From Curtobacterium sp. BH-2-1-1 (lineage in GTDB: Bacteria > Actinomycetota > Actinomycetes > Actinomycetales > Microbacteriaceae): 64,000 bases of DNA. A model generated the notes under the pieces. That model saw only the letters and a program-made list of their open reading frames with translations, was not told the DNA's origin and did not search any database. Made by a program: the position numbers and the translations under genes. This document shows, piece after piece, positions 1-64,000 of this stretch (the stretch's first letter is position 1; each line of letters begins with the position of its first letter). Where the stretch lies: contig NZ_CP017580.1 in assembly GCF_001806325.1 (NCBI RefSeq), forward strand, positions 992,001 through 1,056,000, given 5' to 3'.

Positions 1-1
1 C

Positions 2-772
2 GACGCGGACCAGCTCCGCCGGTGCCTCGCGGCGTTGGCTCGCCAGACGCGGCTGCCCGACGAGGTGGTCGTCGTCGACAACGGCAGTTCGGACGACAGC
101 GTGGCCGTCGCTTCCCAGGCCGGTGCCCGTGTGCTGCACGAACCCGTCCGGGCGATCGCCGCGGCGGCGTCCCGGGGCTACGACGCGGCGACGGGCACCC
201 TGATCGCCCGGCTGGACTCGGACTCCTGCCCGGGTCCGGACTGGCTCGAGCGGGCGCTCCGGCACTTCGACGACGACCGCGTCGTGGCGGTGACCGGACC
301 GGGCGAGTTCCGCGGGCTCGGTCGTCTGGAGCGGGCGTTCTGGCACGTGGCGTACATGCGCGCCTACTTCGCCCTGATGACGGCGGCGCTGTGGCGGCCG
401 CCGTTGTTCGGTTCGAACCTGGTCATCCGACGCCGCGCCTGGGAGGCCGTCCGGTCCCGCGTGCACCGGTACGACGCCGACGTCCACGACGACGTCGACC
501 TGTCCGTGCAGCTCGATCCCGCGTGGCCGGTGGTGCTCGACCGTTCCCTCGTGATGTCCGTGTCGGGCGAGCCCGTCCGCGACCTGCCCGGCCTCGTCGT
601 GCGCACGCGGAAGGCGCTCCGGACACTGGCGCTCGGCGGGTTCCGGATCCTGCCGGTCGTCCGGGCCGTGCGGCGCTGCTGGGCGACGCCCCGTGCCGTG
701 CCCGGTGCCGTGGTCGAGCGCGTCCCCGGACCGGACGTCGTGGAGCCGCTCGAGGAGGTGCCGGCGTCGTGA
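2..772 (+). CDS. Glycosyltransferase family 2 protein (5' end outside the window)
   Basis: The reading frame is open from the first bases of the window, so the true start lies upstream. The visible part is about 256 residues. It begins inside the GT-A fold with the typical family 2 run RCLAALARQT..PDEVVVVDNGSSDDS, followed by ARLDSDS, which carries the metal- and nucleotide-sugar-binding DxD-like motif. A later DVHDDVDLSVQL stretch sits where the ED acceptor-side acid is expected. No membrane anchor is visible. The stop overlaps the next gene by 4 bases (GTGA), so the two are probably translationally coupled. The sugar donor and acceptor cannot be told from sequence; cell-surface or lipid glycosylation is an inference. 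Confidence 0.85.
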   Translation, partial: DADQLRRCLAALARQTRLPDEVVVVDNGSSDDSVAVASQAGARVLHEPVRAIAAAASRGYDAATGTLIARLDSDSCPGPDWLERALRHFDDDRVVAVTGPGEFRGLGRLERAFWHVAYMRAYFALMTAALWRPPLFGSNLVIRRRAWEAVRSRVHRYDADVHDDVDLSVQLDPAWPVVLDRSLVMSVSGEPVRDLPGLVVRTRKALRTLALGGFRILPVVRAVRRCWATPRAVPGAVVERVPGPDVVEPLEEVPAS

Positions 773-1605
773 GCGACTCCCCGCTCGTCGGGCCGCGGTC
801 CGCCCCGGACCTGCACGTCCTGACCCTCAACGTCCGCCGACGCGTCCCGCACCGTCGGACCGACCACCCCGACGCCTGGACGCACCGCCGCGATGCCGTG
901 CTCGAGCTGCTCGGGTCCGAGTCCCCGCACCTCGCCGCCCTGCAGGAGGTCCTGCCCGACCAGGAGCGCTGGCTCACGGAGCGGTTGCAGCCCCGGTGGA
1001 CCGCGGTGCTCCGGGGTCGCGGGCGCCGTGGCGACGGGGAGCGCGTCGGGATGCTGGTCGACACCGACCGTCTGCGGGTCACCGGTGAGCAGGTCCGGGC
1101 GCTGTCCCGCCGGCCGGAGCGGATCGGGAGCCGGTCGTGGGGCACCCTGTTCCCCCGGATCGCCGTCGGCCTCCAGCTCGAGGACCGCCTCACCGGCACG
1201 CGCTTCCTCGCCGTGTCCGTGCACCTCGACGTCGCATCGCCCCTGGCACGCCGTCGGTCGGCGGAGCTCCTCGTCCGGTGGGCGGACGAGGCCGGGCTCC
1301 CGGTCGTCGTGCTCGGCGACGCGAACGCCCCCGCCGACAGTGCTCCGCACCGGGTCCTCACCGACGCGGGGTTCGCGGACACCTGGACGACGGCGGCCTC
1401 GCACGCGTCCGAGCAGTGGGGCACGCACTTGGGCTACCGCGCTCCCCGGCGGGGCGGACGCCGGATCGACTGGATCCTGGCCCGCGGTGCCGACGGGGTG
1501 CGTGCCGCCGTGTCGGCGGCGGCCGTGTCGACGCGCCGACCGAGCGGGGTGTGGCCGTCCGACCACGCCGCCGTGCAGGCCGTGCTCCGGTGGGAGGCAG
1601 CGTGA
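769..1605 (+). CDS. Endonuclease/exonuclease/phosphatase (EEP) family protein
   Basis: 278 residues from a GTG start that overlaps the preceding stop. The DNase I-like fold motifs appear in order: the N of LTLNVRRR near residue 20, the E of LQEVLPDQ, the H of VSVHLDVAS, D and N of VLGDANAPAD, then RRIDWIL and the final D-H of WPSDHAAV. These are the metal-binding and catalytic residues of the family, which cleaves phosphodiester or phosphomonoester bonds in nucleic acids, lipids or inositol phosphates. There is no signal peptide, so it is probably cytoplasmic. The position between a glycosyltransferase and a membrane protein suggests a lipid or phospho-sugar substrate, but that is inference. 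Confidence 0.85.
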   Translation: MSDSPLVGPRSAPDLHVLTLNVRRRVPHRRTDHPDAWTHRRDAVLELLGSESPHLAALQEVLPDQERWLTERLQPRWTAVLRGRGRRGDGERVGMLVDTDRLRVTGEQVRALSRRPERIGSRSWGTLFPRIAVGLQLEDRLTGTRFLAVSVHLDVASPLARRRSAELLVRWADEAGLPVVVLGDANAPADSAPHRVLTDAGFADTWTTAASHASEQWGTHLGYRAPRRGGRRIDWILARGADGVRAAVSAAAVSTRRPSGVWPSDHAAVQAVLRWEAA

Positions 1606-2225
1606 CCACGACCACCGCGGACCACCGCGTGATCGACCGGCTCGGTGCGACGTTCCTCCGCCGACCCCGCGGGGCCGAGGTCGTCGCCGATGCCGTCCGT
1701 GCGGTGACGCTGGTGAGCCTGCCGGTCGCCACGATCGGGTGGGGCTGGATCGCGTTCGCCGTGCTCCTGCTCGCACTGCTCGGGGTCGTCGTCCCCCGCG
1801 TGCTCGGACTCCGACCCGCCGTCGACACCGCCGTGTGCGCGCTGGCCCTCGTCGCCGGGTGGAGCAGCGTCCTCGGCTGGTACACCTCGGTGTTCCTGTG
1901 GGACAAGGTCGTGCACTTCGTGCTGCTCGCCGCGTTGACCGCGGTGCTCTGGGTGATCGCGAGCGACACCGGGGTGCTGCGCACGGGCGACCGGGTCGGT
2001 CGGGTCCAGGCGGTCGTCGTCGCCGGCGTGCTGTCGCTGGCGATCGGGTCCGTCTGGGAGATGTTCGAGTTCCTCGGCCACACCTTCCTCGACCCCACGA
2101 TCTACGTCGGGTACGAGGACACCATCGGGGACCTGGCCGCCGACCTCGGGGGCGGGGTGCTCGCCGGGCTCCTGCTGCCGTGGGCCGTGCGGGACCGCCG
2201 GGTCGTCGCCGGGCCGTCGTCCTGA
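1602..2225 (+). CDS. Integral membrane protein, DUF2238/YjdF-like
   Basis: 207 residues from a GTG overlapping the previous stop by 4 bases, third gene of the operon. Hydrophobic segments lie around residues 35-65, 75-95, 100-120 and 130-150, with a final one near 180-195. Conserved polar motifs inside the membrane region are WDKVVHF, GSVWEMFEFLG and DTIGDLAADLGGG, the pattern I associate with the DUF2238/YjdF membrane family of unknown function. The charged residues in the helices suggest a transport or enzymatic role, but none has been assigned. Nothing appears truncated. Confidence 0.7.
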   Translation: MTTTTADHRVIDRLGATFLRRPRGAEVVADAVRAVTLVSLPVATIGWGWIAFAVLLLALLGVVVPRVLGLRPAVDTAVCALALVAGWSSVLGWYTSVFLWDKVVHFVLLAALTAVLWVIASDTGVLRTGDRVGRVQAVVVAGVLSLAIGSVWEMFEFLGHTFLDPTIYVGYEDTIGDLAADLGGGVLAGLLLPWAVRDRRVVAGPSS

Positions 2226-2319
2226 GCCCAGGCGGGCCGCGCGCGCGGAGGGGTGCCCTGTCGGAGGGTGTCCCAGCGTCCCCTCCCACAGCGGCCGCCG
2301 TCGACCTAGCGTCGAGGGC

Positions 2320-3084
2320 ATGCCAGCGAACCCAGCAGCCCAGCGCGAGCACGCCCAGCTCTTCCCGGACCACACCTCGGCCCTCGCCGAGACCGACCCG
2401 GGGTTCGCGGCGTCCTTCGCCGACTTCGCCCTCGACGAGACCCTGCGCGACGTCGCGATCACCCGGCACGACCGACTCCTCGTCCAGCTCGGCGCGACGA
2501 TCGCCGTCGGTGCGCACACCGAGTTCGCCGTCCTCCTCGAAGCCGCGCTCGCGAACGAGGTCACCCCCGTCGAGGCGAAGGAGGTCGTGTACCAGGCCGT
2601 CGCCTACGTCGGCTTCGCCCGCACCGTCGACTTCCTCACGATCACCGACGACGCGCTCGTCGCCCGCGGCGTCGCGCTCCCCCTGCCTGATCAGCGCACG
2701 ACCGACCCCGAGACGCGACTGGCCCGCGGGCGCGAGGTGCAGGGACGGATCGTCGGCGCCGACCGGGTCGACCGGATGTACGACGCCGCGTCGCCCGACA
2801 CGGTGCACTTCCAGCGGTTCCTCTCCGGCAACTGCTTCGGCGACACGGTGGCCCGCGGCGGGCTGGGCCTCCGGACCCGCGAGCTCGTCACCTTCGCGAT
2901 GCTCGTCGCGCTCGGTGGCGCCGACGCGCAGGTCCGCGGGCACGTCGCCGGCAACCTCGCCGTCGGCAACCACCGCCGGGACCTGCTCGACGTGCTCACC
3001 GTCCTGGTGCCGTTCATCGGGTACCCCCGCACCCTCAACGGACTCGCGGTCGTCGACGACGCGGCGCCCGCGACGGACCGCTGA
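2320..3084 (+). CDS. Carboxymuconolactone decarboxylase (CMD) family protein, two-domain
   Basis: 254 residues. Two AhpD/CMD-like repeats are visible. The first (about residues 40-115) contains RDVAITRHDRLLVQLGATI and PVEAKEVVYQAVAYVGFAR; the second (about 150-240) contains RTRELVTFAMLVALGG and GHVAGNLAVGN. Family members are gamma-carboxymuconolactone decarboxylases or peroxidase-like alkylhydroperoxidases. The CxxC pair of AhpD is absent here, which argues against a thiol peroxidase. The gene stands alone downstream of a 94-base gap and ends in a strong bidirectional hairpin. The substrate is unknown. Confidence 0.8.
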   Translation: MPANPAAQREHAQLFPDHTSALAETDPGFAASFADFALDETLRDVAITRHDRLLVQLGATIAVGAHTEFAVLLEAALANEVTPVEAKEVVYQAVAYVGFARTVDFLTITDDALVARGVALPLPDQRTTDPETRLARGREVQGRIVGADRVDRMYDAASPDTVHFQRFLSGNCFGDTVARGGLGLRTRELVTFAMLVALGGADAQVRGHVAGNLAVGNHRRDLLDVLTVLVPFIGYPRTLNGLAVVDDAAPATDR

Positions 3085-3085
3085 C

Positions 3086-3143
3086 GGACTGGAGGCGCGG
3101 TGCGGGTGAGCCGATCAGCTCACCCGCACCGCGCCTCCAGTCC
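3086..3143. terminator. Bidirectional hairpin terminator between convergent genes
   Basis: A perfect 25-base-pair inverted repeat (arms 3086-3110 and 3119-3143, 8-base loop) separates the CMD gene from the hydrolase gene on the other strand. The arms contain GGAGGCGCGGTGCGGG, a core that recurs in the hairpin at 7687-7738 and partly at 37179-37212. Confidence 0.9.
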
Positions 3144-3172
3144 GGGACGCTGCGTCCGCAGCGTCAGTGCTC

Positions 3173-4009
3173 TCAGCTCCGGAGGAACGCGAGGATGTCC
3201 GGGTTGACGACGTCGGCGTGGGTCGTCAACATGCCGTGCGGGTACCCCTCGTAGATCTTGAGCGTGGCATCGCTGAGGAGCTCCGCCTGCTTCAGCGACG
3301 CGTCCCGGTACGGCACGACCTGGTCGTCGTCGCCCTGCAGGACGAGGACGGGAACGGTGATGGCCCTGAGGTCCTCCGTCTGGTCGGTCTCCGAGAACGC
3401 CTTGATGCCCTCGAGGTGCGCGAGGGCGCTGCCCGTCATGCCCTGACGCCACCAGTTCGCGATGACCGGCTCCGACGGCGTCGCACCGTCACGGTTGAAG
3501 CCGTAGAACGGGCCGGAGGCGACGGCCTGGAAGAACTCGGCACGGTTGGCGGCGAGCGCCTCGCGGAACCCGTCGAAGACCGAGATGTCGGTGCCGTCGG
3601 GGTTCGCCTCGGTCGTGACCATGAGCGGCGGCACCGCCGCGACGAGGACGGCCTTGGCGACTCGGCCCTGCGGCTGGCCGTACTGGGCGACGTACCGGGC
3701 GACCTGGCCGCCACCGGTCGAGTGGCCGATGTGGATCGCGTCGTGCAGGTCGAGGTGTTCGACCACGGCGGAGACGTCGCTCGCGTAGTGGTCCATGTCG
3801 TGGCCGGTGCCGATCTGCGACGAGCGTCCGTGGCCGCGGCGGTCACTGGCGATGACGCGGTAGCCCTCGGCCAGGAAGTACAGCATCTGCGCGTCCCAGT
3901 CGTCCGAGGACAGCGGCCAGCCGTGGTGGAACACGATCGGCTGCGCGTCGTGGCTCCCCCAGTCCTTGAAGTAGATCTCTGCACCGTCGTCGGTGGTCAC
4001 GTATCCCAT
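3173..4009 (-). CDS. Alpha/beta hydrolase, non-heme haloperoxidase-like
   Basis: 278 residues, starting at an ATG preceded by AGGGAGA. It has the classic features of the cofactor-free chloroperoxidase/esterase group: FHHGWPLSSDDW near the oxyanion hole, DRRGHGRS, the nucleophile elbow GHSTGGG (Ser about residue 98), an acid in LQGDDDQVVP and a late histidine in GYPHGMLTTHAD. Such enzymes hydrolyse esters and can make peracids. It is the last gene of a leftward run headed by the LuxR regulator at 4921-7644. It is clearly related to the protein at 36342-37160, sharing the HGWPLSSD and KAFSETDQTEDL blocks. Confidence 0.9.
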   Translation of the reverse strand: MGYVTTDDGAEIYFKDWGSHDAQPIVFHHGWPLSSDDWDAQMLYFLAEGYRVIASDRRGHGRSSQIGTGHDMDHYASDVSAVVEHLDLHDAIHIGHSTGGGQVARYVAQYGQPQGRVAKAVLVAAVPPLMVTTEANPDGTDISVFDGFREALAANRAEFFQAVASGPFYGFNRDGATPSEPVIANWWRQGMTGSALAHLEGIKAFSETDQTEDLRAITVPVLVLQGDDDQVVPYRDASLKQAELLSDATLKIYEGYPHGMLTTHADVVNPDILAFLRS

Positions 4010-4065
4010 GGTGGTCTCCCTGTGGTTGTTCGGTGGTTCTCGGTCGGTCGGTCGAGGGGCCGGGG

Positions 4066-4782
4066 TCAGCTGACCGCGGCGAGGGCGGTGGTGATGACCG
4101 CGGCGACCTCGGCGGGGTGGGTCTGCATCACGAGGTGGGGGGCGTCGATCTCGACGACCTCGCGGACGCCGGCGCGCTGGTACCCGAAGCGCTCGACGTC
4201 GGGGTTGATGGTGTGGTCGGCGCTGGAGACGATGCCCCAGGACGGCTTGGTCTTCCACGCGGCCGCCGATGCCGGCTCGCCGAACGCGACGGCGGAGAGC
4301 GGACGTTGCGACACCGCGAGCACCTGCGCCTCGTCCAGTGCGAGCCCGTCCGCGAAGACGGCGGGGAAGGCGTCGACGGCGACGGAGACGTCCGTGCCGG
4401 GCTCGCCGCCGTCCACGGGGTAGGGCGCGTACACGAGGTTCGCGGCGAGGTCGCTGTCCGGGAAGCCGCCCTGCAGGGCACCGAGGCTCTCGCCCTCCTC
4501 GAGCGCGTACGCGGCGACGAAGACGAGCCCGATGACGTTCTCGGCGACACCGGCCACGGTCAGGATCGCGCCGCCGTACGAGTGCCCGGCGAGCAGGACC
4601 GGTCCGTCGATCTGCTCGACGAAGGACCGGATGTAGGCCGCGTCGCCGGAGAGGCTGCGGTTGAAGACGGGCGGGACGAGGACGTGGTGGCCCTGGTCGA
4701 GGAGGACCCTCGTGACGGGGGCCCAGCTGGAGGCGTCGGCGAACGCTCCGTGGACGAGGACGATGGTGGGTGATCCGGGCAT
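4066..4782 (-). CDS. Alpha/beta hydrolase, salicylate-esterase/EstC-like
   Basis: 238 residues from an ATG with AAGGA upstream. The N-terminus IVLVHGAFADASSW and the nucleophile motif AGHSYGG place it in the small alpha/beta hydrolase group related to plant methyl-salicylate esterases and bacterial EstC. The acid lies near SSADHTINP and the histidine is in IDAPHLVMQTHPAE. It lies between a regulator and a haloperoxidase-like gene on the same strand, with gaps of 138 and 56 bases, so co-transcription is likely. The substrate is not known. Confidence 0.85.
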   Translation of the reverse strand: MPGSPTIVLVHGAFADASSWAPVTRVLLDQGHHVLVPPVFNRSLSGDAAYIRSFVEQIDGPVLLAGHSYGGAILTVAGVAENVIGLVFVAAYALEEGESLGALQGGFPDSDLAANLVYAPYPVDGGEPGTDVSVAVDAFPAVFADGLALDEAQVLAVSQRPLSAVAFGEPASAAAWKTKPSWGIVSSADHTINPDVERFGYQRAGVREVVEIDAPHLVMQTHPAEVAAVITTALAAVS

Positions 4783-4920
4783 GGTGCGGTCCTTCCGGGT
4801 CCGCTGCGAGAGGCGCGGACCTGCTTCGTCGAGGGCGGTGCCTGGTGGCGCTGACGACGCTAGGGGCGCGCGGTGGAGGTGCACATCGGTCACGGTGACC
4901 GAGATGCGTTGCCGGATGAC

Positions 4921-7644
4921 CTAGTCGCCGGACGAGCCGGCCGCCAGGGCCGCGGCGAGTTCCTGCCGGGCCGAGATCCCGAGCTTCTGGAACGCGGCGT
5001 ACAGGTGGGCCCCCACCGTCCGCGGGGAGACGAACAGGTGCTCGCCGATGGCCCGGTTGCTCAGTCCTCGTGCCGCGAGCGTGCAGACCCGGAGCTCCTG
5101 GGGCGTGAGCAGTTCGACGCCGCCGTGCCCCGCCGCTGCCACCCGCTGCCCGGTCGCCCGGATGGCGTCACGGGTCCGGTCCGCCCACGCCGGCGCGGGC
5201 ATCGACTCGAACAGCTCGAGGGCGGCGTGCAGGGCGGCGCGGGCGGTGTCCCGCCGACCCGCCCGGCGCAGGCGGCCGCCGAGGCGGAGCAGTGCACGGG
5301 CCTGCACGTACGGCACCGGCCACCGTTCGTGCTGCACGGACGCCCACGCCGGTTCGAGGTCGGCGTCGGGGACGAGTGCGAGCCGCGCGTGGTCGCGGGC
5401 GGCGCGGACGATCGGCGCGTGCCAGCGGGCGTGGAGCCGCTCGAGGTCCGCGGCCCGCTGCTCGGCATCGGCCCGGTTGCCCGACTCCAATGCGGCGTCG
5501 ACGAAGTCGTGCGAGGTGATGACGGCGAACGTCGGGTTGAACGCGTCGTGGTCCGGATCGGCCAGTGCCCGGACGGATTCGAGTGCCTCGGCCGCGCGAC
5601 CGGACACCAGGGACGCCGCCCCCGCGGCGCCGAGCAGGGTCGCGCGCATCGCACTCGACCGGAGCACCTGCGCCCCGGCAGCCGTCCCGCCCGCGATCCG
5701 CTCGGGGTCCGGCTGCTTGCCGTCGAGGGCGTCGAACCACGCGAGCGCGCACCGGGTCGCGGCGGTGAAGCCGTCGTCGCCGAGGTCCCGTCCGAGCGAG
5801 GAGGCCTCCTCGGCGAGGACCCGCGCCCGCGCGAGGTCCCCACCGAGGAACGTGGTCATCGAGGTCCCCATGAGCGCCTGCGGGAAGGTGCGCAGGTCGC
5901 CACGCGCCCGCATGCTCCGGACGGCACGGTCGAGGAGGACGCGTGCCGTCTCGATCTCCCCGACGAGGTTGAGCGCGTACCCGAGGTACCAGGCGGAGCC
6001 CTCGTCCTCGGCGGTCGGTGCGGCGGCGAGCGCGCGTTCCAGCACACGGTCGCCACGCACCACCGGCTCGGTCCGGGCCGCGAGCAGGATCGAGCGGGGG
6101 TCGTCGTCCGGCAGGGCGAGCGCCTCGACCACGACGAGCATCGGGTCGCCGGGGTCCGGTTCGGCGGTGTGGTCCCAGGCGATCGCGGCGAGGTGCAGCA
6201 GCGCCGCGGTGGCGTGGTCGACCCCGCCGCCCTGCTGCATCTCGGAGACGGCGTGCAGGGCTGGCCCGAGGTCGCCCACCGCGAGCCCGGTCCGACCGGT
6301 GGGCAGGGTCTCGGCGACGAAGGCCGCGCGTGCTGCGAGGAGCCGGTCGGGTGCCTCGTCGCACGCTCGCTGCACCAGGAGCGAGGCGTCCGCGAGCCGT
6401 CCGGACAGCCCGGCGTGCTCCGCCGCGAGGATCCGCCGGCCGACGCGTCGGGCGACGTCCGAGGTCAGCTCGGCCGAGCGCTCGTACGCCCGGCTCGCGA
6501 CGAACGGATCGGACATCGCCGATCGCTCGTCGCCGATCGCGGCGATCTCGTCCGCGAGGTCGTCGTCGTGGCCGGTCGCCAGTTCGGCCCGCCACCAGAC
6601 CGTGCGCGCGGGGTCGTGGTCGTGCTCGAGGACCAGGGAACGCAGGACCGCGGTGCGCTCCGTCGGCGACGCGGCGGTGAGGACCGCCGACTGCACGAGC
6701 GGGTGCCGGAACCGGATCGCGCGGGGCGCCACCCACTCGAGCAGCGACGACGCCGAGGCCTGCTCCGTCCACGTCGGCGGCGGGAACCTCCCGAGCGTCC
6801 GGGCGGCCACCCGCGCGGCCTCCTCGGCGCCGGTACCGCCGGACAGGGCGACGGCGAGGATGGCCAGCCGGACGGGGTGGTCCAGCTCCGCGTACCGCGC
6901 GGCGAACTCCTGCTCCACCCGGCCCACCACGGGACGGTCACGGCTCCGGTCCCCCGGTGTCGTGCGGCTGAGTTCGTGCAGCGCGAGCGGGTTCCCCTCG
7001 GCGCGGAGCACCAGGTCACGTCGCGCCTGGCCCATCGGCGCCCCGGGGACGGCGTCGAGCAGGCGGCCGGCGTCCGACTCGTCGAGCGGCGTCAGGTGGA
7101 GGCGCCGGACCGCGGGGTCGTCCGCGGTCTCGGTCTTCCGGGTCGTGATCACCATGACGATCGGGTCCTGGTCGACCCGCCGGGCCATCATCCGGATCGC
7201 CCACTCGGACGCGGCGTCCATCCAGTGCAGGTCCTCGGCGACGACCAGGATCGGGCCCTCCGAGGCGGCGTCGGAGACCAGCGTCAGCGCCGCCAGCCCG
7301 GCGAGCAGCGGCGAGGGCTGGATCCCCGTCGCGAGACCGAACGCGACCTCGAGCGCACGACGCTGCGGCGCGGGCAGGTCGGCGATCCCGCTGCGCAACG
7401 GGTACAGGAGCAGGTGGAGCGCGGCGTAGGGCTCGGCCGACTCGGCGAGGGTCCCCGCGGTCGAGAGCCGTCGGACGCCGAGGTCGGTCGCGTGGCGGAC
7501 CAGGTCGGCGACCAGCGTCGACTTGCCGATCCCGGCCTCACCGTCGATGACGAACGCGGAGCCGCCGTCGTGGACGTCGCGGAGGGCGTCCCGCAGGGCG
7601 GAGCCCTCCCGCTCGCGCCCGATGACGGGCTGCGCCATCGTCAT
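4921..7644 (-). CDS. LuxR-family regulator with N-terminal AAA-type ATPase (LAL/MalT-like)
   Basis: 907 residues, beginning MTMAQPVIGRERE. A Walker A motif GEAGIGKST lies at about residues 35-43 and a Walker B-like VVAEDLHWMD near 120. The middle is alanine-rich helical repeat of TPR type. A LuxR/NarL helix-turn-helix closes the protein (LTPQELRVCTLAARGLSN to PRTVGAHLYAAFQKLGIS). Proteins of this build bind DNA after ligand- and ATP-dependent oligomerisation and usually activate adjacent operons. Two hydrolase genes follow on the same strand and are the obvious targets. A second member of the family is at 43597-46323. Confidence 0.92.
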   Translation of the reverse strand: MTMAQPVIGREREGSALRDALRDVHDGGSAFVIDGEAGIGKSTLVADLVRHATDLGVRRLSTAGTLAESAEPYAALHLLLYPLRSGIADLPAPQRRALEVAFGLATGIQPSPLLAGLAALTLVSDAASEGPILVVAEDLHWMDAASEWAIRMMARRVDQDPIVMVITTRKTETADDPAVRRLHLTPLDESDAGRLLDAVPGAPMGQARRDLVLRAEGNPLALHELSRTTPGDRSRDRPVVGRVEQEFAARYAELDHPVRLAILAVALSGGTGAEEAARVAARTLGRFPPPTWTEQASASSLLEWVAPRAIRFRHPLVQSAVLTAASPTERTAVLRSLVLEHDHDPARTVWWRAELATGHDDDLADEIAAIGDERSAMSDPFVASRAYERSAELTSDVARRVGRRILAAEHAGLSGRLADASLLVQRACDEAPDRLLAARAAFVAETLPTGRTGLAVGDLGPALHAVSEMQQGGGVDHATAALLHLAAIAWDHTAEPDPGDPMLVVVEALALPDDDPRSILLAARTEPVVRGDRVLERALAAAPTAEDEGSAWYLGYALNLVGEIETARVLLDRAVRSMRARGDLRTFPQALMGTSMTTFLGGDLARARVLAEEASSLGRDLGDDGFTAATRCALAWFDALDGKQPDPERIAGGTAAGAQVLRSSAMRATLLGAAGAASLVSGRAAEALESVRALADPDHDAFNPTFAVITSHDFVDAALESGNRADAEQRAADLERLHARWHAPIVRAARDHARLALVPDADLEPAWASVQHERWPVPYVQARALLRLGGRLRRAGRRDTARAALHAALELFESMPAPAWADRTRDAIRATGQRVAAAGHGGVELLTPQELRVCTLAARGLSNRAIGEHLFVSPRTVGAHLYAAFQKLGISARQELAAALAAGSSGD

Positions 7645-7686
7645 GTCGCCAGTATGGCAGCGGTGGTGCCGCCGGCGAAGGGCCCG

Positions 7687-7738
7687 GCATCGGACGGGAG
7701 GCGCGGTGCGGGCCGGCACCGCGCCTCCCGTCCGATGC
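7687..7738. terminator. Hairpin terminator after the IclR gene
   Basis: A perfect 23-base-pair stem (7687-7709 with 7716-7738, 6-base loop) lies just past the IclR stop on the minus strand and upstream of the LuxR gene. It shares the GGAGGCGCGGTGC core with the hairpin at 3086-3143. Confidence 0.85.
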
Positions 7739-7768
7739 GGTGCCGGACCACGGCACGGCGCGAGCGGG

Positions 7769-8512
7769 TCAGCGCGTCGCGTCGCGCGTGATCGCCCGTG
7801 CGCACGCGTGCAACGCGGGCACGACGGTGCTCGGCTCGGCGTGCCCGGCCGGCATCACGATCGAGAGGGCCGCGACGACGCCCGAGGCGTCCCGGATCGG
7901 CGCACCCGCCGCGACGAGCGCACGCGGGGACCGCTGCGAACCGACGGCGGCACCCGTCCGACGGACGGCCGACAGGTACCGGCGGAGCTCGACCGCCGAC
8001 GTCACCTCGTCGACCGAGGTCCGCACGTCGAACGTCGTGATCGCACGCTCCTGGACCTCGTCGGGCGCGAACGCGAGCAGGACGAGTCCGCCGCCGGTCG
8101 CCGCGAGGGGCATCCGGCCGCCGACCCGGTAGTCGACGCTCCGGGTCCCGCGCTTGGGCGAGACGCGCTCGACGAGGACCGCCTCGTCCCCTTCACGGAC
8201 GCTGAGCATGGCGTGCTGTCCCGTCAGGTCGTGCAGGTCCTGGAGGTACGGCAGGGAGGCCTGGCGGAGCCCCACGCCCCGCGGGGCGAGGGACGACAGT
8301 TCGTACAGGCGCAGCCCGATCGTGAACCGGCCGTCGCCCCGGCGTTCGAGGGCGCCCTCGGCGACCAGGCTCCGTGCGATCCGCAGCGTCGAGTTGACGG
8401 GCAGGCCACAGCGACGCGCGAGTTCGCTCAGCGTCAGCGTCGGGTGGCGGTCGTCGAAGCACCCCAGGATCGCGAAGGCCCGACCGACCGTCCCCGTGCG
8501 AGTGTCGCCCAC
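7769..8512 (-). CDS. IclR-family transcriptional regulator
   Basis: 247 residues from a GTG start. An N-terminal winged helix (GRAFAILGCFDDRHPTLTLS to LPVNSTLRIARSLVAEG, residues 9-58) precedes the IclR effector domain with YLQDLHDLTGQHAMLSV, GGRMPLAATGGG and GAPIRDASGVVAALSI. IclR proteins bind small aromatic or organic acids and repress or activate divergent catabolic genes. It is divergent from the SnoaL-like/amidohydrolase operon, and a near-perfect inverted repeat lies between them (8539-8553), so that operon and the regulator itself are the likely targets. Confidence 0.93.
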   Translation of the reverse strand: MGDTRTGTVGRAFAILGCFDDRHPTLTLSELARRCGLPVNSTLRIARSLVAEGALERRGDGRFTIGLRLYELSSLAPRGVGLRQASLPYLQDLHDLTGQHAMLSVREGDEAVLVERVSPKRGTRSVDYRVGGRMPLAATGGGLVLLAFAPDEVQERAITTFDVRTSVDEVTSAVELRRYLSAVRRTGAAVGSQRSPRALVAAGAPIRDASGVVAALSIVMPAGHAEPSTVVPALHACARAITRDATR

Positions 8513-8538
8513 CGCTGCACCCTACCGCCGACGCCGTC

Positions 8539-8553
8539 TTCCGCTGAGTGGAA
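8539..8553. promoter_or_regulatory. Probable IclR operator
   Basis: The 15-base sequence TTCCGCTGAGTGGAA matches its own reverse complement at 12 of 15 positions (TTCCnCTnAGnGGAA). It lies 26 bases upstream of the IclR start and 60 bases upstream of the divergent operon, the usual place for an IclR-type autoregulatory site. Confidence 0.6.
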
Positions 8554-8613
8554 ACCCTCGCCGGACCGCTCTCGCGCCGTCCTACGCTCGGCCCCCGGGC
8601 GAAGGAGCAGATC

Positions 8614-9228
8614 GTGGACGACGTCACCGACATCAGTCAGCTCGTGCTGCGCGAACGCCAGGGGCGGGACCGCGGGCGGTGGGACCGCATGCGTGACGCG
8701 TGGGAGCCGGACGGCCGCGTGCGCATCAGCTGGTTCGACGGCAACGCGCGGGACTTCGTCGCGGGGTCGATCGCGATGGCCGCCGGTGGGACGGCCGCCA
8801 CACACCGGATGAGCCCGCCGGTCGTCGACCTCCTCGGTGACCGCGCGATCGTCGCCGCACCGGCGGTCATCGAGGTCCGCGCCGGACTGGGCGGCGCCGA
8901 GGTCGACCTGGCCTCGCGCGTCCGGCTGCTGTACCGCGCACGCCGGACCGGCACCGGCTGGCGGCTGGCCGCGATGACGTGCGTCTACGAATCCGACACG
9001 GTGACACCGACCGTTCCCGGCACCGTGCCGGACCTGTCCTCCGTCGCGGTCGACGACCGTCGGCCGTCGTACCGATGGCTCGCGACGGTCCTCGGGGCGA
9101 GCGGTCACCGCATCGCCGACGACCTGCCCGGCACGGACCGGCCCGGGTCCGTCGAGGCGGTGGAAGCCGCCGAACAGGACTGGCTCGACAGCCACGATCG
9201 CGACGACCGGGACGGAGACCGCGCATGA
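8614..9228 (+). CDS. SnoaL/NTF2-like ketosteroid-isomerase-fold protein
   Basis: 204 residues. The GTG at 8614 is chosen because GAAGGAG sits 6 bases upstream. The first half resembles the SnoaL-like NTF2 fold: RERQGRDRGRWDRMRDAW, VRISWFDGNARDFVAGS, THRMSPPVVDLLGDRAIVAAPAVIEV and YRARRTGTGWRLAAMTCVYESD, a small conical barrel used by cyclases, isomerases and dehydratases. The C-terminal 70 residues continue past the usual domain and are acidic. The stop overlaps the amidohydrolase start (ATGA), so the two work together, probably on a small ring compound under IclR control. Confidence 0.75.
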   Translation: MDDVTDISQLVLRERQGRDRGRWDRMRDAWEPDGRVRISWFDGNARDFVAGSIAMAAGGTAATHRMSPPVVDLLGDRAIVAAPAVIEVRAGLGGAEVDLASRVRLLYRARRTGTGWRLAAMTCVYESDTVTPTVPGTVPDLSSVAVDDRRPSYRWLATVLGASGHRIADDLPGTDRPGSVEAVEAAEQDWLDSHDRDDRDGDRA

Positions 9229-10676
9229 GCCGCTACGTCACCGCACCCACTGCCGACCACGACGTCGTCATCCGCGACGTCACCGTCGTCGACCCGCTCG
9301 ACGGGACCGCCACGGCCGGGCAGGACGTGCGGTTCACCGGCGCGACCATCGCGTCGGTGTCCGCCACGTCGCAGACCGGGACGGCCGCGGGCCAGCAGGT
9401 CGTCGACGGACGCGGCCGGTTCCTGGTGCCGGGCTTCGCGGACATGCACGCCCACCCGCTCAACTCCCCGGACGACGTCGACGGCGCCTACGCACTGATG
9501 CTCGCGAACGGGGTGGTCGGGTTCCGCCAGATGTCCGGCTCGCCCGCCCTGCTGGCAGCCCGTGCCGCGGGTGCACTGCCCGCACCGCTCGGCGCTCCGG
9601 AACTCCTCGCCACGCCGGGAGACCTCCTCACCCCGGTGAACGCGTCGACCGCGGAGGCCGCCGTCGCGACCGTCCGTGACCAGCACGCCCAGGGTGCCGA
9701 CTTCGTCAAGGCGGCCCTCGTCGGGCGCGATGCGTTCCTCGCAGCACTCGCTGAGGCAGGTCGGCTCGGCGTCCCGCTCGCAGGACACCTCCCGAACGAC
9801 GTGGACCCGCGCGAAGCGTCCCGAGGGGGCATGCGAGCGATCGAGCACCTCGGGCCCGGCGCGACCGTGTTCGCCGCGACGTCGTCCCGCGAGGCCGAGG
9901 TGCGATCCGCGGTCGGAGCGGCTCGCACGCCGAAGATCCCCACGGTCAGGCTGCCGGGCATGGACCGCGTCATCGGTCGGGTGATCCGCGGCATCGTGGT
10001 GAACCCGGCCACGAGGACCTCGGACTCGTCCGCCCGCGCGCTCACGCTCGCCGACGACACGTTCGACGAGGAGGCCGCCCAGGAGTTGGCAGCGCTCTTC
10101 GTCGAGCACGAGACCTGGCAGTGCCCGACCCTGGTCCGCCTGCACACGCAACAGTTCCCGAACGCGCCGGAGCACCGACACGACGACCGTCGCCGCTACA
10201 TCGCACCCGGGGAGCTCCGCTCGTGGGACCGGTCCGGCCGGAAGTTCGCCGGCCTCCCGACGGAGACCCGGGACGCCCTCGAGTCGCACTGGGCGGCCCA
10301 ACTGCGCCTCGTCGGGCTCCTGGCCGGTGCGGGCGTCCCGATGCTCGCCGGGACGGATGCCGACGGTGCCGCGGGGGTGATCCCGGGCTTCGCGCTCCAC
10401 GACGAGTTCGGGTACCTCGCCGACGCCGGTCTTGGACCCCTGCAGATCCTCCGGACGGCGACGTCCGACGCGGCGCGGTTCCTCGGGCTCGAGACCGAGA
10501 CCGGACGCCTGGCACCCGGGTCACGGGCGGACGCGGTGCTGCTCGCCGCCGATCCGATGACGAGTCACACGGCGCTGGGGCGCATCGACGGCGCGGTCCG
10601 GGCGGGGTCGTTCTGGGATCGATCGGCGCTGGACGGGATCCTCGAGCGGGTGGCGGGGGCGCCGGGGGCGCGCTGA
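9225..10676 (+). CDS. Metal-dependent amidohydrolase
   Basis: 483 residues from an ATG overlapping the upstream stop. It follows the imidazolonepropionase/prolidase-like branch of the amidohydrolase superfamily: a beta-sandwich start (VVIRDVTVVDPLDG), the metal motif PGFADMHAHPL near residue 70, a possible bridging lysine in DFVKAALVG, histidines in LAGHLPND and AIEHLGPG, and the catalytic aspartate in MLAGTDADGA. It should hydrolyse an amide, lactam or ester ring in the cytoplasm. Pairing with a SnoaL-like protein and an IclR regulator points to a catabolic two-step module; the substrate is unknown. Confidence 0.88.
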   Translation: MSRYVTAPTADHDVVIRDVTVVDPLDGTATAGQDVRFTGATIASVSATSQTGTAAGQQVVDGRGRFLVPGFADMHAHPLNSPDDVDGAYALMLANGVVGFRQMSGSPALLAARAAGALPAPLGAPELLATPGDLLTPVNASTAEAAVATVRDQHAQGADFVKAALVGRDAFLAALAEAGRLGVPLAGHLPNDVDPREASRGGMRAIEHLGPGATVFAATSSREAEVRSAVGAARTPKIPTVRLPGMDRVIGRVIRGIVVNPATRTSDSSARALTLADDTFDEEAAQELAALFVEHETWQCPTLVRLHTQQFPNAPEHRHDDRRRYIAPGELRSWDRSGRKFAGLPTETRDALESHWAAQLRLVGLLAGAGVPMLAGTDADGAAGVIPGFALHDEFGYLADAGLGPLQILRTATSDAARFLGLETETGRLAPGSRADAVLLAADPMTSHTALGRIDGAVRAGSFWDRSALDGILERVAGAPGAR

Positions 10677-11191
10677 GCGATCCTGCCCGCTGGGTGACCA
10701 GCGAGGTGTTCGGTCTATTCGCGGATGCCAGTGGTGGCACGGATCGCGGATCCCAGTGACAGCGAGCGTTCCACGACTTTTGGGATCCGATTCCACGGTC
10801 TCGATAGGACGGCGAGCTCCGGCCGCTCTCTGGACGCACAGTTGCGCCAGATTCGCGCCGATGCACACGACCGCGCTGCTTCGTCAACAGCACCGAACTC
10901 GGCGGCGTCGCCGACCACTGGGCGGGCACCATCCACGGGGACACCCCTGGCTCTCTCCCGCTGTCCGCCATCGCCGCGCTCCTCGGCACCACGGTCAACC
11001 ACATCCGCGACCTCCTCCACGACGTCCGCATCGTCGGACGCCTCGTCCACGAACAAGAGACGGGGTTGCCCGGACCGTGGTGAGGGCTGTAGACAGACCT
11101 GTGCACCCTTTCATTGACTCCCCGTTAGGCGTACGCGAGGGTCGCTCATGGGCGGTCGGAGGGGCTGACCGCCTCGAGGGGATTCTGAGCA
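10677..11191. other. Intergenic transition zone with no intact gene
   Basis: About 515 bases between the amidohydrolase and the protease gene. GC content and codon-like periodicity fall here compared with the left side. A short direct repeat of the form TCGCGGATnCCAGTG occurs twice near 10726-10757. Apart from the gene fragment at 10880-11083 I see no gene, tRNA or clear promoter. Confidence 0.5.
10880..11083 (+). pseudogene. 5'-truncated gene fragment, possibly helix-turn-helix
   Basis: The frame entered near 10880 reads VNSTELGGVADHWAGT, then LPLSAIAALLGTTVNHIRDL, then VRIVGRLVHEQETG to a TGA. The composition is protein-like and the AIAALLGTTVNHIRDLL run has the spacing of a helix-turn-helix. 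There is no start codon and a TAG closes the frame 70 bases upstream, so this looks like the 3' remnant of a lost gene. The family was not recognised. Confidence 0.35.
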
Positions 11192-12286
11192 ATGAAGCGC
11201 ACAACAGCGCTGCTCGGCTCTGCCGTCATGGTCGCAGCAACGATGCTCGCGACCTTGCCGGCGGCAGCCAACGCAGCACCACTGACCCACGACCAGCAGC
11301 TCGCACTCGTCCCGCCAGCGGTCACCGCCGCAGGCCTCCGCGACGACCAACTGTCGGTCTGGTACCTCGACGAGGGAAACACCCTGCACGTCGGTCTGAC
11401 CTCCTACACCACGCAGCAAGCTGAAGCTCTGGTCGACCGACTGGGTACTGACACCGTCATCACCCAGGAGGACCAGCCTGAGGCTGCTATCGGCCACGCA
11501 CCCAAGTCTTCAGCGGCCGCGAAGCAGCTGCTGAACCCCAGCGCGGGAGCACGCGCATCGGCGACCCCCGCGTCGGGCACTCCCAGCACTGGTGGTGTTC
11601 CTGGCGGTCTGACGGTCGGTCCGTACGAACCGTTCCTGACGGTCCCGACTTACCCCGGCGGCGTCCGCATCATCCGGGATGCCGGCGACGAGATCGTCTG
11701 GTGCTCTACCACCGCGCTGTGGGGCGGCAAGATGCTCTTCGCCGGTCACTGCGGACCGAACGGTGCGAAGTGGCAGCAGGGGTACTACGACAACGGCACC
11801 ATCGCGTCCTCCGGCTCCGCCGGCACCGCATCGAGCGTCCACTGGGAAGCCAACAACCCGGACGTCGCACTTCTCAGCGGCGGTAACGGCTTCGACAAGG
11901 GCGTGTACCTCAACGGTGACAAGGGCAATGTCACCTACGCTCACATCGCCGGCGCCGCAGTCTCCGCCATCGGTGCCACAATCTGCACCGACGGGACCAC
12001 CACCGGGTACGTGTGCAACGCGAAGGTCAACATGGTGAACGGCTGCACCAACATGACCGAGGAGGGTAAGACGGTGCACGAATGCGGCATCGACTCCGCG
12101 AACAACCCGAACGCCATCGTGACCCGCCCAGGCGATAGCGGCGGTCCCGTGCTCGCTCCGTCCACTGGGGGAAAGTTCCTCGTCACCGGCACCATCTCTG
12201 CTGAAAGCAATGGTGGGCACACCGTGTACTACTCGAACGCGAACCGCATCAAGCAGATCCTCGGCACCAGCGTTACAGTCGGTTGA
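11192..12286 (+). CDS. Secreted trypsin-like serine protease (S1 family)
   Basis: 364 residues. A Sec signal peptide (residues 1-28: charged start, hydrophobic core, LPAAANA before the cut) precedes a 130-residue pro-region rich in Ala, Ser and Thr. The catalytic domain follows, with the triad His186 (MLFAGHC), Asp224 (NNPDVALL) and Ser316 (RPGDSGGPV). Cysteines at 171/187 and 265/275/285/298 could form disulfides. GAGGGG lies 10 bases before the start. The layout resembles extracellular chymotrypsin-like proteases of plant-associated actinobacteria; a role in host-protein degradation is speculative. It is followed with 1-base overlap by a lipoprotein gene. Confidence 0.88.
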   Translation: MKRTTALLGSAVMVAATMLATLPAAANAAPLTHDQQLALVPPAVTAAGLRDDQLSVWYLDEGNTLHVGLTSYTTQQAEALVDRLGTDTVITQEDQPEAAIGHAPKSSAAAKQLLNPSAGARASATPASGTPSTGGVPGGLTVGPYEPFLTVPTYPGGVRIIRDAGDEIVWCSTTALWGGKMLFAGHCGPNGAKWQQGYYDNGTIASSGSAGTASSVHWEANNPDVALLSGGNGFDKGVYLNGDKGNVTYAHIAGAAVSAIGATICTDGTTTGYVCNAKVNMVNGCTNMTEEGKTVHECGIDSANNPNAIVTRPGDSGGPVLAPSTGGKFLVTGTISAESNGGHTVYYSNANRIKQILGTSVTVG

Positions 12287-12678
12287 TGAGAACCGTCGTG
12301 CTCGGAACGGTCTTCGTCGTCCTGACGATGGGTACTCTCGTTGGCTGCTCGGCGAGAGAAGCAGCGCCGTCGCCGACGGTCGTTCCGAGCGCGACTTCGA
12401 CTTCATCTGCGCTGCCGGTAGTCGCTAGCACGAAGGGCCTTGTGAAGCTCGACTGGTCTTCGACAAGCTCGACGGCGGCCGGCAGCGTGGTCGTGAGTGT
12501 GCAAAACAAGGACTGCGTGGCCCCGATGGGCGTCACCGTCGATGAGTCAACAACGACCGTGACGGTTCAGGCTTGGGGCAAGAAGCAACAGGAGCCGTGC
12601 GCCGCCGTCGGGTACGCATTGCGCGGCGCATTGCCACTGCAGGAGCCGCTCGGAGACCGCACCCTCAGCCACGGCTGA
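12286..12678 (+). CDS. Small putative lipoprotein
   Basis: 130 residues; the ATG overlaps the protease stop (TGATG), so translation is coupled. The N-terminus is a type II signal with the lipobox LVGC (Cys at about residue 21), followed by a Ser/Thr/Pro-rich spacer and a short domain with two cysteines (NKDCVAPMG and QEPCAAVGY) that may form a disulfide. No family was recognised. Tight linkage suggests a surface partner, chaperone or inhibitor of the protease; that is inference from position only. Confidence 0.65.
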   Translation: MRTVVLGTVFVVLTMGTLVGCSAREAAPSPTVVPSATSTSSALPVVASTKGLVKLDWSSTSSTAAGSVVVSVQNKDCVAPMGVTVDESTTTVTVQAWGKKQQEPCAAVGYALRGALPLQEPLGDRTLSHG

Positions 12679-12874
12679 CGTCAACACGAGTACGACCCGC
12701 ACGGCTTACCGACGGGCATGGAGTGGACGAGGATGACCCGCTCACCTTGTCTCAGCAGACGGCGATCGCTGACGCGAGCGCTTCGCCCGCTACCTCCTGA
12801 GGCGCGCCTCCGATACGACGACAGCGCCGCCCACCTGTGGTGGACGGCGATTTCGATGACCTGATGAAGCGTTC

Positions 12875-13004
12875 GGGACTGCTGCAGGTTTGGTTGACTC
12901 CTGACAGGTAGGGGCGTTGGCTCCTGCTGGAAGGATGTGGGGACTGCTGCAGGTTTGGTTGACTCCTGACAGGTAGGGGCGTTGGCTCCTGCTGGAAGGA
13001 TGTG
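12875..13004 (+). repeat. Perfect 65-bp tandem duplication of the IS left end
   Basis: Bases 12875-12939 and 12940-13004 are identical copies starting GGGACTGCTGCAGG and ending GGAAGGATGTG. Each contains the terminal inverted repeat and the ribosome-binding region of orfA. The outer copy is probably the stump of an earlier insertion, or a product of aberrant transposition next to the full element. Confidence 0.9.
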
Positions 13005-13008
13005 CGCC

Positions 13009-13305
13009 ATGGTGAAGGCGTATCCGGAAGAGTTCCGCCGTGATGTGATCGCGGTCGCCCGGAAGGGCGAGACGTCGGTGCGGCAGGTCGCGAAGGACTT
13101 CGGTGTGTCCGAGTCCTGCCTGGCCCGCTGGTTGCGGCTCGCGGACCGCGACGACGGCATCAATGTTGCAGCGGTGCCGTCGGCGAAAGCGGTCGAGCAG
13201 GCGGAGCTGCGGGACGCCCAAAAGCGGATCCGGCTGCTTGAGCAGGAGAACGAGATCCTCCGCCGGGCGGCCGCGTACTTCGCCCAGTCGCAACTCCCAA
13301 AATGA
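13009..13305 (+). CDS. IS3-family transposase OrfA (HTH protein)
   Basis: 98 residues. The N-terminal helix-turn-helix (YPEEFRRDVIAVARKG to VRQVAKDFGVSESCLARWL) is the IS3/IS911 DNA-binding domain. The C-terminus ELRDAQKRIRLLEQENEILR is the leucine-zipper coiled coil used for OrfA/OrfAB pairing. The start has GGAAGGA 8 bases upstream. The last codons contain C CCA AAA, a -1 slippery heptamer leading into orfB. Confidence 0.92.
   Translation: MVKAYPEEFRRDVIAVARKGETSVRQVAKDFGVSESCLARWLRLADRDDGINVAAVPSAKAVEQAELRDAQKRIRLLEQENEILRRAAAYFAQSQLPK
13296..13302 (+). other. Programmed -1 frameshift heptamer CCCAAAA
   Basis: In the orfA frame the end reads ctC CCA AAA TGA, matching X XXY YYZ. A -1 slip here joins orfA to the orfB frame, whose own ATG (13302) overlaps the orfA stop. 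Production of the OrfAB fusion transposase by this means is established for IS3 elements. Confidence 0.7.
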
Positions 13306-14171
13306 TCTACCCGCTGGTCCTCGAACTCGCCGACGATCGGATCCCGGTCGCGGTGGCCTGCCGGGTGTTGGGCTTCTCGAAGCAGGCCTTCTATCGGTGG
13401 CGTGCCGATCCGGTGACCGATCGAGACTGGGCGGACGCGCACCTGACCAACGCAGCGATCGATGCGCACCGCGACGATCCGACGTTCGGATACCGGTTCA
13501 TCGCCGATGACCTTCATGCTGCCGGCCACCGAGCATCAGAGCGGCGGGTGTGGCGGCTGTGCTCGCAGCAGCGGCTGTGGTCGTTGCATGCGAAGAAGCG
13601 CGGCCTGAATCGCAAGGCCGGGCCGCCAGTGCACGACGACCGGGTCCGGCGTGCGTTCACGGCACCAGACCTCGACAAGCTCTGGCTGACGGACATCACG
13701 GAGCACCCGACCGGTGCGGGCAAGCTCTACCTCTGCGCGATCAAGGACGCGTGCTCGCGGCGCATCGTCGGCTACTCGATCAGCGACCGGATGCGGTCCT
13801 CACTTGCCGTCGCGGCTCTGCAGATGGCGATTTCCCGCCGGAACCCGTCAGGGACAGTCATCCATTCGGATCGGGGCAGCCAGTTCCGTTCGAAGAAGTT
13901 CGTCCGGGCGCTATCGGACGCCGGGCTGCTCGGATCGATGGGGCGCGTCGGCGCGTGCGCGGACAACGCGGCGATGGAATCGTTCTTCGCGCTCCTGCAG
14001 AAGAACGTCCTCAACCGGAAGCGATGGTCCACCCGGGAGGAACTCCGGCTGGCGATCATCACCTGGATCGAAGCGACCTACCACCGGAAACGGCGCCAAC
14101 GAGGTCTGGGGAAATTGACCCCAATCGAGTACGAGACGATCATCAACCCACAGGCCGCACTCGCGGCCTAA
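13302..14171 (+). CDS. IS3-family transposase OrfB (DDE integrase-fold)
   Basis: 289 residues. An HTH_21-like segment (about 45-105) is followed by the RNase H-fold catalytic core with Asp131 (LWLTDITEH), Asp190 (IHSDRGSQF) and Glu226 (ADNAAMESFF), a D-D-35-E spacing. The C-terminus (YHRKRRQRGLGKLTPIEYE) is the usual IS3 tail. All motifs are intact and there are no internal stops. Confidence 0.95.
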   Translation: MIYPLVLELADDRIPVAVACRVLGFSKQAFYRWRADPVTDRDWADAHLTNAAIDAHRDDPTFGYRFIADDLHAAGHRASERRVWRLCSQQRLWSLHAKKRGLNRKAGPPVHDDRVRRAFTAPDLDKLWLTDITEHPTGAGKLYLCAIKDACSRRIVGYSISDRMRSSLAVAALQMAISRRNPSGTVIHSDRGSQFRSKKFVRALSDAGLLGSMGRVGACADNAAMESFFALLQKNVLNRKRWSTREELRLAIITWIEATYHRKRRQRGLGKLTPIEYETIINPQAALAA

Positions 14172-14290
14172 ACAAACGAGTCAACCAAACCTGCAGCAGT
14201 CCCGAGGGTTCGACCGCCCTACTCACCGTCGAGGCGCAGCAAGTACTTGTGGGACGTCGCTGCACGCTATTCAGAGCTTGACTGTGTGGA

Positions 14291-14563
14291 TCAGCTCGAC
14301 CGCTCCTCGGCTCTATGCCGCACCGAGCTCCTCCAAACCCACGCCGCGAGCTTCGTCTCGCCGCGACCCGCTTCCACCCAGACCGCGTCACGAGTCATGC
14401 TCCGCGCAACCGCATCATCGCGGCGGATAAGCCTGTCCGGCAGCTGGAACCAGGCGTACACCGGCATCGGCTGCTCAAGCTCCCGCACGTCCGCGCCGCG
14501 TGCCGATTCCTCTAGCGAGAACGGCTGCGGCGGCACCCAACGATTCGAACGACGACGACCCAC
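14291..14563 (-). CDS. Small hypothetical protein
   Basis: 90 residues if started at the GTG at 14563 (beginning MGRRRSNRWVPPQPF). The body contains PVYAWFQLPDRLIRRDDAV and VWVEAGRGETKLAAWVWRSS, a tryptophan-rich beta pattern that looks like genuine protein rather than a shadow frame. No strong ribosome-binding site is visible. It lies between the IS right end and a GNAT gene on the same strand. Family not recognised. Confidence 0.5.
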   Translation of the reverse strand: MGRRRSNRWVPPQPFSLEESARGADVRELEQPMPVYAWFQLPDRLIRRDDAVARSMTRDAVWVEAGRGETKLAAWVWRSSVRHRAEERSS

Positions 14564-14743
14564 GAAACGGATCGTACGAAGAGGCACCGACGCTCTCTGC
14601 GCGGCCGTATGGCGCACCCGCACTGAGATTCGTTCCGGACCACCTATGTGCGACGGAGATGCTCGCCGCCGCGTACGTCGCTTCGTCACAGCAACCTGAG
14701 GAAGCGACGCGACCAGTCAAGGACCGGCTATCGGGACGGCGGA

Positions 14744-15148
14744 TCAGCGCAGATGCACGAGTCCGGCGCGGGTGGGTAGGAAGCCGCAGGCCCCCTCGTA
14801 AAAGGGCACCATGTCCTCGCCGTAGTCGACGAACAACCACTCGCAGCCGGCGGCGCGAACCGCTTCGACGGCACAGCGGACGACGGCTGTTCCAAGGCCC
14901 TGATGCTGGTAGGTCGGGTGTGTCTTCGTGTCGATGAGAAACGCGTGGTCCGCACCATCCCAAGCGACGTTCACGAAGCCGACCAGCTCACCACCGGGGC
15001 CCCTGCCCGCGACCCAACCGAGGGAGCGCGGGCTTACCCGATCCCACCAGCCGGATTCGGGCGACCCTCCATGTGCTGCGGTGAGGTCTGCTAGCTCCTC
15101 GTCACTGATGATTGATCGCCAGGTGAGCGTTACGTCGTTGTGCTGCAT
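14744..15148 (-). CDS. GNAT-family N-acetyltransferase
   Basis: 134 residues from the ATG at 15148. Motif A of the fold is clear in IDTKTHPTYQHQGLGTAVVR (pyrophosphate-binding Q/RxxGxG/A), and motif B is the FVDYGEDMVPFYEGACGF stretch. It should transfer an acetyl group from acetyl-CoA to a small amine or protein N-terminus. It stands alone between two other small orphan genes on the same strand, and the acceptor is unknown. Confidence 0.85.
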   Translation of the reverse strand: MQHNDVTLTWRSIISDEELADLTAAHGGSPESGWWDRVSPRSLGWVAGRGPGGELVGFVNVAWDGADHAFLIDTKTHPTYQHQGLGTAVVRCAVEAVRAAGCEWLFVDYGEDMVPFYEGACGFLPTRAGLVHLR

Positions 15149-15202
15149 CGTCCCAAGCTCCCACGAGGAGGCCGAGTCCACTAGGGAACGCTGGAGGATC
15201 CA

Positions 15203-15655
15203 CTACCGGGCGGCGTCGGTCAGCACCTGGTCGATCCACTCGTGATGATCGAGTTCGGTGAGTTCGGCGAGAGTCGCCCACCGGGTTTCAAGCACTTCGT
15301 CCTCGTCGAGAAGGAACGACGACGTATGCAGTGAGCAGAGGTACGCCACCGTCACGTACCCAACTTGGTCGCCGTTGGGGTAGACGTTCTCGAGGGTGGC
15401 GCCGCCGTAAGCCCCGATGATCCGGATGACGTCGCTGCCCACACCGAGTTCTTCTCGCACTTCGCGCAGCAGCGCCGCGCGGGGGTCCTCGCCGGGCTCG
15501 ATGCCGCCCCCGATCAGGCTCCATCGTCCGGAGTCGCGCTGCCGCGCCAGGAGGAACCGATCGTCGTCTCGGATGACCGCGGTCACGCCCGGGAGGAGCA
15601 GGTAGCTGCTCCCGATCCGCTCGCGCAGCAATCGAACGTACTGAGAAGCCGGCAT
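15203..15655 (-). CDS. Nudix hydrolase
   Basis: 150 residues. The Nudix box runs GGIEPGEDPRAALLREVREE followed by LGV and fits GX5EX7REUXEEXGU exactly. Flanking strands (VTAVIRDDDRFLLARQR, WSLIGGG) complete the fold. Such enzymes hydrolyse nucleoside diphosphates linked to another moiety, in house-cleaning or nucleotide-sugar turnover. The local genes form a leftward series (15655 to 14291) but the gaps are 50 to 180 bases, so a shared operon is uncertain. Confidence 0.9.
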   Translation of the reverse strand: MPASQYVRLLRERIGSSYLLLPGVTAVIRDDDRFLLARQRDSGRWSLIGGGIEPGEDPRAALLREVREELGVGSDVIRIIGAYGGATLENVYPNGDQVGYVTVAYLCSLHTSSFLLDEDEVLETRWATLAELTELDHHEWIDQVLTDAAR

Positions 15656-15709
15656 GCTCCGAAGCTACCGTGCGCCGTTCCCGCAGAGGGATCGGCGACC
15701 GGACAGAGC

Positions 15710-16018
15710 TCAGGTCGATGGAGCGGCGTCGGGGCCGATCGCGGTCACTGTCCCGATGAATCGAGCCGGTTCCTCGTCATCAGTGAAGTTCACGGGAGTG
15801 AGCTCGGAAACCGGAATCAGCCCACTCGCTCCTTCATCTGTCCTGAACCACACCGCGGGAACGGGGTCGCGGCCCTCCTCTGCTGCCAGCATCGCAGCGG
15901 CTGCGAGCTGTGGCCAATGCGCCTCCTGCTCCGCGGAGACTCCCATCGCTACCGTCTGAATCGTCAACACACGCACTCGTTCATAGTGCGCCGGAACATG
16001 CTCGAGCGCGTCCCGCAT
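15710..16018 (-). CDS. Hypothetical protein
   Basis: 102 residues from the ATG at 16018. The sequence has an N-terminal amphipathic part (ALEHVPAHYERVRVLTIQTV), an alanine-rich helix, and a C-terminal half with VWFRTDEGASGLIPVSEL and FIGTVTAIGPDA, which reads as beta structure. No motif was recognised. It sits directly upstream of the Nudix gene on the same strand. Confidence 0.55.
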   Translation of the reverse strand: MRDALEHVPAHYERVRVLTIQTVAMGVSAEQEAHWPQLAAAAMLAAEEGRDPVPAVWFRTDEGASGLIPVSELTPVNFTDDEEPARFIGTVTAIGPDAAPST

Positions 16019-16225
16019 GCCGATCGGCCAGCGGGACGCATCAGGCCTCCCGTGTGTCGGCGTCGTCGATGCCGGTGAGTTGTAGCTACGACACACTGCG
16101 GCCGCCGCAACATGTAGTGGTTCTGGGTGTGTCGCACCACAACATGTGGTTCCACGGGTGATTCTGGTACAGGACGTCGGCGCGAACAGGTCGCGCTGTA
16201 GGAGCCGGCAAGGAGCGCGGAGATC

Positions 16226-16348
16226 TTGACGAAGGGCAGCAAGGGAAACGGCCAGTCGCGGAGCTCGATCACGGGGAAGTTCGTGAAGCCCAGCTACGCG
16301 AAGTCGCAACCGAACACGACGCAGACCTCGCACAAGAAGAGCAGGTAG
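16226..16348 (+). CDS. 40-residue basic protein
   Basis: Starts at TTG 16226 with AAGGAG 10 bases upstream. The product begins MTKGSKGNGQSRSSITGKF and ends QTSHKKSR. It is strongly basic with no hydrophobic core, and matches a recurrent type of tiny actinobacterial protein (SSITGKFV followed by HPNTT-like residues) that I recall as uncharacterised. It lies alone between two opposed hypothetical genes. Confidence 0.55.
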   Translation: MTKGSKGNGQSRSSITGKFVKPSYAKSQPNTTQTSHKKSR

Positions 16349-16574
16349 CAAGCGCCGCGATGCGGTGACTCGACGGGGAGGGGCAATTCGCCCCTTCCCG
16401 TTGCACGCGCTAGATGGCCGCTACTTGGCCTGCTTCGGTGGCCTGATCTGCGATGGTTTCAAGCCGCCACATGCGAGGAAGGCCCACGACGGTGGCCAAG
16501 CGGGAGCGCCAGCCAGTGGCGACCTCCTTCCGGTAATCACCTGCGCTGTCGCGTCCACCCGATACGGTCAAGCC

Positions 16575-17411
16575 ATGCCCGATGATGACGAGATTCCCTC
16601 GACCGTCACCCCTGCAGAGCTGCGGGCGATGCTCGAGCGGGCTCCGTTGGAAGCGGCGGGCCGAAATCTACGGCTCCTGCCGGCGATGGTCGTGAAGAAC
16701 ACCGACGTGCTGTTCGCTGCTCCCGAGGTCACCCTCGACGACGCGCTCGACATCGCAAGCCATGTCGGCGCGGCGTTCGTCACCCTCGGAAAGCGGACGT
16801 TCGACCTGGCGGAGTTCCTCGGCGACGCTGAAGGGGTGCCCGCCAGCCTCCAGAACAACGCCGCGAGTCACGACGGCGACCTCGAGGGGATGGACCTCCA
16901 GTTCATCGGCGCGGGGGTGTCCTACGCATGGTGGGCGGCCGTCGACTGGTCGCAGGAGCTGACCGCCGAGCTCGAGGAATGGCAGGAAGACGCGGACGAG
17001 AAACGCGACCGGGAACGACGTGAACGGTTGGCGCGTGCGCAGCAACTCATCCAGGCGGCCATCGAAGATGCCGGGGTCAGGGCCGCGAAGCCGATGTCGA
17101 GGAAACCGGTCGTTGAAGCGTTCATCCGCAGCCGGATGGAGTCGAAAAACGACGTCGGCGCTGAGTACGCATTGCGGTGGGCGCCGCAGCGGGTTGCTGA
17201 GGAGTGGCGGTCCACGTACGCGCTCCTCGACAACAGCGCGAAGGTGTTCATCTCCGACCTCCACGAACTGCCCGAGTGGCAGCGCGCGAAATGGAAGCCA
17301 TCCGTTCGCCGGGACGTGCTCCTGCGGTACGCAATGAGTCGCACCGGCGGTTGGGCTCCCACTGACAAGTGGTTGAAGGACATGGACGCGAAGTCCGCGC
17401 CGACAACCTGA
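16575..17411 (+). CDS. Hypothetical protein with central coiled coil
   Basis: 278 residues. The N-terminal third contains VTPAELRAMLERAPLEAAGRN and an LDDALDIASHVGAAFVTLG block. Residues about 130-170 are a highly charged helix (EEWQEDADEKRDRERRERLA and following). The C-terminal third has RWAPQRVAEEWRSTYALLDN and a TDKWLKDMD tail. No catalytic motif, membrane segment or known domain was recognised. No strong ribosome-binding site precedes the ATG. It is a single gene in an accessory stretch. Confidence 0.65.
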   Translation: MPDDDEIPSTVTPAELRAMLERAPLEAAGRNLRLLPAMVVKNTDVLFAAPEVTLDDALDIASHVGAAFVTLGKRTFDLAEFLGDAEGVPASLQNNAASHDGDLEGMDLQFIGAGVSYAWWAAVDWSQELTAELEEWQEDADEKRDRERRERLARAQQLIQAAIEDAGVRAAKPMSRKPVVEAFIRSRMESKNDVGAEYALRWAPQRVAEEWRSTYALLDNSAKVFISDLHELPEWQRAKWKPSVRRDVLLRYAMSRTGGWAPTDKWLKDMDAKSAPTT

Positions 17412-17453
17412 CCGGCACGCGAACTTCTTGCTTCGTCCGCGCATACCTCTGAC

Positions 17454-17690
17454 ATGAGCAGCAACAGCATCGTCACCAGCGTCACCGGCACGCGGCCCTA
17501 GGCCGGTGTCACCGCCGTCGTTCTCGCCCTCTGGTCCTCGGTCGCGGTTGTCGCCGAGTTCGCTCTGCTGCTCACCGCCGGATGGCCGGTCGCAGCCCGA
17601 GCGTTCGTCGCCGCCGCTGCCCTGCTGGTCGCCTCCCTCACCGTCGACGCGTGCAAGCGCCTCACCCGGCGCAGGCGTGGCGGCGTCCCG
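17454..17690 (+). pseudogene. Small membrane protein gene interrupted by an in-frame TAG
   Basis: From ATG 17454 the frame reads MSSNSIVTSVTGTRP, then TAG at 17499-17501, then continues in the same frame with AGVTAVVLALWSSVAVVAEF and RAFVAAAALLVASLTVD, two credible membrane helices ending in a KRLTRRRRG anchor. No alternative start follows the stop. It is either a nonsense-mutated gene or a case of readthrough; the former is more likely. Confidence 0.4.
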
Positions 17691-17691
17691 A

Positions 17692-17937
17692 TTGACGATC
17701 CTTCAACGGAGCATCGCTTTGCTTGTGCCCGCGGTTGGTCGCACTTACGCTGCCCGCAAGTGGTGGTGGATCGGAACCGGCTTGGTCTTGGCCGTGCTCC
17801 TCGTGCTGTGGTTCGTCATGCACCGATACACGAACTTTGGCTCTCGGGCGGCGAAGTTCGAAGGGACTGACCCCGAAGTCGCAGAGGCCCTTCGGCAGGC
17901 CGAGGCTGACATCGCGCGGGGACGCATGTACTTCTGA
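17692..17937 (+). CDS. Small single-pass membrane protein
   Basis: 81 residues if begun at TTG 17692; a GTG at 17725 is an alternative. One hydrophobic helix (WWWIGTGLVLAVLLVLWFVM) is followed by an acidic tail (GTDPEVAEALRQAEADIARG). It overlaps, in another frame, the tail of the interrupted membrane gene before it, and is followed by an 8-bp hairpin at 17947-17971. Function unknown. Confidence 0.5.
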   Translation: MTILQRSIALLVPAVGRTYAARKWWWIGTGLVLAVLLVLWFVMHRYTNFGSRAAKFEGTDPEVAEALRQAEADIARGRMYF

Positions 17938-17946
17938 CGCTCTCAA

Positions 17947-17971
17947 GGGCCAGCGAGCCCACGGCTGGCCC
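17947..17971 (+). terminator. Short hairpin
   Basis: GGGCCAGC and GCTGGCCC pair across a 9-base loop 10 bases after the stop of the small membrane protein. There is no U-tract. Confidence 0.5.
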
Positions 17972-18038
17972 GTAGCTGATCCTTAACTCAAACGTCGGCC
18001 GCAGGGCGCTTTCCGTCCGAGAGCCCATCGTCGTCGAA

Positions 18039-18338
18039 CTACTTGCGCCGGCCGAGGCCTGCGTTGATGAAGCCGTCGTGCGGCCCACGCCGTCGCGCCG
18101 AACTGCGCTTCGACGTCGGCGACGAGCGCGGCGTACGCGGCTCGGAGGCCGGTCTCGACGGCGTCGAGCGAGTAGGTCCAGCGGCCGTCGACGAACTCGT
18201 TCTCCCACTCGTGGGACCCGGCGGCGATGGGCACGGGGTCCTCGTCCACCAGGCACGCCTTGATGCGGGTGGAGCCGAGCTCGATCCCGAGTGTTGTGCG
18301 GTCTTTCCGACCTGCTGTGTGCAGTCAATTTCCCGCAT
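18039..18338 (-). pseudogene. Broken FGGY-type sugar kinase (ribulokinase/xylulokinase-like) gene
   Basis: On the minus strand an ATG at 18338 with GGAGG upstream starts [14 protein letters not shown]. The recognisable kinase sequence [36 protein letters not shown] and [16 protein letters not shown] then appears in a different frame, implying a frameshift. After about 85 codons the kinase is lost, and a third frame ends [13 protein letters not shown]. Only the N-terminal ATP-site lobe of a normally 500-residue enzyme remains. It is divergent from the transporter of the sugar cluster, suggesting it once belonged to that pathway. Confidence 0.75.
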
Positions 18339-18413
18339 CGATCGACCTCCAGGTCTGCTGTTGCTGGTGTCGGTTCGTCCGTGATGACGCGGCCGGACCA
18401 CATTCTGATCGGC

Positions 18414-18430
18414 AAAAGTCTATAGGTTCC
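18414..18430. promoter_or_regulatory. Operator-like site 1 (TCTATAGG)
   Basis: AAAAGTCTATAGGTTCC lies upstream of the broken kinase. Its mirror image is at 18488-18505. The pair probably binds the cluster's GntR regulator. Confidence 0.5.
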
Positions 18431-18479
18431 AACTCCCGACAGTGCAGTTGACGGAGTGTCGGAGCCGCGAAACGCTCGC

Positions 18480-18509
18480 TTGACAACGGAATCCTATAGA
18501 GTTTACGCT
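18480..18509 (+). promoter_or_regulatory. Promoter with overlapping operator site 2 for the sugar cluster
   Basis: TTGACA at 18480-18485 is followed after 18 bases by TACGCT (18504-18509), a plausible sigma-70-type promoter for the transporter gene. The spacer contains GGAATCCTATAGAGTTTA (18488-18505), the inverse of the site at 18414-18430. A repressor bound there would block the promoter. Confidence 0.5.
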
Positions 18510-18607
18510 CGCAAACAGCAAACAGCCGACAACCCGAGCAAACGTGATGACCACGTCATGATCGGGCGGCGACACCGGCACGACCACCAATCAACGGAGA
18601 TTCCCTC

Positions 18608-19978
18608 ATGCCTCATGCTGTAGTCCCCGCCTCTCCGGAGGTGCCACGAAAGACAGTCCGACGGGTCGTCGTCGCGACGTCCATCGGTACCGTCATCGAG
18701 TACTTTGACTTCGCGCTCTACGGTGCCGCCACGGCGCTGGTCTTCGGACCGCTGTTCTTCCCGAACAACGATCCGGTGATCAGCACGATGGCGTCGTTCG
18801 GCGTGTTCGCGGCGGCGTTCGTCGTCCGGCCGATCGGCGGGATCATCGCGTCGAACATCGGCGATCGGATCGGTCGCAAACCGATCCTCATCGCCACGAT
18901 CACGTTGATGGGCATCGCGACGGTCATCACCGGCCTCTTGCCCACGTACGATTCGATCGGCGTCTGGGCGCCGATCTTGCTGATCTTCACGCGGATCCTC
19001 CAGGGGCTCGGCGCTGGCGCCGAGTACGCCGGTGCTGCCACTGCGGTCAGCGAGTTCGCTCCACGCCGCCATCTTGCGTTCCTGACGAGTTTCGGTCAGG
19101 CTTCCCAGGGCCTCGCGGTCGCATCGGCCACCGGGTTGTTCGCACTCCTGTCGCTGCTGCCGACGGAGACACTGCACGACTGGGCCTGGCGCATCCCGTT
19201 CCTCGGCAGCGCCGTGATCTTCGCCGTCGCGATCTACATCCGTCGTCACCTCGACGAGACGCCCGAGTTCAAGAAGGACCTCGGCCTGGAGCAGGAAGCT
19301 CAGAAGAAGATCAAGGTCCCCGTGCTCGAGGCGTTCCGACAGGTCCCTGGCCGTGTGATCGCTGGTTTCCTCTGCGGCTCGGGAATCAACGTCGCTGGGT
19401 ACCTGATCAACACCTTCTCCATCAGCTACATCGTGAACACCCTCGGCATGTCGCCCGTTGTTGGAACCGTCGCCGTCGTCGCCGGCACCGGACTCGCGTT
19501 CTTCACGATCCCCCTCCTCGGGGCACTCGCCGACCGAGTGGGCGTCCCGAAGCTGTTTGTCGCGTCGGCCGTGGCGATGATCATCTACATCATCCCGATG
19601 TTCCAGCTGTTGGAGACTCGCGTGCCAGGTCTCGTCATCCTCGCGGTGATGATCGGGTACGGCGTCATCCAGGCAGGCGCCCTCGCCAGCCAGGCGGCAT
19701 TCATGACCGATCTGTTCCCGACGCACTACCGCTTCTCCGGTATCGCGATCGGACGTGAACTCAACGTGGCCTTCCTCGGTGGCACCACGCCGCTCATCGC
19801 GACTGCCCTCATCGCCGGTGCTGGCGGCGCATACACCCCGGTGATCATCTTCGTGATCGTTGTGCAGGTGCTCGCCGTGATCGGGATCATTTGGGGCACC
19901 GTCCTCCGCGGCCGTCGCACGCACGAGGAACTCACGACCGACACGTACGGCGTGCGGGTCGTCGCCGACGAGTCATGA
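18608..19978 (+). CDS. MFS transporter, metabolite:H+ symporter (MHS) type
   Basis: 456 residues with 12 predicted membrane helices. Diagnostic MHS features are the start GTVIEYFDFALYGAATALVF, the motif A loop GDRIGRKP after helix 2, RILQGLGAGAEYAGA in helix 4, WRIPFLGSA in helix 6 and the partial motif A repeat GALADRVG after helix 8. MHS proteins import organic acids, betaines or similar anions with protons at the cytoplasmic membrane. It is the first gene of a rightward cluster with two isomerase-like proteins and a dehydrogenase, so it likely supplies their substrate. Confidence 0.92.
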   Translation: MPHAVVPASPEVPRKTVRRVVVATSIGTVIEYFDFALYGAATALVFGPLFFPNNDPVISTMASFGVFAAAFVVRPIGGIIASNIGDRIGRKPILIATITLMGIATVITGLLPTYDSIGVWAPILLIFTRILQGLGAGAEYAGAATAVSEFAPRRHLAFLTSFGQASQGLAVASATGLFALLSLLPTETLHDWAWRIPFLGSAVIFAVAIYIRRHLDETPEFKKDLGLEQEAQKKIKVPVLEAFRQVPGRVIAGFLCGSGINVAGYLINTFSISYIVNTLGMSPVVGTVAVVAGTGLAFFTIPLLGALADRVGVPKLFVASAVAMIIYIIPMFQLLETRVPGLVILAVMIGYGVIQAGALASQAAFMTDLFPTHYRFSGIAIGRELNVAFLGGTTPLIATALIAGAGGAYTPVIIFVIVVQVLAVIGIIWGTVLRGRRTHEELTTDTYGVRVVADES

Positions 19979-20010
19979 CCACCAACAACACGAAAGGACA
20001 CGACTTCACC

Positions 20011-20925
20011 ATGAACGCCGCAACCTCACCGATCGCCGCCAACCTCGGCCAGATCGGCTATCGAGCCGACGACGGTGGCCATGTCGTCGACGCGCCGGCA
20101 GCCGAGTGGGCACGCACGCTGCGCTCTCTCCGGAAGCTCGGTATCGAGCAGATCGACCCGACTGACATGTGGGTACCGCTCGGGGACCTGCGCGACGATC
20201 GCCGCGCAGAGTTCAGCCGGGTCCTCGCCGATGAGGGTCTGTCGATCCCCTCGATCTCGCTGACCCGGCACTCGATCGTGGACCCGGAGGCGGGGGACGC
20301 GAACCTGGAAACGGTGCACCGGTACCTCGACATCGCACCCGAGTTCGGCGCATCGGTCGTCAACATCGGCTTCATGGAGGCCTTGACCGAGGAGCAGAAG
20401 ACCGCTCTGTGGTTCTGGTTGGCGGACGGACACCAGGACGACAAGGCGCTTCGACCGAAAGCCGTCGAGCGTGTCCGGGAACTCGCCGACCACGCTGCGA
20501 GCAACGGGCTCCTCCTCAGCCTGGAGATGTACGAGGACACGTTCCTCGGGACCCCGGATGAAGCGGTCGCATTCGTCCAGGACGTCGACCATGCGGCGGT
20601 CGGCCTGAACCCGGACATCGGGAACCTGGTCCGACTGCACCGCGACATCGAAGACGTCGAGGCCATGTTCGAGAAGGTCTTGCCTATGTCGAACTTCTGG
20701 CACGTGAAGAACTACTCCCGTGACCACGACCCGGCGACCGGCGCGTACGCGACGTCCCCGCAGCCGCTCAAGTACGGCTACATCAACTACCGCAAGGTCT
20801 TCGGGCGGGCTATAGAACTCGGGTTCGACGGCGTCATCTGCTGCGAGCACTACGGGGCGGACTCGATCGGCGTCGTCGCCGAGAACATGGCGTACGTCCG
20901 CGACGTGTTGGACTACTGGTCGTGA
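20011..20925 (+). CDS. Sugar phosphate isomerase/epimerase-like TIM-barrel protein
   Basis: 304 residues from ATG 20011 (AAAGGA 12 bases upstream); an in-frame ATG at 19975 overlapping the transporter stop would add 12 residues. The xylose-isomerase-like barrel is recognisable from ASVVNIGFMEALT, LLLSLEMYEDTFLGTPDEAV, AVGLNPDIGNLVRLH, FWHVKNYSRD and DGVICCEHYGADS; the E, D, H and E residues in these strands match the divalent-metal site of the fold. It shares a 4-base overlap with the next gene. The exact reaction is unknown. Confidence 0.85.
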   Translation: MNAATSPIAANLGQIGYRADDGGHVVDAPAAEWARTLRSLRKLGIEQIDPTDMWVPLGDLRDDRRAEFSRVLADEGLSIPSISLTRHSIVDPEAGDANLETVHRYLDIAPEFGASVVNIGFMEALTEEQKTALWFWLADGHQDDKALRPKAVERVRELADHAASNGLLLSLEMYEDTFLGTPDEAVAFVQDVDHAAVGLNPDIGNLVRLHRDIEDVEAMFEKVLPMSNFWHVKNYSRDHDPATGAYATSPQPLKYGYINYRKVFGRAIELGFDGVICCEHYGADSIGVVAENMAYVRDVLDYWS

Positions 20926-21707
20926 GCATCGTTCCCGGGCCAGCAGACGGCGCCGTCGTCAACCTCTCGACGGTGTACCGCGACCTGCCGTTGCCCGATC
21001 GTGCCGCGGCGGCGCGGAGCGACGGTTGGGAGCGGGTCGAGTCGTGGTGGGACTTCGACCACGCGACCCCGCCCGCGGACGACGTCGAAGCGTTCGCCTC
21101 GTCGATCGATTCGGCCGGGCTCGAGTTGGTCGCGATCAACTCACACGGCGGTGACCGCGCGGCCGGGGAGCGGGGGCTGGCGTCCCTGCCCTACCGAGTC
21201 GACGAATTCCGCGCGAGCATCGACGGGCTCCGGGTCCTGGCGGACCGGCTCGGCGTCAGGACGTTCAACGTGGCCGCCGGCAATCGTGATCTGCGGTACA
21301 CGACCCGAGAACAACGAGACACGGCGATCGCGAACTACCGGTGGTGCGTGGACGTCGTCGGGTCGTTCGGCGGCACCGTCCTCATCGAGGCGCTCAGCGT
21401 CGATGGCGACCCCGACTACCCGTTCCGCACAGGAGATGACGTGGTCGAGTTCCTGTCCGAAGCCGACTTGACGGACCGCGGGATCGGTTTCTTGTTCGAC
21501 ACCTACCACCTCGCCAGCAACGGCGTGGATCTGGTCGCCGCCTGGCAGTCCCTCGCACCGCACGTTCGGCACCTGCAGCTCGCCGACGTCCCGGGCCGCG
21601 GCGAACCTGGCTCCGGCACGCTCGACTTCGACGCGTTCCTGGGTGAGGTGCGAGCGAGTGGTTACACGGGCGCGATCAGCCTCGAGTACATGCGGGCCTC
21701 GGTCTGA
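20922..21707 (+). CDS. Sugar phosphate isomerase/epimerase-like TIM-barrel protein (second copy)
   Basis: 261 residues from a GTG overlapping the previous stop. The fold motifs are LVAINSHGGD, RTFNVAAGNRDLRY, VLIEALSVDGDPDYP, IGFLFDTYHLASNG, VRHLQLADVPGRGEPGSG and GAISLEYM. The last three match the hydroxypyruvate-isomerase (Hyi) signature, with metal ligands E, D, Q/H and E. It is more Hyi-like than its neighbour, so the two probably act at successive steps of one pathway. Confidence 0.85.
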   Translation: MSIVPGPADGAVVNLSTVYRDLPLPDRAAAARSDGWERVESWWDFDHATPPADDVEAFASSIDSAGLELVAINSHGGDRAAGERGLASLPYRVDEFRASIDGLRVLADRLGVRTFNVAAGNRDLRYTTREQRDTAIANYRWCVDVVGSFGGTVLIEALSVDGDPDYPFRTGDDVVEFLSEADLTDRGIGFLFDTYHLASNGVDLVAAWQSLAPHVRHLQLADVPGRGEPGSGTLDFDAFLGEVRASGYTGAISLEYMRASV

Positions 21708-21757
21708 TGCGAACGCCTGCTTCATGAACACCGCACCAACACGACAAGGAGTGCACC

Positions 21758-22804
21758 ATGCGTGCCATCATCAAGACTGAACCTGCAACTGGCGCTTCGT
21801 TCGTCACGGACTTCCCGGAGCCGACCGTCGGTGACAACGACGTGCTCATGGAGGTGAAGGCCGCCTCTGTGTGCGGTTCCGACCGTGAGTTCTACGAGTG
21901 GGGCGAGACGGCCCAGGGATTCCCGATGGAGTTCCCGCGTGTGCTCGGCCACGAAGGCTCAGGGGTCGTCCTCGCGGTCGGCTCCGCAGTGACGCGGGTC
22001 AAGGTGGGGGATCGCATCGCTCTCGACTCGCACGCCGCCTGCGGAACCTGCTTCATGTGCACGACCGGCCGTCCGAGCAACTGCCAGCACATGCGACTCC
22101 TCGCGAACGACCTCGACGGCGTCTTCGCCGAACGAGTTGCCGTGCCTGAGAGCCTCGTGTTCAAGATCCCGGACTCGATGTCGTTCGAGACCGCGACCCT
22201 TCTCGAACCATCGGGCGTCGCCTGGCACGCCATCCAGCGCAGCGGGAAGGACATCGCGGCGAACGTGGTCCTGGTGTCGGGCTGTGGGCCGATCGGCCTG
22301 CTCATCGTCAAGTTCGCCCTGATGCTCGGTGCGACGGAAGTCATCGCGACGGAACCGAACGACTACCGGAGAGGCCTCGCTGAGGAGCTCGGGGCGACGG
22401 TCTTCTCACCCGGGACCGAGGTGCTCGAGTACATCGACCGGAAGCACGCGCACCGCGGCGGTGTCGACGTCGCGTTCGAGGTTTCCGGTGTCGCAGCCGC
22501 CTATCCGACGCTGTTCGATGCGGTTCGTCGGAACGGGCAGGTCGTGTCCGTGGGACACGCGGGGAAGCCGATCTCCCTCAACATCTCCCAGTACATCAAT
22601 AAGAAGGAGATCACGCTGCACGGGATCTACGGGCGGGCGCTCTGGGACACATGGGAGGAACTGTCCGCGCTGATCGAGTCGGGTCGAGTGGACCTCGAAT
22701 GGCTCATCACGCACCGGATGCCCCTCGGCGAACTCGGTCCGGTGATCGATCTTCTCAGCGGCGAAGCGAACAAGGTCATCCTCTACCCTGGCCAGACCGC
22801 CTGA
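21758..22804 (+). CDS. Zinc-dependent medium-chain alcohol dehydrogenase
   Basis: 348 residues. The catalytic zinc ligands appear as AASVCGSDREFY (Cys about 39) and LGHEGSGVV (His-Glu), the structural zinc loop as CGTCFMCTTGRPSNC, and the NAD-binding turn as VSGCGPIGLLIV. Family members oxidise sugar alcohols, threonine or sugar acids (sorbitol/idonate/threonine dehydrogenase group). AAGGAG lies 8 bases upstream of the ATG. It is the last gene of the catabolic run, followed by a strong terminator. Confidence 0.92.
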   Translation: MRAIIKTEPATGASFVTDFPEPTVGDNDVLMEVKAASVCGSDREFYEWGETAQGFPMEFPRVLGHEGSGVVLAVGSAVTRVKVGDRIALDSHAACGTCFMCTTGRPSNCQHMRLLANDLDGVFAERVAVPESLVFKIPDSMSFETATLLEPSGVAWHAIQRSGKDIAANVVLVSGCGPIGLLIVKFALMLGATEVIATEPNDYRRGLAEELGATVFSPGTEVLEYIDRKHAHRGGVDVAFEVSGVAAAYPTLFDAVRRNGQVVSVGHAGKPISLNISQYINKKEITLHGIYGRALWDTWEELSALIESGRVDLEWLITHRMPLGELGPVIDLLSGEANKVILYPGQTA

Positions 22805-22856
22805 GCCGGGTAACGACAGGGGCGCCCACGCCGTCCGACGGCCGCCGTGTGGAAAG

Positions 22857-22898
22857 ATGTGTCGGTGCTGCTCGGCGGCGCCGACACATTCTTTTATT
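22857..22898 (+). terminator. Rho-independent terminator of the sugar cluster
   Basis: ATGTGTCGG (22857-22865) pairs with CCGACACAT (22881-22889), followed by TCTTTTATT. A classic intrinsic terminator, unusual here in having a real U-tract. Confidence 0.85.
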
Positions 22899-22974
22899 CG
22901 CCCGCGCCTCGGTGGCTGGCGCACCGATCGTGCCAGAACCCGCTGTTTCGCGTGTCCGGTCTCGTCAGGAGTAG

Positions 22975-23646
22975 ATGGTGGTCAAGCGGGGTGTGCTCCG
23001 GAGCGAGGTCCAGTCCATGATCCTCGAGCAACTCACAGAAGGGCGGTGGAAGCCCGGACAGCGGTTGAGCATCGAAGCGCTCGCCCGGGACTTCGAAGTG
23101 TCTCCGACACCGGTCCGCGAGGCGCTCGTCTCGTTGGAGCAGTACGGTTCGATCCAGTACTTCGCGAACCGCGGGTACGTCGTCGCAGATCCCCCGTCGG
23201 CCGAACAGTTCGGGGAACTCATCGATGCCCGTCAGCTGCTCGAAGGTGCCGCACTCAGCCGGGCGTTCGAGGAATGGTCGGGCTTCGTCGTCGATCTGCG
23301 GTCTAGTCACGCCGTCCACGCGGACGCGGTCAGCGCCATCGACGCAGAGGACGGCGTCGATTATGCGCACATCCTGCACTACTTCAACGCCGACGCGGAG
23401 TTCCATGCGTCGTTCTTCCGGCATGCACGCAACCGGTACCTCACGTCCATGCGTCGCAATCTCGGTTGGGATGCGCTCCGGATGCGCCAGACCTGGGCAC
23501 ACGGCCCGGAGCGGGTCGACGCCGGCGAAGCTCTCGCCGAGCACTCCGAGATCCTCCGACGGGTGGAAGAGCACAACCATGACGGGGCGCTCCGGGCTCT
23601 GAGCGTCCACCTCGAGAACGTCCGCACCAGATCAGGAGGAAAGTGA
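22975..23646 (+). CDS. GntR-family regulator, FCD (FadR) subfamily
   Basis: 223 residues. The winged helix (VQSMILEQLTEGRWKPGQRL to SPTPVREALVSLEQYG) is followed by the all-helical FCD ligand domain (ELIDARQLLEGAALSRAFEE, FNADAEFHASFFRHARNRYL, EHSEILRRVEEHNHDGALRA) with D and H residues that often bind metal or organic acids. AGGAG is very close to ATG 22975; GTG 22978 is an alternative start with better spacing. It probably represses the adjacent cluster through the paired TCTATAGG sites at 18414-18505. Confidence 0.9.
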   Translation: MVVKRGVLRSEVQSMILEQLTEGRWKPGQRLSIEALARDFEVSPTPVREALVSLEQYGSIQYFANRGYVVADPPSAEQFGELIDARQLLEGAALSRAFEEWSGFVVDLRSSHAVHADAVSAIDAEDGVDYAHILHYFNADAEFHASFFRHARNRYLTSMRRNLGWDALRMRQTWAHGPERVDAGEALAEHSEILRRVEEHNHDGALRALSVHLENVRTRSGGK

Positions 23647-23773
23647 AGCGAGCCGAGGCATGTGTCTTGAGCGTGAGAAGTGGCGTGGTGTGACGGCGGC
23701 GGATCAACTGCCAGCAGAAGCGGTCGATGTCGGAGCCGACTCGTCCGTCGGCCTGGGCGTACTCGCCCAGCTT

Positions 23774-23874
23774 CGGCGGAACTCTTCCGGATACGCCTTC
23801 ACCATGGCGCACATTCTTCCAGCAGGAGCCAACGCCCCTACCTGTCAGGAGTCAACCAAACCTGCAGCAGTCCC
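23774..23874 (-). repeat. 101-bp fragment of the IS3-element left end
   Basis: Matches 12940-13040 of the full element in inverse orientation with a single visible mismatch. It contains the terminal inverted repeat and the first ten or so codons of orfA. No other part of the element is present. The sequence between it and the GntR gene (23647-23773) shows nothing recognisable. Confidence 0.92.
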
Positions 23875-23940
23875 GTTGGCCCGGGGCCGCCGCTCTTGCC
23901 CGCGGAACACGATAGGTCCGGACGGTGTTACACGGGCGGT

Positions 23941-24228
23941 GTGAGAACGATGCTGGATGTCGATGTGACGATAGTTGGCGACAGAGATCTTGCGATGGCG
24001 GTCGCCAAGCTGCCGATGACCGCTGGCCGCCGAGTGGCCGTTGTGACTGACGGGTGCGAGGCATCATCCGCCGGTGCGCGCCTTGTCGAGTTGCCCGGAC
24101 ACGTGGTGAACACGGCGACCCATAACGGGAAGACACTTGTCGCACTGAGCACAGGCGTCCAACTTCGCACGTCTGTGCTGGTGCCCGCCTCGATTCTGAA
24201 CCCAGCCCTCTTCTGCACACTCGGTTGA
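23941..24228 (+). CDS. Short protein resembling an N-terminal dinucleotide-binding fold
   Basis: 95 residues from GTG 23941 (ATG 23950 also possible). DVTIVGDRDLAMAVAKLPMT and RRVAVVTDG look like the first beta-alpha-beta units of a thioredoxin-reductase-like flavoprotein, but the glycine-rich turn is incomplete and the protein ends far short of that family's 300 residues. No ribosome-binding site is obvious. Possibly a truncated gene beside an IS fragment. Confidence 0.4.
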   Translation: MRTMLDVDVTIVGDRDLAMAVAKLPMTAGRRVAVVTDGCEASSAGARLVELPGHVVNTATHNGKTLVALSTGVQLRTSVLVPASILNPALFCTLG

Positions 24229-24251
24229 GCCTTGACCTTCCGTTGCGTCTC

Positions 24252-24335
24252 CCGGCACCGCCAGTCGAAAACTGGTGAGGGCTAAGCCCGGCTTCGCCAG
24301 CAACCTGGCACCACAGCAATCCACGGAGGCACGTC
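24252..24335 (+). ncRNA. Possible S-box-like (SAM riboswitch-like) leader
   Basis: The stretch contains CTGGTGAGGGCTAAGCCCGG, CTTCGCCAGCAACC and GGAGGCAC in an order reminiscent of SAM-I/SAM-IV leaders (AAGCCCxGGC..CAACC core). CTGG and CCAG can pair around the core. It lies directly upstream of the possible start at 24336. Weak pattern recognition only; it could be coincidence. Confidence 0.25.
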
Positions 24336-24617
24336 GTGGTTACGCCGTTGCACAACGCTGGGCCTGAGGGAAGCGGGCCACGTGTGGCGATACCGTCCGG
24401 TCCTTGGCGGCTGGCCACCTTCGCCGTCGCCGGAAGTACGATTCTGTGCGGGCTCGCCTGTGGAGTCGGGCGAGTGCTCCTGCGGCAGCCTCCGCAGATC
24501 GTTTTTGAACTTACTCGCCCGCGCTCCTCAGCTGCCCGCCGGCGTTCTCGAGGCACACCGTGTACCAGCACAGCATCTGCGCCGCGGCGGCTTCTGCCGT
24601 CGCGGAGCGGGGGTTGA
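24336..24617 (+). CDS. Doubtful short membrane-protein fragment
   Basis: A GTG at 24336 has GGAGG a few bases upstream. The first 50 residues include a hydrophobic segment (WRLATFAVAGSTILCGLACG). The frame then runs antisense through the SRPBCC remnant and becomes Arg/Ser-rich shadow sequence. If real, it is the truncated start of a membrane transporter controlled by the leader at 24252-24335. Confidence 0.25.
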   Translation: MVTPLHNAGPEGSGPRVAIPSGPWRLATFAVAGSTILCGLACGVGRVLLRQPPQIVFELTRPRSSAARRRSRGTPCTSTASAPRRLLPSRSGG

Positions 24618-24938
24618 AGTCTGCGGACCACGTCACGACGCTGATGTTGCCGCGACTGGCGGCTTTGGCTTCAGCCGCATAGTCGGCGACCGGCCGCGGA
24701 CTCGGGTCGGCGAAGCGGAACGTCTGTGTTCAATCGGTCTCCGCCACGAGTGCTTCGGCCACCGACTGACCAGCGCCCTGGAGGAACGCCTCCCACACCC
24801 TTCCAGGTGTGATGTGCTGCACCCGCTTCACTCCGGCATCCACGAGATGTCGTCGAAGTTCCCGAAACGCTTCCCCACCGTGTCCGGTGAACCGGGGAAG
24901 GCAGCTGTCCGCTCAACGTGCGCTGTCGCGTCGGTCAT
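24511..24938 (-). pseudogene. Decayed SRPBCC (polyketide cyclase/START-like) gene
   Basis: The ATG at 24938 overlaps the flavodoxin-gene stop (TGATG). The frame begins MTDATAHVERTAAFPG, then FGNFDDISWMPE, then TGA. The family pattern continues in another frame (VKRVQHITPGRVW), hits a second TGA after LVAETD, then resumes with TFRFADPSPRPVADYAAEAK, ISVVTWSADFNPR and a cysteine-containing tail. One frameshift and one nonsense codon therefore inactivate what was a co-transcribed partner of the flavodoxin gene. Confidence 0.8.
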
Positions 24939-25561
24939 CACACGTACTCGGTGTCCGGCACTGCGGCAACGTTGACAGCGCGTCGACCGGCGATGAAGAT
25001 TTCCGTCTGGCGAGCGACCTGTCGCCCGAGGTGCTCGGCTGTCTCAATGTCCGAGGGATGCATGGCCTCGGGGGCCAGGTCGTTGTGCGTCTGGCCGGCG
25101 GCACCTTGCCAGAAGCCGAGGCGGTTGAGGTCATCTTCGGACTTGTCCGCGAAGTTCCAGCCCGCGGGAAGCGCGAGATTGATCCAGATCATGTGGTGCT
25201 GCGCTGCGAGCGCCTGGAAGAATCCAAGCGTGTTCGACTTGTCACCACTTTTGGATCCGGAGTTGGTGAAGCCTGCCGCGAGCTTGTCGGCCCAAGCGCT
25301 GCGGAAGAAGCGCCCTCCCGTCAGTTCAGCAAACTTGTGAAACTCGGCGGACGCTCCACCCATGTACGTGGGTGCGCCGAAGATGATGGAATCCGCCCCA
25401 TCCAGAGCGTCCCAGTCGGCGTCGCTCAGCGTGCTGACATCGATGCGGGTGACAACGGCGCTGCGGTCTGCCGCCCCGCGGGCAACCGCTTCAGCGAGCA
25501 CTGCAGTGTGGCCGTAACCGGTGTGGTAGGCGACGACGATCGATCCCGAGCTATCGGACAT
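24938..25561 (-). CDS. Flavodoxin-like NAD(P)H:quinone oxidoreductase (WrbA-type)
   Basis: 207 residues. The FMN phosphate loop VVAYHTGYGHTAVLAEAV, the second loop FGAPTYMGG and the late loop GFTNSGS match WrbA/flavodoxin-fold quinone reductases, which reduce quinones by two electrons in the cytoplasm to avoid semiquinone radicals. Length fits the family. It is followed by a pseudogenised SRPBCC gene. A TGCTCC-N5-GGGACA element at 25707-25723 lies 146 bases upstream, tying it to the regulon described in the findings. Confidence 0.85.
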   Translation of the reverse strand: MSDSSGSIVVAYHTGYGHTAVLAEAVARGAADRSAVVTRIDVSTLSDADWDALDGADSIIFGAPTYMGGASAEFHKFAELTGGRFFRSAWADKLAAGFTNSGSKSGDKSNTLGFFQALAAQHHMIWINLALPAGWNFADKSEDDLNRLGFWQGAAGQTHNDLAPEAMHPSDIETAEHLGRQVARQTEIFIAGRRAVNVAAVPDTEYV

Positions 25562-26078
25562 GGCCTTCCGTTTCAGACAAGGAAGCAGTAACCCCCAACG
25601 GGCACGCGCTGCTCCGAAGATTCCGACTGCCTGACTGGCAGCACCCGGGCGGAGTCTCTACCCATCCGGCTGTTTCCGACCGTACGGCTGGTCGCGTCCA
25701 GCAGCCTGCTCCCAACGGGGACAGGTCACCCTCGCGACGCGCGTCCTTCGCACCGGGGCTTGTCGCCCCGTCATTGCCGGTCGAACGCCGAATTACGAGG
25801 GAGTCGCGGGGTGTGCTTCAGATCGCGAGCTGCGTGCCACCCATCTTCGTTTCCGCGGACACTCCCCTCTGGGCACTCATCTTGCTTTCCGAGCTGACGG
25901 GAGTCCCGCAAGGGCCGTCGGTCCTCGGGCCGCAGCTCGGCGCCTCCGCCCGAAACACGGCGACCTCGCGCCAACTGATTACCGCTGACCGTCGTCCCAG
26001 CCGAAAGTCATCGACTGAGCGCACGTCGCGCCGCCCGAGGCCAACTACGCGAGCGTTCTCGTGCCCGTGAGCCTGCAC
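25562..26078. other. 517-base region without a convincing gene
   Basis: Upstream region of the flavodoxin gene. It contains the operator-like element at 25707-25723. Open frames here lack normal codon bias and recognisable motifs; I see no RNA gene. Confidence 0.5.
25707..25723. promoter_or_regulatory. TGTCCC-type operator upstream of the flavodoxin gene
   Basis: TGCTCC-CAACG-GGGACA: right arm perfect, left arm 5 of 6 to the shared TGTCCC-N5-GGGACA consensus. Confidence 0.55.
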
Positions 26079-26855
26079 TCACGACTCGCGAACCCCGCTC
26101 GAACGCTCGTCCGTGATCCCGGACGCAATTCCGTGTCGTCGGACCTCCAGAGCCGGCGCGATGTGCGCTGCATAACTTTCAGCGAGTGCGCGGTAGCTCG
26201 CCGAGGAACGGACCCGACCGTCCGGCGCCACAGGAATCTCGCTCCGCACCTGCGGAATGTAGATCAGGTTCTCGCCGTCTGCGCAGACGCGCGCACTTTC
26301 GGCGTTCAGGCGTTCGGCCCATCGGTCGACCAGACCGCCCCTTCGCAATGGTATTCGCGGAAGCGAGCTTGGCGCGGGAATCGCGGCGACGAAGATTGTC
26401 GACTGTGCGCGCTTCCCAAGAGGCACCGTCGCTGCCAGCTCAACCAGGTCGCGGCGCCATCGCGGAACGCTGCAAAGGCGGACGGCGTCTAACACGCCTG
26501 CCACCAGGACAACGGCGTCACACTCACCTGCGTCAGCGAGGCTCTCCATGGCGCAGATATTCCTCAAACGTCCGGAAGCGATCACCTGCGGATCAACCTC
26601 GACCCCGCGGGCCGTGCGGGCGTGGACAGCCCGCGCGATGAACCCGGCGAGACTCACGCTGTGACTTCGCACTCCCCATCCAGTTGCTGCGTCGGTACCC
26701 ACCAAGAGCAACCGCAACGGGCGCGGACCATCCACGACGACCGGATCCGCCCTGTCAGGGAGCGGCTGCCGGAGGTAGGAGTTTCGTGCTGGCCGCAGCA
26801 CCAGCGCCAGTGCCAACCCGAGGAACTGCATGCACCACACAACGCCTCCGCTCAC
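26079..26855 (-). CDS. SGNH/GDSL-like hydrolase with atypical nucleophile block
   Basis: 258 residues. After an N-terminal hydrophobic stretch (MQFLGLALALVL) the SGNH blocks are suggested by LLLVGTDAATGWGVRSHSVS (block I, where GDS is replaced by GTDA), VVLVAGVLDAVRL (block III region, where the usual GxND is absent) and a C-terminal D..S/H region. The canonical Ser nucleophile is therefore missing or shifted, so catalytic activity is doubtful. It stands alone, with an operator-like element 130 bases upstream. Confidence 0.6.
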   Translation of the reverse strand: MSGGVVWCMQFLGLALALVLRPARNSYLRQPLPDRADPVVVDGPRPLRLLLVGTDAATGWGVRSHSVSLAGFIARAVHARTARGVEVDPQVIASGRLRNICAMESLADAGECDAVVLVAGVLDAVRLCSVPRWRRDLVELAATVPLGKRAQSTIFVAAIPAPSSLPRIPLRRGGLVDRWAERLNAESARVCADGENLIYIPQVRSEIPVAPDGRVRSSASYRALAESYAAHIAPALEVRRHGIASGITDERSSGVRES

Positions 26856-26984
26856 AACGGTGCCTCGGCTGCCAACCTGCCGCGCCTTCTCGAGCTAACC
26901 GGATTCTGATCCGGCCGTCCGGTAATCATCGCGGCTCGCATCCCAGCGCGACACGATTCGCCTTTGGTCAGCACACCCGCTCAG

Positions 26985-27001
26985 TGTCCGTGACGGGGAC
27001 A
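26985..27001. promoter_or_regulatory. TGTCCC-type operator upstream of the SGNH-like gene
   Basis: TGTCCG-TGACG-GGGACA, 11 of 12 arm positions fit the shared consensus. It lies between the HxlR gene end and the SGNH-like gene start. Confidence 0.55.
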
Positions 27002-27055
27002 CGCTTCGCTGCACGATTCATCCGACGATCGAGGGCCCCAAGCCGGAAGGAGTCG

Positions 27056-27433
27056 TCAGTGTCGCGTCACGTTTTCGTTCACCCAGTCACGCAGATGCGC
27101 GAGCGGCGCCGCGGCGCCCAGCCCAAGTGGCGTGAGCGCGTACTCCACACGAAGCGGAACCTCGGCGAATACGGTGCGACTGACAAGCCCAGCGTCTTCC
27201 ATGCGCTTGAGCGATGCGGACAGCACCTTCGGGCTCACGCCCTGCAGCTGCCGCCGAAGCTCGCCGAACCGTTGCGGGCCATCCTCCAGCACACCAATGG
27301 CAAGCGCCGTCCACTTGTTGGCCAGCAAGTCGAGCATCTCGCGGCACGGGCACGCGGCCGCGTACACGTCGTTTCGGTCGCACGTGTCGACGACGTGGAC
27401 GGCTTCGAGGGGGTGGCTGAGCGTGGCGGTCAC
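27056..27433 (-). CDS. HxlR-family transcriptional regulator
   Basis: 125 residues from GTG 27433. The HxlR winged helix is clear: CPCREMLDLLANKWTALAIG, GPQRFGELRRQLQGVSPKVL, ASLKRMEDAGLVSRTVF and VEYALTPLG. Cysteines at about residues 18, 28 and 30 (TCDRND, AACPC) could serve as redox or electrophile sensors, as in HypR/YodB-type relatives. It is divergent from a quinone-reductase-like operon, and the intergenic space is full of GGTAACC repeats, so it probably controls both directions in response to quinones or aldehydes. Confidence 0.92.
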   Translation of the reverse strand: MTATLSHPLEAVHVVDTCDRNDVYAAACPCREMLDLLANKWTALAIGVLEDGPQRFGELRRQLQGVSPKVLSASLKRMEDAGLVSRTVFAEVPLRVEYALTPLGLGAAAPLAHLRDWVNENVTRH

Positions 27434-27441
27434 AACAAAAC

Positions 27442-27550
27442 GGTAACCCCAGAGCGCACAACCAGCAAGTGTTCAGTTCCTTTCGGTAACCGTGTTCGAC
27501 CAGGGAATTCCTGGTTACCCGCGGGTAACCAGGAGCCCTTGCGGGTAACC
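27442..27550. promoter_or_regulatory. HxlR operator cluster (GGTAACC repeats)
   Basis: GGTAACC occurs at 27442, 27485, 27524 and 27544, and its complement at 27513. The copies at 27513 and 27524 form a perfect 24-base palindrome (27510-27533; half CCTGGTTACCCG). One half-site is 9 bases from the HxlR start and one is 14 bases from the MDR start, so both promoters are covered. Confidence 0.8.
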
Positions 27551-27564
27551 ACGACCCCGGGTGC

Positions 27565-28602
27565 ATGGTGATGACCATGACAACGAACGAGGTCCGAGCG
27601 ATCGGACAGACGGCAGCCCTTCCGGTCACCAGCGCCCGCAGTCTGGTGCCGACCACGATCCCCGAACCAGTCCCCGGGGCGCACGACCTGCTGGTCGCGG
27701 TGCATGCGGTTTCGGTGAACCCGGTCGACGTGAAGTTGCGTGGGAACGCCGAGCCGGACGGCGGCGTCCGCGTTCTCGGGTTCGACGCATCTGGCACTGT
27801 CCGCGCCGTCGGTGAGGCTGTCACTCTGTTCGCTCCTGGCGACGAGGTCTATTACGCCGGCGCTATTGACCGGCCCGGAAGTAACGCAGAGCTGCAGCTC
27901 GTCGACGAGCGCATCGTCGGCCGCCGGCCGACGACGTTGACTCACACGCAGGCCGCTTCCCTCCCGCTCACCGCAATCACCGCCTGGGAAAGCCTGTTCG
28001 ACAAGCTTCGTATCGACTCCGACGCAACCGGCACCCTCCTCGTCGTCGGCGGCGCGGGCGGCGTTGGTTCGATGGCCATTCAGCTGGCTCGGACTCTTCG
28101 ACCCGGGGTGCGCGTCATCGCGACAGCCTCACGCGAGGAAAGCGCCGCTTGGGTTCGCGAGCTGGGCGCGGAGACAGTAGTCGACCACCACGGCGACCTG
28201 GCCGCCCAGGTGCTCGACATCGCCCCTGATGGCATCGAATGGATCCTCACGACGAATTCTTCCGGCCAGCTGCCGGTCTACGAGCGGATGCTTCGCCCGT
28301 TCGGGCAGATCGTCGCCATCGACGACCCCGAGCACGTCGACGTCGTTGCTCTGAAGTCAAAGGCGATCAGCTGGCACTGGGAGTTCATGTTCGCCCGATC
28401 GCTGCACCAAGCGAACGACATGCACCGCCAGCACGAGCTTCTGGACACAGTCGCCGACCTCGTTGACGCCGGCCGCATCCGCCACACGGCAACGACAGTG
28501 CTCCGCCCGATCAGTGCCGAGACGTTGCGGGAAGCGCACGCGCTCGTCGAAAGCGGCCGCGTCATCGGCAAGGTCGTCGTCACCGACGAACCAGCGTCCT
28601 AA
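27565..28602 (+). CDS. Zinc-free MDR / NADPH:quinone-oxidoreductase-like protein
   Basis: 345 residues; ATGs at 27565, 27571 and 27577 are all possible. The MDR fold shows HAVSVNPVDVKLRG, VLGFDASGTVRAVGEAV, the substrate-side SLPLTAITAWESLFDKL and the nucleotide-binding VVGGAGGVGSMAIQLA. No structural-zinc cysteines are present, as in quinone oxidoreductases and enone reductases. It heads a four-gene operon with a GlcG-like protein, an SDR and an ABM protein, under HxlR. Its paralogue is at 40936-41973. Confidence 0.9.
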   Translation: MVMTMTTNEVRAIGQTAALPVTSARSLVPTTIPEPVPGAHDLLVAVHAVSVNPVDVKLRGNAEPDGGVRVLGFDASGTVRAVGEAVTLFAPGDEVYYAGAIDRPGSNAELQLVDERIVGRRPTTLTHTQAASLPLTAITAWESLFDKLRIDSDATGTLLVVGGAGGVGSMAIQLARTLRPGVRVIATASREESAAWVRELGAETVVDHHGDLAAQVLDIAPDGIEWILTTNSSGQLPVYERMLRPFGQIVAIDDPEHVDVVALKSKAISWHWEFMFARSLHQANDMHRQHELLDTVADLVDAGRIRHTATTVLRPISAETLREAHALVESGRVIGKVVVTDEPAS

Positions 28603-28640
28603 GACCCGCCCACCATCAATAACAAACAAGGGAAAAGATC

Positions 28641-29048
28641 ATGACCATCAATCTCTCGCAGGCACAGCGCATCATTGCTGCAGCTGACGCTAAGGCCGCT
28701 GAGCTCGGCGTTCCGTCGTCGATCACCGTGCTGGACCTGGGCGCCCGCATGGTCGCCTCCATTCGTCAGGATGGGGCTCCACTGGTCTCGATCGACTCGA
28801 GCTTTGCCAAGGCCCGCACCTCCGTGTACTTCGGCGGTGCCGCCACCGGCGACCTTGCGGCGGCGATCCAACCCGGCGCTCCCCTGTACACCCTTGGCGC
28901 AGCGAGCACCGAGCCCCTCGCGTTCCTCGCCGGTGGCCTCCCCATCACGGACGAGAGTGGCACCGTTATCGGCGCCATCGGCTCCGGCGGTGGCACGCCC
29001 GACCAGGACGCCGTCATCGCCAAGGCCGGCGTCGACGCTGCACGATGA
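28641..29048 (+). CDS. GlcG/HbpS-family protein
   Basis: 135 residues with AAGGGA upstream of the ATG. Diagnostic stretches are SQAQRIIAAADAKAAELGVP, ITVLDLGARMV, RQDGAPLVSIDSSFAKARTS, GGLPITDESGTVIGAIGSGG and TPDQDAVIAKAG. Members include the haem-binding, redox-sensing HbpS and GlcG of unknown function. There is no signal peptide, so it is cytoplasmic here. It overlaps the next gene by 4 bases. A paralogue lies at 35729-36133. Confidence 0.9.
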   Translation: MTINLSQAQRIIAAADAKAAELGVPSSITVLDLGARMVASIRQDGAPLVSIDSSFAKARTSVYFGGAATGDLAAAIQPGAPLYTLGAASTEPLAFLAGGLPITDESGTVIGAIGSGGGTPDQDAVIAKAGVDAAR

Positions 29049-29773
29049 GCGTCATCGACGGTTCCCGTCTGAAGGGCAAGTCGGTTCTCGTTGTCGGTGC
29101 CGGATCCGGAATCGGGACGGCAGTCGCGCAAGCCGCTGCTGATGCTGGAGCTACCGTGGTTGTCACCAGCCGGCACATCGACACCGCCGAACAAGTGGCG
29201 GAAATCGTTGGCCGCGGAACGTCGGCAATGCACCTCGACCTTGGCGACGAGGACAGTATCCGGAGCGTTGCCCGACGTGTCGGCGCCGTCGATCACGTCG
29301 TAACGGTGGCGGCCGACCACGCCAACGGTCCGGTCTCCACGCTCGACGCGACCGACATCGAAGGGGCGTTCCGGGCGAAGGTCATCGGCCCAGTCCTGCT
29401 CGCAAAGCACCTGGCGCCGGTGATGTCCCAAGGGGGCTCGTTTGTCCTCTTCTCGGGCTACGTTTCAACGCGGCCGCAGGCGGGACTCGCGGTGATGGCA
29501 ACGACCAACGGTGCCGTCGACGCGCTCGTTCCAGCGCTCGCGGTCGACTTGGCTCCGATTCGCGTCGTCGGGATCTCACCCGGAGTGGTGGATTCCGGCT
29601 CCTGGGATGGCATGGACGACAAGTCGGCGTTCTTCGACGAGGTCACACAGACCAACCCGGCACGCCGGGTGGGTGTGCCAGCCGACATCGCCGATGCCGT
29701 CCTGTTCGCACTCGGCAACCCGTTCCTAACCGCGACAACCCTTCATGTCGACGGCGGCCAGCGCGTCGCCTGA
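29045..29773 (+). CDS. SDR-family oxidoreductase lacking the catalytic Tyr-Lys pair
   Basis: 242 residues from an ATG overlapping the previous stop. The Rossmann motif VGAGSGIGTAVAQAAAD and the C-terminal DGGQRVA are normal. The usual NNAG is replaced by VAADHAN, and where YxxxK is expected the sequence is AVMATTNGAVDAL, so both the proton-donor Tyr and the Lys are absent. The Ser of FVLFSGYVS remains. It may be a regulatory NAD(P)-binding protein or use another mechanism. Part of the HxlR-controlled operon. Confidence 0.85.
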   Translation: MSVIDGSRLKGKSVLVVGAGSGIGTAVAQAAADAGATVVVTSRHIDTAEQVAEIVGRGTSAMHLDLGDEDSIRSVARRVGAVDHVVTVAADHANGPVSTLDATDIEGAFRAKVIGPVLLAKHLAPVMSQGGSFVLFSGYVSTRPQAGLAVMATTNGAVDALVPALAVDLAPIRVVGISPGVVDSGSWDGMDDKSAFFDEVTQTNPARRVGVPADIADAVLFALGNPFLTATTLHVDGGQRVA

Positions 29774-29785
29774 ATCGAGGAAATC

Positions 29786-30079
29786 ATGAGCATCGCAGTC
29801 ATCGCTGAAATCGAGCCGGTCCCCTACAACGAGGAGCCGGTGCAGGAAGCCCTGCTCGCGGCGGTCGATCGGGTTCGCTCCGAGGACGCCGGTTGTGAGC
29901 GTTACGACCTGCACTGGGACGACAAGAACGGTCGTTTCGTCATGGTGGAGCGGTGGGCGGACCAAGCCGCGTTGGACACGCACGCGGCCGGCGCTGCCTT
30001 CGTCGCGCTGACTACCGCTCTCGAGGGGCGGCTAGCGGCCCCGATCACACTCCGCATTCTGCAACCGATCGGACGTTGA
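29786..30079 (+). CDS. Antibiotic biosynthesis monooxygenase (ABM) / quinol monooxygenase-like protein
   Basis: 97 residues with GAGGAA before the ATG. It is a small ferredoxin-like dimeric fold of YgiN type: VIAEIEPVPYNEEPVQEALL, EDAGCERYDLHWDDKNGRFV, MVERWADQAALDTHAAGAAF. Such proteins oxidise quinols or polyphenols without a cofactor. Together with a quinone-reductase-like enzyme it would complete a quinone/quinol handling route. It is the last gene before a strong bidirectional hairpin. Confidence 0.88.
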   Translation: MSIAVIAEIEPVPYNEEPVQEALLAAVDRVRSEDAGCERYDLHWDDKNGRFVMVERWADQAALDTHAAGAAFVALTTALEGRLAAPITLRILQPIGR

Positions 30080-30081
30080 TC

Positions 30082-30127
30082 AAACACTGTTGGCTCAGAC
30101 CCTCACGGGTCTGAGCCAACAGTGTTT
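30082..30127. terminator. Bidirectional hairpin terminator
   Basis: A perfect 21-base-pair stem (30082-30102 with 30107-30127) with a TCAC loop and A/T-rich flanks (AAACACTG and CAGTGTTTT) lies between convergent operons. Confidence 0.92.
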
Positions 30128-30134
30128 TCGGAAC

Positions 30135-30854
30135 TCAGCGGTCGCCGTCGCCGCCAGGCGGCGCAACCAACGATTCGTACCGCTCGTGCACTGGCGCAGC
30201 AAGCGAGGACCGAACAGACCGGGTCAGATCATCGGCGAGGACCTCGTGCTCACCCGCCACGACGCCGTCGAAAATGGCGCTCACGACATCCGCCGGGTCG
30301 TTCTTCGGCATGTCTCCCGGCGTCATAGGGGTATCTGTGAACGCCAAGTACGCCCCGACGACTTGGACCCCATCACCCGCCAGCTCCAGGCGGATGGAGT
30401 CGGTCGCCGACCATAGCGCAGCCTTGGATGCGCTATAGCCGTTGCCGATTGCCAACCAGCTCAGCGCGGATGCGACGTTGACCAGGGCTCCGTGTGAGCG
30501 CCGCAATGCCGGGGCGAATGCCCGAGTCACCTGCAGGGGACCGAAGAAGTTCGTTTCCATTTGGTCGCGGACGTTACCGAGGTCGCCGTCCACGAGGGAA
30601 CCGCTTCGCAACACCCCAGCGTTGTTGATGACGATCGTCGTGTCGTCTGCTTCCTCCGCCACCGCACGCACCGACGGTGGATCCGTCACGTCGAGGCGGA
30701 CCGGCACGATCCGAGCGTCCGGCCATGGACGCGGTCTTCGAGCAGCGGCGTACACCTTTGCGGCGCCGCGCTCCACCGCCTGCCGGACGAACTCCTCGCC
30801 CAGCCCGCCGTTCGCCCCCGTGACGAGGACCACGGCTCCTTGAATGTCCGCCAT
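30135..30854 (-). CDS. SDR-family oxidoreductase
   Basis: 239 residues from ATG 30854 (GGAAGG upstream). A complete classical SDR: LVTGANGGLGEEF, VINNAGV, the Ser of NVASALS and the YSASK pair. It should carry out an NAD(P)(H)-dependent carbonyl/alcohol reaction. It is the last gene of a leftward operon (33193 to 30135) with an alpha/beta hydrolase, an unknown protein and a SDR-like NAD(P)-binding protein. Confidence 0.92.
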   Translation of the reverse strand: MADIQGAVVLVTGANGGLGEEFVRQAVERGAAKVYAAARRPRPWPDARIVPVRLDVTDPPSVRAVAEEADDTTIVINNAGVLRSGSLVDGDLGNVRDQMETNFFGPLQVTRAFAPALRRSHGALVNVASALSWLAIGNGYSASKAALWSATDSIRLELAGDGVQVVGAYLAFTDTPMTPGDMPKNDPADVVSAIFDGVVAGEHEVLADDLTRSVRSSLAAPVHERYESLVAPPGGDGDR

Positions 30855-30890
30855 TTCAGCCTTCCTTCTCAAATCCGGTGAACTGCGTGG

Positions 30891-31553
30891 TCAATTCGCG
30901 ACTGGTTGCGCCGCTGACAGCGCCACGCGAAGTGGCAGCTTCCCTGTCGTGATTTCGAGTTGCACGCGTCCCGGGTCAGGACCAACCGCGACGTCCCGCA
31001 AGGCGCTCGCAACGTCGGCCCGCGCGATACCGTTGCGTTCCACGCGTAATCCCGCCTCGAACCGACCCGATCCCGGTCCGTCGTGCAACGCGTCGGGCCT
31101 CAGGATCACCCAGTCGAGGTTCAGCGTTCGGATGGCCGCGTCGGCATCAGCTTTTGCTCGTAGGTAGATTTGGAACGGGTCGGTCGAGCCCCGCTCGTAG
31201 TCATCTGCTCCCGCACCAGAGAGCATCACAAAGCGTCGAACTCCCGCGAAGACCGCTGCCTGGGCCAGCAGAATGGCGCCGTCACGGTCCATTGACAGGG
31301 AACGGGCGGTGGTGCTCCGCTGTCCTGACCCTGCTGCGAAGACGACTGCGTCTGCCTCTCGGAGCACGGCAGTGACATCCGTCAGGAGCGTCGCTTCGAG
31401 GTCGAGGACCACGGGGATAGCTCCCAACCGGGCGAGGTCCCCGCGATGGTCGGCGTTCCGGACGATTCCAACGGGGACGTGACCGTCGGAGCGGAGCTGT
31501 TCGGTGAGTAGCCGGGCGACTTTGCCGTGAGCGCCGGCGATGACGACACGCAT
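30891..31553 (-). CDS. NAD(P)-binding atypical SDR (SDR_a5-like)
   Basis: 220 residues from ATG 31553. The N-terminus RVVIAGAHGKVARLLTEQL is the nucleotide-binding turn of the atypical SDR group (YwnB/HSCARG-like). Later parts show ADAVVFAAGSGQ, AGVRRFVMLSGAGAD, ADADAAIRTLNLDWVILRPD and the domain's short C-terminus. The usual YxxxK is replaced by a degenerate YLRAKADAD. Members act as redox sensors or reductases. It belongs to the four-gene operon 33193-30135. Confidence 0.85.
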   Translation of the reverse strand: MRVVIAGAHGKVARLLTEQLRSDGHVPVGIVRNADHRGDLARLGAIPVVLDLEATLLTDVTAVLREADAVVFAAGSGQRSTTARSLSMDRDGAILLAQAAVFAGVRRFVMLSGAGADDYERGSTDPFQIYLRAKADADAAIRTLNLDWVILRPDALHDGPGSGRFEAGLRVERNGIARADVASALRDVAVGPDPGRVQLEITTGKLPLRVALSAAQPVAN

Positions 31554-31563
31554 GGTTACCGCC

Positions 31564-32298
31564 TTAGGCGACGACGATGTCGTCGATGCTGATTGAGACG
31601 ATGAGAGGCTCGGGCAGCGCTCGGCCATCTGCATCCCGGACAAAGATGTTTCGCTCAGTCGCGAGGAGCAAACCGTCGACCCACCTCTGGCCGGTCATGT
31701 ATTCCACGCTCGGGGAGCCCCCAGCGATGTCCACTTCGTAGTCCCGGCGGCGAAGTACACCGTCGGCGTCGGCGTACAACGTCTGCGTTGGCGTGTGGGT
31801 GGCGATGCTGTCCGGGTACGTGACGCGGAGCCTGTCCCATTTCTCGCCGTTCGGCTCTGTCCAGGGGCCGGCTTCTTCGACCTGGACGCCAGGAAATGTG
31901 AACGACCACGGCTCGGTGTTGTACGTCCACATGGCGTAGCCGGTGAAGTATGCCAGTTGGAGCCGATTCCACGGTGTCTCGAGGACATGCCCGGCGAACG
32001 ACGCGCGGGGGTTCGCCAGTTCCTCAATGACTTCGTCGCCGCCGGCGGCCCTCCGGAGCACTGCCACGTGGTCGCCGGTGAACTCAGTGCGGATGTCGTC
32101 GGCTCCGAAGTGCTCGAGCGATGTGCGCTGGCGCCGGAGGTCGACGGTGAACCGTCCTTCCTCGGCGATTCCGGGCACCTGCTTGAGGCCCCAGAACGCT
32201 CCTCCGAAGTGGCGGTTCGCCGAGATTGTGGAGACGTCAGCCCAGCGGGCGCCGCCGTGGGCTTCGACGATACGGTCGAGCAGAGTCGTGGTGGTCAT
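31564..32298 (-). CDS. Hypothetical protein, LolA/lipoprotein-sorting-like beta fold
   Basis: 244 residues. It opens LLDRIVEAHGGARWADVSTI, a phrase seen at the start of LolA/MucB-like half-barrel proteins, and is rich in aromatic beta strands (YAMWTYNTEPWSFTFPG, EYMTGQRW, LLLATERNIFV). There is no signal peptide or lipobox, so it is not a periplasmic carrier. It may bind a hydrophobic ligand in the cytoplasm for its operon partners; function unknown. Confidence 0.7.
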   Translation of the reverse strand: MTTTTLLDRIVEAHGGARWADVSTISANRHFGGAFWGLKQVPGIAEEGRFTVDLRRQRTSLEHFGADDIRTEFTGDHVAVLRRAAGGDEVIEELANPRASFAGHVLETPWNRLQLAYFTGYAMWTYNTEPWSFTFPGVQVEEAGPWTEPNGEKWDRLRVTYPDSIATHTPTQTLYADADGVLRRRDYEVDIAGGSPSVEYMTGQRWVDGLLLATERNIFVRDADGRALPEPLIVSISIDDIVVA

Positions 32299-32311
32299 GA
32301 TGGCCTCAGGG

Positions 32312-33193
32312 TTAGGCGGCGGTGGCCGCGGTCAGGAAGTTGTTGACGATGGCTGCCGCCTCGTCTGGGTACTGGAAAATCGACGCGTGAGCTGCGTCCG
32401 GGAAAATGTGCAGACGTGCGTTCGGGATGAGTCCTGCGAGGGTGTGGCTGCCAGGCGTCCGGATCATCAGGTCGTCATCGCCTTGCAGAACAAGCGTCGG
32501 CTGCTGGATGCCGGTCAGCCGTTCGAGTTTCGATAGGTCCGGCACACCCCAGGCGAGCACAGCGTCGTACTGGGCATCGCGAACAGTAGGAGTCGTCGGA
32601 GTATCACGGTCCTGGGCGCGGGCACCCAGTCGACGGAGGAACTCGACACCACGAGCTCGGCTCGTGTCGGTGTGCGCAAAGAAGATGTACAGCAGGCTCT
32701 CCGCGGTGGGTGCGTCGTGGCGGGACTCGCGCTCGATGTCTTCTCTCCAGCCATGCATCGTCGGGGCACCAGCAGGGCCAGTCCCGGCGAGGACGAGCCT
32801 GCGGACCGCCCACGGCCGGAGAAGTGCAAGGTCCTGAGCGACGAACCCGCCGAGCGAGAACCCAAAGACGTCGAAGCGTCGGAGACGGAGCGCGTCGGTG
32901 AAGGCGAGGAGGTCGGTCGCCATCTGCGCAACCGTCGAAGGGACGGTGCCCGTGGACGCTCCGACGCCGGCATTGTCAACGAGGATCACCTCGCGCTGGG
33001 CGGCGAGGGGGTCGATCAGAGCGGGATCCCAATTGTCAAGGTTGCCGCGGAAGTGCATCAGAAAGACGAGGGGCACTCCGTCGGTGCTGCTCCCAAATCG
33101 CCGGTACGCGTATGTCGTGCCGTTCGCCGCGGTCACGGTCCTGTTGGACGCGGTTGCCGCGGTGTGATCCGCGGTGGTTGCCGTGTTGGTCAT
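32312..33193 (-). CDS. Alpha/beta hydrolase
   Basis: 293 residues from an ATG with AAGGAG 7 bases upstream. The motifs are VFLMHFRGNLDNWDP, DNAGVGAST, the nucleophile elbow FGFSLGGFVAQ, the acid in LQGDDDLMIRTPG and the His of FPDAAHASIFQ. It has a 20-residue Thr/Ala-rich N-terminal extension. It is the first gene of the leftward operon ending at 30135, with an operator-like TGCTCC-N5-GGGACA 78 bases upstream. Confidence 0.9.
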   Translation of the reverse strand: MTNTATTADHTAATASNRTVTAANGTTYAYRRFGSSTDGVPLVFLMHFRGNLDNWDPALIDPLAAQREVILVDNAGVGASTGTVPSTVAQMATDLLAFTDALRLRRFDVFGFSLGGFVAQDLALLRPWAVRRLVLAGTGPAGAPTMHGWREDIERESRHDAPTAESLLYIFFAHTDTSRARGVEFLRRLGARAQDRDTPTTPTVRDAQYDAVLAWGVPDLSKLERLTGIQQPTLVLQGDDDLMIRTPGSHTLAGLIPNARLHIFPDAAHASIFQYPDEAAAIVNNFLTAATAA

Positions 33194-33270
33194 TGATGGC
33201 TCCTTGGATTTTGCCCGGCCGTATTAGTCGGCGGCGAGGTCGACGTTAAGAGCCGCTAGGAGCCACCGCG

Positions 33271-33287
33271 TGCTCCTCCGAGGGACA
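33271..33287. promoter_or_regulatory. TGTCCC-type operator upstream of the hydrolase/SDR operon
   Basis: TGCTCC-TCCGA-GGGACA, 11 of 12 arm positions, flanked by CG on both sides, 78 bases upstream of the start at 33193. Confidence 0.6.
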
Positions 33288-33313
33288 CGATCGGGAGCCG
33301 CGGACTTAGTCCG

Positions 33314-34888
33314 TCAGCTCGCGTCGCCCGCGAGTGTGGCTCTCACTGCTTCTTCTTCAATGTCGAGAACGGTGAGGACGGCTCGAACCGTGGACTCCGG
33401 GTAGCGCCCTTCGCCTCGCGCCCGAAGGACAGCGCGACGTTCCTCGGCGATTGTCAGCATTCGCAGCTCGGAGTAGGCCGCGGCTCGATCGGCGCGAACC
33501 CCGTCATCTCCCACGAGAGTCTCCCCAAGGAACGCCGCATCGATACGGACACGCTCGACGACCCTGTCGTCGAAGACGCCGTCCTCCAACTCCTCCACGA
33601 GTCGGAGGCTTTCCGCGCGTGCCTCAGCAAGAAGGAGTTGAGTCTCCATGCGCTCCTGGTCGAGGTCTGGTGGTGGCAACGCGACAAGCCGGATCACCCA
33701 CGGCAGCGTCAGTCCGATGAGAAGTGTCGCCAGCACGACGATGAAAGCAAGGAATTGCAGGAACGCTCGGTGCGGTGTCTGCTCGGGGAGCAGGAACACC
33801 GCGGCCAAAGTAACCACCCCTCGAACCCCAGCCACTGTCACCGGCAGATTCAACCGCCACTGCCAGCTCCGACGTCGCAGACGAGCCGGTCCCCATCGAT
33901 AGATCGCGGTGATCGCGAGGCTCCACACAAGTCGCGTAGCAACGAGTACGACGACCACTGTGAGGATGATGAGCAGCGCGCGACCGACGCCAATGCTGGA
34001 TGACAGTGCGCCTCCAAGGATCGCCGGCAGGCTGAGCCCGATGAGCAGAAACACCGCGTTTTCGAGCAAGAACTGGATTGTGCGCCAGTTGAGCGATTCA
34101 GCGAGGCGAGCCTCCGCGGATTGGAGAACCGGAGCGCGGAACCCGAGAAACAGTCCAGCGACCACGACTGCGAGAGGACCCGACGCCCCTATGCCGTGCG
34201 CGAGGAGGAAGGCGACGTACGGTGTGACGAGGGACAGGCTCGTGTCGAGCACCGCCACCGAGATTCGCCGTCGCACTGCTCCCATCAAAAACGCGACGAG
34301 AAACCCAACCCCGATCCCGCCGACCACGGCGAGGACGAACTCACCGGCCGCGCGCACGGGATCGAACACCGCGACGATTGCGACGATCGCAGTGTTGAGA
34401 GCGACGAGAGCGGTGGCGTCGTTCAGCAGGCTCTCACCATCAAGGACTGATGCGAGCAGTCTCGGCAGTGGCGCACGCCGCGTCACTGCGGTGACTGCAA
34501 CTGCATCGGTCGGCGCGACGACAGCTCCGAACGCGAAGGCTGCAGCAAGCGTCAGTGTTGGGACCACTGCCCAGGTCACGAGCCCAACGATCACCGTGGT
34601 GAACGCTACGAGCCCGACTGAGAGCAGCAGGAGCGACTCGCGACGTGCTCGTACGTCCGCGAGCGAGGTTTGAAGAGCCGCTGCAAACAGGAGCGGTGGG
34701 AGAAGAACCGAGAGCACGAAGTCTGGTTCAACGTCCACGCGCGGAATTCCTGGCACATAAGAGACGCCAACGCCTATGAGGACAAGCGCGAGCGGAGCTG
34801 ACCATCCGACGCGACGAGCTGCCGCACTGACCGCGACCGTCGCGACAAGGAAAGCTACGACCCACGCGAGGGTCGAGTCGATGCTCAT
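33314..34888 (-). CDS. Na+/H+ antiporter, CPA1 family
   Basis: 524 residues with about 12 membrane helices in the first 410 and a cytoplasmic tail of about 110 residues rich in charged helices. The transport-site motif appears as VLDGESLLNDATALVALN (the ND of CPA1 exchangers), with GAVVAPTDAVAV in an earlier helix. It should export Na+ (or K+) in exchange for protons at the cytoplasmic membrane. Transcribed alone toward the hydrolase operon. Confidence 0.92.
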   Translation of the reverse strand: MSIDSTLAWVVAFLVATVAVSAAARRVGWSAPLALVLIGVGVSYVPGIPRVDVEPDFVLSVLLPPLLFAAALQTSLADVRARRESLLLLSVGLVAFTTVIVGLVTWAVVPTLTLAAAFAFGAVVAPTDAVAVTAVTRRAPLPRLLASVLDGESLLNDATALVALNTAIVAIVAVFDPVRAAGEFVLAVVGGIGVGFLVAFLMGAVRRRISVAVLDTSLSLVTPYVAFLLAHGIGASGPLAVVVAGLFLGFRAPVLQSAEARLAESLNWRTIQFLLENAVFLLIGLSLPAILGGALSSSIGVGRALLIILTVVVVLVATRLVWSLAITAIYRWGPARLRRRSWQWRLNLPVTVAGVRGVVTLAAVFLLPEQTPHRAFLQFLAFIVVLATLLIGLTLPWVIRLVALPPPDLDQERMETQLLLAEARAESLRLVEELEDGVFDDRVVERVRIDAAFLGETLVGDDGVRADRAAAYSELRMLTIAEERRAVLRARGEGRYPESTVRAVLTVLDIEEEAVRATLAGDAS

Positions 34889-35126
34889 CGGTTCACCCCG
34901 AAGCTGTCCGTGATGAGGTCACGCGTGAACGAGTGCCGTCTGCCTAGCCTCTCCACATGCCTAGTAGCCGTCGCGATCCGTCTGGTACGAGCCAGCCTCC
35001 GACCACCGGTCTGGCCTCCATCCCGCTGGCACGGATTCTTGCCGACCCGGTCCTCGCAAGTGCAGACTCGAATGCGGTAGCACCCGCAGACGGCCTTCAC
35101 TGATCCGTCCGAAGTCTCCCGCAACA

Positions 35127-35648
35127 TCACAACTCCGCCAGAACTTCGGGGACCGAAGCGCCGAGTGCGATGAGCAGCTGCGCAAATTCCCGGTCCAGGC
35201 GGTGAGCCACGGCGGTGATGCGCCCGTCTCCGAAGGACCCGAACGACGCACTCGGGACGTCTGCGGTCAACAAAACCGGCTCCCCTGGACGCTGCGAGAT
35301 GGTGACGCGGAACGGTGCCAGACCCATCACTCGCGGATCAAAGCGGTACATACGTTCCGCGACGACGTGATTCCCCACCAGATACGAAACGCACGACGAC
35401 TGGTGCCCGGCGATAGCCATCAACGCGGTCGGTTCGTTTCGCCAATACCTGATGAAACCGTGCGGTGCGTGCTGCTCCGTCCAGGTCTCGACTGTGTCCC
35501 AGTCGCGGTGCTTGGCGATGGCGTCAGCCAGACTCTGCTGGTCGAGCGCCGGTACGGCAGCCTCGAACGCCCCAACGACGCTAACAAACGGACTCGCCAT
35601 GGGTATCGAGAAGCGGTCGGCCGTGTACTCGGTGATCTGGGTGTGCAT
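35127..35648 (-). CDS. DUF302-like protein
   Basis: 173 residues. The segment SSCVSYLVGNHVVAERMYRF, APFRVTISQ, TADVPSASFGSFG and the closing VAHRLDREFAQLLIAL follow the order of the DUF302 fold (YxVGNP..A..M, APLRVLI, YDxPS). There is no export signal. It is encoded before the GlcG-like gene on the same strand, with a hairpin between them. The function of DUF302 is unknown. Confidence 0.7.
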   Translation of the reverse strand: MHTQITEYTADRFSIPMASPFVSVVGAFEAAVPALDQQSLADAIAKHRDWDTVETWTEQHAPHGFIRYWRNEPTALMAIAGHQSSCVSYLVGNHVVAERMYRFDPRVMGLAPFRVTISQRPGEPVLLTADVPSASFGSFGDGRITAVAHRLDREFAQLLIALGASVPEVLAEL

Positions 35649-35684
35649 GCCGGGAACCTAAGATGACCGCCCCTAAACAAGCGT

Positions 35685-35718
35685 GTCCCCGCCCGGGCTA
35701 CTTAATCCGGGCGGGGAC
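35685..35718. terminator. Hairpin after the GlcG-like gene
   Basis: GTCCCCGCCCGG pairs with CCGGGCGGGGAC around a 10-base A/T-rich loop, 10 bases past the GlcG-like stop (minus strand). Its left arm overlaps a weak TGTCCC-type motif 36 bases upstream of the DUF302 gene. Confidence 0.7.
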
Positions 35719-35728
35719 GACATCTTGC

Positions 35729-36133
35729 TCAGAGGGCCGCGACAGCCGCTTCGGCGATGACCACGTCCTGGTCCGGGGACCCGCCGCTGGATCCGACAGC
35801 GCCGATGACTGCGCCATCGGCGCTGGTCACAGGGATACCACCGGCGACGAACGTGAGCGGTTCGTGGCTGGCCGCCCCGAGCGTGTAGAGCGGCGCGCCC
35901 GGCTGAACCGCACCAGCCAGGTCACCCGACGCAGCCCCGAACGACACCGCCGTACGCGCCTTCGCAGCGCTTGCATCTACGGACACAAGGGGCGCGCCGT
36001 CCTGGCGAGCAACTGCGACGACGCGAGCGCCGCGGTCGAGGACGGTGATGGTCGACGGCACGCCAATATCGGATGCCTTCGCCTCTGCAGCGGCGATCGC
36101 AGCGTGGGCCTGAGTGAGTGTGATGTCGGTCAT
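35729..36133 (-). CDS. GlcG/HbpS-family protein (second copy)
   Basis: 134 residues with GAAAGGAAG before the ATG. It matches the copy at 28641-29048 through ITVLDRGARVV, ARQDGAPLVSVDASAAKART and GGIPVTSADGAVIGAVGSSG. Like that copy it lacks a signal peptide. It is divergent from the haloperoxidase-like gene at 36342, and two TGTCCC-type elements lie in the shared 208-base intergenic region. Confidence 0.9.
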   Translation of the reverse strand: MTDITLTQAHAAIAAAEAKASDIGVPSTITVLDRGARVVAVARQDGAPLVSVDASAAKARTAVSFGAASGDLAGAVQPGAPLYTLGAASHEPLTFVAGGIPVTSADGAVIGAVGSSGGSPDQDVVIAEAAVAAL

Positions 36134-36194
36134 AGTTCGCTTCCTTTCATCGAGTGAACGAGGGCGACGTTAAAGCCGCTTCCAACGCGCCGCG

Positions 36195-36211
36195 TGTCCC
36201 CGCCCGGGTCA
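36195..36211. promoter_or_regulatory. TGTCCC-type operator between divergent GlcG-like and haloperoxidase-like genes
   Basis: TGTCCC-CGCCC-GGGTCA (11 of 12 arm positions). A second, weaker copy is at 36243-36259 (TGGTCC-CGGCG-GGGACA). A small inverted repeat TAGAC...GTCTA lies between them. Confidence 0.55.
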
Positions 36212-36341
36212 CCCGTGGCCGGGCTAGACGTCCCCGTCTAAGTGGTCCCGGCGGGGACACGCCCCCCTCCGGCGCCACTCGTACCGTCGGCATCACCGCC
36301 GACGTTTGTCCGGCACTCGACTACCACGCAAGGAGCCCGCA

Positions 36342-37160
36342 ATGCCCACGTTCACCACCCCCGACGGCATCGAGATGTACTGGACCGAGCAGGGCGAAGG
36401 ACAGCCCATCGTCTTCGCACACGGCTGGCCGCTCAGCTCCGACGCCTGGCAGCCCGAGCTGAAGTTCTTCAGCGACAAGGGCTACCGCGCCATCGCGCAC
36501 GACCGCCGAGGCCACGGCCGCTCCGAGAAGACCGCGGTCGGCCACACCATCGACCAGTACGCGAAGGACCTCGCAGCGCTCATCGAGCACCTCGACCTGC
36601 ACGACGTCATCGTCTTCGGTCACTCCACCGGTGGCGGCGAAGTGGTTCGCTACGCCGCGAAGTATGCCAACGGTCGAGTCGCGAAGGTGATCACCGCGGG
36701 CGCAATCCCGCCGATCATGGTCAAGACCGACAGCAACCCTGACGGCTCACCGATCGAGGTCTTCGACGGCATCCGCGCCGGCGTTCTCGAGGACGCCTCG
36801 CAGTTCTGGCTCGACCTTTCCGAAAGCTTCTTCGGCGCCAACCATGGCCGCGATGTTTCCTACGGCGCGAAGCTCGACTTCTGGCGTCAGGGACAGAACG
36901 TGAACCTCTCGGCCGCCTACGACTGCGTCAAGGCGTTCTCTGAGACGGACCAGACCGAGGACCTGAAGTCGCTCACCGTACCGATCCTCATCAACCACGG
37001 CGAAGACGACCAGATCGTGCCGATCGACGACGCGGCACGGAAGTCCATCGAGCTCGTCGCCGATGGGACGCTCAAGACCTACCCGGGCGCTCCGCACGGC
37101 ATCCACGGCGACTACCGCAAGGTCCTGCAGCAGGACGTTCTCGCCTGGATCAAGGGCTGA
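36342..37160 (+). CDS. Alpha/beta hydrolase, non-heme haloperoxidase-like (second copy)
   Basis: 272 residues; AAGGAG precedes the ATG. The motifs are FAHGWPLSSDAW, DRRGHGRSEK, the nucleophile GHSTGGG, NHGEDDQIVPIDD and the His of GAPHGIHGDYR. It is homologous to the protein at 3173-4009 along its length. It lies upstream of the TDT-MFS fusion gene, but a hairpin at 37179-37212 separates them. Likely a peracid-forming or ester-cleaving enzyme. Confidence 0.92.
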   Translation: MPTFTTPDGIEMYWTEQGEGQPIVFAHGWPLSSDAWQPELKFFSDKGYRAIAHDRRGHGRSEKTAVGHTIDQYAKDLAALIEHLDLHDVIVFGHSTGGGEVVRYAAKYANGRVAKVITAGAIPPIMVKTDSNPDGSPIEVFDGIRAGVLEDASQFWLDLSESFFGANHGRDVSYGAKLDFWRQGQNVNLSAAYDCVKAFSETDQTEDLKSLTVPILINHGEDDQIVPIDDAARKSIELVADGTLKTYPGAPHGIHGDYRKVLQQDVLAWIKG

Positions 37161-37178
37161 CACCAGCCGACACCGGCA

Positions 37179-37212
37179 GGGAGGCGCGCAGCGGGTTCGC
37201 TTCGCGCCTCCC
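37179..37212 (+). terminator. Hairpin terminator after the haloperoxidase-like gene
   Basis: GGGAGGCGCG pairs with CGCGCCTCCC, with a nested AGCG/CGCT pair in the loop. The core is the same GGAGGCGCG seen at 3091 and 7698. Confidence 0.8.
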
Positions 37213-37285
37213 GTGCGATACCGGATCAGCCGGAATGTTGCACCGTCCTGGCAAGTTACAAGCCCATCCAACGCAGGAGGTATCG

Positions 37286-39451
37286 TTGAAAACCACGCAA
37301 ACGGAGCGCCCTCGGCTCCCCTTGAACACATTCGGCATCGCTTTCGGAACGGCCGGCCTCGCCGGCACGTGGACCGCTGCCGGCGTCGAGCTCGGCGCGC
37401 CGCCAGCTGTCGGCGAAGTGCTCTGGGTTGCCGCCGCCCTCGCGTGGGCGGTCACAATCGTTCGATACCTACGGCGGCCCGGAGGTATCGCAGGAATCCG
37501 GTCGGACCTTCAGCACCCAGTGCTCGGCCCGTTCGCAGCACTCGTGCCAGCTGTCGGCTCGCTCCTGTCCGCACACCTTGCAACGACGCTTCCCATCGTT
37601 GGCGCTGTGGGCGTCTGGGTGATGCTGGCGCTCACCACCGCCTTCGGGGCTTGGTTCGTCACGTCCCTGCTCACAGTCCCCCGCGAGATGGGCGCTCTGC
37701 ACGGTGGCTACCTGCTGCCGACGGTCGCCGCTTCGCTGCTCACTGCCCAGGCGCTCGCGACGATCGGTGACACGACCCTCGCGGTCGGGTACTTCGCCGC
37801 CGGCATCCTGTTCTGGATCCTGGTCGGAGCGATGCTCATCGCACGGCTCGCGACGGGGCCCGCAGTCCCGGCGCCGCTGTTGCCCACACTCGCCATTTTC
37901 TCCGCGCCCCCGGCCGTCGCGGGCAACGCGTGGTGGGTGATTACCGACGGTGCGCCCTCGACAGCACACACCGTTCTCGCGGGCACCATGGTCGCGCTGC
38001 TGCTGCCACACGTGTTCCTCGTGCGCCGCTACCTGACCAGTGGGTTCGCGATCGGCTTCTGGGCCATGACGTTCACCACGGCCGCGAGCGCAACTTACGG
38101 CGTGCGCCTGATCAGCAGCACCGACTCCGGAGCACTCGGGACCGCGTTCGCCTGGGTCATTGTCGGCGTCGCGACGATCATCGTCGGCGCGATTGCAACG
38201 CGGTCCCTCGGGCTACTGCGACGGTCGGAGGCAGCCGGATCACGGCGAGCCTCCGCCGGGTTCCGACGCACCGCACTCATCGGCGTTGTCATTGCGTCAG
38301 TGGCCGTGGCGTTCGGCGCCGGTGCCGGCAGTCCGCTCTTCGTCGTCTACCAATCGGCGTGGGGATTCGCCGACTGGCAGCTGACCACCGCCTTCACGGT
38401 CTACGCCATCACGCTGCTCAGCACCCTCCTCGTAGCGGGACGCCTGTCCGATCACATTGGCCGCCGACCAGTACTTATCGGCGCCCTAGTCCTGATGCTC
38501 ATCGCAAGCGGCTTGTTCCTGTACGCCGATTCGATTGGTTGGGTGATCGCAGCGCGAGCCGTGCAAGGCGTCGCAACCGGCGCCGCGACCAGTACGTTCA
38601 CGGCAGCCATCATCGAGCTCTCAAGCGAACGGCATCGCCGCACAATGACGGTGCTCACCAGCGCGGCCCCAGTAGGCGGTCTCGCCCTGGGTGCGTTCGG
38701 TGGAGGTATCGCCGCACAGCTCCTCAGCAACCCCACCGCGGGAGTGTTCCTGTCACTAGCCTTGGTCCTGCTCGTGGGCATCGCCGCAGTGCTCGCGGCC
38801 GACGAAACCGCGGACCGTCACGCCGGGGCGCTCGCGTCTCTTCGGCCGGTCCTCGCCGTGCCCCCGTCTGCTCGGTCCTGGTTTGCGGTGCTTGCTCCGC
38901 TGACGGCAGCCGGCTGGATGTTCTCCGGCCTGTTCCTCGGGCTGGGGCCGCGCCTCGACGACGGTGTATTTGGCATCGACGGCGGCGCCGCCAGCGCAGC
39001 GGTGGTGGCGCTCCAGCCGGCAGCGGCGGCCATTGCAGGAATGCTCTTCTCTCGAGCGCAAGCCCGGGTGGCCACCGCAGTCGGCGCCGTGCTCCTGCTG
39101 GTCGGTGCGGTCGGTGCCGGATCCGGGATTCTGACTGCCGATCTGCCGCTGCTCGTCGTTTCGGCGGTTGTTGGTGGCGCGGGGCAAGGCGCCGCCTTCG
39201 GGTCGTCGCTGCGGATCCTCGGCCCGCTTGCGGATAACGCGACGCGCGGAGGGCTTTTCGCCGCCGTCTACCTCGTGGCATACGCGGCATACGGCGTTCC
39301 CGTGCTCGTCGCCGGGTTCTTCACTGAGGCAGTCGGGCTCAGCGAGGTCGGCGCAATCTATGCGGCGATCGTCGCGATTGCCGCGGTCGTCGCCGCGATC
39401 GGGCTGGGCAACCGCTCCCGCCGGGAACGCGCTCTGGCGCCAGCCGCGTGA
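37286..39451 (+). CDS. Fusion transporter: SLAC1/TehA-type TDT domain joined to an MFS domain
   Basis: 721 residues from TTG 37286, chosen for AGGAGG 5 bases upstream. Residues about 12-310 form a ten-helix TDT (tellurite-resistance/dicarboxylate, SLAC1-like) domain: LNTFGIAFGTAGLAGTW, HPVLGPFAALVPAVGSLLSA, GYLLPTVAASLL, LPTLAIFSAPPAVAG and GFWAMTFTTAASATYGVR. After a basic linker (311-327) an MFS domain with about 12 helices runs to the end, with motif A GRLSDHIGRRPVL (385-397). The frame is continuous, with no stop or restart at the join. It would be a membrane protein with about 22 helices; the substrates are unknown. It lies upstream of an aldo/keto reductase. Confidence 0.88.
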   Translation: MKTTQTERPRLPLNTFGIAFGTAGLAGTWTAAGVELGAPPAVGEVLWVAAALAWAVTIVRYLRRPGGIAGIRSDLQHPVLGPFAALVPAVGSLLSAHLATTLPIVGAVGVWVMLALTTAFGAWFVTSLLTVPREMGALHGGYLLPTVAASLLTAQALATIGDTTLAVGYFAAGILFWILVGAMLIARLATGPAVPAPLLPTLAIFSAPPAVAGNAWWVITDGAPSTAHTVLAGTMVALLLPHVFLVRRYLTSGFAIGFWAMTFTTAASATYGVRLISSTDSGALGTAFAWVIVGVATIIVGAIATRSLGLLRRSEAAGSRRASAGFRRTALIGVVIASVAVAFGAGAGSPLFVVYQSAWGFADWQLTTAFTVYAITLLSTLLVAGRLSDHIGRRPVLIGALVLMLIASGLFLYADSIGWVIAARAVQGVATGAATSTFTAAIIELSSERHRRTMTVLTSAAPVGGLALGAFGGGIAAQLLSNPTAGVFLSLALVLLVGIAAVLAADETADRHAGALASLRPVLAVPPSARSWFAVLAPLTAAGWMFSGLFLGLGPRLDDGVFGIDGGAASAAVVALQPAAAAIAGMLFSRAQARVATAVGAVLLLVGAVGAGSGILTADLPLLVVSAVVGGAGQGAAFGSSLRILGPLADNATRGGLFAAVYLVAYAAYGVPVLVAGFFTEAVGLSEVGAIYAAIVAIAAVVAAIGLGNRSRRERALAPAA

Positions 39452-39484
39452 TCCGCTGACACCCCTTTCCGACAACGAATTGAG

Positions 39485-40360
39485 ATGAACATGTCCGACG
39501 CACTCCCTATCACCGCCTCAGTCGCCGGGACCTTTCGGATCGGCGGGGATCTCCCGGTCGCCCGGCTCGGCTTCGGCTCGATGCAACTTCCAGGTCGAAA
39601 CGCATTTGGACCGTCCCGCGATCCCGAAGGCGCGCGAGGGGTCCTCCGCCGAGCAGTGGAACTCGGCGTCACCCTCATCGACACCGCCGACGCGTACGGT
39701 CCAGAAGTCGCCGAGAACCTCATAGGAGAAGCCCTCTCCCCCTACCGTGCGGAGGTGGTGATCGCGACCAAGGGCGGCTTCGTCCGCGGGCGAAGGGGCG
39801 AGTGGATTGTGAACGGACGACCAGAACATCTCCGAGAAGCAGTGCAGGGCAGCCTCCGCAGGCTCCGTCTTGACCGGATTGACTTGTATCAGCTCCACCG
39901 CATCGACCAGCGTGTTCCCCTCGACGAGCAGATGGGCACCCTCGCAGCACTCCGAGAAGAGGGACTCATCCGTCACGTCGGACTGAGTGAGGTAAGTGTC
40001 GCGGAACTTCTCGCAGCGCAGCGGATCGTCCCGATCGCGACTGTGCAGAACCTCTACAACTTGGTCGAGCGCTCCTCGGAGGATCTGGTGCGCGTCACGG
40101 CAGAACTCGGCATCGGGTTCATTCCGTGGTTCCCGTTGGCGACCGGAGGCTTGACCCGTGGAGCGGGAGCGCTCGGTGCGATGGCGGCACGCGCAGGCGC
40201 GTCACCGTCTCAGGTCGCTCTTGCGTGGCTTCTGCAGCATGCACCCAATGTGTTGCCCATTCCGGGGACGTCAAACGCGGAGCACCTCGAGGAGAACATC
40301 GCCGCTGCAGCAGTGAAACTGTCGCCGAGCGACATCGCCCTGCTCAACGCGGCCGCATAG
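39485..40360 (+). CDS. Aldo/keto reductase
   Basis: 291 residues; ATG 39485 or 39491. The AKR barrel shows LGFGSMQLPG, the catalytic Asp and Tyr in DTADAYGPE, the Lys in VIATKGGF and the His in YQLHRIDQ, plus the NADPH-binding PIPGTSNAEHLEENI. It reduces aldehydes or ketones with NADPH in the cytoplasm. It follows the TDT-MFS gene by 33 bases and ends with a strong hairpin, so the two are probably one transcript. Confidence 0.93.
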   Translation: MNMSDALPITASVAGTFRIGGDLPVARLGFGSMQLPGRNAFGPSRDPEGARGVLRRAVELGVTLIDTADAYGPEVAENLIGEALSPYRAEVVIATKGGFVRGRRGEWIVNGRPEHLREAVQGSLRRLRLDRIDLYQLHRIDQRVPLDEQMGTLAALREEGLIRHVGLSEVSVAELLAAQRIVPIATVQNLYNLVERSSEDLVRVTAELGIGFIPWFPLATGGLTRGAGALGAMAARAGASPSQVALAWLLQHAPNVLPIPGTSNAEHLEENIAAAAVKLSPSDIALLNAAA

Positions 40361-40374
40361 CAGCCCGCAGATCA

Positions 40375-40410
40375 CAACGGCCCGGCCCCCTCAGAGGGGC
40401 CGGGCCGTTG
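40375..40410. terminator. Hairpin terminator between convergent genes
   Basis: A perfect 15-base-pair GC-rich stem (40375-40389 with 40396-40410), 6-base loop, followed by TTGATT. It also lies just past the micro-gene stop on the minus strand. Confidence 0.9.
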
Positions 40411-40424
40411 TTGATTCCGCCGCG

Positions 40425-40583
40425 TCACAACGACGGGACGAAGAAGTCGCCGTACGAAGGGTCGTCCGGAATGGAACGCTCGCCTACCATCATCGCGATC
40501 TCATTCGGTGACCGGAGCCCCCGCCGACGCCACTGTTCCGGGTCCGCCCGGAGCACCGCCCAGACAGCGCGCAAGGGGTTCAT
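40425..40583 (-). CDS. 52-residue micro-protein (second of a coupled pair)
   Basis: Starts at ATG 40583, which overlaps the stop of the upstream micro-gene (ATGA). The product contains MNPLRAVWAVLRADPEQWRR, RSPNEIAMMVGERSIP and a DDPSYGDFFVPSL end. Codon bias is normal. A terminator follows the stop directly. No family recognised. Confidence 0.6.
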   Translation of the reverse strand: MNPLRAVWAVLRADPEQWRRRGLRSPNEIAMMVGERSIPDDPSYGDFFVPSL

Positions 40584-40708
40584 CGCTCGGTCTCCGGTCG
40601 CTCAGCAAGCCACGGCGTGATCGGGAGCAGCAGGGTCTGCATAGCCGACGAGGCGACGCCGGACCCGACATGCAAAGCCGCCGGCAGCGGCGGGTAAGAA
40701 TTTGTCAT
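40580..40708 (-). CDS. 42-residue micro-protein (first of a coupled pair)
   Basis: Starts at ATG 40708 with a strong GAGGAG site 7 bases upstream. The product reads MTNSYPPLPAALHVGSGVAS, then SAMQTLLLPITPWLAERPE. It is hydrophobic in the middle but too short for a clear membrane helix. Translational overlap with the 52-residue gene suggests the two proteins act together. No family recognised. Confidence 0.6.
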   Translation of the reverse strand: MTNSYPPLPAALHVGSGVASSAMQTLLLPITPWLAERPETER

Positions 40709-40935
40709 TGCGAGCTCCTCTATTCCATCTGATCTTGGGGTCGCTGAGAACGCTACGGGCGGCCTGTAGCTGGCACGTGTTCCCCCGAGGACCATCTCCC
40801 CCGCAGGAACACGCGGGGGCGAAAGTGTCCCCGGCGGAGTCACGCGAACCGAGCCGACGCTCGATACCGTCCCCTCGAGAGCGAATTACGCCTCTGTTGG
40901 TGGGATCACCGACCACGATCGCTGGAGGAAATGCC

Positions 40936-41973
40936 ATGACCACCACCGCCCCTAACAGCAGCGCCAATCGGAACATCCCCACAATGACACGGGCGTTCCT
41001 CGCACAGGGCGGACGCTCGATCCGCGACGAAGACGCTTTCCTCGCGCAGGAAGTTCCCCTCCCGCAGCTTGGCCCTCGCGATCTGCTCGTGCGCATCGAA
41101 GCGGTGTCGGTGAACCCCGTTGACACAAAAAGTCGACAGGGGCTCCGTTCCGGTACAAGACAGCTCGGCTGGGACGCGTCGGGAACAGTGGAGGCCGTCG
41201 GGGAGCAGGTCACTCGCTTCGCTGCAGGCGACGCGGTCTGGTACGCCGGCGCGCTCAACCGCCCCGGAACGAACGCAGAACTTCACACCGTCGACGAACG
41301 TCTTGTCGGTCGTCGGCCGACTACTCTCGACCACGCTGAGGCGGCCGCACTGCCCCTCACCGGTATCACCGCCTGGGAAACCCTCTTCGAACGTTTCCGG
41401 CTCACATCAGATAGCGCGGGCACGCTGCTCGTCGTCGGAGCGCCCGGCGGTGTCGGCTCCGTGCTCATTCAGCTCGCGAAGGCACGAACCGCGCTCACGG
41501 TCATCGGTACAGCCGGCCGCGCGGAAAGCCAACAGTGGGTTACCAAGATGGGCGCGGACCACGTGGTGGACCATCACGATCTCGTGCGAGGCGTCCGGTC
41601 CGTGGCGCCCGACGGCGTCGATTTCGTCTTCACTGCCCACTCCGCCAACAACGTTGCCGCCTTCGCCGACATCGTCCGGCCGTTCGGCGAGATCACTGCC
41701 ATCGACGACCCGCGCGGGCTGGACTTGTACCCGCTGAAGCGCAAGTCGATCGCCTGGCACTGGGAGCTGATGTTCACCCGGTCTGCGTACGGCACGCCAG
41801 ACATGGGCGCGCAAGGAAAGCTGCTTGACGCATTGGCGGACCTGGTAGACGCCGGTCAGGTCCGATCCACCGCGACTTCGATTGTGCGGGGATTCGACGC
41901 AGCAGGCCTCCGCGAGGCGCACCGGCAGGTCGCCGACGGAACGGCGATTGGGAAGGTCGTCGTCGCTCGCTGA
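40936..41973 (+). CDS. Zinc-free MDR / NADPH:quinone-oxidoreductase-like protein (second copy)
   Basis: 345 residues from ATG 40936, with GGAGG 7 bases upstream. It parallels the protein at 27565-28602: EAVSVNPVDTKSRQG, LGWDASGTVEAVGEQVT, ALPLTGITAWETLFERF, VVGAPGGVGSVLIQLA, SIAWHWELMFTRS. No zinc cysteines. The leader (40778-40842) carries two degenerate TGTCCC-type motifs. It is convergent with an HTH-less MmyB-domain gene. Confidence 0.9.
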   Translation: MTTTAPNSSANRNIPTMTRAFLAQGGRSIRDEDAFLAQEVPLPQLGPRDLLVRIEAVSVNPVDTKSRQGLRSGTRQLGWDASGTVEAVGEQVTRFAAGDAVWYAGALNRPGTNAELHTVDERLVGRRPTTLDHAEAAALPLTGITAWETLFERFRLTSDSAGTLLVVGAPGGVGSVLIQLAKARTALTVIGTAGRAESQQWVTKMGADHVVDHHDLVRGVRSVAPDGVDFVFTAHSANNVAAFADIVRPFGEITAIDDPRGLDLYPLKRKSIAWHWELMFTRSAYGTPDMGAQGKLLDALADLVDAGQVRSTATSIVRGFDAAGLREAHRQVADGTAIGKVVVAR

Positions 41974-42015
41974 CGGAGGTCGACGGCTGGCCCGCCCCAG
42001 CAGGTGGGCAAGCCG

Positions 42016-42546
42016 TCAGTCGGCCAAAGTACTGGCGAGCAAACGCAACGTTTCCGCAGACTCGTCATCCGCGCCAGACCACAGCAGCAGGGTGTCACCA
42101 TCCGGCCCCGGAACCGCAAAACGATGGTAGGCGAGCACGAGGTGACCGACAGAGGGCACCGCGAACCCGACCACACCGTTGGGTTGCGACCCATCGGCGT
42201 TCGCCCAGAACTGCGCAAACGCCGAGCTCTGCGCAGCGAGTTCTCCGACCAACGCAATGTATTCGCGATCTTCTTGGTGCTCGTCCAGTGCCCGCCTCAG
42301 CTCGCCGGCGAGTCTGGCCCCGATCGGAGCGGTACCAGCCGGGTCAACCGGTGTGTCGCGTTCCGGTTCAAGGAACGTCGACCGCGCGAGGTTTGCACCG
42401 GCGCGGAACGTCGGATGAACAGCCTTCGCAAGCCGATTCGCCACCTGGACGGTCAAGTGGCGGTCATAGACGACAGCCGGCACGGCCGTCCAGGGAAGGA
42501 TCAACCTCCCGAGCAGTGTTCTCCGGTCGTCGGCTCCGTCGTCCAT
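42016..42546 (-). CDS. Stand-alone MmyB-like ligand-binding domain protein (no HTH)
   Basis: 176 residues from ATG 42546; GTG 42576 would add ten. The sequence matches only the C-terminal sensor half of MmyB-type XRE regulators: WTAVPAVVYDRHLTVQVANR (compare VPAFVMNQYRDVLAVNRLA in the regulator at 60246), FRAGANLARSTFLEPE, LVGELAAQSSAFAQFWANAD and VGHLVLAYHRFAVPG. The usual 90-residue N-terminal helix-turn-helix is absent. It is divergent from a full-length regulator (42729), and a perfect TGTCCC-N5-GGGACA site lies between them. It could be a decoy or partner that titrates ligand or heterodimerises. Confidence 0.8.
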   Translation of the reverse strand: MDDGADDRRTLLGRLILPWTAVPAVVYDRHLTVQVANRLAKAVHPTFRAGANLARSTFLEPERDTPVDPAGTAPIGARLAGELRRALDEHQEDREYIALVGELAAQSSAFAQFWANADGSQPNGVVGFAVPSVGHLVLAYHRFAVPGPDGDTLLLWSGADDESAETLRLLASTLAD

Positions 42547-42587
42547 GCTCACGAACGGAGAGTATGGCCGCGCCACGAACCGTATCG

Positions 42588-42604
42588 TGTCCCCGACAGG
42601 GACA
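42588..42604. promoter_or_regulatory. Perfect TGTCCC-N5-GGGACA operator
   Basis: TGTCCC-CGACA-GGGACA lies in the divergent region between the HTH-less MmyB protein and the full MmyB-type regulator. Confidence 0.7.
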
Positions 42605-42728
42605 TGTTGCGGTGGTCAGTCTCGCTACGACTGTGGTCATTCGACCGATGTTCGCGATGGATGCCCGGCGTCATTGTGTGGTTTGAGGTTCTGGTCACGG
42701 GACCCGACCCCATGACCCGGGAGGCAGG

Positions 42729-43580
42729 ATGTCCACTCCGCACACATTTCTCGGTGAGTACCTCCGCGCGCGCCGCTCGCTCGTTCAGCCAGAGGACTTC
42801 GGAATCGTCTCCGTGCGCGCCCGACGCGTCCCCGGTCTTCGGCGAAGCGAGGTCGCGAACTTGGCCGGCATCAGCCCGGAGTACTACCTCCGGCTCGAGC
42901 AAGGCCGCGACCGTCATCCCTCTCATCAGGTGCTCGCTGCCCTCGTGCGCGCGTTGCACCTCAACGCCGCGGCGCTCGAGCACATGCACCGGCTAGCTCG
43001 ACTCGATGCCGCTGACCTGAACGCCGCAGCCGTCATCGCCTCAAAGGATATTGAGCCGGGGCTGACTGAACTCGTTGACGGCCTGACGGACGTCCCGGCG
43101 CTGCTCATGAGCGCAGAGCAAGACGTCCTCGCAGCGAACCGCTTAGCCCGAACGATTCGACCGAATCTTCTACCGGGCAGGAACTTCTTGCTTGAGCACT
43201 TCACGGACAGAGCCCGGGCGGAGAGCATCGAATGGGACGCCGACGCCCGGCGAGCGGTTGCAAACCTCCGGTTCCACGGAGACCCTCGGAGCTCTCGCTT
43301 CCGGGAAGTGGTCGGCACGTTGGCGGTGCGGGACGACACATTCCGCCAACTTTGGGCTCGTCACGACGTTGAGCAGCAAGTGGTTTGGGGCGCTCGGCTC
43401 CGGTTGGGTTCGGAGGGCGACGTTGAGCTCATCTGCCATTCGCTGCCTGTGCCTGGAGGCAGCGGTCGAGCGCTCCTGACCTTGACGGCCGAGCCGGGGA
43501 GCGCCGCCGCGCAGTCGCTCCGGAAGTTCACGGCCCAAGAAGACTGCGATGAGGGAACAAGTGAGGAAAAAGTGGCTTGA
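42729..43580 (+). CDS. XRE-family regulator with MmyB-like ligand-binding domain
   Basis: 283 residues. The N-terminal helix-turn-helix has the group signature LGEYLRARRSLVQPEDFG, RRVPGLRRSEVANLAGIS and EYYLRLEQGRDRHPSHQVL. The sensor half follows: DVPALLMSAEQDVLAANRLA, FREVVGTLAVRDDTFRQLWA and the closing LTLTAEPGSAAAQSLR. MmyB-type domains are PAS-like and bind fatty-acid-type ligands in a solved example. It is divergent from the orphan sensor domain at 42016 and probably acts at the site 42588-42604. Confidence 0.93.
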   Translation: MSTPHTFLGEYLRARRSLVQPEDFGIVSVRARRVPGLRRSEVANLAGISPEYYLRLEQGRDRHPSHQVLAALVRALHLNAAALEHMHRLARLDAADLNAAAVIASKDIEPGLTELVDGLTDVPALLMSAEQDVLAANRLARTIRPNLLPGRNFLLEHFTDRARAESIEWDADARRAVANLRFHGDPRSSRFREVVGTLAVRDDTFRQLWARHDVEQQVVWGARLRLGSEGDVELICHSLPVPGGSGRALLTLTAEPGSAAAQSLRKFTAQEDCDEGTSEEKVA

Positions 43581-43596
43581 CCGCACCCGAACTGAT

Positions 43597-46323
43597 TTAG
43601 GCGACCCGGCTGGCCGATAGTGCTGTGTTCAGTTGCGAACGCCGGCTGATGCCCAGCTTCGTAAACGCGCGCGAGAGATGCGCACCTACTGTCCGGTGGG
43701 ATAGGTAGATTTCATCTGCGATCTCTTTGTTCGTTCGGCCGGTGGCGGCCAGTTGCGATACGAGCAGCTCCTGCGGCGTCAGCAGCCGGATCGGGGAATC
43801 GCTGTCCGACGCGCGGTAACCCGCCACGCCGCCGGTAGCTCTGAGTTCGGCTCGTGCTCGACTACTCCATCGGGAGGCGCCGATATCGTCGAAGATCCGG
43901 ACAGCCTCCGTAAGGCGGTCCCGAGCTTCCAATATTCGGCGGGCTCGACGCAGCCGCTCCCCGAGGTGGACAAGCGCAACGGCGAGGTCAAATGGGGTGT
44001 GCGCGCTTGACCCGAGTTCAACCGCTTTTTCGAGGTGCGGGATCGCCGTCTCATCATCGCCAGCGAGGAGACCCCGCGCCCGCTCGACGAGCAGAGCAAG
44101 ATGCGCAGACCCGCTGGAGGTAGCAACGGCAGCAGCCTCGAGCAGCCACTCCACGGCAGGCGCTCGGTCACCGGTTCGCAACGCGGACTCAACCACGTCG
44201 GCTCCCGCCCACAAAGCAACCGGACGGTTCACCAAGGTCCGAGCGTGGTGCGCAACTGCGTCCTGGTGACGACCTTCATCGACGGCGACGATCGCTTCCG
44301 CCCATGCCGCGGTCGCAACGATTCGAGCGAACCCGGTCGCTACCTCGATGCTCTTCAGCGATCTCAGACGATCGGTCGCCGATGGCCCATCACCGAGCCG
44401 CGCATGCGCTCGAGCGGCCTCCGCAAGAGCCATTCCGGCAACGACGGGAAGGTCAAGTTCCGCGCTCAGCCGCTCCGCGCGATCGGCGTCTGCGAGTCCA
44501 TCCGAGAGGTGACCGGCCGTGATTCTCGGTGAAGCTCGGCCGCACAAGGCCGTCGTCTCGTCGCTGGTCCGCGACGCCTCGTGAAAAAGCCGGACGCCAG
44601 CAGTCCAACACCTGTCCGAGGACGTCATATCGCCTGACTCTTCGGCGGCGAATGCCAAGCAATTCACGATGACGCCGTCGGTTGCTCGGGCCCGAGCTAG
44701 GAACGCGTCAATCGTTTGCTCGTTGAGGCGCCATCCGGGACGTACGAGAGCAAGAGCGACGTCGGCGAGCACTGAATCCTCAGTGTCCCGCACGGGCGAT
44801 GCCTCGATTGCCCGGGCCACTGTCTCCCGCACCTCTTCAGACTCTTGGTGGATGTAGCACTTTGCTGCAGCCCAGAGCAAAGACTCGGCCCGCTGAGATG
44901 GGTCTGCACGCGTGGACGCGAAGGCAACCAATTCCACGGCGGTCCTGCCCTGATGGTTGGCGGTCATGCTCAGCATCCACTCCGCGCGGGCGAACCGCTG
45001 CTGCGCCCGCGCATCCGAGAGCTCAGCGAGAGGACGCGCCCGGTCCAACAACGTCGACGCTTCTGCTGATGCTCCCGCTTGCCGCGCCGCTTCTGCCGCC
45101 TCGACGAGGCGGATCGCCTGCTGATTCGCGCCCGGGGACAAATCCGCCGCCCGTTTCCAAGCCGAAGCAGCCTCGGCTGGTGCTCCTTGGCGCAAAGCTG
45201 CTTCCGCAATCGCATCAAGTTGGCTCGCGACAGTCTCGTCGAGTCCGGGCGTCGCCTCCGCCTGATGAAGTGCACGCCGGTTTGGCGACCGGATGACATG
45301 CGCGAGCGCTTCGTGTGCTTCCCGACGGCGAACCGGATCTGCGGCGTCGTAGTGTGCGGACCCAACGAGCGGATGACGTGGAACGTACTTGTCCCCGTCA
45401 CGGCGGAGAATGCCAGCACGCTCGAGCGTCGCCAAATCGCCGGCGTCCAGACCCACCTCGGCCACAGCTTCGGAAACTTCCCTGACCGAGGCGTCCTCCC
45501 CTGCCACGGCCAGCAACAGCGCGTGCTGCGCAGCATCGGGTAGAAGACGAACCTCGTCGAGGAACGTCCGCTCGAGTCGGACAGACATACGTTCCCCGGG
45601 TGTCGCACCGGCGGTGCCAGACGAGGACGATGCAAACTCCAGCAGCGCGAGCGGATTTCCATACGCTTCTCGCCGGACGCGTAGACGATCACGGGGAAGA
45701 AGATGGGCGGCCACGTCAGCGACGAGGCGATCGGCCGCGACATCGTCGAGGGGTCCGAGATGAAGCGCACTCGGAAAGGACTCTGCGCGTTCGGCGCTGG
45801 CGGTGCCGGTCCTCGTCGCTGCGACGATCAAGACTGGGAGGTCTCGAAGTCGCGACCCCACAAATTCGAGTACGTCCACCGACGTGCGGTCCATCCAGTG
45901 CAGGTCGTCGGCAACGGCGACGACAGTTCCGTTCGCGCTCGCCTCTTCGAAGAGGCCGAGGACGGCGAGGCCGAGCAGAAGACGATCCGGAGCTGGCCCT
46001 TCTTGCCGGCCGAACGCGACGTCGAGCGCCGCGCTCTGACGCGCCGGGAGTGCAGTAGCAAACCGAAGAAGCGGGTGCAACATTTCGTGCAAGGCACCGA
46101 AAGCGATTTCGGTTCCGCTTCGCACTCCTTTTGCCCGGAGGAGGAATCGGTCCTGATCCTCCGAGGCTGCGATGACGGTGTCTAGCAGGGTGCTCTTCCC
46201 GATTCCGGGTTCCCCCAGAACGAGCACGGCGCTTCCGCGTGCGGCTCGAGCTTCGGCGAGGGCATCCAAGACAATGCGACGCTCGGAGTCGCGACCAATG
46301 AGTGGTCTGGCGTGTTCGGGCAC
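43597..46323 (-). CDS. LuxR-family regulator with N-terminal AAA-type ATPase (second copy)
   Basis: 908 residues from GTG 46323. It shows LIGRDSERRIVLDALAEARA, Walker A LGEPGIGKSTLLDT near residue 40, Walker B VVAVADDLHWMD, a long helical repeat region and the LuxR HTH at the end (LTPQELLVSQLAATGRTNKE to HRTVGAHLSRAFTKLGIS). It has the same build as the protein at 4921-7644. It lies 51 bases downstream of an FtsX/ABC pair on the same strand and may be co-transcribed with it; an exported-ligand sensing circuit is possible. Confidence 0.93.
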   Translation of the reverse strand: MPEHARPLIGRDSERRIVLDALAEARAARGSAVLVLGEPGIGKSTLLDTVIAASEDQDRFLLRAKGVRSGTEIAFGALHEMLHPLLRFATALPARQSAALDVAFGRQEGPAPDRLLLGLAVLGLFEEASANGTVVAVADDLHWMDRTSVDVLEFVGSRLRDLPVLIVAATRTGTASAERAESFPSALHLGPLDDVAADRLVADVAAHLLPRDRLRVRREAYGNPLALLEFASSSSGTAGATPGERMSVRLERTFLDEVRLLPDAAQHALLLAVAGEDASVREVSEAVAEVGLDAGDLATLERAGILRRDGDKYVPRHPLVGSAHYDAADPVRRREAHEALAHVIRSPNRRALHQAEATPGLDETVASQLDAIAEAALRQGAPAEAASAWKRAADLSPGANQQAIRLVEAAEAARQAGASAEASTLLDRARPLAELSDARAQQRFARAEWMLSMTANHQGRTAVELVAFASTRADPSQRAESLLWAAAKCYIHQESEEVRETVARAIEASPVRDTEDSVLADVALALVRPGWRLNEQTIDAFLARARATDGVIVNCLAFAAEESGDMTSSDRCWTAGVRLFHEASRTSDETTALCGRASPRITAGHLSDGLADADRAERLSAELDLPVVAGMALAEAARAHARLGDGPSATDRLRSLKSIEVATGFARIVATAAWAEAIVAVDEGRHQDAVAHHARTLVNRPVALWAGADVVESALRTGDRAPAVEWLLEAAAVATSSGSAHLALLVERARGLLAGDDETAIPHLEKAVELGSSAHTPFDLAVALVHLGERLRRARRILEARDRLTEAVRIFDDIGASRWSSRARAELRATGGVAGYRASDSDSPIRLLTPQELLVSQLAATGRTNKEIADEIYLSHRTVGAHLSRAFTKLGISRRSQLNTALSASRVA

Positions 46324-46374
46324 GGTCCGAGCCTACGTCGTGTCTCGCAGCGAGCGATAGCGCCAGTGGGGGCG

Positions 46375-47709
46375 TCAACCCCGCAGAGCGGGCGCTTCTC
46401 TTCTCATGTTGAGCACTGCTGGCAGTAGCGCAGACACCACGATCAACCCGCCGCAGGCAGCACCGGCGAAGGTGAGTACGCCCAACGGGAACACCGGCCT
46501 GCTGGCTGGGTAAGTCCCGACGAGCGCCACCCACTCGGCTACGACGGCAAGTCCAACCGTTGCCGCTGCCGTCAGCACACCCGTCACGCTAATGATCAAT
46601 CCCTCGAACGCCGCGACGAGAAGCGGAAGACCCGGCGATGCGCCGACCGCTCGAAGCTGTTCGCCCTCGCGTGCTCGGTCTCTCGCTGTCATCGCTGCGG
46701 TCGCCGCCGCCCCGATCGCCGCCAGCAATATCGGACCGCTGAGGAGCAGCGCCGTTGCTCCGGCGCTGCTCTCGCCGGGCGCGCCACCCTGCATTGCGGT
46801 TACGGCCGTGCGCTGTCCCCCAATCAAGGCCGTCGGAAGTCCAACAGCGATCAACAACGCTGCCAGCGTGGTGTCGCTCCTGGACGTCGACCATCGCGTA
46901 GATGCTCTCGCCAAGCTGAACCCCACCGATGTCCGTTCAGGCACCAGAGCGGTCCACAGGCGGACGACAGTCCCGGCCACGGTCCGGCCGAGGACAGCGA
47001 CCGCAGCCACCAACAGCGGACCGATCAGCAACGCTGGTGCCGCACCGTCAGCAACCGACCGGGGCAGCCCCGACAGCATCGCCAACGCCAGCGCCGTCAG
47101 CAGACCCGCGACGATGACGCGTACAACAATTGACTTACGTCTCTCCGGCGCCGCGCGCAGCACGATCAGTGGCGAGACGGCGGCGGCGCGACGGCTGCCT
47201 GGCACCGCACCCAGAATCGCAGCCACGAGGGTGAGACAGACGACTGCGATTGCTTCCCACCAAGATCCGGCAATCCGGACGCCCCGAAGGCCAGACGCTC
47301 CGGTCAGAGACTCCGAAACCAACGCCGGGACGAAGGCCGTCGCGGTGACAGCACCTACGATCGCTCCGACGGCGGCAACAACGGTCGTCTCCGTGAGCAT
47401 CGTTGCCCGCACCCCGCGCGGGGTAACCCCCGCAAGCTGCCACAACGCGTACGTCCGTTCGAGGAGCGCGGTGGTGAGCCGGACGACCGCAGAAACGACG
47501 ACCAAGACCGCGATGAGACCAAACGCCGCCGTTGTTCCCGAAATGGACAGCAACGCCACCCCTTGGAGTCCCGGAGTTCGCAACCCTCCCACGATGAGAA
47601 CGCCGGGCACCGAACCCGCGACTGCAGCGACAGCGCATACAACGAACAGTCCGGCCCACACCCGCCACGAAGACCTCAGGTCCGCTGCCGCGAGCCGCGC
47701 GATGATCAT
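46375..47709 (-). CDS. FtsX-like ABC transporter permease (short form)
   Basis: 444 residues with about eight membrane helices in two sets of four (residues 20-125 and 220-430). The FtsX repeat motifs are YALWQLAGVTPRGVRATMLT and REGEQLRAVGASPGLPLLVA. Usual two-repeat permeases of the MacB/antimicrobial-peptide type are 650-850 residues with large external domains; here the extracytoplasmic loops are minimal. The start overlaps the ATPase stop by 4 bases, so the two form one transporter for peptides or lipids. Confidence 0.88.
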   Translation of the reverse strand: MIIARLAAADLRSSWRVWAGLFVVCAVAAVAGSVPGVLIVGGLRTPGLQGVALLSISGTTAAFGLIAVLVVVSAVVRLTTALLERTYALWQLAGVTPRGVRATMLTETTVVAAVGAIVGAVTATAFVPALVSESLTGASGLRGVRIAGSWWEAIAVVCLTLVAAILGAVPGSRRAAAVSPLIVLRAAPERRKSIVVRVIVAGLLTALALAMLSGLPRSVADGAAPALLIGPLLVAAVAVLGRTVAGTVVRLWTALVPERTSVGFSLARASTRWSTSRSDTTLAALLIAVGLPTALIGGQRTAVTAMQGGAPGESSAGATALLLSGPILLAAIGAAATAAMTARDRAREGEQLRAVGASPGLPLLVAAFEGLIISVTGVLTAAATVGLAVVAEWVALVGTYPASRPVFPLGVLTFAGAACGGLIVVSALLPAVLNMRREAPALRG

Positions 47710-48455
47710 GCCGGCGCCGCCGCGCGTTCGACCGCGGTGAAGAGCGCCTCGGCGTCCGGGTGGTGCAGCTCGGCGTGCACCTTCCCGTCCCGGAGCACGA
47801 GCGCGCGGTCGGCCCGAGCAGCGGCCGCGAGATCATGCGTGACCATCACCACCGCGCGGTCCCCTGCGGCACGATCGCGAAGAAGGCTCAGCACGCCCGC
47901 ACCAGCGACCGAGTCAAGAGCGCCCGTCGGCTCGTCAGCGAAAACAACTTCCGGCTCAACAACCAACGTTCGCGCGATCGCGACTCGCTGCTGCTGCCCA
48001 CCGGACAACTCATCGGGCCGACGATGCGCCACATCGAGAAGACCGACGGCCGCCAACGCGTCGTCCACTGTCTTTCGATCTGCCCGTCGGCGAGCAAGTC
48101 GCGCCGGCAGCGAGACGTTCTCACGCGCGGTCAGCGCCGGAAGAAGGTTGTACGACTGGAACACGAAGCCCACTCGTCCGCGACGGTGGCGTGCTGAACG
48201 CTGAGGCGAGAGCCCCCGCATGTTCACCCCGTCGATCATCACTGAACCCCGAAGGGGCGTTTCAAGACCGGACAGGCAGGCCAGGAGCGTCGACTTTCCC
48301 GAACCGCTGGGGCCGACCACCGCCAACATCTCCCCGCGGAGAACGTCAACCGAGATGCCACGGAGAACCGGCACCGCCGTGCGTCCCGGGCCGGGGTACG
48401 CATGCTCGAGGTCAAGAGCCCGCACGATTGGCTGGTTTTCCGCATCTGTCCGCAC
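47706..48455 (-). CDS. ABC transporter ATP-binding protein (MacB/LolD type)
   Basis: 249 residues from GTG 48455. Walker A is GPSGSGKST, the Q-loop is FVFQSYNLLPAL, the signature LSGGQQQRVAIARTL, Walker B VVFADEPTG, and the D- and H-loops ALDS and VMVTHD. It energises the FtsX-like permease that overlaps it. An 11-of-12 operator-like TGTTCC-N5-GGGACA lies 36 bases upstream of the start, consistent with control by an MmyB-type regulator. Confidence 0.94.
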   Translation of the reverse strand: MRTDAENQPIVRALDLEHAYPGPGRTAVPVLRGISVDVLRGEMLAVVGPSGSGKSTLLACLSGLETPLRGSVMIDGVNMRGLSPQRSARHRRGRVGFVFQSYNLLPALTARENVSLPARLARRRADRKTVDDALAAVGLLDVAHRRPDELSGGQQQRVAIARTLVVEPEVVFADEPTGALDSVAGAGVLSLLRDRAAGDRAVVMVTHDLAAAARADRALVLRDGKVHAELHHPDAEALFTAVERAAAPA

Positions 48456-48490
48456 CGTGGGAGGTTACCGGCGGCGCTCGGCTGACAACG

Positions 48491-48507
48491 TGTTCCTTGT
48501 TGGGACA
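48491..48507. promoter_or_regulatory. TGTCCC-type operator upstream of the ABC transporter
   Basis: TGTTCC-TTGTT-GGGACA, 11 of 12 arm positions, in the 61-base gap between the NB-ARC regulator and the ABC genes. Confidence 0.6.
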
Positions 48508-48516
48508 GGTTCCACC

Positions 48517-50733
48517 TCAGGAGGCTTGCGTCCTGAGGTTCGCTGCCCGCTCCGCTAGTTGGCCGAGATCGTCCAGCACTGCAAGCGCCTGCGCGTCGCC
48601 GCGGGAAGCGTCCACGAGTTCGACAGCGCGCCGGACGTCATCCTCGGCCTCCTCGGCCATGCCCGCTCCGAGTGCTGCCTCTGCGCGCTGTCGTAGCGCT
48701 CGAGCGGAGCCTGTGTCCCACGACATCGCGTCAGCGATCTCCATCCCAGCTCCGGCCGCATCCATTGCTTCCCGCCACCGGCCAAGCGCGTTGGCGGACT
48801 TTGCGATCTCCTCATATGCAACCACTCGCGAGAAGGCGGTCCCGGGGTCGCCGTCGGCTGCGCGTTCAAGATCTTGCAGCACGGCTCGGAACGAAGTTAT
48901 TGCCTCATCGTGTCTGCCGAGCAGGTGGAGCGCTGCGCCGGCCATCGACCGACATTGGACCAGCGCCTCGTCGTCTCCGGATCGCTTGTTGCCTTCAATT
49001 GCAGCGTCGATATGTGGGAGAGCAAGTTCGGGTTGGCGGAGGGCCAGGTGAGCCCACGCAACGTGATATTCAGCGTTCGCTATGACGGCGTCGTTGTGAG
49101 TGACGGATGCGTCATTCAACGCCGCCGTCGCGAGTAGTAACGCGCCCTCTCGATCGCCTCGCTCCATCAACGCCGCCCACGTCTGCAGGCCCAGCAGTCG
49201 CGAGGCGGCTTCGAGATCGCCGATGGCTCGCGCGATCTCCGCTCCTGCTTCGAACAGCTCGTACCAGTGTCCCCAGGCTGGCCACAGATTTGAGAACCAC
49301 TGAAGCTCAGCTGCCAGATGGACGACGCTCCGCGGCGCTTCGCGTTCCTGGCTTGTTCGCAACGCGTTGAAAGCTGCCCACCAATGGTCAGACTCAGTCA
49401 CAATCCATGCTCTCGCGGGAGCTGCTCCGCTGAACACCGATGATGCGGCCGGATGCCCGGTCGGAGCGAACCATCCAGCTGCAGCTCGAAGCGTGTCCAC
49501 TACCGATTGGTGAAGACGTACACGACACTGCGCTGCAGACTCCTTCCCGTTCCCAATCTGCAGTCGGCTGGCTGCGAACGCTCGTAAGAGGTCGTGCAGG
49601 TGGTAACGGTTCCCGGCGCGTGGTTCAAGTAGGCCGAAATCAACCAACTCTTCGAGCGCGTCCTCGGCCTCATCCACCCGTATCCCAAGCGGTGCTGCCC
49701 CAATCGTTGCATCGAACGTTGTTCCGTCAATCACCGAAAGCGATCGGAACACCCTCGACGTCAGTTGGGGCAACTGTCGGTAGGAAACAGCGAAAGTTGC
49801 CTCCACCGAAATCGCTTCCGTCTGCAGCGCAGACAGGTGCTGTTCTTCGAGCTCCATGGCGTGCAAGAAGCTATCGGCGTCCACACCGGGGGCACTTACC
49901 CGAAGGCCGGCGACCCGCAACGCCAACGGGATCCCTGCACACCGGTCGACTAGGGCAGATAGTGATGTGCTGTCCGCGGCGTCGGGGGCGATCCGCAGAA
50001 GTAAGGCAAGGCTGTCCACGTGGGAAAGGGGAGCTACGGCGATGCGTAGGTCCGCGTCCAGTCCCGCAAGCAAACGGCGAGAGGTGACGACGATCGGCGC
50101 CGTCGCCTCCGAGGAGTCGATGGCCAGTCGGACCTGTGACTCGTCCGCGGCGTCGTCGAGCAGTACCGGCCGTCCGTATCGGGCGCTGACCGCTCGCCAC
50201 GTCGCGAGCGCTGCCTCGAGACTGGCTGGAGGCTCGTCCGCGCCTCTGGAAGCAAGAGTGATCAAACGTCGAACGACCTCGAGCGCTGACAGCGGCGCTG
50301 AGGTCTGCCCGGCGAGATCGACGTGCACCCACCCACCGCCACGTCTGTGCAGCGCTTCCGCTGCAAGCGCGGTCTTACCGACACCAGGACCCCCAGAGAC
50401 GGTGATGAGAGACGTGGGTGCGTCCTTCGCGCGCTGAAGGATGCGCGCGACCTCTGCATCACGGGCAGTGAAGTCGTCAACGCTGGACGGCGCTGAGTCG
50501 TTGGTGTCACGGGTTCGGCCGAGTTGCAGGAGCATGTCCCGCTCGGCCGGCCCAGCTTGGAGCGCCCCGGCGAGAGCCTCCAACGTCGCGCGTTGCGGGC
50601 GGCGCGCGACACCGCGTTCGATGTCTCCGAGCGTGCGTACACCTACCCGAGCGGCCTCTGCGAGGCCGCTCAACGACATGCCGGCGGCGATGCGAAGGCG
50701 CCGAAGAACCGCGCCATCTGCTCGGTCGTTCAC
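48517..50733 (-). CDS. HTH-NB-ARC-TPR (STAND) transcriptional regulator
   Basis: 738 residues from GTG 50733, chosen for GAGGA about 6 bases upstream. An XRE helix-turn-helix (VLRRLRIAAGMSLSGLAEAA, VRTLGDIERG) occupies the first 70 residues. An NB-ARC ATPase follows with Walker A GGPGVGKTAL and Walker B RPVLLDDAAD, and LHDLLRAFA marks the winged-helix end of the switch module. The C-terminal 300 residues are TPR-like helices. This is the AfsR-like architecture without the BTAD domain. It is divergent from an MmyB-type regulator gene and has a sister at 51775-53979. Confidence 0.92.
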   Translation of the reverse strand: MNDRADGAVLRRLRIAAGMSLSGLAEAARVGVRTLGDIERGVARRPQRATLEALAGALQAGPAERDMLLQLGRTRDTNDSAPSSVDDFTARDAEVARILQRAKDAPTSLITVSGGPGVGKTALAAEALHRRGGGWVHVDLAGQTSAPLSALEVVRRLITLASRGADEPPASLEAALATWRAVSARYGRPVLLDDAADESQVRLAIDSSEATAPIVVTSRRLLAGLDADLRIAVAPLSHVDSLALLLRIAPDAADSTSLSALVDRCAGIPLALRVAGLRVSAPGVDADSFLHAMELEEQHLSALQTEAISVEATFAVSYRQLPQLTSRVFRSLSVIDGTTFDATIGAAPLGIRVDEAEDALEELVDFGLLEPRAGNRYHLHDLLRAFAASRLQIGNGKESAAQCRVRLHQSVVDTLRAAAGWFAPTGHPAASSVFSGAAPARAWIVTESDHWWAAFNALRTSQEREAPRSVVHLAAELQWFSNLWPAWGHWYELFEAGAEIARAIGDLEAASRLLGLQTWAALMERGDREGALLLATAALNDASVTHNDAVIANAEYHVAWAHLALRQPELALPHIDAAIEGNKRSGDDEALVQCRSMAGAALHLLGRHDEAITSFRAVLQDLERAADGDPGTAFSRVVAYEEIAKSANALGRWREAMDAAGAGMEIADAMSWDTGSARALRQRAEAALGAGMAEEAEDDVRRAVELVDASRGDAQALAVLDDLGQLAERAANLRTQAS

Positions 50734-50805
50734 GGCTTCCTCAATTCCTGCCTGCGTTCTGCATGGTGCCGAGGTCCGGCTCCTGATGGGCTGACGTTCG
50801 ACATC

Positions 50806-50832
50806 ATGCAGCATCAACGGCGCGCGCTGCAT
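50806..50832. promoter_or_regulatory. Inverted repeat in the divergent regulator-regulator promoter
   Basis: ATGCAGC and GCTGCAT are separated by 13 bases between the NB-ARC gene (minus) and the MmyB-type gene (plus). A possible operator, different from the TGTCCC class. Confidence 0.35.
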
Positions 50833-50855
50833 CGGACCACCAGAGAAGAGCCGAT

Positions 50856-51815
50856 ATGCCTATCACGCGGACACCGCTCGGTGAGTACCTGCGCGCACGA
50901 AGAGCGTTGGTGCGACCGGAGGACGTCGGAATCCTCTCCCTCACCCCCCGCCGTGTTGCGGGACTGCGACGAGACGAAGTGGCACGGCGAGCCGGAATCA
51001 GTCAGGAGTACTACCTCCGTCTTGAGCAAGGTAGGGATCGCCAGCCCTCCGACCAGGTCCTGCAAGCGCTGGGCCGCGCCCTTGAACTGGCTCCGTCGGC
51101 CGTTCAACACATGCAGCGGATCGTCCGAATTCAGACAGGGGAAGCTCCTGCTGAGGCAATTGACAACGCCGCACGCGTACTCCCGACCCTCAGCAGCTTG
51201 TTGGATCAGTGGACGGGAACGCCGGCATACATCATGGACGGCAATCAAGACGTTCTGATCGTGAATCCGTTGGCGAGAGCAATGACGGCAGGTGCGCTCA
51301 AGCCGGGTGTGAACCTGCCGCTCTCGGTGTTCTCTGACGGAGGCCGCGCTTCGCTGAAGAACTGGCCGGAGGTGGCGTCCAGAACTGCAGCCACCCTCCG
51401 GTACGGCAGCGATCCGAGAGACCGTCGACTACAAGAGATCGTTGGCTCTCTCGCCGTTCGGGACGAGCAATTCCGGCAGCTCTGGTCCCGACACGATGCG
51501 CACCCCTACCTCAACGGCACAGTTGAGCAGATGGTCCAGGGCTACGGCCAAGTCTCGCTCATCTGCCAGACGCTCGAAGTCCCAGGCTCGAGGCGTTTCG
51601 TCTTGACCGCATTCCACGCGACTGCCGAATCTGACGGCGCCAACGCGCTCGCAAACCTCCGTCGGGAAGTCGACGCAACAGGCCTCGACGGCGGCTCTCA
51701 GCCGGATGACGAGCGAAAATCTCGTACGCTATCGGACGCTGCAATCACGCCGGACGTTGGTTCCCTTGGACCGATCACTGAGCACTTCCGCCGAGAACGT
51801 CTAGTAAGTCGGTGA
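50856..51815 (+). CDS. XRE-family regulator with MmyB-like ligand-binding domain
   Basis: 319 residues. Signature parts are LGEYLRARRALVRPEDVGIL, RRVAGLRRDEVARRAGIS and EYYLRLEQGRDRQPSDQVLQ, then the sensor TGTPAYIMDGNQDVLIVNPL and LQEIVGSLAVRDEQFRQLWS. It has an extra C-terminal tail of about 40 residues after the sensor domain. Its 3' end overlaps the end of the convergent NB-ARC gene by 41 bases (51775-51815), so the tail may be a late extension. Confidence 0.92.
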   Translation: MPITRTPLGEYLRARRALVRPEDVGILSLTPRRVAGLRRDEVARRAGISQEYYLRLEQGRDRQPSDQVLQALGRALELAPSAVQHMQRIVRIQTGEAPAEAIDNAARVLPTLSSLLDQWTGTPAYIMDGNQDVLIVNPLARAMTAGALKPGVNLPLSVFSDGGRASLKNWPEVASRTAATLRYGSDPRDRRLQEIVGSLAVRDEQFRQLWSRHDAHPYLNGTVEQMVQGYGQVSLICQTLEVPGSRRFVLTAFHATAESDGANALANLRREVDATGLDGGSQPDDERKSRTLSDAAITPDVGSLGPITEHFRRERLVSR

Positions 51816-53979
51816 GGTCGCGTTGCAGAGCGTCGAGACGAGCGGGGAGCGAGCGCACCGGGATCGATTGCAGGGCGCGCTCCACGTCAGCGAGCGCTTC
51901 CCCGCTCCGACCCAACGCAATCAGCGCCACAGCGCGCGCTCGAAGGAGCAGCGCCAGCGAAGTCCCCGTGTCCCCAGGCAGCGTCCCGAGGCCGACGTCA
52001 AGAACATCAAGCGCCTCCCGAGGCTCGCCGGCTTCGAGCAGCGAGATTGCAAGCTCAGCTCGTGCAAGAGCCTGCGCATATCGCACGCGGTCATCGACGG
52101 GGTCGAGCCCGGTCACGAGTCCTTCGACCGTTGCCCGCAGCGCAGCCACAGACTCGGTGCGCCGCCCCTGGGCGCGCAACACAAGCCCGAGCATCCCAAG
52201 GGCCTGATGGAGGAAAACGGGATCGTCTTCGGCTTCGAACCCCGTTACGGCCGCCAGGGCGTGCGCCTCTGCACCGTTCGGCTCCGCCTGCTCCAGAAGC
52301 GCCCACGCGACGTGGTAGTGGCCCCAAGCTATAAGGTCCGATGCGCCGGATCGTTCGGCGGCGGAAAGCGCCTCGTGGGCGTGATGCGATGCGAGCGCAT
52401 GGTCAGCCCGTTCGATGTGTGCAGCCCATGCAAGGTGCCCGGCGATTCTTGAGCGCTCGGCATCATCATCCGTGGCTTCTGCAGATTGCTGCGCGAGCAA
52501 ATCAAGCTCGTACCACCGCCCCCAATCTGGCCAAAGGTTTGCGAACCATTGCAGGACGGAGGTCAGCGTGAGAACCGTGTCATGTCGACCGGTCGAGGCC
52601 GCACGCTGAAACGCCGGCCACCAGTGGTCGACTTCGTCGACGATCCAGGCTCGCGCTTCGTCTTGGTCGTCATAGGGCCGCGCCACCGGTGCTCGTCCGG
52701 GAACCACGAAGGCGGACGCTGCAAGGAGAAGTCGGCTCAGCAACCAGCTCGTAAGGCGGTCACGAGCCGTCGACTCCGCTACCGGATCTTCCTGCAATCG
52801 TCCAAGCGCGAACAACCTGATGATGTCGTGAATACGGTACCGATCAGCGCCCCGAGGTTCGGCAAGACCGAGGTCGACAAGCGTTTCCAGATGTTGCTCA
52901 ACGATCGCGGGGTCGCTGCCGAGCGCAGCTGCAACCGTGTCAGGTCCGAAAGTAACGCCGTCAAGTACTGCGGTCACCCTGAAGACCGCAGCGGTATCCG
53001 GGTCCAGGTCGTCGTACGACACTGCGATTGTCGCCGACATCGAGACGTCACCCGCAACCAGCAACGCTAGTCTGCGATCCGGCGACCGAAGGCGGGAGAC
53101 AAGGTCAGCGACGCTGGTCGCTGGCCGACTGGCAACGCGGTTCGCGGCAACTCGAAGCGCAAGTGGGAATCCGTCGCAGATCGAGACCAATTCTGCAACG
53201 GCGCCCTCCTCCCGCTGTTCATATGGGATCGCTCGCTCGACAATTCGTGCTCCGTCCTCAGCATCGAGGACATTGAGCACGATCCGCTTAGCGTCGAGGC
53301 CGGCGAGTGGGCGCCGGGAAGTGGCGACGATCGATGTGCGCCCCTCGACCATCACCGGGCGCACCTGGTCCTCATCCGACACGTTGTCCAGGTGCACCAT
53401 GACGCGCTCCTGGCTGCTCAATTCGATCCACCGTGCGCGGGCAGCGGCGAGTGTGCCTGGTGGGTCACCGGAGTCGCACTGCCGCAAAACGCGTTGCAGA
53501 ACTTCAAGCGCGGTGCTGGACGGGCGACCGTGCCCGCCGAGGTCGACGAAGACTCGCCGGGCGGCGTCCGCGGAGGTACCAAACGCCTCCGTCACCAACG
53601 TCGTTTTCCCGATGCCTGGAGGTCCGGAGACCACGATCAGCGGTGACTCGGTCGCGTGGTCAAGCGCGCGAACAAGTCTGGCTAGCTCGGTGCTTCGACC
53701 AACGAAGTCAGAGACCCTGGGCGGTCGGAAGTCGGCCCGAGCAGCGTCCAGAGGCGCTCTGAGCAACGGCGCGCGCAACCACCGTCGACCATCGTCATCC
53801 AAGTGCAGGCCGTCCATGAGCGCTTGTAGCGTTCGGGGCTGCGGATGGATGCTCTTCCCCCGCTCGATGTCGCTGATCCCGCGAACGCTCACGCCCGAGC
53901 GTTCAGCGAGGGTCTCAAGCGTCAATCCGGCGCCGAGACGCAGGGTACGAAGTCGCGCTGCGAGATCTAGGTCGCTCAC
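51775..53979 (-). CDS. HTH-NB-ARC-TPR (STAND) transcriptional regulator (second copy)
   Basis: 734 residues from GTG 53979, preceded by GGGAGGAG. The helix-turn-helix is LRTLRLGAGLTLETLAERSG with VRGISDIERGK. The ATPase has DFVGRSTELARLV, Walker A SGPPGIGKTTLV, Walker B RVMVHLDNVSD, the sensor IVATSRRPLAGLD and the IHDIIRLFALGRL end. TPR-like helices fill the rest. It is homologous to 48517-50733, for example in the W-rich LQWFANLWPDWGRWYEL block. It lies downstream of the SRPBCC-MBL gene on the same strand with 42 bases between. Confidence 0.92.
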   Translation of the reverse strand: MSDLDLAARLRTLRLGAGLTLETLAERSGVSVRGISDIERGKSIHPQPRTLQALMDGLHLDDDGRRWLRAPLLRAPLDAARADFRPPRVSDFVGRSTELARLVRALDHATESPLIVVSGPPGIGKTTLVTEAFGTSADAARRVFVDLGGHGRPSSTALEVLQRVLRQCDSGDPPGTLAAARARWIELSSQERVMVHLDNVSDEDQVRPVMVEGRTSIVATSRRPLAGLDAKRIVLNVLDAEDGARIVERAIPYEQREEGAVAELVSICDGFPLALRVAANRVASRPATSVADLVSRLRSPDRRLALLVAGDVSMSATIAVSYDDLDPDTAAVFRVTAVLDGVTFGPDTVAAALGSDPAIVEQHLETLVDLGLAEPRGADRYRIHDIIRLFALGRLQEDPVAESTARDRLTSWLLSRLLLAASAFVVPGRAPVARPYDDQDEARAWIVDEVDHWWPAFQRAASTGRHDTVLTLTSVLQWFANLWPDWGRWYELDLLAQQSAEATDDDAERSRIAGHLAWAAHIERADHALASHHAHEALSAAERSGASDLIAWGHYHVAWALLEQAEPNGAEAHALAAVTGFEAEDDPVFLHQALGMLGLVLRAQGRRTESVAALRATVEGLVTGLDPVDDRVRYAQALARAELAISLLEAGEPREALDVLDVGLGTLPGDTGTSLALLLRARAVALIALGRSGEALADVERALQSIPVRSLPARLDALQRDLTDLLDVLGGSAQ

Positions 53980-54021
53980 GCCGCTCCTCCCGGTCGGCAA
54001 CAGCGTAATCCGAAGGGGGCG

Positions 54022-55353
54022 TTACTCGGAAACGTCGCGTTCGTTCTCGTTACGTTGCGGGAGCAGGTCGGGATAGTCAGCCGGGGCGAGGGTTCTACTG
54101 CCGACGAACTCTGCGACAGCTGATGCCTCAAGCGTCGAACGGTTGCCGTGGTTCGGCCAGCGACGGACCATCTCCTCTACGAACGAAACCGCGTCGGAGG
54201 CAGACGCCAGCACCTCGTCGAATTCACGTAGGTATCTCCGGTGTTCCTCCACTTGTGGCAGCGCTGCGTCCGAGTCGGCATCCGGGTCGCGGTGGCTAGC
54301 GATTACCCATGCGGGGCGAAGCGCTTCCACGAGGTCAAGTGCTCGCGACCACCGCTGCCGAGCGGCTCGGTCTGTGCCGATCAGCCAAGGATGTACGCGG
54401 TTGTAAACGAGGTCGCCACCAATCATCGCGTCGAGGTGGCGGACCGACACGACGCTGGTGGGTCGCTCACCAATGAGCCCGACGTCGAACAGTTGAAGAG
54501 TGTGCCCCTCGAGGTCAAGACTCCCGGCTGGGAGCGGGGAGGGCGCTGTCACGGTCGTCGGCAACTTGCCGGGAAAGAGTGTCTCCCACCGCGGCTTGAG
54601 GACGGATTGTGTCTGCGCTTGAGCGTATTGCGCGACGTCGGTCACGGCGGTAGCGATCACGTCGGGAAAAGCTCGGAGCACCTGGTCCAAGCCGAAGAAG
54701 TGGTCGGCCTGACCCTGGGTGATGATGACCGCCCTGAGGCGCTTCCCGCTTGTGCGGATCCATTCGACCAGCTGGTCGCCTTCTTCAGCAGTCATCAGCG
54801 CGTCGATGAGGACCGCGTCGCGTTGACCGGCGACCAGCGTCGCCGTAGTCGGAGACCACGTGGCGGCTGCACCGCCGTCAAGTCCTGCCCTTGCGATTGT
54901 GCGGTACTTGCCGCGCCAGACATCCATCGTCAGCGGCGAGAGCACAGTTCCGCCGGCGCTTCGCAGGCGTTGAGCCAACCACTGTTGAAGGCGTTCACGC
55001 TCAGAGGCAGAGCGGTTGCCCACGCTTTGGGTGCTCCACGTCACCACGCTGCCCTCGCCCTCCTGCGACACACGTACGACAGCGTCCAAGTCGTCGAACG
55101 TTGAGCCACCGGGAACACGGGCCCGGTACGCAGCCAAGCCGTCCTCTGACCGGCGTCGCTCTTCGACGACGCCAAGGTCCGCAGGTGCGCGCCGGATCCA
55201 CCGGCTCGAACCTGCGGCAAGCATTTCAGTGCTGGCACCCGAACCGCCGTGAGCGTTCGCGAAGTCGTCGAACAGTGGCCACACCGCTGTCGGTGACGCG
55301 TCGAAGCGAGCCGCGACCGTGGCGTGCGCTCGACGTACCGGTGATAGCTGCAC
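54022..55353 (-). CDS. SRPBCC domain fused to a metallo-beta-lactamase fold with degenerate zinc motif
   Basis: 443 residues from GTG 55353, with GGAGGGAG upstream. Residues 1-135 resemble a START/SRPBCC ligand-binding fold (HATVAARFDASPTAVWPLFD to GSVVTWSTQS). Residues 165-400 are an MBL fold (VLIDALMTAEEGDQLVEWIR, DAMIGGDLVYNRVHPWL, AWVIASHRDPDAD). The canonical HxHxDH is replaced by TQGQADHFFG, so two metal-ligand histidines are Gln. It either binds one metal or works differently. It is divergent from an MmyB-type regulator, with a perfect operator between them. Confidence 0.85.
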   Translation of the reverse strand: MQLSPVRRAHATVAARFDASPTAVWPLFDDFANAHGGSGASTEMLAAGSSRWIRRAPADLGVVEERRRSEDGLAAYRARVPGGSTFDDLDAVVRVSQEGEGSVVTWSTQSVGNRSASERERLQQWLAQRLRSAGGTVLSPLTMDVWRGKYRTIARAGLDGGAAATWSPTTATLVAGQRDAVLIDALMTAEEGDQLVEWIRTSGKRLRAVIITQGQADHFFGLDQVLRAFPDVIATAVTDVAQYAQAQTQSVLKPRWETLFPGKLPTTVTAPSPLPAGSLDLEGHTLQLFDVGLIGERPTSVVSVRHLDAMIGGDLVYNRVHPWLIGTDRAARQRWSRALDLVEALRPAWVIASHRDPDADSDAALPQVEEHRRYLREFDEVLASASDAVSFVEEMVRRWPNHGNRSTLEASAVAEFVGSRTLAPADYPDLLPQRNENERDVSE

Positions 55354-55402
55354 GAGTCTCCCTCCGCTCCGCCGACCGTACGGACGATGCCCGACTCGAG
55401 GG

Positions 55403-55419
55403 TGTCCCTAACTGGGACA
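55403..55419. promoter_or_regulatory. Perfect TGTCCC-N5-GGGACA operator
   Basis: TGTCCC-TAACT-GGGACA, extended to GTGTCCC/GGGACAC, lies between the SRPBCC-MBL gene (50 bases from its start) and the MmyB-type regulator (84 bases from its start). Confidence 0.75.
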
Positions 55420-55502
55420 CGTGGCACGAACCGATGCCTCAGCTGCGATTGGATAGGTGGAACGGCTTCAGCGTTCCTGCGCCGGCAAGAGGAGGAGACA
55501 AG

Positions 55503-56333
55503 TTGATCCCCAGAGCTTCGCCGTTAGGCGACTACCTCCGAGCCCGTCGCGCCGCGACACGCCCAGAGGACGTCGGTGTGCGCTCACATACCGTTCGGAG
55601 GGTTCCTGGTCTCCGTCGCGATGAAGTGGCCGCCCTCGCTGGAATCAGTCAGGAGTACTACCTCCGTCTCGAACAAGGTCGCGACAGGACCCCGTCAGAT
55701 CAAGTCCTCCATGCGCTCGCACGCGCACTGCATCTCGACGACGCAGGCAGTCAGCATCTGCGTCGACTGGTATCGACGCAACCAAGCGACATCGCAGCCG
55801 AGGAAGCGGCGGTCTCGATCGACGCAATGTCTGCCATCCTCGACTCATGGCCCAACACGCCGGCCTACATTCTCAACTCACGACACGAAGTAGTGCTCTC
55901 GAACGCGCTGGCCAGATGGGTGGTACCGCTCGGGCTTGAGGTAGGTCGAAGTATTCCGGAGGTCGTCTTTACCTTCCCCGAGGTCCGATCCCTTCCCACC
56001 TGGCCGGCGTTGGCGGATCGCACCGCCCGACGCCTTCGGTTTTACGGGCATCCCTACGATCCGCGTCTCCACCAAACAGCGGCAAAGTTGTCCGCGATCG
56101 ACTCCACGTTCCGCGAGCTCTGGGAACGCCATGAAGTTGATCCGTACTACGACGGCGACGTTCGACCGTTCATCGAAGGGCATGGTCAGGTCCCACTTCG
56201 CCACCAGACGTTCGTGGTACCAAACACTCCCGGCTACTTGCTTTGCGCCTACCACGCTGCGCCCGGGTCCGACAGCGCCGCCGCCCTCACGGATCTCGCG
56301 AACCGAATCGCCGCTCGGAAGGCCACCGTATGA
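55503..56333 (+). CDS. XRE-family regulator with MmyB-like ligand-binding domain
   Basis: 276 residues from TTG 55503, chosen for GAGGAGGAG about 5 bases upstream. It shows LGDYLRARRAATRPEDVGVR, RRVPGLRRDEVAALAGIS, EYYLRLEQGRDRTPSDQVLH, then the sensor NTPAYILNSRHEVVLSNALA and RLHQTAAKLSAIDSTFRELW. It is divergent from the SRPBCC-MBL gene and is likely to bind the operator 55403-55419, controlling both. Confidence 0.93.
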   Translation: MIPRASPLGDYLRARRAATRPEDVGVRSHTVRRVPGLRRDEVAALAGISQEYYLRLEQGRDRTPSDQVLHALARALHLDDAGSQHLRRLVSTQPSDIAAEEAAVSIDAMSAILDSWPNTPAYILNSRHEVVLSNALARWVVPLGLEVGRSIPEVVFTFPEVRSLPTWPALADRTARRLRFYGHPYDPRLHQTAAKLSAIDSTFRELWERHEVDPYYDGDVRPFIEGHGQVPLRHQTFVVPNTPGYLLCAYHAAPGSDSAAALTDLANRIAARKATV

Positions 56334-56388
56334 CCCGGAACCCCTCGGTCCGCCCCATCGCCGTGGACATTGACGCCTGAGCCGTCAG

Positions 56389-57023
56389 AGGTCCAGCGCC
56401 CGAGTGGATCGTACTCAGGTCGACGGCGGGAACCGCGCTGATCGACGCCGGATACCCGCACGCCGCTGAGCTCGTGATCCGGTCGATCGAACAGGTCGGC
56501 TCCGAGCCAAGCTGTCATCATCACCCGCGCCCGCACCCGCATCGCCGACTCGGTTCACTACGCTGCAGATCCTTTACAGCCCCGGGCGCCGTGGCCGAGT
56601 CGGCAACCGGGGCGCGGACGGCGAGCAGATTACGCCAATGGAAAGCCGGCACCAGGCACCTCGGACCGTATCTTCTCCGGTGGCCCGCACGTGCCATACG
56701 CGCAGGATAGAACGAACGCGCCGCGTTCCCCGGCGCCAGGGCGCCCACCACGAGCGACCTCGCCCGATGGAACCTCACGGCGATCCCAGTCCGCGGGCGC
56801 ACTCCAAGCAGCACCTCGCACTCGTTGCCCGGAGGAGCGATCACCACCGAAGACGCTCGCATTCTGGACCAGGAAACGTGTCGTTGCCCTCGTGTCGGTT
56901 GCAATCGACGCGGCATTCAGCGGCGATCCGGGCGAAGCAAACCGATCCGCTCAAGCCATCGCCTCGCTGCCTCGCCCCCTGACGCTCCTCGGGCCCGGTC
57001 CACTACCGCGCCGCGAGGAGTGA
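56389..57023 (+). pseudogene. Decayed metallo-beta-lactamase-fold hydrolase gene
   Basis: One frame reads GTALIDAGYPHAAELVIRSI then EQVGSEPS, a typical MBL N-terminus. A frameshift follows, and VIITRARTRIADSVHYAAD corresponds to the ITHAHPDHVGSxxHY region with all metal histidines lost. The last part (ANRSAQAIASLPRPL, LLGPGPLPRREE) resembles the family's closing LLPGHGP segment with its His lost. Several frame changes and no usable start make this a relic. It fills most of the 915 bases between the MmyB-type and TetR genes; 57024-57248 shows nothing recognisable. Confidence 0.6.
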
Positions 57024-57248
57024 CACAAGAGGACCGCCCGTATCCGAAGAGACATGATGCCTGACTGGAAGGGGCCAGCTACGCACCGCGAGGCGCCCGA
57101 GGGGCAGGGTGGCCGAGGCAGAACTGCGTGCAATACGCGGTTCTTCGAGCCTGCCGCACGGCCTTCGCGCGCTACTTGCTCACAGGACCAAGACAGGGCC
57201 ATAACTCGATCTATACCCCACGACCCTTGGGAGCCCGGTTGGGACGAG

Positions 57249-57779
57249 TCAGAGACGAAGTCCGTCGAGGCACACGCTGACGACACGATCCCGTTGGCCG
57301 TCGCGCGGGTACTGCGCGAGCGCAACTCCGGCTAGGAGTCGAAGGACGTCATCCGCGTCGATATCGGTCCGGACGACCCCAGCTGCTTGTGCTTCGGCAA
57401 CAAGCGGCTCCACGCTCGCGTATGTCTGCGCACGGATGCCCCGCACGAGCTCACTGTCGTAGGCGAGTTCTTGGGCGAGCGCGTGCTTGCCGAGGAGGAA
57501 GCGCACGAACCGTCGAAGCCAATGCTCAAGCCGCTCGCGTGGATCAGCACCTTCCGCCGGGGGCGTCAGCAACCGCTCGGCTTGATCCGCGTAGACCGCC
57601 TCGAACAGCGCCGCCCGGCTGGGGAAACGTCGGTACAGCGTGCCGATTCCCACGCCCGCGAGTCGAGCAATCTCTTCGAGCGACGCATCCGTCCCCTGTT
57701 GCGAGAACACGGCAGTGGCGGCTTCTACGATGCGCTCCGAGTTTCGCTGCGCGTCGGCGCGCAAGGGCTTGCTGGACAT
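57249..57779 (-). CDS. TetR-family transcriptional regulator
   Basis: 176 residues from ATG 57779, with GAGGAG upstream. The TetR helix-turn-helix is RIVEAATAVFSQQGTDASLE, EIARLAGVGIGTLYRRFPSR, AALFEAVYADQ. The C-terminal domain fits the SbtR-like ligand fold. It is divergent from an SDR/MFS operon, and two related palindromes lie between them (57798-57840), so it very likely represses that operon and itself. Confidence 0.94.
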   Translation of the reverse strand: MSSKPLRADAQRNSERIVEAATAVFSQQGTDASLEEIARLAGVGIGTLYRRFPSRAALFEAVYADQAERLLTPPAEGADPRERLEHWLRRFVRFLLGKHALAQELAYDSELVRGIRAQTYASVEPLVAEAQAAGVVRTDIDADDVLRLLAGVALAQYPRDGQRDRVVSVCLDGLRL

Positions 57780-57797
57780 GCTTCTCCTCACGCTAGT

Positions 57798-57840
57798 GGA
57801 GGCACGCCTCCGCTTACGCTACAATCGGAGTGCGCCCTCC
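57798..57840. promoter_or_regulatory. Two TetR operator copies
   Basis: GGAGGCACGCCTCC at 57798-57811 is a palindrome, and GGAGTGCGCCCTCC at 57827-57840 is a related copy. Both are followed by GCTT. They lie in the 119-base divergent region. Confidence 0.65.
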
Positions 57841-57898
57841 GCTTCATTGTACGAGGGCAGCGGCGCTACTGCCGCACACACCACCGGAAGGCAGACAC

Positions 57899-58765
57899 AT
57901 GACCATCAACGACACAGCCGCCGCTACGTGGCTGATCACCGGAGCCGCGACCGGCCTCGGCCGGGCAATCGCGGACGAGGTGCTCGCCCGCGGCGACCGG
58001 GCCATCGTCACCGGACCCCATCTCGCCGAACTGCAAGACTTCATCCAGCGCTACCCGGACAGCGCCACCGCGTTGGCCCTCGACGTGACGGATACGGAGC
58101 AGCGGCGTTCAGTCATCGATACCGCCGAGCGCATGGGTGGAGTTGACGTGCTCGTCAACAACGCCGGGATCGTCTTCGTCGGCGCTCTTGAAGAGCAGAC
58201 GGAGGCTGACATCCGAGCTCAGTTCGAAGTGAACGTCTTCGGCTCGCTGGCGCTCACGCGGCTCGTCCTGCCCGGTATGCGCGCACGACGACGGGGCACA
58301 ATCGTCAATATCTCGTCCATGGACGGTATCGCCAGCCTCGGCGGTAATGGGATCTACTCGGCGACGAAGTTCGCTGTTGAAGGTCTCACCGAAGCGCTCT
58401 GGCAGGAACTCGAACCCATCGGGCTTCGTGCGCTACTGGTCGAACCCGGATCGTTCCGGACAGGTATCGAGCGCAACACGAAGGCTTCCGGGGAAGCCAT
58501 CGCGGACTACCGCGCAACGAGTGGCTTCTTCCGCGATCTCATCAACAAGTTGACGGCGGACGCCGTACCGGGTGACCCCGTACGAGCCGCGGCCGCGATC
58601 TACGACACCGTCATGGGTGACGCTGAACGCCATTGGCTCGTTCTCGGCACCGACGCGCGTCGGCGGATCCGGGCCAAGCTGGACGCTTTCGAGTCAGAAT
58701 TTGCGTCGGGAATCGCTACCGCTGAGAGCACCGACTTCCCCGACAGTGGTCCGGCGCCCCTCTGA
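57899..58765 (+). CDS. SDR-family oxidoreductase
   Basis: 288 residues from ATG 57899 (GGAAGG 7 bases upstream). Classical SDR: WLITGAATGLGRAIADEVLA, VLVNNAGIVFVG, the Ser of IVNISSMDG and the YSATK pair, followed by VEPGSFRTG. It belongs to the group of SDRs often found next to TetR or XRE regulators, acting on aldehydes, ketones or small alcohols. It overlaps the MFS gene start (TGATG), so the pair is co-translated under TetR control. Confidence 0.94.
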   Translation: MTINDTAAATWLITGAATGLGRAIADEVLARGDRAIVTGPHLAELQDFIQRYPDSATALALDVTDTEQRRSVIDTAERMGGVDVLVNNAGIVFVGALEEQTEADIRAQFEVNVFGSLALTRLVLPGMRARRRGTIVNISSMDGIASLGGNGIYSATKFAVEGLTEALWQELEPIGLRALLVEPGSFRTGIERNTKASGEAIADYRATSGFFRDLINKLTADAVPGDPVRAAAAIYDTVMGDAERHWLVLGTDARRRIRAKLDAFESEFASGIATAESTDFPDSGPAPL

Positions 58766-60240
58766 TGACCACACCTTCAGCTTCGTCGCAAACGTCGACG
58801 TTCGAGAGCGCGCCGCGACCGCGTTGGCACCGCTCGGTAGTGCTCGCGCTCATCATGGGCGCCCAGCTCATGATGATTCTCGACACGTCCATCATCACGA
58901 CTGCCCTCCCGCGGCTTGTTCAGGACCTTGGGTTTCGGGCAGCAGACCTGTCGTGGGTGCAGAACGTCTACGTCCTTGCGTTCGGTGGTCTTCTCTTGCT
59001 CGGCGCTCGGGCCGGCGACCTTATCGGGCGACGTCGCGTGTTTGTCATCGGGGTCGCGGTGTTTGCCGCCGCTTCGCTCCTGGCTGGCGTTGCAACATCC
59101 GCTCCCATTTTTCTCCTGGCACGGACCTTCCAGGGGGTTGCCTCCGCCTTCGCGATTCCGTCGACTCTTGCGCTGCTCGTCAGCGTCTACCCCCAACCGC
59201 ACCAGCGCGGCCGAGCCATCGCAATCTACAGCGCCGTCATCGGTGCTGGTGCGAGCGTCGGCATCATCCTCGGCGGGGTGTTCACCGACGTGCTCTCCTG
59301 GCGCTGGGGGCTTCTCATCAACGTTCCCATCGGCCTCGTCGTCATCATCCTCGCTCCTCGATTCCTGCAGGAAACCGCAGGTCGCCGCGGTCGCTTCGAC
59401 CTGCTCGGCGCGCTTCTCATCACAGTCGGGATGACCTCGCTCGTGTTTGGTCTGATCGAGGCGAGCGCGGTCGGGTGGACGTCGGCCGTGGTCATCGGCG
59501 CTCTCCTTGCGGCGGCGGTGCTCCTGATCGCCTTCGTCATCGTCGAACGCCGCTCTCGTGAACCCGTCATCCCGCTCGAGTTGTTTGCGTCAGTCACCCG
59601 ATCGGGGGCGTATATCGCCCGGCTACTGGTAGTCGGCGCCGGGTTCTCGCTGTTCTACTTCCTCAGCCAATACCTTCAGAATGTGCTCGGATTTAGCGCT
59701 CTCCTCGCGGGTCTTAGTTACATCCCGTTGACCGGCATGTTTTTCGCCACCGTGTACGGGGTCGCACCACTGACTCGGCTGCTGGGGCGCGAGCTGCTCC
59801 TAGTGTTAGCACTCGTTGTGGCAATCAGCGGCATGCTCTGGCTGTCGACCGCCGGCGCTTCGACCGCTTACTTCCCGGGGGTGGCGTTGCCGCTGCTGCT
59901 CATCGGCCTTGGCCAAGGTACCGCGATCATCCTGTTGACTCAGGCGGGGATGGAGGGCGTAGCGGCCGGCCAATCCGGAGCGGGGTCTGGCCTGATCAAC
60001 ACCGCACATCAACTCGGCGGCTCGATCGGACTCGCGATCCTTGCTGGCGTGTTCGTCGCTGTCGGAGGTGATAGCGGGAGCGTGGGCGCGCAGATCGACG
60101 GCTTTGCCGTCGTCTACCGCATCGCGTCCGGTTTCTACATGCTGGCCGCCTTCGTAGGCATCGTCATGCTCGTCGCAGTCCGGCCGAAGGGAAGGGAAGC
60201 GCTGCGGAAGCGGCCAAGCGATACTGGGCAGCGAAACTGA
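58765..60240 (+). CDS. MFS drug exporter, DHA2 (14-helix) type
   Basis: 491 residues. The first helix carries MGAQLMMILDTSIITTALPR (motif D1 of drug:H+ antiporters), then GARAGDLIGRRRVF (motif A), RTFQGVASAFAIPSTLALL (motif B region) and GAGASVGIILGGVF (motif C, antiporter signature). The 14-helix arrangement is DHA2. It should expel a toxic compound, probably the inducer of the neighbouring TetR protein, or the SDR product. Confidence 0.93.
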   Translation: MTTPSASSQTSTFESAPRPRWHRSVVLALIMGAQLMMILDTSIITTALPRLVQDLGFRAADLSWVQNVYVLAFGGLLLLGARAGDLIGRRRVFVIGVAVFAAASLLAGVATSAPIFLLARTFQGVASAFAIPSTLALLVSVYPQPHQRGRAIAIYSAVIGAGASVGIILGGVFTDVLSWRWGLLINVPIGLVVIILAPRFLQETAGRRGRFDLLGALLITVGMTSLVFGLIEASAVGWTSAVVIGALLAAAVLLIAFVIVERRSREPVIPLELFASVTRSGAYIARLLVVGAGFSLFYFLSQYLQNVLGFSALLAGLSYIPLTGMFFATVYGVAPLTRLLGRELLLVLALVVAISGMLWLSTAGASTAYFPGVALPLLLIGLGQGTAIILLTQAGMEGVAAGQSGAGSGLINTAHQLGGSIGLAILAGVFVAVGGDSGSVGAQIDGFAVVYRIASGFYMLAAFVGIVMLVAVRPKGREALRKRPSDTGQRN

Positions 60241-60245
60241 CGCGG

Positions 60246-61061
60246 CTAGCTGAGCGAGCCGAGCAGCGCAAGCTTCTCCGAGTCAGCAGTGCCGGGCTCC
60301 GCGTGGTACATCACCACAACGAGCCCGGCACTGCCGATCACCGCGAACTTCTCGCGACGCAACAGCAGGTCGCCGACCTGACGGTTGTGAATGACGCCGG
60401 TGGGTGATCCAACAAGGCTGACATCGTGTCGCGCCCACAGCTGACGGAACCGCTCACTCTTCATGGACAGTTCCCCAATGAGCGCCTGGAACTGGGGGTC
60501 ATCCTCCTCAGCACCGGTGTCGGCTCGGAGTTGCGCCACCACGCTCGCAGTGTTCTGATTCCAATCCGGGTGCGACGCGCGCGTCTCCTCGTCAGTGAAG
60601 AGCGATATCAGCCGATTAGCACCAACGACCAGTGCCGGCTCAAGCAGCGTCGCGAGGCGATTCACGGCCAAAACATCCCGGTACTGATTCATCACGAACG
60701 CTGGCACGTTGACCGTGTCGATCAGCATACGAACACCATCCGGGACGCGTTGCGGCCGCCGACGCTTCGCCGGTCCTCGCCCCGGGCGAGCTCGAGCCAA
60801 CTCCGCCACGTGCGCACGGCTCTCCTCATCGAGCTGCAAAGCAGAGGCGATCGCTTCGACGACCTGATCTGACGGGTGCTGATCACGACCCTGCTCGAGC
60901 CGCAGGTAGTACTCACTGCTGATGCCCGCCAGCAGCGCCACCTCTTCACGACGAAGACCAGGAACACGGCGGCGCTCACCTCGCGCCAATCCAACGTCCT
61001 CAGGGCGTAGCAGCTCGCGACGGGCGCGCAGGAAGTCTGCAAGGGGCTTATGGGTCTCCAC
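60246..61061 (-). CDS. XRE-family regulator with MmyB-like ligand-binding domain
   Basis: 271 residues from GTG 61061. The signature is LADFLRARRELLRPEDVGLA, RRVPGLRREEVALLAGIS, EYYLRLEQGRDQHPSDQVVE, with the sensor VPAFVMNQYRDVLAVNRLA and FQALIGELSMKSERFRQLWA. It is divergent from an SDR operon, the commonest context for this family. An inverted repeat GCGTAC-N9-GTACGC begins 8 bases upstream of its start. Confidence 0.94.
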   Translation of the reverse strand: METHKPLADFLRARRELLRPEDVGLARGERRRVPGLRREEVALLAGISSEYYLRLEQGRDQHPSDQVVEAIASALQLDEESRAHVAELARARPGRGPAKRRRPQRVPDGVRMLIDTVNVPAFVMNQYRDVLAVNRLATLLEPALVVGANRLISLFTDEETRASHPDWNQNTASVVAQLRADTGAEEDDPQFQALIGELSMKSERFRQLWARHDVSLVGSPTGVIHNRQVGDLLLRREKFAVIGSAGLVVVMYHAEPGTADSEKLALLGSLS

Positions 61062-61068
61062 GCCCCGA

Positions 61069-61089
61069 GCGTACGGACCTTCAGTACGC
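61069..61089. promoter_or_regulatory. Inverted repeat, probable operator of the 60246 regulator
   Basis: GCGTAC (61069-61074) and GTACGC (61084-61089), 9-base spacer. A half site TGTCCC occurs slightly further on. Confidence 0.45.
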
Positions 61090-61217
61090 CGTGGGGCACT
61101 CAACCTGTCCCTCCGACTACTGGTATGAGCAAGGACTTCCCGCGCGATTCGCGCCGACTGACGATTGGTGTCGACACCGACCAGATCGGCCGGCAACGTC
61201 CCGAAAGGAAGACAGCC

Positions 61218-62057
61218 ATGGCTCAGCGCACTTGGTTCATCACCGGCTCTACCAGCGGTTTTGGACGACTCATGACCGAGCAGCTCCTTGAGCGCGGCGA
61301 CCGCGTCGCCGCCACCGCCCGAAACACCGAGTCGCTCAACGACCTGGTCGAGCAGTACGGTGACCGCATCTGGGTCGCCCAGCTCGACGTCACCAACACT
61401 CCGCAGATCCGCGACGTCGTCGAGCGCGCGTTCAGCGACCTCGGCACCATCGACGTCATCGTCAACAACGCCGGCTATGGCCTGTTCGGTGCGGCGGAGG
61501 AGCTGACCGATGAGCTGATCGAGCACCAGCTTGCTACGAACCTCGTCGGCCCGATTCAGATCCTTCGCGCAGCAGTGCCGCACCTCCGTGGTCAGGGCGG
61601 CGGCCGAATCATCCAGGTCTCCACCTACGGCGGACAGGCCACCAACCCTGGCGCATCGCTGTACCACGCCAGTAAGTGGGGCGTGGAGGGCTTCATGGAG
61701 GCCAACGCAAAGGACCTCGCCCCGTTCGGTATCGGCGTCACGATCGTTGAGCCGGGCAGTGCAGCAACCGGCTTCCGCGTCGGCAGCTCCCGCCTTCCCG
61801 AGCCGATGTCCGCGTACGACGGCACGCCGGCAGCGATGAGCCGCGGGATCCAGAACCCCGCTCTGCCCTCGGTGAGCGACCCCGCGAAGGTCGCGGCGGC
61901 CATCATCGGCACCGTCGACCAGACTCCGGCGCCGGTTCGCCTGGTCACCGGAAGCGACTCGCAGAAGTACATCGAGGATGCGCTGCGCGAGCGGCTGGCT
62001 GACATCGAGTCCCAGAAGGACAGCGCGGCTTCGACCAACCTGTCGACGGAGGCGTGA
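61218..62057 (+). CDS. SDR-family oxidoreductase
   Basis: 279 residues from ATG 61218 (AAAGGAAG upstream). Motifs: FITGSTSGFGRLMTEQLLE, VIVNNAGYGLFG, the Ser of IIQVSTYGG and the YHASK pair, then VEPGSAATGF. It matches the SDR group usually linked to XRE/MmyB or TetR regulators. First gene of a four-gene run (SDR, SDR, YciI-like, TetR) with every junction overlapping. Confidence 0.94.
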   Translation: MAQRTWFITGSTSGFGRLMTEQLLERGDRVAATARNTESLNDLVEQYGDRIWVAQLDVTNTPQIRDVVERAFSDLGTIDVIVNNAGYGLFGAAEELTDELIEHQLATNLVGPIQILRAAVPHLRGQGGGRIIQVSTYGGQATNPGASLYHASKWGVEGFMEANAKDLAPFGIGVTIVEPGSAATGFRVGSSRLPEPMSAYDGTPAAMSRGIQNPALPSVSDPAKVAAAIIGTVDQTPAPVRLVTGSDSQKYIEDALRERLADIESQKDSAASTNLSTEA

Positions 62058-62827
62058 GCATGAGCGACGCGACCACCCGCGGCACCGCCGTCGTCACCGG
62101 AGGCACGCAGGGCATCGGCTTCGCGATCGCCACGACGCTGCGCGACCAAGGGTGGCGCGTCGCGATCCTTGGACGCACAGAGACGACCGGCCGAGCGGCT
62201 GCGGAGCAGCTCGGCCCGGGGCACCGCTTCGTCCAGTGCGACGTTGGGGACGAGTCTCGGATCCCTGCAGCGTTCGCCGAAGTCGAGCAGGAACTCGGAC
62301 CGATCGGGCTTCTCGTCAACAATGCGGGCGTCGGCCGCGCTGCAACCCTCGATCAGCTCGAGAGCAGCGAGTGGGACGACCTGATGGCTGTCGACCTGAA
62401 AGCTGCTTGGCTCTGCGCTAAGGCTGCGCTACCCGGCATGGCTTCGCTTGGTGGTGGATCGATCGTGAACATCGCGTCGATCCACGCGCACCTTACACGC
62501 AAGGGGCTGTTCCCCTACGCAGCGGCCAAGGCCGGGATGCTCGGGCTGACTCGATCGATGGCACTGGAACTGGCGGATCAGGCGATCCGAGTGAATGCGG
62601 TCTGTCCCGGGTACATCAGGACACCGCCGATGGTGGCGCAGTACCAGGCGATGGAGCACCCCGACGAAGCATGGGATCACCTCCAGCAGATTCACCCGCT
62701 GGGCCGCATCGGAGAGCCGGAAGAAATCGCATCGGTGGTGGCCTTCCTCGCGTCGCCCGGTGCTGCATACGTGACCGGTGCCGCCTGGGACGTCGACGGA
62801 GGACTCGGTGCCCGATTCGCCTCCTGA
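62054..62827 (+). CDS. SDR-family oxidoreductase (3-ketoacyl-ACP reductase/FabG-like)
   Basis: 257 residues from GTG 62054; ATG 62060 is equally possible. It is a complete classical SDR: VVTGGTQGIGFAIATTLRD, LLVNNAGVGRAA, the Ser of IVNIASIHA, the YAAAK pair, VNAVCPGYIRTP and the tail DVDGGLGARF. It overlaps the next gene by 20 bases. Confidence 0.94.
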   Translation: MSMSDATTRGTAVVTGGTQGIGFAIATTLRDQGWRVAILGRTETTGRAAAEQLGPGHRFVQCDVGDESRIPAAFAEVEQELGPIGLLVNNAGVGRAATLDQLESSEWDDLMAVDLKAAWLCAKAALPGMASLGGGSIVNIASIHAHLTRKGLFPYAAAKAGMLGLTRSMALELADQAIRVNAVCPGYIRTPPMVAQYQAMEHPDEAWDHLQQIHPLGRIGEPEEIASVVAFLASPGAAYVTGAAWDVDGGLGARFAS

Positions 62828-63113
62828 GCGCGCAACGCTGTACGTCGTCCAATACAGCTGGCCCATCGAGCGAGACACCGAAGTTCGCGCCGCTTATCCC
62901 CGTCACCGCGCTGACCTCGACCGTCTCGGTGACGCCGGCGGTCTCTGGATGATCGGAACACTCCCAGAAGTGTCGGGCCGGACGTCGGCGATAGCAGTCT
63001 TCCGATCCAAGGAGTCCGCTGAGGACTTCCGGCGCAATGACCCGCTGTTCACGGCTGACCTCGTGTCAGCCACGGCGGTGCTCACCTGGAAGCCGATCAC
63101 GTTCGCTCCGTGA
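62808..63113 (+). CDS. YciI-like protein
   Basis: 101 residues from GTG 62808, preceded by GGAGGA. The core LYVVQYSWPIERDTEVRAAY, RHRADLDRLGDAGGLWMIGT, FRSKESAEDFRRNDPLFTAD follows the YciI/YCII ferredoxin-like fold: His in the RHRADL helix and Asp in RNDPLFTAD are the putative active-site pair. Family members include dehydrochlorinase-like and muconolactone-type enzymes. It lies between an SDR and a TetR gene with overlaps on both sides. Confidence 0.85.
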   Translation: MPDSPPERATLYVVQYSWPIERDTEVRAAYPRHRADLDRLGDAGGLWMIGTLPEVSGRTSAIAVFRSKESAEDFRRNDPLFTADLVSATAVLTWKPITFAP

Positions 63114-63718
63114 ACGACCAACGAATGAAGATCCGCGCGGATGCGGCCCGCAATACCGAACGAGTCTTGCGGGCCGCGAGCCGCTGCTTTGCCGAGCACG
63201 GCGCGAACGTTCCGCTCGAAGAAGTCGCCAAGACTGCCGGGCTAGGTGTCGCGACCGTGCATCGGCGCTTCGGTGGGCGGACGCGCCTGGCGAGCACTGT
63301 CTTCGTACACGCGCTCCGGGACCTCAACGCCTCAATCGCAGTCATCGCCGAGTTCCCCGAGCCGGCAGGAGCACTTCGCCTCTGCCTCCAAGAACTGTTT
63401 GAAAGGCGCGCGGCCGACCGCTCGCTCATCGATGCGATAGCTGGAACCGACGTCTCCGACATCGCCCTCGAGCGGGAGCGCGCGCATCTCAAGGCCCAGC
63501 TCAACCACGTCGTTGACCGTGCTGCGTCTGAGGGCAAACTCCGGAATGAGCTGGAGAGCGACGACATCCTCCCCCTGGCGCTCATGGTCGGAACGGTTGC
63601 CGACTCACCTCGCCTGACTGGCGCAACTTCGTGGCGCCGATACGCCAACCTCATCCTCGATGCCTTCTTCGACGAGGACCCGGTCTCACCGGGCCAGGCT
63701 CACGCAAAACGACCCTAA
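63110..63718 (+). CDS. TetR-family transcriptional regulator
   Basis: 202 residues from GTG 63110, overlapping the YciI-like stop. The helix-turn-helix is RVLRAASRCFAEHGANVPLE, EVAKTAGLGVATVHRRFGG. The C-terminal ligand domain (about 70-190) is of the SbtR-like type. Being last in the SDR-SDR-YciI-TetR transcript it would give feedback control of the operon. The remaining bases to the window end (63719-64000) show no gene. Confidence 0.92.
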   Translation: MNDQRMKIRADAARNTERVLRAASRCFAEHGANVPLEEVAKTAGLGVATVHRRFGGRTRLASTVFVHALRDLNASIAVIAEFPEPAGALRLCLQELFERRAADRSLIDAIAGTDVSDIALERERAHLKAQLNHVVDRAASEGKLRNELESDDILPLALMVGTVADSPRLTGATSWRRYANLILDAFFDEDPVSPGQAHAKRP

Positions 63719-64000
63719 AGGTCGGCCTTCGATAGATTCGGCTGCTGCCAGCCGAGGCGAGTCCCAGCGGGATGCCCCAGGCGCGCGCCCTGTGTCAATC
63801 ACATACTCGAGCATCGTGCGGTCACACCCACAAAGCTGAGCTCCCGGATCGTAGACGCCAACGCGTTGCTGCCGCGTCCCTGACCCAGTAGCAGGAAAGC
63901 CGCTGGCCCGCGGAAGTTGACGGTCAGGCCGCCTTCACCGGGGGGGGTATGCGCGCATCCTGCCGCGTCACTGGCGACCGCTGAGGAGAGCGTGAACTGT

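Follow-up and report, generated by a model that had tools for sequence, protein, structure and literature searches.

A TGTCCC-N5-GGGACA box as the probable activator site of an MmyB-type regulon in a Curtobacterium gene cluster

The MmyB-type regulators number over 1000; most of them come from actinomycetes, and the family has links to antibiotic and SDR/MDR genes (PMC3406030). Pseudopalindromic 'B-boxes' have been proposed for MmyB of the methylenomycin cluster, and MltR forms a dimer whose recognition helices lie roughly one helical turn from each other; the accessible part of that paper gives no operator of MltR (PMC3406030). An operator consensus for the family is not given in the portions of the literature that we reached. 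An earlier sequence-only reading of the DNA described here knew of no published operator of this form for the family; B-boxes had been proposed (PMC3406030). A computational catalogue of XRE palindromes contains 223 motif clusters of operators upstream of XRE genes, and neither TGTC nor GGGACA is printed in its main text, though its clusters may include the present motif (PMC12565409). A sequence search at E<=0.001 found no PDB relative of MmyB-C, one of the regulators considered below.

The window is a stretch of 64,000 nucleotides from Curtobacterium sp. BH-2-1-1 (NZ_CP017580.1, positions 992,001 to 1,056,000). The 3.80 Mb genome has just two exact copies of TGTCCC-N5-GGGACA, which both fall inside the window, and none of the control pattern. 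With up to one mismatch there are eight places genome-wide, five of them in the window, which makes up 1.7% of the genome (chance about 1e-7 by a hand-calculated binomial). At up to two mismatches the genome holds 120 motif sites versus 88 for the control pattern, so sites elsewhere at this level are mostly background. The window has 14 such sites, while 100 shuffles give a mean of 3.73 and a largest count of 8. Eleven of the 14 are intergenic by our gene list, in which 14.8% of the window is intergenic; in this list the MDR gene starts at about 40930 instead of 40702, which makes sites 40795 and 40826 intergenic, and with the longest ORF the split becomes nine intergenic to five coding. The three coding sites (29161, 47533 and 49268) were rejected as chance, as was site 40795, which shares bases with the spacer of site 40778 and has no -10 box at 22 or 23 bp. 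Codon bias makes a palindrome count over the whole window, coding DNA included, unsuitable as a test: palindromes such as TCGACG are commoner there. In intergenic DNA, with all arms and spacers of 0-12 considered, TGTCCC with spacer 5 is the commonest 6-bp palindrome at up to one mismatch (five sites; the runners-up have four). Trained on 31 sites that all lie in DNA other than the window, a recognition model finds 12 sites in the window at >=22 bits and none at >=10 bits in the reversed window; among the 12 is a new predicted promoter of a leaderless small ORF (site 34905).

A fixed promoter geometry accompanies the motif. Among all 69 sites with up to two mismatches in 12 sequences (one site is counted twice, in L070 and L072), 47 have TANNNT 22 or 23 bp from the site edge, versus 0/12 for the control pattern. 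The proportion is 7/7 for exact sites, 16/19 with one mismatch and 24/43 with two, and of the 56 TANNNT elements within 65 bp of a site, 47 stand at these two distances. Of 47 picked sites, five lack a -10 box there: 26985 and 40795 in the window, 27815 in G019 (a genome of the same genus), and 18406 and 22032 in G018. The last of these precedes the MmyB-C gene of that genome. Judged by sequence context, the sites are oriented promoter elements, each facing one direction, and back-to-back genes consequently have two boxes, as in the pairs 36195/36243 and 40778/40826, 48 bp apart in each case. The distance to the -10 box centres the operator near -43, where it overlaps a weak -35 element (a mean of 1.46 of 6 matches to TTGACA, versus 2.12 in shuffles). 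With the start sites predicted, this arrangement corresponds to class II activator geometry.

All seven sites listed in the sequence-only reading are present and intergenic. Two are perfect and 26985, 36195 and 48491 match 11 of 12 arm bases as it claimed, but 25707 and 33271 match only 10. The copies that it called weaker (36243, 40778 and 40826) also have the -10 box at the fixed distance, and 35684 and 34905 had been overlooked. The perfect copies do lie between an mmyB gene and its divergent partner (42729 and 42016; 55503 and 54022), but both face, and would drive, the partner and not the mmyB gene.

Table 1. Regulators, putative sequence-defined operators and putative target genes in the window (fractions are matching arm bases)
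Feature	Position	Strand	Details
MmyB-C	55503..56333	+	XRE HTH + MLTR_LBD; scanned as ORF 54891-56333; best binder candidate
MmyB-A	42729..43580	+	XRE HTH + MLTR_LBD
MmyB-B	50856..51815	+	XRE HTH + MLTR_LBD; no site directly upstream
Operator	55403..55419	-	12/12; faces SRPBCC-MBL gene; -10 TACGGT 55380-55375
Operator	42588..42604	-	12/12; faces LBD-only MmyB gene; -10 TACTCT 42564-42559
Operator	48491..48507	-	11/12; faces ABC transporter gene; -10 TAACCT 48467-48462
Operator	36195..36211	-	11/12; faces HbpS-like gene; -10 TAACGT 36172-36167
Operator	36243..36259	+	10/12; faces alpha/beta hydrolase gene; -10 TACCGT 36282-36287
Operator	33271..33287	-	10/12; faces alpha/beta hydrolase operon; -10 TAACGT 33248-33243
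Operator	25707..25723	-	10/12; faces flavodoxin/WrbA-like gene; -10 TACGGT 25684-25679
Operator	35684..35700	-	10/12; faces 173-aa gene; -10 TAGGTT 35660-35655, ATG 7 nt past box
Operator	40778..40794	-	weak; faces the 42-aa and 52-aa ORFs; -10 TAGCGT 40755-40750
Operator	40826..40842	+	10/12; faces MDR gene; -10 TACCGT 40865-40870
Operator	34905..34921	+	predicted by leave-window-out model; -10 TAGCCT 34945-34950; small-ORF ATG at 34957
Operator	26985..27001		11/12; not oriented, TANNNT missing at 22/23 on both sides; G019 counterpart has TANNNT on minus side
SRPBCC + metallo-beta-lactamase-fold protein	54022..55353	-	target of 55403
MmyB ligand-binding domain alone, without HTH	42016..42552	-	GTG 7 nt past -10 box by our reading
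ABC transporter ATPase	47706..48455	-	target; GTG start 7 nt past -10 TAACCT (leaderless)
FtsX-like permease	46375-47709		after ABC transporter ATPase gene; sub-cut-off Pfam match
MDR oxidoreductase	40936..41973	+	target; likely ATG 40936 by our reading; ORF 40702-41973 scanned
Alpha/beta hydrolase	36306..37160	+	target
HbpS/GlcG-like protein	35729..36133	-	target
173-aa protein, no family assigned	35127..35648	-	target
Alpha/beta hydrolase	32312..33193	-	target; followed by 244-aa gene 31564-32298
Flavodoxin/WrbA-like protein	24938..25561	-	target
42-aa ORF	40580..40708	-	target; similar ORFs in G019 and L066
52-aa ORF	40425..40583	-	target; similar ORFs in G019 and L070
Leaderless 48-aa ORF	34957..35103	+	target; short similar core only in G019 (E 0.07)

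Ten or more genes of a single accessory cluster have the repeat in front of them (Table 1). The genus relative G019 is collinear with window positions 27056-62827 except for a few genes, carries sites in the matching intergenic regions, and has three exact copies in its genome, all within the cluster. Upstream of MmyB-C the motif is conserved in both Curtobacterium and Promicromonospora: 7/7 genomes (the window, G019 and L066-L070) have a site before this gene or its ortholog, and in six the -10 box faces away from it. Exact copies are absent from the genomes G018, G431, G432 and G435, and one of the two in P. citrea (G433) lies outside the locus. The suggestion that the cassettes form a single regulon, here with one operator, is well supported as a prediction from cross-species conservation and the fixed distance to the -10 box. 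The redox and hydrolase genes expected as targets are present, along with an ABC transporter, an HTH-less MmyB protein and small ORFs. The SGNH-like identity proposed for 26079-26855 has no Pfam or NCBIfam support. A protein search gave no function for the 244-aa gene; its matches are hypothetical or uncharacterized proteins, one DUF3386 and one alpha/beta hydrolase.

The MLTR_LBD domain (PF17765) scores above the cut-off in MmyB-A, B, C and the protein at 60246, all of which also have HTH_31/HTH_3, and in 42016, which has the ligand-binding domain only. Among the cluster regulators, only MmyB-C recurs in the motif-bearing loci of each of five other genomes. Half-site centres are 11 bp apart, which suits the MltR recognition helices, about 34 A or about 10 bp apart (PMC3406030). 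The motif probably acts as the activator box of a cluster-specific regulon, with an MmyB-type regulator bound to it and MmyB-C the likeliest candidate. A dimer would bind the 17-bp pseudopalindrome, MmyB-A and MmyB-B possibly sharing the site. The box would cover about -35 to -51 of a promoter with a TA(c/g)CGTC-type -10 and no proper -35, and the bound regulator would contact RNA polymerase as in class II activation, presumably with a ligand in its PAS-like domain. Co-occurrence and the same box geometry before some unrelated mmyB genes support MmyB as the binder. The sequence-only proposal that MmyB-type regulators recognise the motif thus stands in a narrower form, as the motif is not generic and appears to belong to the A/B/C clade of the cluster.

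The same proteins could act in the opposite sense. Repression by MmyB-C (or A/B), which would obstruct the -35 region until released by its ligand, would agree with the position of the box next to that region, with the many XRE proteins that repress, and with the XRE regulator MsrR, which represses its divergent neighbour (PMC7532634). We consider this unlikely, since repression would tolerate more spread than the observed 22 or 23 bp, TTGACA matches at -35 are below the shuffled level, and MmyB itself turns on its target genes (PMC3406030). A different binder encoded in the cluster is quite improbable. In favour of one, LuxR-LAL (43597), XRE-NB-ARC-TPR (48517/51775) and HxlR (27056) all lie inside it, two have XRE-type HTH domains, and XRE-NB-ARC genes adjoin mmyB genes in several relatives. 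Against it, XRE-NB-ARC2 has no match (E<=1e-20) in the motif-keeping genome G433, nor LuxR-LAL (E<=1e-20) in the motif-keeping G431, and HxlR is found in none of L066-L070, where the search for it and XRE-NB-ARC1 covered loci of about 20 kb. Two Promicromonospora loci among L066-L070 have no homologs of LuxR-LAL, XRE-NB-ARC or HxlR (about 20 kb, E<=1e-10). The occurrence of the same geometry at mmyB genes outside the cluster also argues against these regulators.

We give the slimmest chance to recognition of the element by an alternative sigma factor or by a regulator whose gene lies elsewhere in the genome. Annotation covered about 20 kb around each locus; in P. citrea the locus includes LexA, NrdR and MerR-type genes as well. 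The TANCGTC sequence resembles the -10 elements of some ECF sigma factors, but the gap of 22 or 23 bp exceeds the usual sigma spacings, and an alternative sigma factor is set aside on account of this spacing. In addition, exact sites are confined to the cluster in the genome of the window (G000) and in G019, and the dyad symmetry points to a dimer.

The TGTCCC motif was sought at other MmyB genes and as a rule not found, which argues against a single half-site for the whole family. Some mmyB genes across the phylum show different half-sites in the same geometry, and others show none visible. In a first set of 60 loci, from which two were dropped (HTH not found by pattern) and four cluster genes set apart, 14 of the 54 remaining mmyB genes, all non-cluster, have TG-N13-CA-N22/23-TANNNT in front of them (shuffle mean 0.3, maximum 2, 200 shuffles), and a box of this form is absent at the other 40. 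In a second set of 123 loci, 25 of them dropped for the same reason, it is present at 9 of 98 genes (shuffle mean 0.87, maximum 4) and absent at 89. The sets contain repeats (L031 and L091 are the same gene, as are L040 and L139). In the second set, 6-N5-6 palindromes of any half-site sequence with at least 5/6 pairs peak at offset 22 from TANNNT (8/98 regions), and other offsets from 10 to 44 give 0-5 regions. In front of two similar mmyB genes from Streptomyces plasmids, TGGGTACGGCGCACCCA precedes TAGCCT by 23 bp. MmyB-A/B/C have recognition helices very similar to those of MmyB proteins with different half-sites in their promoters, so the helix alone does not explain half-site choice.

We lean towards the view that a single promoter grammar is common to the MmyB regulators of Actinomycetota, in which a 17-bp 6-N5-6 box, its half-site varying by clade, would stand 22-23 bp before TANNNT, in many cases that of a leaderless gene. 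Within the present cluster the box would also control the HTH-less MmyB partner and small ORFs. The clade half-sites would then be, with similar moderate confidence, TGTCCC, TGGGAC, TGGTCC, TGGGAG/CACCCA and GTGTAC. With a box at a fixed place, the targets, the direction in which they are controlled and the mode of action can be predicted from sequence, and defined fragments become available for binding assays and ligand finding. If the shared grammar is true, the targets of more than 1000 mostly orphan MmyB regulators could be read in this way.

Lambda cI at PRM is an XRE-fold dimer on a 17-bp operator that overlaps the -35, is centred near -42, and activates via sigma region 4. The likeness has its limit in that cI, unlike the cluster MmyB proteins, is a phage repressor without a ligand-binding PAS domain. 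The boxes described here differ from the catalogued XRE operators (PMC12565409) in that they mostly drive neighbouring genes, and the fixed -10 spacing is added. The cluster regulators resemble MltR (Caur_2278, PDB 3pxp) of Chloroflexus aurantiacus, the founding structure of the family (PMC3406030). They also resemble MmyB (SCP1, Streptomyces coelicolor), a member of the same family that combines an XRE HTH with a PAS-like domain and activates its gene cluster (PMC3406030).

All seven TGTCCC-N5-GGGACA sites listed by a sequence-only reading (25707, 26985, 33271, 36195, 42588, 48491 and 55403) were recovered from the window by a direct sequence scan. Two are perfect and three carry one mismatch (11/12 arm bases), as that reading had it; 25707 and 33271 carry two mismatches and do not match at 11/12. 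The complete 3.80 Mb genome contains two exact copies, both within the window, and allowing one mismatch gives eight places, five of them inside it. The motif is the top 6-bp palindrome of the window's intergenic DNA (five sites; runner-up four; all arms, spacers 0-12). At two mismatches, 120 sites occur genome-wide versus 88 for a control pattern, and these sites are mostly background. The sequence TATCCCGATGTGGGACA at G000:C1:228666 in the same genome, outside the cluster, has identical copies in the relatives G018, G431 and G434, perhaps reflecting coding conservation.

In the literature covered, which includes parts of PMC3406030, PMC12565409, PMC7532634 and PMC10717218, no TGTCCC-N5-GGGACA operator for MmyB was found; a partial earlier description may exist in O'Rourke et al. 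2009 or in the PMC12565409 tables.

The cluster encodes redox enzymes, hydrolases, an ABC transporter, small ORFs and several regulators. Three small ORFs are under predicted operator control. Those of 42 and 52 aa have similar ORFs in two relatives each, and similarity of the 48-aa ORF is limited to a short core in G019, a genome of the same genus; the three could be precursor or signal peptides. The first gene past a perfect operator encodes an MmyB ligand-binding domain (LBD) lacking an HTH, with counterparts (44-65%) in G019, G018 and the loci L066, L070 and L073. It may act as a ligand buffer or as a partner in a heterodimer. PMC10717218 describes a 223-aa protein with an MmyB domain from S. 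lincolnensis. One MFS transporter of the window carries a fused SLAC1/TehA-like domain; in both Promicromonospora loci the SLAC1 part is separate and unfused.

Regulators and other features of the window (start alone where no end is given)
Feature	Position	Strand
MmyB-A, full MmyB of cluster	42729	
MmyB-B, full MmyB of cluster	50856	
MmyB-C, full MmyB of cluster	55503	
MmyB-D, fourth full MmyB	60246-61148	-
LBD-only MmyB protein of cluster	42016-42552	-
LuxR-LAL of cluster	43597	
XRE-NB-ARC-TPR of cluster, two	48517-50832 and 51775-54000	-
HxlR of cluster	27056	
ORF, 48 aa	34957-35103	+
ORF, 42 aa	40580-40708	-
ORF, 52 aa	40425-40583	-
SLAC1/TehA-like-MFS fusion	37235-39451	+

The sequence TANNNT lies 22 or 23 bp from one edge of the motif at 42 of 47 hand-picked intergenic cluster sites (25 and 17), a set read on both sides for 60 bp and counting one site twice (L070/L072); all other distances within 60 bp yield seven further TANNNT. 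It was not found at 22/23 bp at the remaining five: 26985 and 40795 in the window, 27815 in G019, and 18406 and 22032 in G018. Among unpicked sites (at most two mismatches, 12 sequences), it accompanies 7/7 exact, 16/19 one-mismatch and 24/43 two-mismatch copies, and 0/12 occurrences of a reversed control pattern in 12 sequences. The oriented consensus from 41 sites, which were selected for possessing the -10, is TGTCCC-N5-GGGACA-CGCT, ~17 bp, C(g)TA(c/g)CGTC. A scoring model trained on the 31 sites outside the window finds 12 window sites of at least 22 bits, 26985 among them without TANNNT, and no site of at least 10 bits in the reversed window. It adds a site at 34905; the 48-aa ORF has its ATG 7 nt past the end of this site's -10. 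Four predicted target starts (34957, 35648, 42552 and 48455) lie 7 nt past the -10 box, which supports the -10 assignment and places the box centre near -43. The -35 positions match TTGACA at 1.46 of 6 bases, poorer than the 2.12 of 6 in shuffled sequence.

A search with MmyB-A in 59 genomes, including the window's own, located four mmyB genes within one stretch of G019 that is collinear with window 27056-62827 for most genes (protein identity 62-93%); close counterparts of 30891, 35127, 57249, 57830 and 58765 were not found in this stretch. Its matching intergenic regions also bear sites. Exact copies lie inside the cluster in G019 (3/3), G434 (its single copy) and G433, P. citrea (one of two); none was found in genomes G018, G431, G432 and G435. 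A named-genome search with MmyB-C gave 10 loci, the nearest relatives being Curtobacterium. Close orthologs (67-84%) occur in five, three from Curtobacterium (among them L067, whose contig is that of G018) and two from Promicromonospora. In all five the MmyB-C match is preceded, at 70-113 bp, by a site with two mismatches or fewer. Counting the window and G019, a site is upstream of MmyB-C in 7/7, and alignment of these promoters shows conserved arms in diverged surrounding DNA. Across 35 same-genus genomes, the MmyB-A matches of at least 50% among the best ones listed come only from G019, G018 and G003 (part of the protein), and the cluster therefore looks accessory. From about 11000 to 64000, third-position GC is ~0.67-0.87, compared with ~0.9 over much of the initial 9 kb, which would suit an acquired region.

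Several regulators of the cluster are candidate binders. At the two Promicromonospora loci MmyB-C alone of these was found, and Pfam scans of 17/18 predicted ORFs in each of L068 and L069 found no other shared regulator; LexA, NrdR and MerR-type genes are present in L069. At E<=1e-20, XRE-NB-ARC2 had no match in G433 and only a partial one (37%) in G432, and LuxR-LAL had none in G431 and 32-39% matches in G432 and G433. MmyB proteins were found in 4/4 genomes checked. The Herbiconiux locus L073, which contains MmyB-B-like, LuxR-LAL and XRE-NB-ARC genes, has a site directly 3' of an MmyB-B-like gene and facing an LBD-only gene; no close MmyB-C ortholog was found there, which suggests that the box is a feature of the MmyB-A/B/C clade rather than of MmyB-C alone. 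The XRE-NB-ARC-TPR genes flank MmyB-B on both sides in the window, L066 and L071, and on one side in L073. The window scan found no TGTCCC site near MmyB-D, which has 87% identity in G019.

TGTCCC sites were not found as a rule at other mmyB genes, and groups of like mmyB genes each show their own conserved elements. For 14 of 54 non-cluster mmyB genes, the upstream DNA has TG-N13-CA 22/23 bp before TANNNT (200 shuffles: mean 0.3, maximum 2); seven of the 14 form one group of like genes. The top width-by-spacing cells of this first set are 13x22 (8), 9x26 (7) and 13x23 (6); 9x26 and 13x22 begin at the same base, and we read the 9x26 matches as TGGGAGC..CACACCC-type boxes that share this frame. 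The second set comprises 98 regions, 14 from the window's genome and the others from a phylum-wide search, and gives 9 (shuffle mean 0.87, maximum 4), of which L010 resembles the first set's group of like genes and L200 looks like chance. Its top cell is 13x22 (7), followed by 7x28, 13x28 and 16x28 (5 each); cells at spacing 28 are for a large part GGTAC..GTACC boxes, several in the same frame. Palindromes of 6-N5-6 with at least 5/6 pairs peak in the second set at offset 22 (eight regions, including three alike, L140-L142, versus 0-5 at the other 34 offsets, 10-44), and slightly in the first (three at 22 and two at 23 versus 0-2 elsewhere). Half-sites at other mmyB genes (GTGTAC, TGGGTG, TGGTCC, TGGGAG, TGGGAC) may roughly track the HTH sequence types listed alongside them, a lead. 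Two Streptomyces plasmid mmyB genes conform to the same geometry. Boxes of this kind mostly point towards the mmyB gene itself when they lie outside the cluster; those in the window face neighbour genes.

The best reading of this arrangement is probable class II activation by an MmyB dimer. We favour activation over repression because the phasing is fixed, the -35 is poor and MmyB is a known activator (PMC3406030). Bound to the box, the dimer would activate transcription in a class II manner. Such a class II box arrangement resembles that of lambda cI at PRM. The half-site centres of the box are 11 bp apart, which is compatible with the helix spacing of ~10 bp described for MltR in PMC3406030.
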